Shown here in pieces: positions 1 to 15,510 of a DNA stretch of 15,510 bases. Position 1 is the stretch's first letter. Each line of letters begins with the position of its first letter. A program made the position numbers and the translations under genes. The DNA is taken from contig JAUXGG010000006.1 in NCBI GenBank assembly GCA_030622265.1, positions 1-15,510 of the forward strand. Reading direction: 5' to 3'. Below the pieces are notes generated by a model. It was not told the origin of the DNA. It did no database searches and saw only the letters and a program-made list of their open reading frames with translations. The stretch is from Candidatus Eiseniibacteriota bacterium (GTDB taxonomy: Bacteria; Arandabacterota; Arandabacteria; Arandabacterales; Arandabacteraceae).

Positions 1-10
1 GAGGTAAGGA

Positions 11-244
11 ATGGATGTCAACGTTGACAAGACGCTGGACTGCCAGGGCCTTTCCTGTCCGATGCCCATCCTGAAGCTTGCCAAGGAGATGAAGGGCGTG
101 GATAGTGGGCAGGTTCTGGAGCTTCTGGGCACCGATCCGGGTTCCAAGGGAGACATTCCCGGCTGGTGCGAGAAGACCGGAAACGAGTTCCTTGGGTTCG
201 AAGAAGATGGGGGCGTGTACAAGTTCTATATCCGTAAGTCATGA
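11..244 (+). CDS. tusA: TusA-family sulfur carrier protein (first copy)
   Basis: This 77-aa protein has the TusA fold signature. The CPxP motif (C16-P-M-P19) provides the persulfide-carrying cysteine, followed by the family's D-P-G-S-K-G-D-I-P segment at about 42-50 and W52-C53-E-K-T-G. A second cysteine, C11, lies five residues before the catalytic one. TusA proteins accept sulfane sulfur as a cysteine persulfide from a rhodanese or desulfurase and hand it to DsrE-type or other acceptors in the cytoplasm. There is no signal peptide. GAGGTAAGGA lies directly before the ATG, although the spacing is tight. It sits 62 bp upstream of the YeeE-type permease, a very common pairing in which TusA is thought to receive the imported sulfur. 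Family assignment is firm; the partner is inferred from context. Confidence 0.93.
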   Translation: MDVNVDKTLDCQGLSCPMPILKLAKEMKGVDSGQVLELLGTDPGSKGDIPGWCEKTGNEFLGFEEDGGVYKFYIRKS

Positions 245-306
245 CCCTGGGAGACTACCTGGTCTAGCAAGATCGGGCATTGCTCACTTCGAGAAGGAGA
301 TCTTCA

Positions 307-1518
307 ATGGGAAACGATGAAAAGGGAGCCTGGCGCCAGTTGTGGGGCACATTCTTCGGCAAGACCTGGCCCATGTGGGCCGCAGGTATCTTGCTGGCCT
401 TGCTCAATGTCTGTCTGTTCCTCGTAAAATCTCCGTGGGGTGGAAGTGGTACATACATAAACTGGGGAGAGAACATCTATAGTATGCTCAAGGTGATCGA
501 CCTCCCCAACCTGAAACCCGTCCTATCTCACACGTACGGCCTCCTGGGGCTTCTTACCCTGCTCGGCGCGTTTGCGGGAGCGCTGATGGGGCGGGAGTTT
601 GCGCTGCGCATACCTCCCCCGGGAGAGATGCTCAAAGGGTTCGTGGGCGGCGTTCTCATGGCGCTCGGCGCGACCCTGGGAATCGGCTGCACGATCGGCG
701 GATTCTTAAGCGGGTGGGCGGCGCTCTCCGGTGGGGCCATCATCCTGGCGATAGGCTTTCTCGTGGGGACTTATATCGCCCTGCGCTATCTGTTCTGGGA
801 AATGGAGAACCTGCCCAAGATGAGCGCGGGCAAGAGTTATAACCTGCTGGCGGCAAAGGGACGCCGCGGCATATGGCAACCGGTGCTGGGAGTCATCCTG
901 GTGGTATTCCTGCTCATTGCTTTCGGACGGCATTTCCAGGATAACAACATCCTTGCCATGTTCGCGATTATTGGCCTTGTGATCGGGATCATTCTCCAGC
1001 GTTCCCGGTTCTGCATTGTGAGAGCTTTCAGGGAACCGTTCATGACAGGCGAATCCGAAGCCGCGCTCGGGGTGATGGTTGCGCTGGTCGTTGGGATATT
1101 CGGGTTCACCGTGATCAAGTACATGGGTGTGGGCACTTCAACGCCGGGTGCGGCCAGGGCTCTGGCCATGACCTGGGTCTACCCGCATTTCTGGGTCAAG
1201 GCCTTGATCGGCGGAACGATCTTCGGCCTCGGGATGACCGTGGCCGGGGGATGCGCCATAGGTACCATATGGCGGGCCGGAGAGGGACAGGTCAAACTCT
1301 GGTTCGCGGCACTCGGGTTCATGCTGTTTGCCCCCCTTTCGAAAAAGTTCATAGTTCCGGGGTTCACTCATATCCTTCCGGACTGGGCCCAGCAGAAAGT
1401 GTTTCTTCCCGACTGGTTCGGGTACTGGGGAGCGGTTCTTGTGTTCCTGATCCTGATCGTCCTCTGGTATGTGTTTGTCAAATGGAACGAGCGGACCGGC
1501 AGGTTCTCCGCCGTATAA
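307..1518 (+). CDS. YeeE/YedE-family sulfur-compound permease (TsuA-like)
   Basis: This 403-aa integral membrane protein has about ten hydrophobic stretches. It carries the three cysteine motifs of the YeeE/YedE family: G-I-G-C (C128) followed by T-I-G-G, R-F-C-I-V (C236) and G-G-C-A-I-G-T (C316). In the characterised thiosulfate transporter TsuA such cysteines line the path and relay thiosulfate. Family members are proposed to import thiosulfate or other sulfane sulfur and pass it to a cytoplasmic TusA, which matches the gene before it. The ATG at 307 is preferred because AAGGAGA ends 6 nt upstream; an in-frame TTG at 280 has no such site and would add a non-homologous arginine-rich leader. 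The next gene begins 12 bp after the stop, so co-transcription is likely. The substrate is not decided by sequence. Confidence 0.92.
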   Translation: MGNDEKGAWRQLWGTFFGKTWPMWAAGILLALLNVCLFLVKSPWGGSGTYINWGENIYSMLKVIDLPNLKPVLSHTYGLLGLLTLLGAFAGALMGREFALRIPPPGEMLKGFVGGVLMALGATLGIGCTIGGFLSGWAALSGGAIILAIGFLVGTYIALRYLFWEMENLPKMSAGKSYNLLAAKGRRGIWQPVLGVILVVFLLIAFGRHFQDNNILAMFAIIGLVIGIILQRSRFCIVRAFREPFMTGESEAALGVMVALVVGIFGFTVIKYMGVGTSTPGAARALAMTWVYPHFWVKALIGGTIFGLGMTVAGGCAIGTIWRAGEGQVKLWFAALGFMLFAPLSKKFIVPGFTHILPDWAQQKVFLPDWFGYWGAVLVFLILIVLWYVFVKWNERTGRFSAV

Positions 1519-1530
1519 GGTGAGGTGAGA

Positions 1531-2046
1531 ATGATGAGAGTACTTTCACTCATATCGTTGCTGGCTCTTCTTGCAGCGCTTGCCGGGTGTGGAGGTTCGG
1601 GGATCGAGGGTAGAGGTCCCGCGGCGTGCGCGGATGCCAAGGAGATGGTCGCCAAGGCGAAGGTGGGAGTAAACCAGATAGATATCGAGGAATTCAATGT
1701 ACTGATGGATAGCGATGAGTACTTTACCATCATCGACGTACGCGAACCTGATGAGTTCGATGAGGGCAGCATCCCCGGCGCGATCAATATCCCGCGCGGG
1801 GTTTTGGAGTCAAAGATCGCCAGTGCGAAGTACTGGGACAGCGAAGGCCTGTTCGTGCCCGAGAAGGACGAAGCCATGATCCTGTACGGGCACAAGATCG
1901 AGCGCGGGGTGCTTGCGGCGGAGTCGTTGGTGAAGCTCGGCTATAGCAATGTGAGGCATCTCTACGGGGGATGGGTGGTCTGGACGGAGGGCCCCGACGC
2001 CGTTGAAGTGGAAGAGGTGGAGGAAGAAGGCGGCTGCGGAGGCTGA
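1531..2046 (+). CDS. Rhodanese-like lipoprotein lacking the catalytic cysteine
   Basis: The 171-aa product begins with a short hydrophobic signal ending in a lipobox, L-A-G-C20, so it is probably a lipid-anchored periplasmic protein. A single rhodanese domain follows (about 60-155), with I-I-D-V-R-E-P-D-E-F and S-I-P-G-A-I-N-I-P as typical markers. At the active-site loop the usual cysteine is replaced by glycine (Y-G120-H-K-I-E-R125), while the arginine five residues on remains. It therefore should not act as a normal sulfurtransferase. The tail is acidic and ends in G-G-C169-G-G, which offers a different thiol. ATG at 1531 or 1534 are both plausible after GAGGTGAG; a GTG at 1525 overlaps that site and is less likely. 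It lies directly behind the permease and may dock or bind sulfur for it (inference). Confidence 0.85.
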   Translation: MMRVLSLISLLALLAALAGCGGSGIEGRGPAACADAKEMVAKAKVGVNQIDIEEFNVLMDSDEYFTIIDVREPDEFDEGSIPGAINIPRGVLESKIASAKYWDSEGLFVPEKDEAMILYGHKIERGVLAAESLVKLGYSNVRHLYGGWVVWTEGPDAVEVEEVEEEGGCGG

Positions 2047-2211
2047 TGGACCGGCCGGATGGTCGGACGGATGACAAATGAATATTGTGAAGAGAATGAG
2101 GTATTGGTAGAGCGGTGGATTGCAAGATGAGGAAGGGGGGAAGACTAGAGTTCCTGCGGTGGCCGTCTTCAAGCGAGGAGGGCCGGCCGTAACCAACTGA
2201 TTACAAACCAG

Positions 2212-2226
2212 GGACTCGATGAGTCC
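2212..2226 (+). other. Perfect 6-bp hairpin (possible leader structure)
   Basis: GGACTC and GAGTCC pair perfectly around a GAT triloop. There is no T-run after it, so it is not a standard intrinsic terminator. It lies 39 bp upstream of the double-rhodanese start codon and could structure that leader. Function is unknown. Confidence 0.3.
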
Positions 2227-2235
2227 ACGGCAAGG

Positions 2236-2257
2236 TACTTAAGAGGTATTTAAGAGG
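2236..2257 (+). repeat. Two tandem 11-bp repeats containing duplicated Shine-Dalgarno-like sites
   Basis: TACTTAAGAGG (2236-2246) is followed at once by TATTTAAGAGG (2247-2257), identical apart from one base. The second copy ends 8 nt before the ATG at 2266 and, extended into AGGAGA, is the ribosome binding site of the double-rhodanese lipoprotein. The first copy is a spare AAGAGG one helical turn upstream. Confidence 0.55.
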
Positions 2258-2265
2258 AGATTAAG

Positions 2266-3240
2266 ATGAAAAGCACGACCAGATATTTCCTGATCTTGTT
2301 GGCCCTGGCGGCCACGATCCTGGCCGGATGCTCCGAAAACACGAATGCGCCACCGGTCGGGGAGGGCAGTTTCGCCACCCTGAGAACGTATCTTATAGCC
2401 AATAATCTTGACCTTCCCGACATTCTCAGCAGTTGGACCATACTTGCAGTTGATGTGGAGCCAGATCCCTCATTATTCTACATAATAGATATCCGTGAGG
2501 AAGACGTGTATGACACGGGGCATATCCCAGGCGCCGTGAATGCCGAGCTGGACGACATCCTTGACTTCGCCGGCCAGAGCGGCGGGAAGCCCATAGTGGT
2601 CGTCTGTCTCACCGGTCAGGTTGCGGGTCATGCGGTGATGGCTCTCCGCCTGAGCGGATATGAGGATGCCAAGGTGCTGAAGTGGGGCATGAGCTCCTGG
2701 AACGGGGACTTCGACCTGTGGACTCCCAATACGGGAAGCATCGCCGTGGGTCACGCCAATTGGGTGGATGGTCCTGCCCCGGCGTCTGTCGGCCATGAGT
2801 ATCCCCTCCTGGTTACCATCGAGACCGAAGGGGCGGGCATTCTCGCCGAACGAGTTGATGCCATGCTCTCCGGTGGCTTCAAGGGAGAACCAGCTGGGGA
2901 CGTTCTTGAGACACCCGGCAACTATTTCATAAACAACTACTTCGAAGCCGATGATGTCACGACATACGGGATCATCGACGGTGCATACAGGATCTTACCT
3001 CTCAGTCTCGAGGACAATGAGTTTATGTACTATGACCCGGACGAGACCGTCGTCAGCTACTGCTGGACCGGTCAGACCTCATCGATGGTCACGGCGTACC
3101 TGACCATCCTGGGATATGACGCCAAGAGCCTCAAGTTCGGGACTAATGCGCTCATCTACAGCGAGCTGACTGCACACAAGTGGACCGCCTCGGCTGATTA
3201 CGACTACGAAACCACGACGCTGGCCTGGACGGCTAGGTAG
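2266..3240 (+). CDS. Double-rhodanese-domain lipoprotein
   Basis: The 324-aa product has a signal peptide with lipobox I-L-A-G-C22, so it is predicted to be a lipid-anchored protein of the periplasm or outer membrane. The first rhodanese domain spans about 40-165, with I-I-D-I-R-E-E-D-V-Y, G-H-I-P-G-A-V and catalytic loop V-C114-L-T-G-Q. The second spans about 200-310, with loop Y-C266-W-T-G-Q-T-S. Both catalytic cysteines are present, but both loops have Gln where many rhodaneses carry Arg, which suggests a shared variant substrate pocket. The residue pattern between the domains is not otherwise recognised. The probable role is persulfide transfer outside the cytoplasmic membrane, in series with the YeeE permease and the secreted sulfurtransferase downstream. 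Strong SD (AAGAGGAGA) before the ATG. Confidence 0.88.
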   Translation: MKSTTRYFLILLALAATILAGCSENTNAPPVGEGSFATLRTYLIANNLDLPDILSSWTILAVDVEPDPSLFYIIDIREEDVYDTGHIPGAVNAELDDILDFAGQSGGKPIVVVCLTGQVAGHAVMALRLSGYEDAKVLKWGMSSWNGDFDLWTPNTGSIAVGHANWVDGPAPASVGHEYPLLVTIETEGAGILAERVDAMLSGGFKGEPAGDVLETPGNYFINNYFEADDVTTYGIIDGAYRILPLSLEDNEFMYYDPDETVVSYCWTGQTSSMVTAYLTILGYDAKSLKFGTNALIYSELTAHKWTASADYDYETTTLAWTAR

Positions 3241-3248
3241 GGAGACTG

Positions 3249-3273
3249 GCCGGTGAAGGCCGGCGATTGCCGG
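3249..3273 (+). repeat. Three GCCGG cores at 10-bp spacing after the stop codon
   Basis: GCCGG occurs at 3249, 3259 and 3269, starting 9 bases after the double-rhodanese stop codon. Adjacent copies can form a short 5-bp stem (GCCGG with CCGGC around TGAAGG). It resembles the GCCGG-based repeat found at 6013-6061. Confidence 0.4.
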
Positions 3274-3313
3274 TCAAGAGATTTAACCGGATAGTATGGT
3301 TCTAACCGCAGGT

Positions 3314-3345
3314 ACAGGGGAGTCTGAAGGCCTGAGATCCCCTGT
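3314..3345 (+). other. Stem-loop in the leader of the porin gene
   Basis: ACAGGGGA (3314-3321) and TCCCCTGT (3338-3345) form a perfect 8-bp stem. It can be extended inward by TCT/AGA after one bulged G, leaving a 9-nt loop. It ends a few bases before the porin ribosome binding site (AAAGGAG, 3348-3354). There is no T-tract, so it is more likely a 5' mRNA stabiliser, processing site or translational control element than a terminator. Confidence 0.45.
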
Positions 3346-3361
3346 CGAAAGGAGATTGAAG

Positions 3362-4438
3362 ATGAGGGATTCGTGGCTCTGGCTGCTGATCGCAATGCTG
3401 CTTCTTCCTGCAGCAGCTTTTGGACAGGGATGCATGGGAGGGGGATCCGAGGAAGGCGTCAATGTCGTAGGCTTTATTCAGCCGCAGTTCGAGTATTATC
3501 CGAATCCCGATTCCGACCAGGAAGAGCTTACGTTCTCTTTCTTGAGGGCGAGACTGGGGGTCGTCGGTGACGTCCCCTACGATATCAGCTATTACTTCGT
3601 GATGGAGTTCAGCCCATTCATGGCTGGTGAGCCCCCGTACATGCTTGACGCGTTCCTCACCTACACGCGTCTGTCATATGCCAATATCTCATTCGGGCAG
3701 TTCAAGCATCCTTTCAGCATGGAGCGAAACACCGCCTGTTCCGGGCTTCATACGATAAGACGGTCGATGGTCGTCAACAAGCTGGTGCTGGACAGGGACA
3801 TGGGCATAATGGCTCTTGGGAGCATTACCGAGGGGCTTGACTACCGCTTCGCCGTGATGAACGGGTCGGGGAGGAATTCAAGAGACGATAACAAGGATAA
3901 GGATATCGTCGGCCGCGTGATCTATGATGCTCTCCCTGCGTTGCGCCTTCTCCCGTTCCCTACACCGGTCGAGTGCCTGACCCTCGGCGCCGGGTTTGCA
4001 TCCGGCAGCTCCAAGGGTGAGGAGGAGGATGATCCGGATGCCACCAGGACGAGGTATGGCGGCGACTTCGAGGTCCGCTACAAGGACTTCCTCGCCCAGG
4101 GTGAGTATATATACGGCAAGGATGAAGGGGCCCATTGGGAAGGCGGCGGTTGCGGCGGCGATCCGGTGCTCGTGGAGGGATCTACCGAGAGCGATGGCTT
4201 CTTCGTCACGATGCTCTACACGACGGATTGGAACCTCGAGCCGGTCCTGAAGTACGAACGGTATGATCCGGACACCGAGGTTGAGGATGACATGTGGCAT
4301 TCCTGGACCTACGGGCTCAACTACTTCATGAATGACTGGACAAGGCTCCAGGTCAACTACATACGAAAGATAGAGGATTTCGTGCCTGCATATAATAATG
4401 ATCAGTTCCTTGTCCAGATGCAGGTGAAGATCCAGTAA
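3362..4438 (+). CDS. Porin O/P-like outer-membrane beta-barrel channel
   Basis: The 358-aa product has a signal peptide (hydrophobic to about residue 20, likely cut near A-F-G-Q). The rest is dominated by alternating beta-strand patterns with many aromatic residues. The segment G-Q-F-K-H-P-F-S-M-E-R, followed by I-R-R-S and R-D-M-G-I, is characteristic of phosphate-selective porin O/P relatives. The C-terminus (F-L-V-Q-M-Q-V-K-I-Q) is a strand but lacks a terminal aromatic residue. A glycine-rich loop carries G-G-G-C264-G-G. The start at 3362 has AAAGGAG 7 nt upstream and opens directly into the signal peptide; an earlier in-frame ATG at 3296 would add 22 residues before it. Its place between two exported sulfurtransferases suggests passage of an anionic sulfur compound such as thiosulfate or polysulfide, rather than phosphate (inference). 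Confidence 0.85.
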   Translation: MRDSWLWLLIAMLLLPAAAFGQGCMGGGSEEGVNVVGFIQPQFEYYPNPDSDQEELTFSFLRARLGVVGDVPYDISYYFVMEFSPFMAGEPPYMLDAFLTYTRLSYANISFGQFKHPFSMERNTACSGLHTIRRSMVVNKLVLDRDMGIMALGSITEGLDYRFAVMNGSGRNSRDDNKDKDIVGRVIYDALPALRLLPFPTPVECLTLGAGFASGSSKGEEEDDPDATRTRYGGDFEVRYKDFLAQGEYIYGKDEGAHWEGGGCGGDPVLVEGSTESDGFFVTMLYTTDWNLEPVLKYERYDPDTEVEDDMWHSWTYGLNYFMNDWTRLQVNYIRKIEDFVPAYNNDQFLVQMQVKIQ

Positions 4439-4486
4439 GTGTCGAGCGGTCACAGTGTTCGCAATCCGAAAGGAAGGAGGCCTGAT

Positions 4487-5353
4487 GTGAAAAAGTTTAG
4501 CCGGTACGCGGCTGTTCTCGTCATATCACTTCTTGTTTCGCAGGCTGCGCTCGCCCAGCTCGTCTCCGTGAGTGAACTGTCAGAGATGATGGAAAAGGGC
4601 GATGTGGTAGTGGTGTCGGCGAGGATACCCAAGGACTATGCGAAAGTGCATATCCCCGGCGCGGTCAATCTCTGGCACAAGGATCTCTATAAGGCTGGCG
4701 ACATCCAGGCCATTCTAAAAAGCCCGGAGGAAATCGCGGAAGTACTTGGAGGCCTGGGCATCAGCGCCGATGAGACGGTCGTCGTCTACGACAGCGGCAA
4801 GACCAAGTTCGCGGGGCGCATCTACTGGATCCTCAAGTATATGGGGGCCGAGGATGTCCGGTTGCTCGACGGGAACATGAAGATGTGGCGGAAGGGACGA
4901 AAGTCGGTGACCAAGGATGTGGCTGAGATCACGCCGGCCGAGTTCGTTGCTTCTCCGGTGGAATCGATCTACGCTTCGATCGACTATGTGAAATCCGGTC
5001 TGGGCAAAGAGGGTTTTGTTCTGATCGATGCCAGGGATGAAGACGAGTATAATGGCAAGAAGGGCGAGACGAAGCGAAAGGGACATATCCCCGGCTCGGT
5101 CCGCCTGGACTATGTGGAAGTCCTGAATGAGGACGGCACACTGAAGTCGAAAGACGACCTGGCCAAGGTCTTCTCCTTGGCGAAGATCACCCCGGATAAG
5201 GACGTGGTCATCTACTGCGAGACAAGCGTACGTGCGGGAATCATCTACCTGGCCTTGACCTCGATCCTGGATTATCCCAGAGTCAGGGTATATGACGGTG
5301 CGCTGTACGAGTGGTCCGCCGATGCGGGCAACGCGGTCGAAGCGAAGGACTGA
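4487..5353 (+). CDS. Secreted two-domain thiosulfate/3-mercaptopyruvate-type sulfurtransferase
   Basis: The 288-aa protein has a Sec signal peptide ending A-L-A23-Q. Two rhodanese domains follow in the classic arrangement. The first (about 25-140) is the non-catalytic one, with Asp at the active-site position (V-Y-D102-S-G-K-T-K). The second (about 155-285) has I-D-A-R-D-E-D-E-Y, G-H-I-P-G-S-V and the catalytic loop Y-C244-E-T-S-V-R-A. It should transfer sulfane sulfur from a donor such as thiosulfate to a thiol in the periplasm. The start is taken as GTG at 4487, with GGAGG six bases upstream, since this begins exactly at the signal peptide (M-K-K-F). An earlier in-frame GTG at 4439 would place a charged stretch in front, and the ATG at 4485 runs straight into a stop. 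Confidence 0.9.
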   Translation: MKKFSRYAAVLVISLLVSQAALAQLVSVSELSEMMEKGDVVVVSARIPKDYAKVHIPGAVNLWHKDLYKAGDIQAILKSPEEIAEVLGGLGISADETVVVYDSGKTKFAGRIYWILKYMGAEDVRLLDGNMKMWRKGRKSVTKDVAEITPAEFVASPVESIYASIDYVKSGLGKEGFVLIDARDEDEYNGKKGETKRKGHIPGSVRLDYVEVLNEDGTLKSKDDLAKVFSLAKITPDKDVVIYCETSVRAGIIYLALTSILDYPRVRVYDGALYEWSADAGNAVEAKD

Positions 5354-5379
5354 ACCGGCCAGGAAGGGAGATAGCAGAA

Positions 5380-5739
5380 ATGGCAAAAACGGCAATCACG
5401 ATTAACGGTGCCGAGGGAAAGAATATCTTTCCCGCCGTCACCATAGCTGTCTCGGCGGCTGCGAGCGGTGACGAGGTCATACTCTTCTTCACCCCGGGCG
5501 GGGCGCCCGCGATGGTGAAGGGAGCGCTCGAGAAGCTGAATGAGGAGGCCAAGAACCTGCCCGACCTCATGGAGATGATAGAAGGCCTCGAGATGCTGAA
5601 CGCGAGGTTCCTGGTCTGCGAGCTCGCCTTTGCGGTGCACGGCTTCGGAGAAGAGGACCTCAGGAAAGGCGCCGAGGTTGTTGGCGCGACCACCTTTGTG
5701 GGTGCGGCCGACGGTGCCGGACTGACGCTTTCGTTTTAA
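5380..5739 (+). CDS. DsrE-like small sulfur-relay protein
   Basis: The 119-aa cytoplasmic protein resembles the DsrE/DsrF/TusD superfamily: an N-terminal strand (A-I-T-I-N), a helix rich in alanine, then G-D-E-V-I-L-F-F-T-P-G-G, and near the C-terminus V-V-G-A-T-T-F-V-G-A. A single cysteine, C80, in the segment R-F-L-V-C-E-L-A-F lies where DsrE2/DsrE3-type proteins hold their persulfide cysteine. Such proteins exchange sulfane sulfur with TusA, and a tusA gene follows only 32 bp downstream. ATG at 5380 follows GGGAG at 5366-5370 with slightly long spacing. DsrE3A-type partners of sulfur-oxidising Hdr complexes are one comparison, but which DsrE subgroup this is cannot be settled without a tree. 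Confidence 0.78.
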   Translation: MAKTAITINGAEGKNIFPAVTIAVSAAASGDEVILFFTPGGAPAMVKGALEKLNEEAKNLPDLMEMIEGLEMLNARFLVCELAFAVHGFGEEDLRKGAEVVGATTFVGAADGAGLTLSF

Positions 5740-5771
5740 GCGGAACGGATATAGAGAGAAGGAGAGAGACA

Positions 5772-5996
5772 ATGGCAACAGAACAACTCGATTGTTTGGG
5801 ATTGAAGTGCCCGCAGCCTATTCTGAAGGTCGTCGTGAAGATGGCGAGCATGCAGCCGGGCGACATCATAGAGGTATTGGCGGACTGTCCGTCTTTCCCT
5901 ACCGACATGAAGGCGTGGTGTGAGAAGACCGGCAAGGTCTTGCTCATGCTTTCGTCGGATGGAACAGGGAAGCATACGGCGCAGATCCAGCTCTAG
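5772..5996 (+). CDS. tusA: TusA-family sulfur carrier protein (second copy)
   Basis: This 74-aa protein has C13-P-Q-P16 as its persulfide site within the typical L-D-C-L-G-L-K-C-P-Q-P-I-L-K opening. Further cysteines are C8, C39 (A-D-C-P-S-F) and C50 (A-W-C-E-K-T-G). C39 replaces the D-P-G region of the first TusA in this window, so the two copies are clearly diverged paralogues and may serve different partners. It ends the sulfur block, directly behind the DsrE-like gene, and a TusA-DsrE pair normally forms a cytoplasmic persulfide relay. GGAGAGAGAC before the ATG gives a good ribosome binding site. The extra cysteine C39 could allow a disulfide or trisulfide with C13 or C50 (inference). Confidence 0.93.
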   Translation: MATEQLDCLGLKCPQPILKVVVKMASMQPGDIIEVLADCPSFPTDMKAWCEKTGKVLLMLSSDGTGKHTAQIQL

Positions 5997-6012
5997 CCCG
6001 GGTCATTTATGA

Positions 6013-6061
6013 GCCGGATACAGGCCGGATACAGGCCGGACATAAGCCGGGTATGGGCCGG
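6013..6061 (+). repeat. Five-copy 11-bp tandem repeat with GCCGG core
   Basis: GCCGG occurs at 6013, 6024, 6035, 6046 and 6057, exactly every 11 bp. The first two units are identical (GCCGGATACAG) and the next two are variants (GCCGGACATAA, GCCGGGTATGG). The array begins 17 bp after the second tusA stop. It could be an operator with one site per helical turn, or simply a replication-slippage repeat. Confidence 0.65.
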
Positions 6062-6062
6062 A

Positions 6063-6121
6063 GGACGGCAGCAAGTGACGGGCACCACGGAGTGGCGCGC
6101 TTTTAGAAGGCCATGCCGTCC
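6063..6121 (+). other. Potential long-range stem-loop between the sulfur block and the mvhD-hdrA block
   Basis: GGACGGCA (6063-6070) and TGCCGTCC (6114-6121) are a perfect 8-bp inverted repeat enclosing 43 nt. Inside lies a smaller hairpin, CCAC (6085-6088) with GTGG (6092-6095), extendable past one mismatch, followed by GCGCTTTTAG. The short T-run gives a weak terminator-like look. It may separate or attenuate transcription between the two gene blocks. This is a structural suggestion only. Confidence 0.3.
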
Positions 6122-6159
6122 CCGTTTCCGGGCCCTGTTGTTGAGAAAGATGCAGGAAG

Positions 6160-6600
6160 ATGACTGAGAAACAGCAAGAGAGGGAATTCACGCCGAAGAT
6201 AGTGGGTTTTCTCTGCAACTGGTGTACATACGCCGCGGCAGATCTCGCGGGTTCGACCAAGCTCGAGATATCGCCGGCGCTCACCGTTATCAGGGTGATG
6301 TGCTCCAGCAGGGTGGACCATAACCTTCTCCTCACCACGTTCTTTGAGGGGGCGGACGGCATATTGGTAGCAGGCTGTCATCCCGGTGACTGCCACTACG
6401 GCAAGGGCAACTACTATGCCAGGCGCAGGTATGCGGTGCTGAAGAAGGTGATGGAAGGGTTGGGATTGGAACCGGAACGGCTGCAATTGTCATGGGTATC
6501 GGCATCGGAAGGCAACCGTTATGCCGACGTGGTGAACGCTTTTTCCGAGAAGATAAAGGCGCTGGGGCCGAACCCCATCAACGGTAGGTCCGATTTCTGA
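6160..6600 (+). CDS. mvhD: MvhD-family [2Fe-2S] electron-transfer subunit (module 1)
   Basis: The 146-aa protein is a full-length MvhD/FlpD (hydrogenase delta subunit) homologue. The cysteine ligands are all visible: F-L-C19-N-W-C22-T-Y, V-M-C48-S-S-R-V-D and G-C73-H-P-G-D-C78-H-Y. MvhD carries a [2Fe-2S] cluster and passes electrons between an input module (hydrogenase, formate dehydrogenase or similar) and HdrA. Here it precedes hdrA halves by 15 bp, the usual order. No hydrogenase genes are present, so electrons probably come from or go to the FrhB-like subunit further on. The Cys in C-S-S-R is a site where some relatives use selenocysteine; here it is plain TGC. Only one start is reasonable, but its AGGA is just 2 nt from the ATG, a poor spacing. 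Confidence 0.93.
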   Translation: MTEKQQEREFTPKIVGFLCNWCTYAAADLAGSTKLEISPALTVIRVMCSSRVDHNLLLTTFFEGADGILVAGCHPGDCHYGKGNYYARRRYAVLKKVMEGLGLEPERLQLSWVSASEGNRYADVVNAFSEKIKALGPNPINGRSDF

Positions 6601-6615
6601 TAGAGGGTATGCGAC

Positions 6616-7950
6616 ATGAGCCATCATGAAAGCGTTGTTGTGGTGGGAGCCGGACTCGCCGGGATGAAGGCGAGCCTCATGCTTGCTCACGCCGGCAAGA
6701 AGGTGCATCTCGTCGAGACCCTTCCCATAATCGGAGGCGCAACCATCAAGAACGAGGAGAGCTTTCCAAACCTCGAGTGCTCGACATGCCTGGTTGCGCC
6801 CATCCAGCAGGAAGTGCTGCAGAGCCCGGATATCGAGACGATGACCTTGAGCGCCGTGGAGAAGATTGAAGGAGACAAGGGGAACTTCACCGTAACCGTG
6901 AGGAAGGCCGCCAGATACGTGAAGATCGCAGACTGCATCGGTTGCGGGATGTGTTACGAGCCCTGCCCCGTCTCTGTAGCAAACGAATGGGAAGAGAACC
7001 TCGGCGAGAGGAAAGCCATCTATGTACCGTGCGCAGGTTCGCTGCCCAATGTTCCGGCCGTGGACAAAGAGCACTGTCTGAAATTGAGCGGCAAGCAGGA
7101 ATGCAATGCCTGCGTGGAGGCCTGCATGTTCGGGGCCGTGGACCTGGATGATAAGGATGAGACTGTCAATATCGAAGCCGGCGCAGTTATTGTCGCCACG
7201 GGATCGGGCATGTTTGACGCCTCCTCGCTGCCCAATCTTGGATATGGCAAGTTCCCGGGGGTCTATACGCCGTTCGAGTTCGAGAGGCTCTTCGCCTCCA
7301 ACGGTCCCACCTTGGGGGAGATCACGATCCGGGATACGGGGAAGGTGCCTGCGAAGATAGCGATCATCCACTGCGTGGGCCGGAAGGAGCAGGGATACTG
7401 CTCCGGCGTGTGCTGCATGTATTCATTCAAGTTCGCGCATTTCCTCAAGAAGAAACTGCCCGAGGCGTCGGTCTATAACCTGCACTCGGATATCTGCGTC
7501 CCGGACAAGAGTTACCAGAAGTTCTTCGATGGTGTCAAAGGTACTCATACGGAGATGCTCTACAATTCCTCGATGGAAGACCTGAAGGTGAGCAGTAATG
7601 GCGCCGGACTCAAGGTAGTGTATCTCGACGAGGCGGGCGCCGAGCGAGAGATCGATGTCGACATGGTGATCCTCTCTGTCGCCATGGTCCCTGATGAGGG
7701 GGCCCTGGGCCTGGCCGAAGCGCTGGGCATAGAGCGGGACGCCCGGGGTTTCTTCAAGGTGCTTGATGAGGGGATAGTCTCAGTGGAGAGCTCCAGGGAG
7801 GGGATATTCATAGCCGGCACCGCCGAGGGGCCCAAGGACAGCCAGAGCTCGGTCATACAGGCCGAGGCTGCCGTGGGACAAGTCCTGGCATTCCTGGAGA
7901 GCTGCCGGCCCGAGGCCGCAGAGGCTCTGGCAGAGGACCTGAAGGCTTAA
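6616..7950 (+). CDS. hdrA: HdrA N-terminal half: FAD protein with inserted two-cluster ferredoxin (QmoA-like)
   Basis: This 444-aa flavoprotein starts with a Rossmann motif, V-G11-A-G-L-A-G16, then the E-C55-S-T-C58 pair typical of HdrA/QmoA. An inserted ferredoxin domain binds two [4Fe-4S] clusters: C107-I-G-C-G-M-C-Y-E-P-C117 and C154 with C163-N-A-C-V-E-A-C170. I-H-C-V-G-R with Y-C-S-G-V-C-C follows, and a closing FAD motif (G-I-F-I-A-G-T-A-E-G-P). It lacks the CxCG N-terminal domain and the C-terminal ferredoxin; both are in the next gene, 14 bp downstream. The pair corresponds to a single 1020-aa HdrA encoded later in the window, so this is a split HdrA rather than a truncated one. On its own it is also close to QmoA in layout. 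Presumed role: FAD-dependent electron transfer or bifurcation in a cytoplasmic complex. Confidence 0.9.
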   Translation: MSHHESVVVVGAGLAGMKASLMLAHAGKKVHLVETLPIIGGATIKNEESFPNLECSTCLVAPIQQEVLQSPDIETMTLSAVEKIEGDKGNFTVTVRKAARYVKIADCIGCGMCYEPCPVSVANEWEENLGERKAIYVPCAGSLPNVPAVDKEHCLKLSGKQECNACVEACMFGAVDLDDKDETVNIEAGAVIVATGSGMFDASSLPNLGYGKFPGVYTPFEFERLFASNGPTLGEITIRDTGKVPAKIAIIHCVGRKEQGYCSGVCCMYSFKFAHFLKKKLPEASVYNLHSDICVPDKSYQKFFDGVKGTHTEMLYNSSMEDLKVSSNGAGLKVVYLDEAGAEREIDVDMVILSVAMVPDEGALGLAEALGIERDARGFFKVLDEGIVSVESSREGIFIAGTAEGPKDSQSSVIQAEAAVGQVLAFLESCRPEAAEALAEDLKA

Positions 7951-7964
7951 GACAAGGTAAATCG

Positions 7965-9647
7965 ATGAAAGCGAAAATCGGAATATATGTCTGCGAGTGC
8001 GGTCCGAACATCGGCGAGACTATAGACATACCCAGGGTCCTGGAGACGATTCCGGCGCTTGAGGGCTATGAGGATGTCGAACTCGTCCCGAAGAGCTTCG
8101 GGCTGCTGTGCTCGCCGGCCGGCAAGGAATACCTCGCGAAAGAAATTACGGATAACGGGTTCACGCATCTGGTCGTAGCGGCCTGTTCACCCAGAGATCA
8201 TAATTCGACCTTCATAGGCGTATGCAAGGAAGCGGGACTCAACCCATATCTTTACAAGATCATAAACATCCGCGAACACTGCGGCTGGATAATACATGAC
8301 AAGGAAGCGGCGACGGATAAGGCGATCCAGTACATACGCAGCGGCATCAGCAGGGTTCTCTATCAGTCGGAGCTTTTCGAGAGACAGCTCGAAATAACCC
8401 CCGACGTGCTTGTGATAGGCGGCGGCATAGCCGGTATGGAAGCGGCGCTCTCGCTCGCCAGTCATGACCGGAAGGTCTATCTGGCGGAGAAGACGGGAGA
8501 ACTGGGAGGAAAGGCGGCCAGGTTCGCCTCGCTTCTTCCCCGCCAGGGACGGGGAGCGGACGTCATCAGGGAGAAGATAAAGGCGGTCGAAGAGAATGAG
8601 CATATCCGGGTCCATCTCAATACCGAACTTGAGAGTTCCATAGGGTTCCTGGGCAATTTCGAGGTCGTCCTGGCCGGTAACGGGGATGATGAGAAGACCG
8701 ATCTCAAGGTCGGGGCGATAATTATCGCCACCGGCTACCGGATGTCTGACCCGGGGAGTTTCACCGGCTATGAGTACGCCGATACCGACGAGGTCTATTC
8801 ATCGCTTGAGATTGAGAGAATGAACGGCGGCGAGGGAATCGCCCTGCGTTCAGGCGCCAAGCCCGCCTCGGTTGCGCTTATCCACTGTGTGGGCAGGCAG
8901 GAGAAGGGATACTGCTCCCGAATATGCTGCAACTACATGATGAAGATCGCGGGCTATTTCAAGAAGCAGTCCGGGGCGACAAAGGTTACGGAGTTCTTCT
9001 TTGATATGTGCCTGCCCCACAAGGCGGACCAGGAGTTCTTCGACCACTCGGTCGGCCTCGGCATCGATTTCAAGCGCGTTAAGGAAATCGGTCTCTCGGG
9101 CACAAGCGTCGAATTCGCAGAGACTGGCGGCGGGAAGCAGAAGATGGATTTCGACATGGTCGTTCTCGCTTCTGCGATGGAGCCGTCCGAGGATACGGAG
9201 GCGCTGGCCGGGCTTCTTGAGATCGATCTGGACGAGAGAGGTTTCTTCAAGGAAGCGCATCAGACGACCGATCCGGTTGCTACCTCGATTGACGGCATCT
9301 TCGTCGTTGGCGCTTCGCAGGGCCCCAGAGGCGTGTCCGATTCCATGCTCCTGGCCCAGGCGACGGCGGGGAGAATCCGTTGCCAGCTCAAGCCGGGAGG
9401 CAAGATAGTCCCGGAGGTGAAGGTCTCCGAGATCATGGAAGCTTATTGCACAGGGTGCAGAACCTGCCTGGAGGTATGCGGATACGGGGCCATCTATTTT
9501 GACGATCAGAAGGGGATATCGATAGTCAATGAGGCGGTATGCAGGGGGTGCGGGAATTGCTTCGGCAGTTGCCCGTCAGGAGCCCTGAGGACAAAGCACT
9601 TTACCAACAAGCAGCTCTACCGGGAGGTAACCGAGGCGCTCAAGTAA
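7965..9647 (+). CDS. hdrA: HdrA C-terminal half: CxCG domain, FAD domain and C-terminal ferredoxin
   Basis: The 560-aa protein opens with the HdrA hallmark G-I-Y-V-C10-E-C12-G-P-N-I, then V-V-A-A-C-S-P-R and the conserved G-L-N-P-Y-L-Y region. A thioredoxin-reductase-like FAD domain starts at G152-G-G-I-A-G157 and ends with G-I-F-V-V-G-A-S-Q-G-P. It contains C-V-G-R-Q-E-K-G-Y-C-S-R-I-C-C but no inserted ferredoxin. The C-terminus has two [4Fe-4S] motifs: C495-T-G-C-R-T-C-L-E-V-C505 and C526-R-G-C-G-N-C-F-G-S-C536-P. Together with the preceding gene it gives one complete double-FAD HdrA. The short 14-bp gap suggests coupled translation and a stable complex of the two halves. Electrons are expected to enter from MvhD or the FrhB-like subunit encoded on either side (inference). 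Confidence 0.93.
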   Translation: MKAKIGIYVCECGPNIGETIDIPRVLETIPALEGYEDVELVPKSFGLLCSPAGKEYLAKEITDNGFTHLVVAACSPRDHNSTFIGVCKEAGLNPYLYKIINIREHCGWIIHDKEAATDKAIQYIRSGISRVLYQSELFERQLEITPDVLVIGGGIAGMEAALSLASHDRKVYLAEKTGELGGKAARFASLLPRQGRGADVIREKIKAVEENEHIRVHLNTELESSIGFLGNFEVVLAGNGDDEKTDLKVGAIIIATGYRMSDPGSFTGYEYADTDEVYSSLEIERMNGGEGIALRSGAKPASVALIHCVGRQEKGYCSRICCNYMMKIAGYFKKQSGATKVTEFFFDMCLPHKADQEFFDHSVGLGIDFKRVKEIGLSGTSVEFAETGGGKQKMDFDMVVLASAMEPSEDTEALAGLLEIDLDERGFFKEAHQTTDPVATSIDGIFVVGASQGPRGVSDSMLLAQATAGRIRCQLKPGGKIVPEVKVSEIMEAYCTGCRTCLEVCGYGAIYFDDQKGISIVNEAVCRGCGNCFGSCPSGALRTKHFTNKQLYREVTEALK

Positions 9648-9671
9648 GAGGCGTCCGGAAAGCGAGATTCA

Positions 9672-10835
9672 ATGAGCGACCCTGAAATGCAAGGGGCCAG
9701 CCTGAAGGCAGTGGACGGGATCAAGGGCGTCATACGCGATTTCCTGCGCAAGGCGCTGGAGAGCGAGGCGGCAGACGCCGTGCTGGTGCCGGTGAGGACG
9801 CCGGCCAAAGATTCCTACGCGTGGATCCTCACAAACGACCCGGCGCTCCTCGATGAGGCCGGCCCTCTGGCCCCCACTATGCCTGTCCAGGGGGCGAAGG
9901 CCTTGAAGAGTCTTACCAGGAAGGGACAGGGCACGGCCAGGGTGATCGCCGTGATGAGACCCTGCGAGGTCAGGGCGGCTGTGGAGCTCTCCAAACTCAA
10001 TCAGGTCCATCTGGACAATATCATCCTCCTGAGCTATGACTGCATCGGAGCCGTTCCTCTTCAAGACTATGTCGGGGAGCCTGCCGGTAGTGAAGAACGC
10101 TTTGATTCGATGCTTGAGGCGAGGAAGACCGAGGAATCCGCGGTGAAGCCCGTATGCGGGATATGCGTCGATTTCTCGCTCGTGGATTCGGATATTCACC
10201 TCGGCTTGATCGGGTTGGCGGGGGAATCGGCACTGCTCATCCCCAACAGCGAAAAGGGCGGGGCCCTGCTCGAGGCGATGGGAATTGCCTGCGAGGAGGA
10301 CATCTCCGGATGGATGCAGGCCGTCTCCGGACTCAAGGCCGAGCGAGAAGACAAAAGGAGCAAGGCGCTCGCAGAGACGGGGGCCTCTCTACAGGGCTTC
10401 GACGGACTTCATGCGGCTTTCGCCGATTGCGTCGGCTGCCATAACTGCCAGAGCGCGTGCCCGATCTGCTATTGCAGGCAGTGCTATTTCGATTCCGAGG
10501 TGGCCAGGCGGGACCCGGCCGCGCTTCTCGATACCGCGATCGCCAGGGGAGGCATTGCTTTCCCGGGGGACAGGGTCATGTTTCATACCGGAAGAATGGC
10601 GCATATGAGCCTTTCATGTGTCTCGTGCGGGCAGTGCTCGGACGCCTGTCCCGTCTCGATCCCGGTCGCCGATATCTTCAGTTACATGGCCGACCTGACA
10701 CAGGCGACCTTCGAATATGCGGCTGGAAGAGATGATGGAGAGCCGCTTCCCTTGAGGCAGTACAGGGAAGATGAGGTGGAGAAAGTGCATGAGATCGTGA
10801 AGGGTGCCGAGGAAGAGGAGGTGGCTCATGAGTAG
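9672..10835 (+). CDS. FrhB/FdhB-like iron-sulfur flavoprotein (module 1)
   Basis: This 387-aa protein matches the coenzyme F420 hydrogenase/dehydrogenase beta-subunit family. The markers are V-M-R-P-C98-E-V-R-A, D-C-I-G near 124 and V-C-G-I-C-V-D-F, all in the FAD-binding part. The C-terminal third has an unusually dense motif, C253-V-G-C-H-N-C-Q-S-A-C-P-I-C-Y-C plus C271, then a standard C316-V-S-C-G-Q-C-S-D-A-C326-P cluster. In methanogens such subunits oxidise or reduce F420; bacterial relatives next to hdrA and mvhD are less well defined and could use another hydride or electron carrier. Its last 8 bases overlap the start of a paralogue. Family confidence is high; the electron partner is unknown. 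Confidence 0.83.
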   Translation: MSDPEMQGASLKAVDGIKGVIRDFLRKALESEAADAVLVPVRTPAKDSYAWILTNDPALLDEAGPLAPTMPVQGAKALKSLTRKGQGTARVIAVMRPCEVRAAVELSKLNQVHLDNIILLSYDCIGAVPLQDYVGEPAGSEERFDSMLEARKTEESAVKPVCGICVDFSLVDSDIHLGLIGLAGESALLIPNSEKGGALLEAMGIACEEDISGWMQAVSGLKAEREDKRSKALAETGASLQGFDGLHAAFADCVGCHNCQSACPICYCRQCYFDSEVARRDPAALLDTAIARGGIAFPGDRVMFHTGRMAHMSLSCVSCGQCSDACPVSIPVADIFSYMADLTQATFEYAAGRDDGEPLPLRQYREDEVEKVHEIVKGAEEEEVAHE

Positions 10836-11922
10836 CATCAATCTTGATATGAGCGCTCCTGAAGGCGTCGTCGCTCTTCTTAAGTATCTGCTATCCTCCG
10901 GTAAGGTCACCGCCGTTCTTGTGCCGAGGAGAAATCCCGACACGGGGGCCTATGATATCGGGCTCATCGCAGATGAGGCCGGCCTCGATAGCGCGGCGCC
11001 CGTCGATCCCGTGATGCTCGCCAACACCGGTCAGATCCTCTCTTCGCTGACACCTGCGAAGAGGTCTCTGGCGGTCGTGCTAAAGCCGTGCGAGCTCCGC
11101 GCCTTCGTCGAGCGAGTCAAAAGGGAGCAGGGGGCCCTGGAGAATGTCCTGACCATATCCTATACCTGCGGAGGGGTTTTCCCCCTGGAGAAAGTAATAG
11201 GAGAATCCTTCGCGGACGTCATTCCAAATTACTTTAAGCGGGTTGGATCGGGCGAGGTTGTGGATGGGACGCGAGACACCTGCAGAGCATGTGAGCACTT
11301 CGTACCCATGAACGCCGATGTGACGATCTCGATAGCAGCCGACGCAGGTTCATCGTCCGGCTGCCGCATATATCTCAATACGGACCAGGCCAGGGAACTT
11401 GTGGGGGGACTCGAGGGGAAGCAATCGGATGATGAGTTCGATCCCGCCGTGACTCTGAAGCTGGCAGCCGGGCGAAAGGCGGAGAAGGAGAAACTCTTCA
11501 AGTCGCTCGCGCCCACCGGGGATGGGTTGGACGGGGTGATAGAGGTGTTCGGGAAATGCGTGGGATGCCACGGGTGCGGGCGCGTGTGTCCGATCTGCTA
11601 TTGCCTGCTTTGCGATTTCGAATCGCGGAGCTTCGACTATGATCTACCGTATTTCGAGAAGGAGCTCGCGGGTAAGGGAGCGCTCAGACTGCCGCCCGAC
11701 ACCATATTCTTCCACCTGGGCAGGATGATCCACATGAGTTTCTCTTGCGTCGGCTGCGGACTCTGCTCGGATGTATGCCCCGTGGGGATACCGGTGGCAT
11801 CCATGTTCAAGAAGGTGGGGGAACACACGGCGGCGCTTTTCGATTATGTGGCGGGGCGGGATGTCGAAGAGAAGCTCCCCGTGATGGTCTTCAAGGAAGA
11901 GGAATTCAGTGAGTTGGGTTAG
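10828..11922 (+). CDS. FrhB/FdhB-like iron-sulfur flavoprotein (module 2)
   Basis: The 364-aa protein is a paralogue of the gene it overlaps. It shares V-L-K-P-C88-E-L-R-A, T-C-G-G near 112, R-A-C-E-H-F and the C-terminal cysteine pattern C244-V-G-C-H-G-C-G-R-V-C-P-I-C-Y-C plus C262, then C307-V-G-C-G-L-C-S-D-V-C317-P-V-G-I-P. The start at ATG 10828 follows GAGGAAGAGGAGG and gives an 8-bp overlap with the upstream stop, which suggests translational coupling; an earlier in-frame GTG at 10804 would extend the overlap without a better site. Two divergent tandem copies could form a heterodimer, or each could serve its own HdrA (split and fused). Same family limits as its neighbour. Confidence 0.83.
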   Translation: MSSINLDMSAPEGVVALLKYLLSSGKVTAVLVPRRNPDTGAYDIGLIADEAGLDSAAPVDPVMLANTGQILSSLTPAKRSLAVVLKPCELRAFVERVKREQGALENVLTISYTCGGVFPLEKVIGESFADVIPNYFKRVGSGEVVDGTRDTCRACEHFVPMNADVTISIAADAGSSSGCRIYLNTDQARELVGGLEGKQSDDEFDPAVTLKLAAGRKAEKEKLFKSLAPTGDGLDGVIEVFGKCVGCHGCGRVCPICYCLLCDFESRSFDYDLPYFEKELAGKGALRLPPDTIFFHLGRMIHMSFSCVGCGLCSDVCPVGIPVASMFKKVGEHTAALFDYVAGRDVEEKLPVMVFKEEEFSELG

Positions 11923-11966
11923 GAAGGAAATCTGCGCGGGCCGGCAGGCACGCTGGGAGACAGCCG

Positions 11967-12392
11967 ATGGATAAAGAGTTCACACCCAGGATAGCCGCTA
12001 TTCTCTGTCAGTGGTGTTCGTACACCGGTGCGGACCTGGCGGGGACGAGCAGACTTCAGTATCCGACATCGATCATAGCGATGAAGGTCATGTGTTCAAG
12101 CCGGGTCGACCCCGTTCTGCTCTTGAAGGCTTACCTAAGCGGCTCCGACGGTGTGCTGCTCGGCGGATGCCACCCCGGCGACTGTCACTATGAGGTAGGC
12201 AATTACCATACCCGGAGGAGGTTCGCGATCCTCAAGGCTGTATTCGATACCCTGGGGCTCGAGTCCGCCAGATTGAAGCTGTCCTGGATTTCGGCCTCCG
12301 AAGGGCCGAAGTTCGCGCAGGTGGCGAACGACTACACCGAAGAGATAAAGAAGATGGGAGAGAATCCCTCGAAGAAGAAGATGTTCCTCTGA
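11967..12392 (+). CDS. mvhD: MvhD-family [2Fe-2S] electron-transfer subunit (module 2)
   Basis: The 141-aa protein is a second complete MvhD. The cluster ligands are I-L-C14-Q-W-C17-S-Y, V-M-C43-S-S-R-V-D-P and G-C68-H-P-G-D-C73-H-Y. Along its length it is close to the first MvhD of the window (shared A-D-L-A-G, S-A-S-E-G and N-Y-x-x-R-R-R blocks), pointing to duplication within the cluster. GGGAGA six bases before the ATG is a good ribosome binding site, clearly better than that of the first copy. It lies 24 bp upstream of the fused HdrA, its expected electron partner. No Sec codon. Confidence 0.94.
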   Translation: MDKEFTPRIAAILCQWCSYTGADLAGTSRLQYPTSIIAMKVMCSSRVDPVLLLKAYLSGSDGVLLGGCHPGDCHYEVGNYHTRRRFAILKAVFDTLGLESARLKLSWISASEGPKFAQVANDYTEEIKKMGENPSKKKMFL

Positions 12393-12416
12393 TGGGGAGA
12401 ATGCAAGGGAAGGTCG

Positions 12417-15400
12417 ATGGGTAGCAAAAGCAAGAGTGTTGTTGTTGTCGGTGCGGGGATAGCCGGTATTCAGGCCTCTCTCGATCTGGCGGAGCTGGGG
12501 GTGGAGGTCCATCTTATCGAGGATACGCCCACAATCGGCGGGCGGATGCCCCAGCTCGACAAGACATTTCCGACCAATGACTGTTCCATGTGCATTCTCG
12601 CGCCCAAGATGAGCGAGTGCGCACGGCACCCCCGCATCACGATCCACATAAACTCCTCCCTCGACGCGATCTCGGGAGAGCCCGGGAATTTCAGGTGCAC
12701 GATTACCGAGAGGGCGAAATACGTCGATCCCGTGAAATGCGTTGCCTGCGGGCTCTGCGAGGAGAAATGCCCCGTCAAGGTCGATGACGTCTTCGACACG
12801 GGTCTTCGGAAGCGGAAGGCGATATCCCGGTATTTTCTCCAGAGCATTCCCGCCGAATACACGATCGACAAAGACAATTGCCTCTTCTTCACCAGGGGAG
12901 TCTGCAAGATGTGCGAGAAGGTCTGTCCCGCCGATGCGATCAACTACGAGGATCAGGACCGACAGCTGGAGCTCAGTGCAGGCGCCATAATCCTGGCGAC
13001 CGGCATCGATCCATTTAACCCGATCGGTTTCGGCAACTTCGGTTATCACAGGTTCGCCAATGTGGTCACCTCGCTGGAGTTCGAGCGTATACTCTCCGCT
13101 TCGGGACCGCTGGGCGGACATGTCGTGCGGGCTTCGGACAGTAAAGAGCCCAAGAGCATCGCGTTCATCCAGTGCGTGGGATCCCGCGATGAGAGTGTGG
13201 GAAAGAACTACTGTTCTTCCGCCTGCTGCATGTTCACCATAAAGCAGGCGATTATCGCGAAGGAGCATATCAAGGATCTCGAATCCACCGTCTTCTATAT
13301 GGACATCAGGGCATTCGGCAAGGACTTCGACAAGTACTACGAGAAGGCGGAGAAGAAATACGGCGTGGTGTTCAAGAGGTCCAAAGTCGCCGATATCGAC
13401 GAACTACCCGGCGGGAACCTGAGGCTCAGATACACCGAGGAGAACGGGGACATAAAGTACGGGGAGTTCGACATGGTCATCCTCGCTATCGGTCTCGAGG
13501 CCCGCGAAGGGAATCGTGTCCTTTCCGAGGAGCTGGACATAAAGCTGAATGAATTCGACTTCTACCGTTCCGACGCCTTCGGGCCTCTTGAGTCCACCCG
13601 GGAGGGGGTCTTCGTGTGCGGGGCCGCAAACGGGCCCAAGGACATCCCCGAGTCGGTGGTGTCGGCATCGGGTGCGGTGGCAAGCGCCGCGAAGTACCTC
13701 AAGCTCGAGCGTCAGGACATCGCCTCAGGGGACGAATCGGCGGCGGAGCTGGACATTAGGGGTGACAGGCCCCGGGTGGGGGTCTTTGTCTGCCACTGCG
13801 GGATCAACATAGCCGGCGTGGTCGATGTGAAAAATGTGGCAGAACACGCCGCCACCCTGCCCAATGTCGAGCATTCCGAGGATGTCATGTATGCCTGCTC
13901 CACCGACTGCCTGGAGACCATAAAGAAACGTATTAAAGAGCACGGCCTCAACAGGGTCATTGTCGCGGCGTGTACGCCGAGGACGCATGAGCCGCTCTTC
14001 AGGGAGACCATCGCCGAGGCCGGACTCAACCCCTATCTTTGTGAGATGGCTAATATCCGGGACCAGTGTTCGTGGGCGCACATGGAGGAGCCGGAACTTG
14101 CTACGGCCAAGTCCAGGGATCTCGTGGAGATGACGGTTGCGAAGGCGCGGCAGCTGAGCTCCTTAGAGAGACTACCTATCGATATAGATCCCCGCGCCCT
14201 GGTGATCGGGGGCGGATTGTCCGGGATGACCGCAGCGCTTTCCCTGGCCGAGGCCGGCCACGAGGTGTTCCTCGTGGAAAAGGAGAAGGACCTCGGTGGG
14301 AACATGCGGGACATCTTCTTCAACTTCGACAAGGCCGATCCACAGGCCTTTCTTGCCGAGACAATCGCCAGGGTCGAGGAGAATGAGAATATCCGGGTCT
14401 TCATGGCCGGCCGGATCGACGGCATAACCGGCTATGTCGGAAATTTCGAGACGACTATCAGCGGCGGGGGTAACGGCGATGCCGAGAAAGTAAAACACGG
14501 AGTCGTCATCGTGGCCACCGGAGGGGAAGAACACAAGACGGAGGAGTACCTCTACGGCAAGTCCTCGCGCATCGTGAGCCTCGTGGAATTCGAGAAGATG
14601 CTGAAGACCGGGAGCTTCCCTGCCGGGAGAATACGAAACGTCGTGATAGTGCAGTGCGTGGGGTCCAGGGAGGAGGGCAGGATGTATTGCAGCCGGGTTT
14701 GCTGCACGAAGGCCGTCAAGAACGCCCTCGAACTCAAGAAGGCAAAGCCCGCCGCAGACGTCTACTTCGCCTATCGTGATATAAGGACATACGGTTTCCG
14801 CGAGAAGTACTATACGGACCTGCGTGACACCGGGGCGGTTTTCCTGAGGTATACGCCCGAGACCAAGCCCGTAGTCAACATGGTCGATGAAACCAATCCG
14901 GACAGCCGGCTCAAGGTCACAGCCTTCGATCCGATTCTCGAGAAGGAGGTCGAGATCACGGCCGACCTGCTTGTTCTCTCCGTTGCGATCGACCCGCCGG
15001 ACGGCAATGTCCGGTTGGCCAAGATGCTCAAGGTGCCGCTGAATTCCGACGGGATGTTCCTGGAAGCCCACGTGAAGCTTCGCCCGGTGGATTTCGCAAC
15101 CGACGGCATCTTCGTCTGCGGGCTGGCACATAGCCCCAAGGACATGGATGAGTCGCTCGCCCAGGCGAAGGCGGCGGCAAGCCGGGCGCTGACCTTCCTC
15201 AACAAGAAGGCGATTCTCGCGGAAGGCACCATAGCCAGGGTCAGGGAAGACAGGTGTTCGGGATGCGCGTACTGCGAGTCGATATGCGCATATGCCGCGA
15301 TCGAGGTCGACCCCGAGAAAGAAGTAGCCGTGGTTAACGAGGCTCTCTGCAAGGGCTGTGGAGCATGCGTCGCTTCATGCCGGTGCGGGGCGCTCGACCT

Positions 15401-15479
15401 CTTAGGATTCAGCAATGAGCAGCTGTTCTCCGCCTTCGATTCCCTGGAGATGGTGATTACTGACGGGGGTGCAGACTAG
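12417..15479 (+). CDS. hdrA: Double-FAD HdrA, full fusion of both halves
   Basis: The 1020-aa protein is two HdrA-type flavoprotein units in one chain. Unit 1 (about 1-440): Rossmann V-G12-A-G-I-A-G17, D-C56-S-M-C59, an inserted ferredoxin with C108-V-A-C-G-L-C-E-E-K-C118-P and C155 plus C163-K-M-C-E-K-V-C170-P, then Y-C-S-S-A-C-C. Unit 2 (about 450-1020): V-F-V-C459-H-C461-G-I-N-I, V-V-A-A-C-T-P-R, a second FAD site G598-G-G-L-S-G603, Y-C-S-R-V-C-C, and a C-terminal ferredoxin with C947-S-G-C-A-Y-C-E-S-I-C957 and C978-K-G-C-G-A-C-V-A-S-C988. Classical methanogen HdrA has one FAD; this chain should hold two and at least four [4Fe-4S] clusters. It likely forms the hub between MvhD, the FrhB-like protein and an acceptor subunit not present here. 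The stop codon directly abuts the next start. Confidence 0.94.
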   Translation: MGSKSKSVVVVGAGIAGIQASLDLAELGVEVHLIEDTPTIGGRMPQLDKTFPTNDCSMCILAPKMSECARHPRITIHINSSLDAISGEPGNFRCTITERAKYVDPVKCVACGLCEEKCPVKVDDVFDTGLRKRKAISRYFLQSIPAEYTIDKDNCLFFTRGVCKMCEKVCPADAINYEDQDRQLELSAGAIILATGIDPFNPIGFGNFGYHRFANVVTSLEFERILSASGPLGGHVVRASDSKEPKSIAFIQCVGSRDESVGKNYCSSACCMFTIKQAIIAKEHIKDLESTVFYMDIRAFGKDFDKYYEKAEKKYGVVFKRSKVADIDELPGGNLRLRYTEENGDIKYGEFDMVILAIGLEAREGNRVLSEELDIKLNEFDFYRSDAFGPLESTREGVFVCGAANGPKDIPESVVSASGAVASAAKYLKLERQDIASGDESAAELDIRGDRPRVGVFVCHCGINIAGVVDVKNVAEHAATLPNVEHSEDVMYACSTDCLETIKKRIKEHGLNRVIVAACTPRTHEPLFRETIAEAGLNPYLCEMANIRDQCSWAHMEEPELATAKSRDLVEMTVAKARQLSSLERLPIDIDPRALVIGGGLSGMTAALSLAEAGHEVFLVEKEKDLGGNMRDIFFNFDKADPQAFLAETIARVEENENIRVFMAGRIDGITGYVGNFETTISGGGNGDAEKVKHGVVIVATGGEEHKTEEYLYGKSSRIVSLVEFEKMLKTGSFPAGRIRNVVIVQCVGSREEGRMYCSRVCCTKAVKNALELKKAKPAADVYFAYRDIRTYGFREKYYTDLRDTGAVFLRYTPETKPVVNMVDETNPDSRLKVTAFDPILEKEVEITADLLVLSVAIDPPDGNVRLAKMLKVPLNSDGMFLEAHVKLRPVDFATDGIFVCGLAHSPKDMDESLAQAKAAASRALTFLNKKAILAEGTIARVREDRCSGCAYCESICAYAAIEVDPEKEVAVVNEALCKGCGACVASCRCGALDLLGFSNEQLFSAFDSLEMVITDGGAD

Positions 15480-15510
15480 ATGAAGGACTGGCAACCCAAG
15501 ATCCTGGCCA
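15480..15510 (+). CDS. mvhD: Start of a probable third MvhD-family gene (cut by window end)
   Basis: Only ten residues are visible, M-K-D-W-Q-P-K-I-L-A. They match the opening of the two other MvhD proteins (F-T-P-K-I-V-G and F-T-P-R-I-A-A), just before the first cysteine pair. The ATG follows the hdrA stop without a gap (TAG then ATG), with GGGGGT some 10 bases upstream, so translation is probably coupled. The identification rests on this short match and on gene order. Confidence 0.6.
   Translation, partial: MKDWQPKILA

Follow-up and report, generated by a model that had tools for sequence, protein, structure and literature searches.

Background

Does a set of genes for putative sulfur import and transfer, lying directly before genes for Hdr-type electron transfer, form a single pathway with them, and if so in which direction would sulfur be processed? 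The question is raised by one contig (G000:C234, 15510 bp) from an Eisenbacteria-type MAG, which is here analysed in its entirety and called the window. A preliminary description had proposed that an outside-to-inside sulfur relay is joined in this DNA to a variant Hdr block. DsrA and AprA are the usual markers for scoring sulfur metabolism; if the cluster is the sulfur pathway of the lineages that carry it, surveys of dsrAB, aprA or sHdr overlook them. A direct question is whether persulfide on the carrier TusA2 oxidises or reduces the electron-transfer complex.

Gene content of the locus

The window carries 15 genes (open reading frames and Pfam), all on the forward strand and with a largest intergenic gap of 219 bp. 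They run TusA, YeeE, two rhodanese lipoproteins, porin, exported rhodanese, DsrE and TusA, followed by an Hdr block ordered MvhD-HdrA-HdrA-FdhB and then FdhB-MvhD-HdrA (double); every gene named in the preliminary description is found in the strand and order given there. Pfam recognises TusA twice, Sulf_transp, Rhodanese in three proteins, Porin_O_P, DsrE/DrsE_2 and FlpD (MvhD) twice, and three HdrA-type flavoproteins and two FrhB/FdhB-type proteins are encoded as well. The features are:

11..244, +, TusA1, sulfur carrier (SCPMP motif; PF01206, 3.8e-27)
307..1518, +, YeeE/YedE sulfur-compound permease (PF04143, 1.9e-48, two stretches)
1525..2046, +, RhoLipoA, lipoprotein with a rhodanese fold lacking the active-site Cys and with a C-terminal GGCGG tail (PF00581, 9.2e-17)
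2266..3240, +, RhoLipoB, lipoprotein in which a rhodanese-type Cys loop occurs twice, as VVCLTGQ and SYCWTGQ (PF00581, 7.4e-21)
3296..4438, +, Porin_O_P-type outer-membrane porin (PF07396, 1.2e-15; conserved cysteines in the alignment)
4439..5353, +, SseA-like exported two-domain rhodanese (PF00581, two stretches, 1.1e-36)
5380..5739, +, DsrE-like sulfur carrier (PF13686, 1.2e-08; PF02635, 1.3e-06; single invariant Cys, CEL)
5772..5996, +, TusA2, sulfur carrier (KCPQP; PF01206, 1e-18)
6160..6600, +, MvhD1 (PF02662, 1.3e-50)
6616..7950, +, HdrA1, corresponding to the first half of a double HdrA divided over two genes (NCBIfam HdrA2, 1.4e-109, under cut-off)
7965..9647, +, HdrA2, the other half, ending in ferredoxin domains (solved HdrA 5odc_A, 6.9e-95)
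9672..10835, +, FdhB1 (profile A3 against 9t1s_M, E 2.1e-58)
10828..11922, +, FdhB2, sharing 37% identity with its paralog FdhB1 (the mechanical start is a GTG at 10804)
11967..12392, +, MvhD2 (PF02662, 1.1e-46)
12417..15479, +, HdrA3, double FAD HdrA (NCBIfam HdrA2, 8.5e-297, three stretches, below cut-off)
15480..15510, +, first bases of MvhD3, truncated where the contig stops (from the sequence; continued in L033 and L040)

In the import half, a TusA1 ortholog adjoins YeeE at six other loci (L050, L059, L064, L071, L075, L080). The YeeE start was taken from the sequence (ATG at 307, preceded by AGGAGA), searches used 310-1515 as the query, and all NCBIfam matches of the protein to YedE/TsuA lie under cut-off. 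RhoLipoA ends in ...EEEGGCGG; across its alignment the GCG of the tail is invariant (8/8) and the rhodanese Cys occurs in 3/8 rows, and in the predicted model the tail (residues 161-173) has pLDDT below 50 while residues 41-150 fall in blocks of 77-93. Both loop cysteines of RhoLipoB are kept in 6/6 aligned rows, the window's own row counted. The SseA-like rhodanese has its active Cys in the second domain (YCETSVRAG); its mechanical start is GTG 4439, and a further GTG at 4487 has AGGAGG upstream and lies ahead of the signal peptide.

Among the carriers, the DsrE cysteine is invariant in 28/28 rows of alignment A2 (C79 there, in a row without the start Met; L075, L102 and L108 left out). CEL is present in 30 of the 31 DsrE ORFs listed; the exception comes from L108, where the gene is split and the ORF covers its N-terminal part. 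There is no space for another gene between SseA, DsrE and TusA2 in the window; L059, L068 and L080 each have another DsrE-family gene at a different position. All 35 TusA2 orthologs carry KCPQP[IV]L.

In the electron-transfer half, HdrA1 and HdrA2 match successive halves of HdrA3 (HdrA1 2-408 to HdrA3 3-409; HdrA2 2-552 to HdrA3 451-1004). The proteins labelled FrhB in the preliminary description match FdhB of the solved methanogen Fdh-Hdr complexes (E 2.1e-58, 1.3e-50 and 3.2e-42 with a 40-row profile). In FdhB1, 15 Cys are invariant over the 40 rows of this alignment (A3, which leaves out L082, L083, L089, L094 and L108). CPxC[YF]C was discarded as a special motif of these proteins, as the solved FdhB chains carry it too. 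The window holds no FdhA and no hydrogenase gene; no HdrB was found in it (no CCG match in its 15 proteins, none with an HdrB profile), and no lipoate-binding protein among the 15 window and 8 L044 proteins (no GCV_H match by Pfam). The earlier view of the Hdr part as a variant is supported for the window, where HdrB, a lipoate-binding protein and extra DsrE-like genes beside dsrE are all missing.

Extension of the contig and integrity of the assembly

Contig G000:C147 overlaps the window's end (757 bp at 95.5%) and extends it with genes for MvhD, an FrhB-like protein, a Fer4_22 protein, an NAD-binding protein and HdrC, named from the Pfam domains of homologous L044 proteins. The absence of HdrBC noted earlier holds inside the window, and HdrC lies beyond its end; in L040 and L044 an HdrC-like protein follows downstream without HdrB. 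The NADH-type domains of the downstream block (Complex1_51K, NADH_4Fe-4S, 2Fe-2S_thioredx and NAD_binding_1 in L044) give it the appearance of a Flx/NuoEF NADH unit with HdrC, as judged from Pfam names. The first of these Flx-like proteins was found in 16/80 loci (the best 80 of 538 FdhB relatives).

Misassembly of the window was rejected on the evidence of a sister Eisenbacteria genome, of other phyla and of base composition: in the sister, the same genes are spread over two contigs whose ends overlap by 127 identical bases, the complete order occurs on one contig in other phyla (L050, L080), and GC is even across the window (0.55-0.60). An Rfam search of the window gave no match.

Linkage across genomes

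Of 538 confirmed FdhB relatives, the best 80 supplied the loci, and all counts in this paragraph refer to that sample. None of the 80 record titles names a cultured isolate, though the title of TCS62 (L058) leaves this unstated. The HdrA1-HdrA2-FdhB1 module is present in 49 of the 80, and TusA2 lies within 2 kb upstream of HdrA1 in 35 of the 40 module loci with upstream room (nine others, where the sequence preceding MvhD1 is shorter than 300 bp, were not counted); in the remaining five genomes TusA2 is located elsewhere. DsrE is also present in 28 of the 35 linked loci, which span 11 named bacterial lineages and archaea. At the 31 loci without the module, several of them short, neither DsrE nor TusA2 was found (0/31). 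In one of these, L084, the opposite strand gives a TusA1-like match.

This sample favours close relatives of FdhB1, and a second search was therefore begun from DsrE. Among 386 genomes, 49 matched at 1e-8, and the nine scoring at least 78 bits were judged; these include the window's own genome and its sister, and one (G190) has a contig as long as that of L096 (67123), so that about six are new. HdrA genes lie beside DsrE in 9/9 and TusA in 8/9 (the exception is L188), while no HdrA was seen at 21 lower-scoring DsrE loci with flanks of about 1.5 kb. Gene distances also co-vary (Mantel r 0.54-0.89, 0/2000 permutations for each of 15 pairs; 27 loci kept, L049, L102 and L108 dropped), a correlation of which common ancestry can yield part.

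Because the linkage recurs across phyla and from both search directions, the join is not one of chance neighbours. The conserved co-occurrence on which the preliminary description depended is borne out, and the arrangement is not confined to one genome.

Sulfur-metabolism markers

We scored 34 cluster genomes: the window's own, those of 32 of the 35 TusA2-linked loci (without L063, L070 and L077) and L086. Their lineages include Eisenbacteria, Krumholzibacteria, Cloacimonadota, Fermentibacteria, Aminicenantes, WOR-3 and KSB1. Counted in incomplete MAGs (74% for the window genome), DsrA over cut-off occurs in 0/34 against 5/9 Desulfobacterota-type controls, and AprA in 0/34 against 6/9; under cut-off, weak matches number 3 for DsrA and 20 for AprA. 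DsrC is present in 5/34, including the sister Eisenbacteria genome. YeeE was detected in 16/34 and is missing in 18/34, so the import half is optional. In the sample of the best 80 FdhB relatives, an HdrB-like ORF lies near the module in 5/49 module loci versus 15/31 other loci. Distant relatives of the cluster carry HdrC and HdrB (the latter as CCG by Pfam in L188 and L191), and the distant L189 has a Fer2_4-Fer4-GCV_H fusion adjoining NuoE/NuoF-like genes.

Comparison with known systems

The closest published likeness is a Ca. Stygibacter MAG (Cloacimonadota) whose Hdr genes are grouped with those for TusA, a sulfur transporter and an exported sulfurtransferase (PMC8542988); L070 of our sample is titled Ca. 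Stygibacter frigidus. The word undescribed in the preliminary description is accordingly right only in part. The available part of that report covers one MAG and one related genus, and its account of the cluster includes neither DsrE, FdhB, the GGCGG tail nor other phyla. No further published account was found in the open-access literature of one library.

As in sHdr systems, an Hdr-like flavoprotein complex is encoded next to sulfur carriers of the TusA, DsrE and rhodanese types; unlike those systems, the window lacks the hdrC1B1A-hyp-hdrC2B2 layout, HdrB and LbpA, and has MvhD and FdhB instead. Strict sHdr membership was rejected on HdrB and LbpA, the carriers being present. With the type II YTD cluster (yeeE-tusA-dsrEFH) it shares yeeE, tusA and a dsrE-like gene, but it has a single DsrE gene and an attached Hdr block, with DsrA over cut-off in none of the 34 genomes; strict YTD membership was rejected, as the two additional DsrE-like genes (CHP1, CHP2) are not beside dsrE. 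HdrA, MvhD and FdhB recall FlxABCD-HdrABC and HdrABC-FdhAB/MvhADG; going by their Pfam names, the NAD-binding and Fe-S proteins encoded further downstream together with HdrC may be counterparts of Flx. In contrast to those complexes, the window has these three subunits of an HdrA-MvhD-FdhB bifurcating complex without HdrBC and FdhA or hydrogenase, and its sulfur carriers share the operon with two double HdrAs, one of them split. The C-terminal GGCGG resembles, by motif, the SoxY swinging arm, here on a rhodanese-fold (Pfam) lipoprotein and not on a Sox protein. In Desulfurivibrio dismutans, too, genes for a porin and for lipoprotein sulfurtransferases adjoin yeeE; the organism has DSR, and the available part of its description mentions no Hdr block at that locus (PMC12142623).

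Proposed function

We hypothesize, with a rough probability of 0.55, that the cluster works as one unit, in which a soluble enzyme independent of DSR reduces sulfane sulfur (persulfide), receives it from outside through a relay of its own and is coupled to NADH/ferredoxin bifurcation. Gene content, cysteines, cross-phylum linkage, the lack of DsrA and AprA over cut-off in 34 genomes and the rarity of HdrB near the module are observed; from the genes we infer the flow and order of sulfur, the reductive direction, the bifurcation and the electron donor. Sulfur (polysulfide, S0 or thiosulfate sulfur) would enter via the porin and be taken up by SseA and RhoLipoB, with the GGCGG arm of RhoLipoA holding it; YeeE would carry it across, and TusA1 would hand it to DsrE and DsrE to TusA2. 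The TusA2/DsrE persulfide may then replace the heterodisulfide (or the DsrC of Flx-Hdr) as high-potential acceptor of the HdrA-MvhD-FdhB complex, its sulfur leaving as sulfide, while the Flx/NuoEF-like block downstream would feed in NADH electrons and flavin-based bifurcation, predicted from homology, would reduce ferredoxin. The interaction of DsrC with FlxABCD-HdrABC in D. vulgaris, in the part of the report available, offers an analogy (PMC10504309).

Kept in many distantly related uncultured microbes, the linkage points to a sulfur-based mode of life that has received little study. More tentatively, and at somewhat under even odds, it could represent a widespread sulfur respiration of uncultured anaerobic bacteria and archaea, with TusA/DsrE persulfide as terminal bifurcation acceptor in place of heterodisulfide and HdrB, electrons from NADH, a GGCGG-arm relay and, in some Cloacimonadota, Sec at porin/YeeE relay sites. 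The six stretches 3' of in-frame TGAs fold no better as RNA than shuffles (z -1.55 to +0.37). If the proposal is true, electron bifurcation extends to protein-bound persulfide.

Alternative explanations

Oxidation is a real rival to reduction: as in sHdr systems, TusA/DsrE persulfide would be converted to sulfite on the Hdr-like complex, with electrons passing to NAD+/ferredoxin. The only published reading found for a similar cluster is of this kind, oxidation driving a reverse TCA cycle in Cloacimonadota (PMC8542988, as far as available), and it runs counter to the reductase view. So do DsrC in 5/34 genomes and the HdrB and GCV_H of the distant relatives (L188, L191, L189), which recall oxidative sHdr; sHdr clusters likewise hold rhodanese, TusA and dsrE genes (PMC6067878, in part), and the NADH block could work toward NAD+ reduction. 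Against oxidation, neither CCG nor GCV_H occurs among the 15 window and 8 L044 proteins, HdrB is near only 5 of the 49 modules in the best-80 sample, and AprA and DsrA, the two enzymes for handling sulfite that were searched, are over cut-off in none of the 34 cluster genomes; we regard it as possible but unlikely. Sulfur disproportionation, in which a YTD cluster would feed a DSR pathway running in reverse and the Hdr block would provide the electron link, seems improbable: yeeE, tusA and the dsrE-like gene are YTD genes in the available parts of two reports (PMC12998232, PMC13293266), and D. dismutans has its porin, lipoprotein sulfurtransferase and YeeE genes co-localised (PMC12142623), but YTD's two further DsrE-like genes (CHP/DsrF, DsrH) are not beside dsrE in the window. 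The absence of DsrA and AprA over cut-off (0/34) also speaks against it.

TusA and rhodaneses have biosynthetic roles as well. With YeeE missing from 18 of the 34 genomes, this could fit two unrelated neighbours, a biosynthetic sulfur-supply operon (thiolation, Fe-S clusters) beside an Hdr electron-transfer operon. We think this very improbable, given that the adjacency is kept over 11 bacterial lineages and archaea among the best 80 of 538 FdhB relatives, that HdrA stands beside DsrE in all nine high-scoring genomes of the DsrE-first search, and that at L151 the import genes lie inside the electron block (HdrC-TusA1-YeeE-RhoA-RhoB-FrhB-NuoE-NuoF). At L086, HdrA2 is separated from FdhB1 by YeeE and a weak TusA match.

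Gene content and protein identities

Contig C234, which is the window in full (15,510 bp), comes from a genome of 2.29 Mb and 74% completeness; the same genus includes 'Candidatus Eisenbacteria bacterium' CSMAG_463 (locus L049). It carries 15 genes, all on the forward strand and with a largest gap of 219 bp, and the gene list of the preliminary description proved right, Pfam names agreeing for all 15 proteins. The left block reads, in order, TusA (TusA1), Sulf_transp (YeeE), two rhodanese lipoproteins (RhoLipoA and RhoLipoB) and Porin_O_P, followed by a two-domain rhodanese (SseA-like), a DsrE-like protein and a second TusA (TusA2); in the Hdr block, the Pfam scan gave FlpD (MvhD1), HdrA1, HdrA2, FdhB1, FdhB2, MvhD2 and HdrA3. 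Two proteins described as FrhB-like are indeed present, and by profile comparison the pair is of the FdhB type: a 40-row profile matched the FdhB chains of solved methanogen formate dehydrogenase-Hdr complexes (E = 2.1e-58, 1.3e-50 and 3.2e-42), the match taking in the CPxC[YF]C region. HdrA2 matched a solved HdrA at 6.9e-95. Alignment paired HdrA1 with the first half of the double HdrA3 and HdrA2 with the second; the operon thus holds one split and one fused double HdrA, each accompanied by MvhD and FdhB.

The electron side extends beyond the window. Contig C147 of the same genome (L040) overlaps the window's end at 95.5% identity over 757 bp and continues with MvhD3, an FrhB-like protein, a Fer4_22 protein, an NAD_binding_1/DHODB Fe-S protein and HdrC; the homologous locus L044 additionally carries an FrhB_N/FrhB_C protein, a 2Fe-2S thioredoxin-like protein and a Complex1_51K protein. 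C147 matches the contig of the sister genome at 98.2% over 929 bp, better than it matches the window, so the assembly seems to be a strain mix. As L044 and L040 diverge just upstream of MvhD3, the exact junction in the window species is taken from the order conserved elsewhere; the first downstream gene is present in 16 of the 80 loci surveyed below (the best 80 of 538 FdhB relatives).

Conservation of the junction between sulfur and Hdr genes

An FdhB alignment was scanned over genome contigs, and the best 80 of 538 relatives yielded 80 loci, 49 of them with the module HdrA1-HdrA2-FdhB1. In 40 module loci the sequence reaches 300 bp or more beyond MvhD1 on its upstream side; of these 40, 35 have TusA2 within 2 kb upstream of HdrA1 (28 also with DsrE), and neither DsrE nor TusA2 was found in the 31 non-module loci of the same best 80. 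The linkage proposed from this one genome therefore holds well beyond it: by record titles (three say 'bacterium' only), the 35 loci belong to Eisenbacteria, Krumholzibacteria, KSB1, Fermentibacteria/Aegiribacteria, Latescibacterota, Cloacimonadota, Delongbacteria, Aminicenantes, WOR-3, Mcinerneyibacteriota and Spirochaetales, and to archaea (Thermoplasmata/'Euryarchaeota'). Each of the five exceptions (L053, L054, L061, L062 and L065) has TusA2 elsewhere, at 63-67% identity: three in a second DsrE-TusA2-MvhD-HdrA1 locus (L145, L147, L149), one as DsrE-TusA2 at a contig end (L148), and one as TusA1-YeeE-DsrE-TusA2 at the opposite end of the Hdr cluster (L146). The module copies without TusA in L062 and L065 (Cloacimonadota) adjoin HdrC-HdrB-HdrA-MvhD and genes that by eye resemble 2-oxoacid oxidoreductases, and the module may therefore serve other partners too.

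The left block (YeeE, porin and three rhodaneses) recurs in L050, L059, L068, L075 and L080, and its position varies: TusA1-YeeE lies downstream in L064 and L071 and inside the electron block in L151 (HdrC-TusA1-YeeE-RhoA-RhoB-FrhB-NuoE-NuoF), and the Dehalococcoidia record L086 has a weak TusA match and YeeE between HdrA2 and FdhB1. Within the window's family, order and class, a YeeE ortholog occurs in both genomes of the genus and in none of six others, so the cluster is patchy; it probably moves between lineages.

In the reverse direction, a DsrE profile was run against 386 genomes, and the nine scoring at least 78 bits (window genome and sister included) all have HdrA genes beside DsrE, eight of them with TusA too. 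Four (L188-L191) represent a more distant subtype, DsrE-(TusA)-MvhD-HdrA-HdrA, although no MvhD was seen in the L188 stretch. HdrC-like matches occur in L188, L189 and L191, and a CCG-domain HdrB in L188 and L191 by Pfam, with a look-alike in L189. L189 (772-2058 and neighbours, genome G340) also encodes a Fer2_4-Fer4-GCV_H (lipoyl-domain) fusion adjoining NuoE-/NuoF-like genes. On gene content the subtype seems to link the cluster to sHdr, and it is possibly an NADH-linked relative of the latter.

Sulfur-relay proteins

The two exported sulfurtransferases said to have active cysteines bear them out, RhoLipoB with two rhodanese-type Cys loops (kept in 6 of 6 rows) and SseA with one, in its second domain. 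KCPQP is present in 35 of 35 TusA2 proteins and the CEL cysteine in 30 of 30 DsrE genes. RhoLipoA lacks the rhodanese cysteine, as first described, and ends in GGCGG; among its orthologs the C-terminal GCG is present in 8 of 8 and the rhodanese cysteine in 3 of 8. A scan of ORFs of at least 80 aa in the collected loci confined this type of terminus to RhoLipoA, and none was found in the regions of relatives G290, G051 and G368 (110-138 bits) or G243 (61 bits). In SoxY, one paper states, the cysteine of a carboxy-terminal GGCGG binds the sulfur substrate (PMC6067878); RhoLipoA shares this terminus but is a rhodanese-fold lipoprotein. AlphaFold (8 sequences, mean pLDDT 74, pTM 0.63) models the rhodanese domain confidently, with blocks at 77-93, whereas the 13 C-terminal residues fall below 50 pLDDT, as expected of a flexible arm, here a putative sulfur-binding one.

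The porin (3296-4438) and its orthologs keep cysteines in all 8 rows covering them, at a QGC near the mature N-terminus and before LHT/LYT, which is unusual in an outer-membrane barrel.

Candidate selenocysteine sites

When the window and L044 proteins were aligned to the loci with stops displayed, 33 stops fell at a query cysteine, all TGA. A single site in MvhD genes accounts for 31 of them, and YeeE and the porin for one each. The MvhD site is the cysteine of (L)VAG/VGG-C-HPGDC, which is Cys in the window.

MvhD genes with in-frame TGA
L058, L059, L060, L063, L064, L066-L072, L119, L122, L127, L149, L151

MvhD is unbroken in other Cloacimonadota (L062, L065, L077). Selenocysteine is known in MvhD/VhuD, and these codons probably encode it. 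In L059, TGA replaces the AGGC cysteine of YeeE, which other YeeE proteins conserve (position 1838; L068 retains Cys), and the GGGCGG cysteine of the porin (position 4450), and the L068 porin has TGA one residue away (position 3623); with the frame open on both sides, YeeE and porin of these two Cloacimonadota records are possible new selenoproteins. SelB exceeds the cut-off in both genomes, yet does so in 14 of 20 searched overall, and RNA folding after the in-frame TGAs was no better than shuffles. If real, selenocysteine would mark the cysteines concerned as reactive relay sites.

Direction of sulfur flow

Direction is the weakest step of the proposed working. Across the 34 genomes with the cluster, DsrA and AprA over cut-off were found in none (5 and 6 of nine Desulfobacterota-type controls), with 3 DsrA and 20 AprA weak matches below cut-off; DsrC occurs in 5 (controls 6 of 9) and YeeE in 16. 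Absence from a single MAG carries little weight, and the pattern across 34 genomes means more. HdrB-like ORFs occur at 5 of 49 module loci versus 15 of 31 others among the best 80 of 538. In the sister Eisenbacteria genome, which has no DsrA over cut-off, DsrC lies beside a membrane protein and an Fe-S protein, both resembling DsrMK on visual inspection (L154, G098:C423).

Several features speak for sulfur reduction: the NADH-type block downstream, the missing DsrA/AprA that would handle sulfite, the missing HdrB/LbpA, and the precedent of DsrC interacting with Flx-Hdr (PMC10504309). Sulfur oxidation of the sHdr type is a less likely but serious alternative; in its favour are the cluster's likeness to sHdr and the one remark on a cluster of this kind that was found in print (PMC8542988). 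The preliminary description had called the arrangement an undescribed variant, which is partly right. The join itself has been glimpsed once, in Cloacimonadota, in that same paper. Searches of one open-access library yielded no paper on the cross-phylum cluster, the DsrE-TusA2-MvhD-HdrA core, DSR independence or a GGCGG lipoprotein. YTD and Desulfurivibrio dismutans (PMC12142623) are precedents for the outer half.

Genes near the cluster

PAS/GGDEF-type proteins, possible sensors, lie near DsrE-TusA2, upstream of DsrE, in L145 (by Pfam) and in L147, L187 and L188 (by likeness). ORFs assigned by eye as ArsR-type regulators lie directly upstream of the cluster in L053 (6153-6416), L061 (727-990) and L147 (5637-6035); two papers describe Hyphomicrobium sulfur oxidation as controlled by sulfane-sulfur-responsive ArsR-type repressors (PMC12423496, PMC10451225). 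In KSB1 and two Cloacimonadota records, HdrA3 and MvhD3 are separated by a second DsrE-family carrier with an ACGGC motif; a 71% match occurs in the Ignavibacteria locus L083.

Second DsrE-family carrier
L059, 15760-16095
L068, 15698-16048 (by Pfam)
L080, 15803-16162
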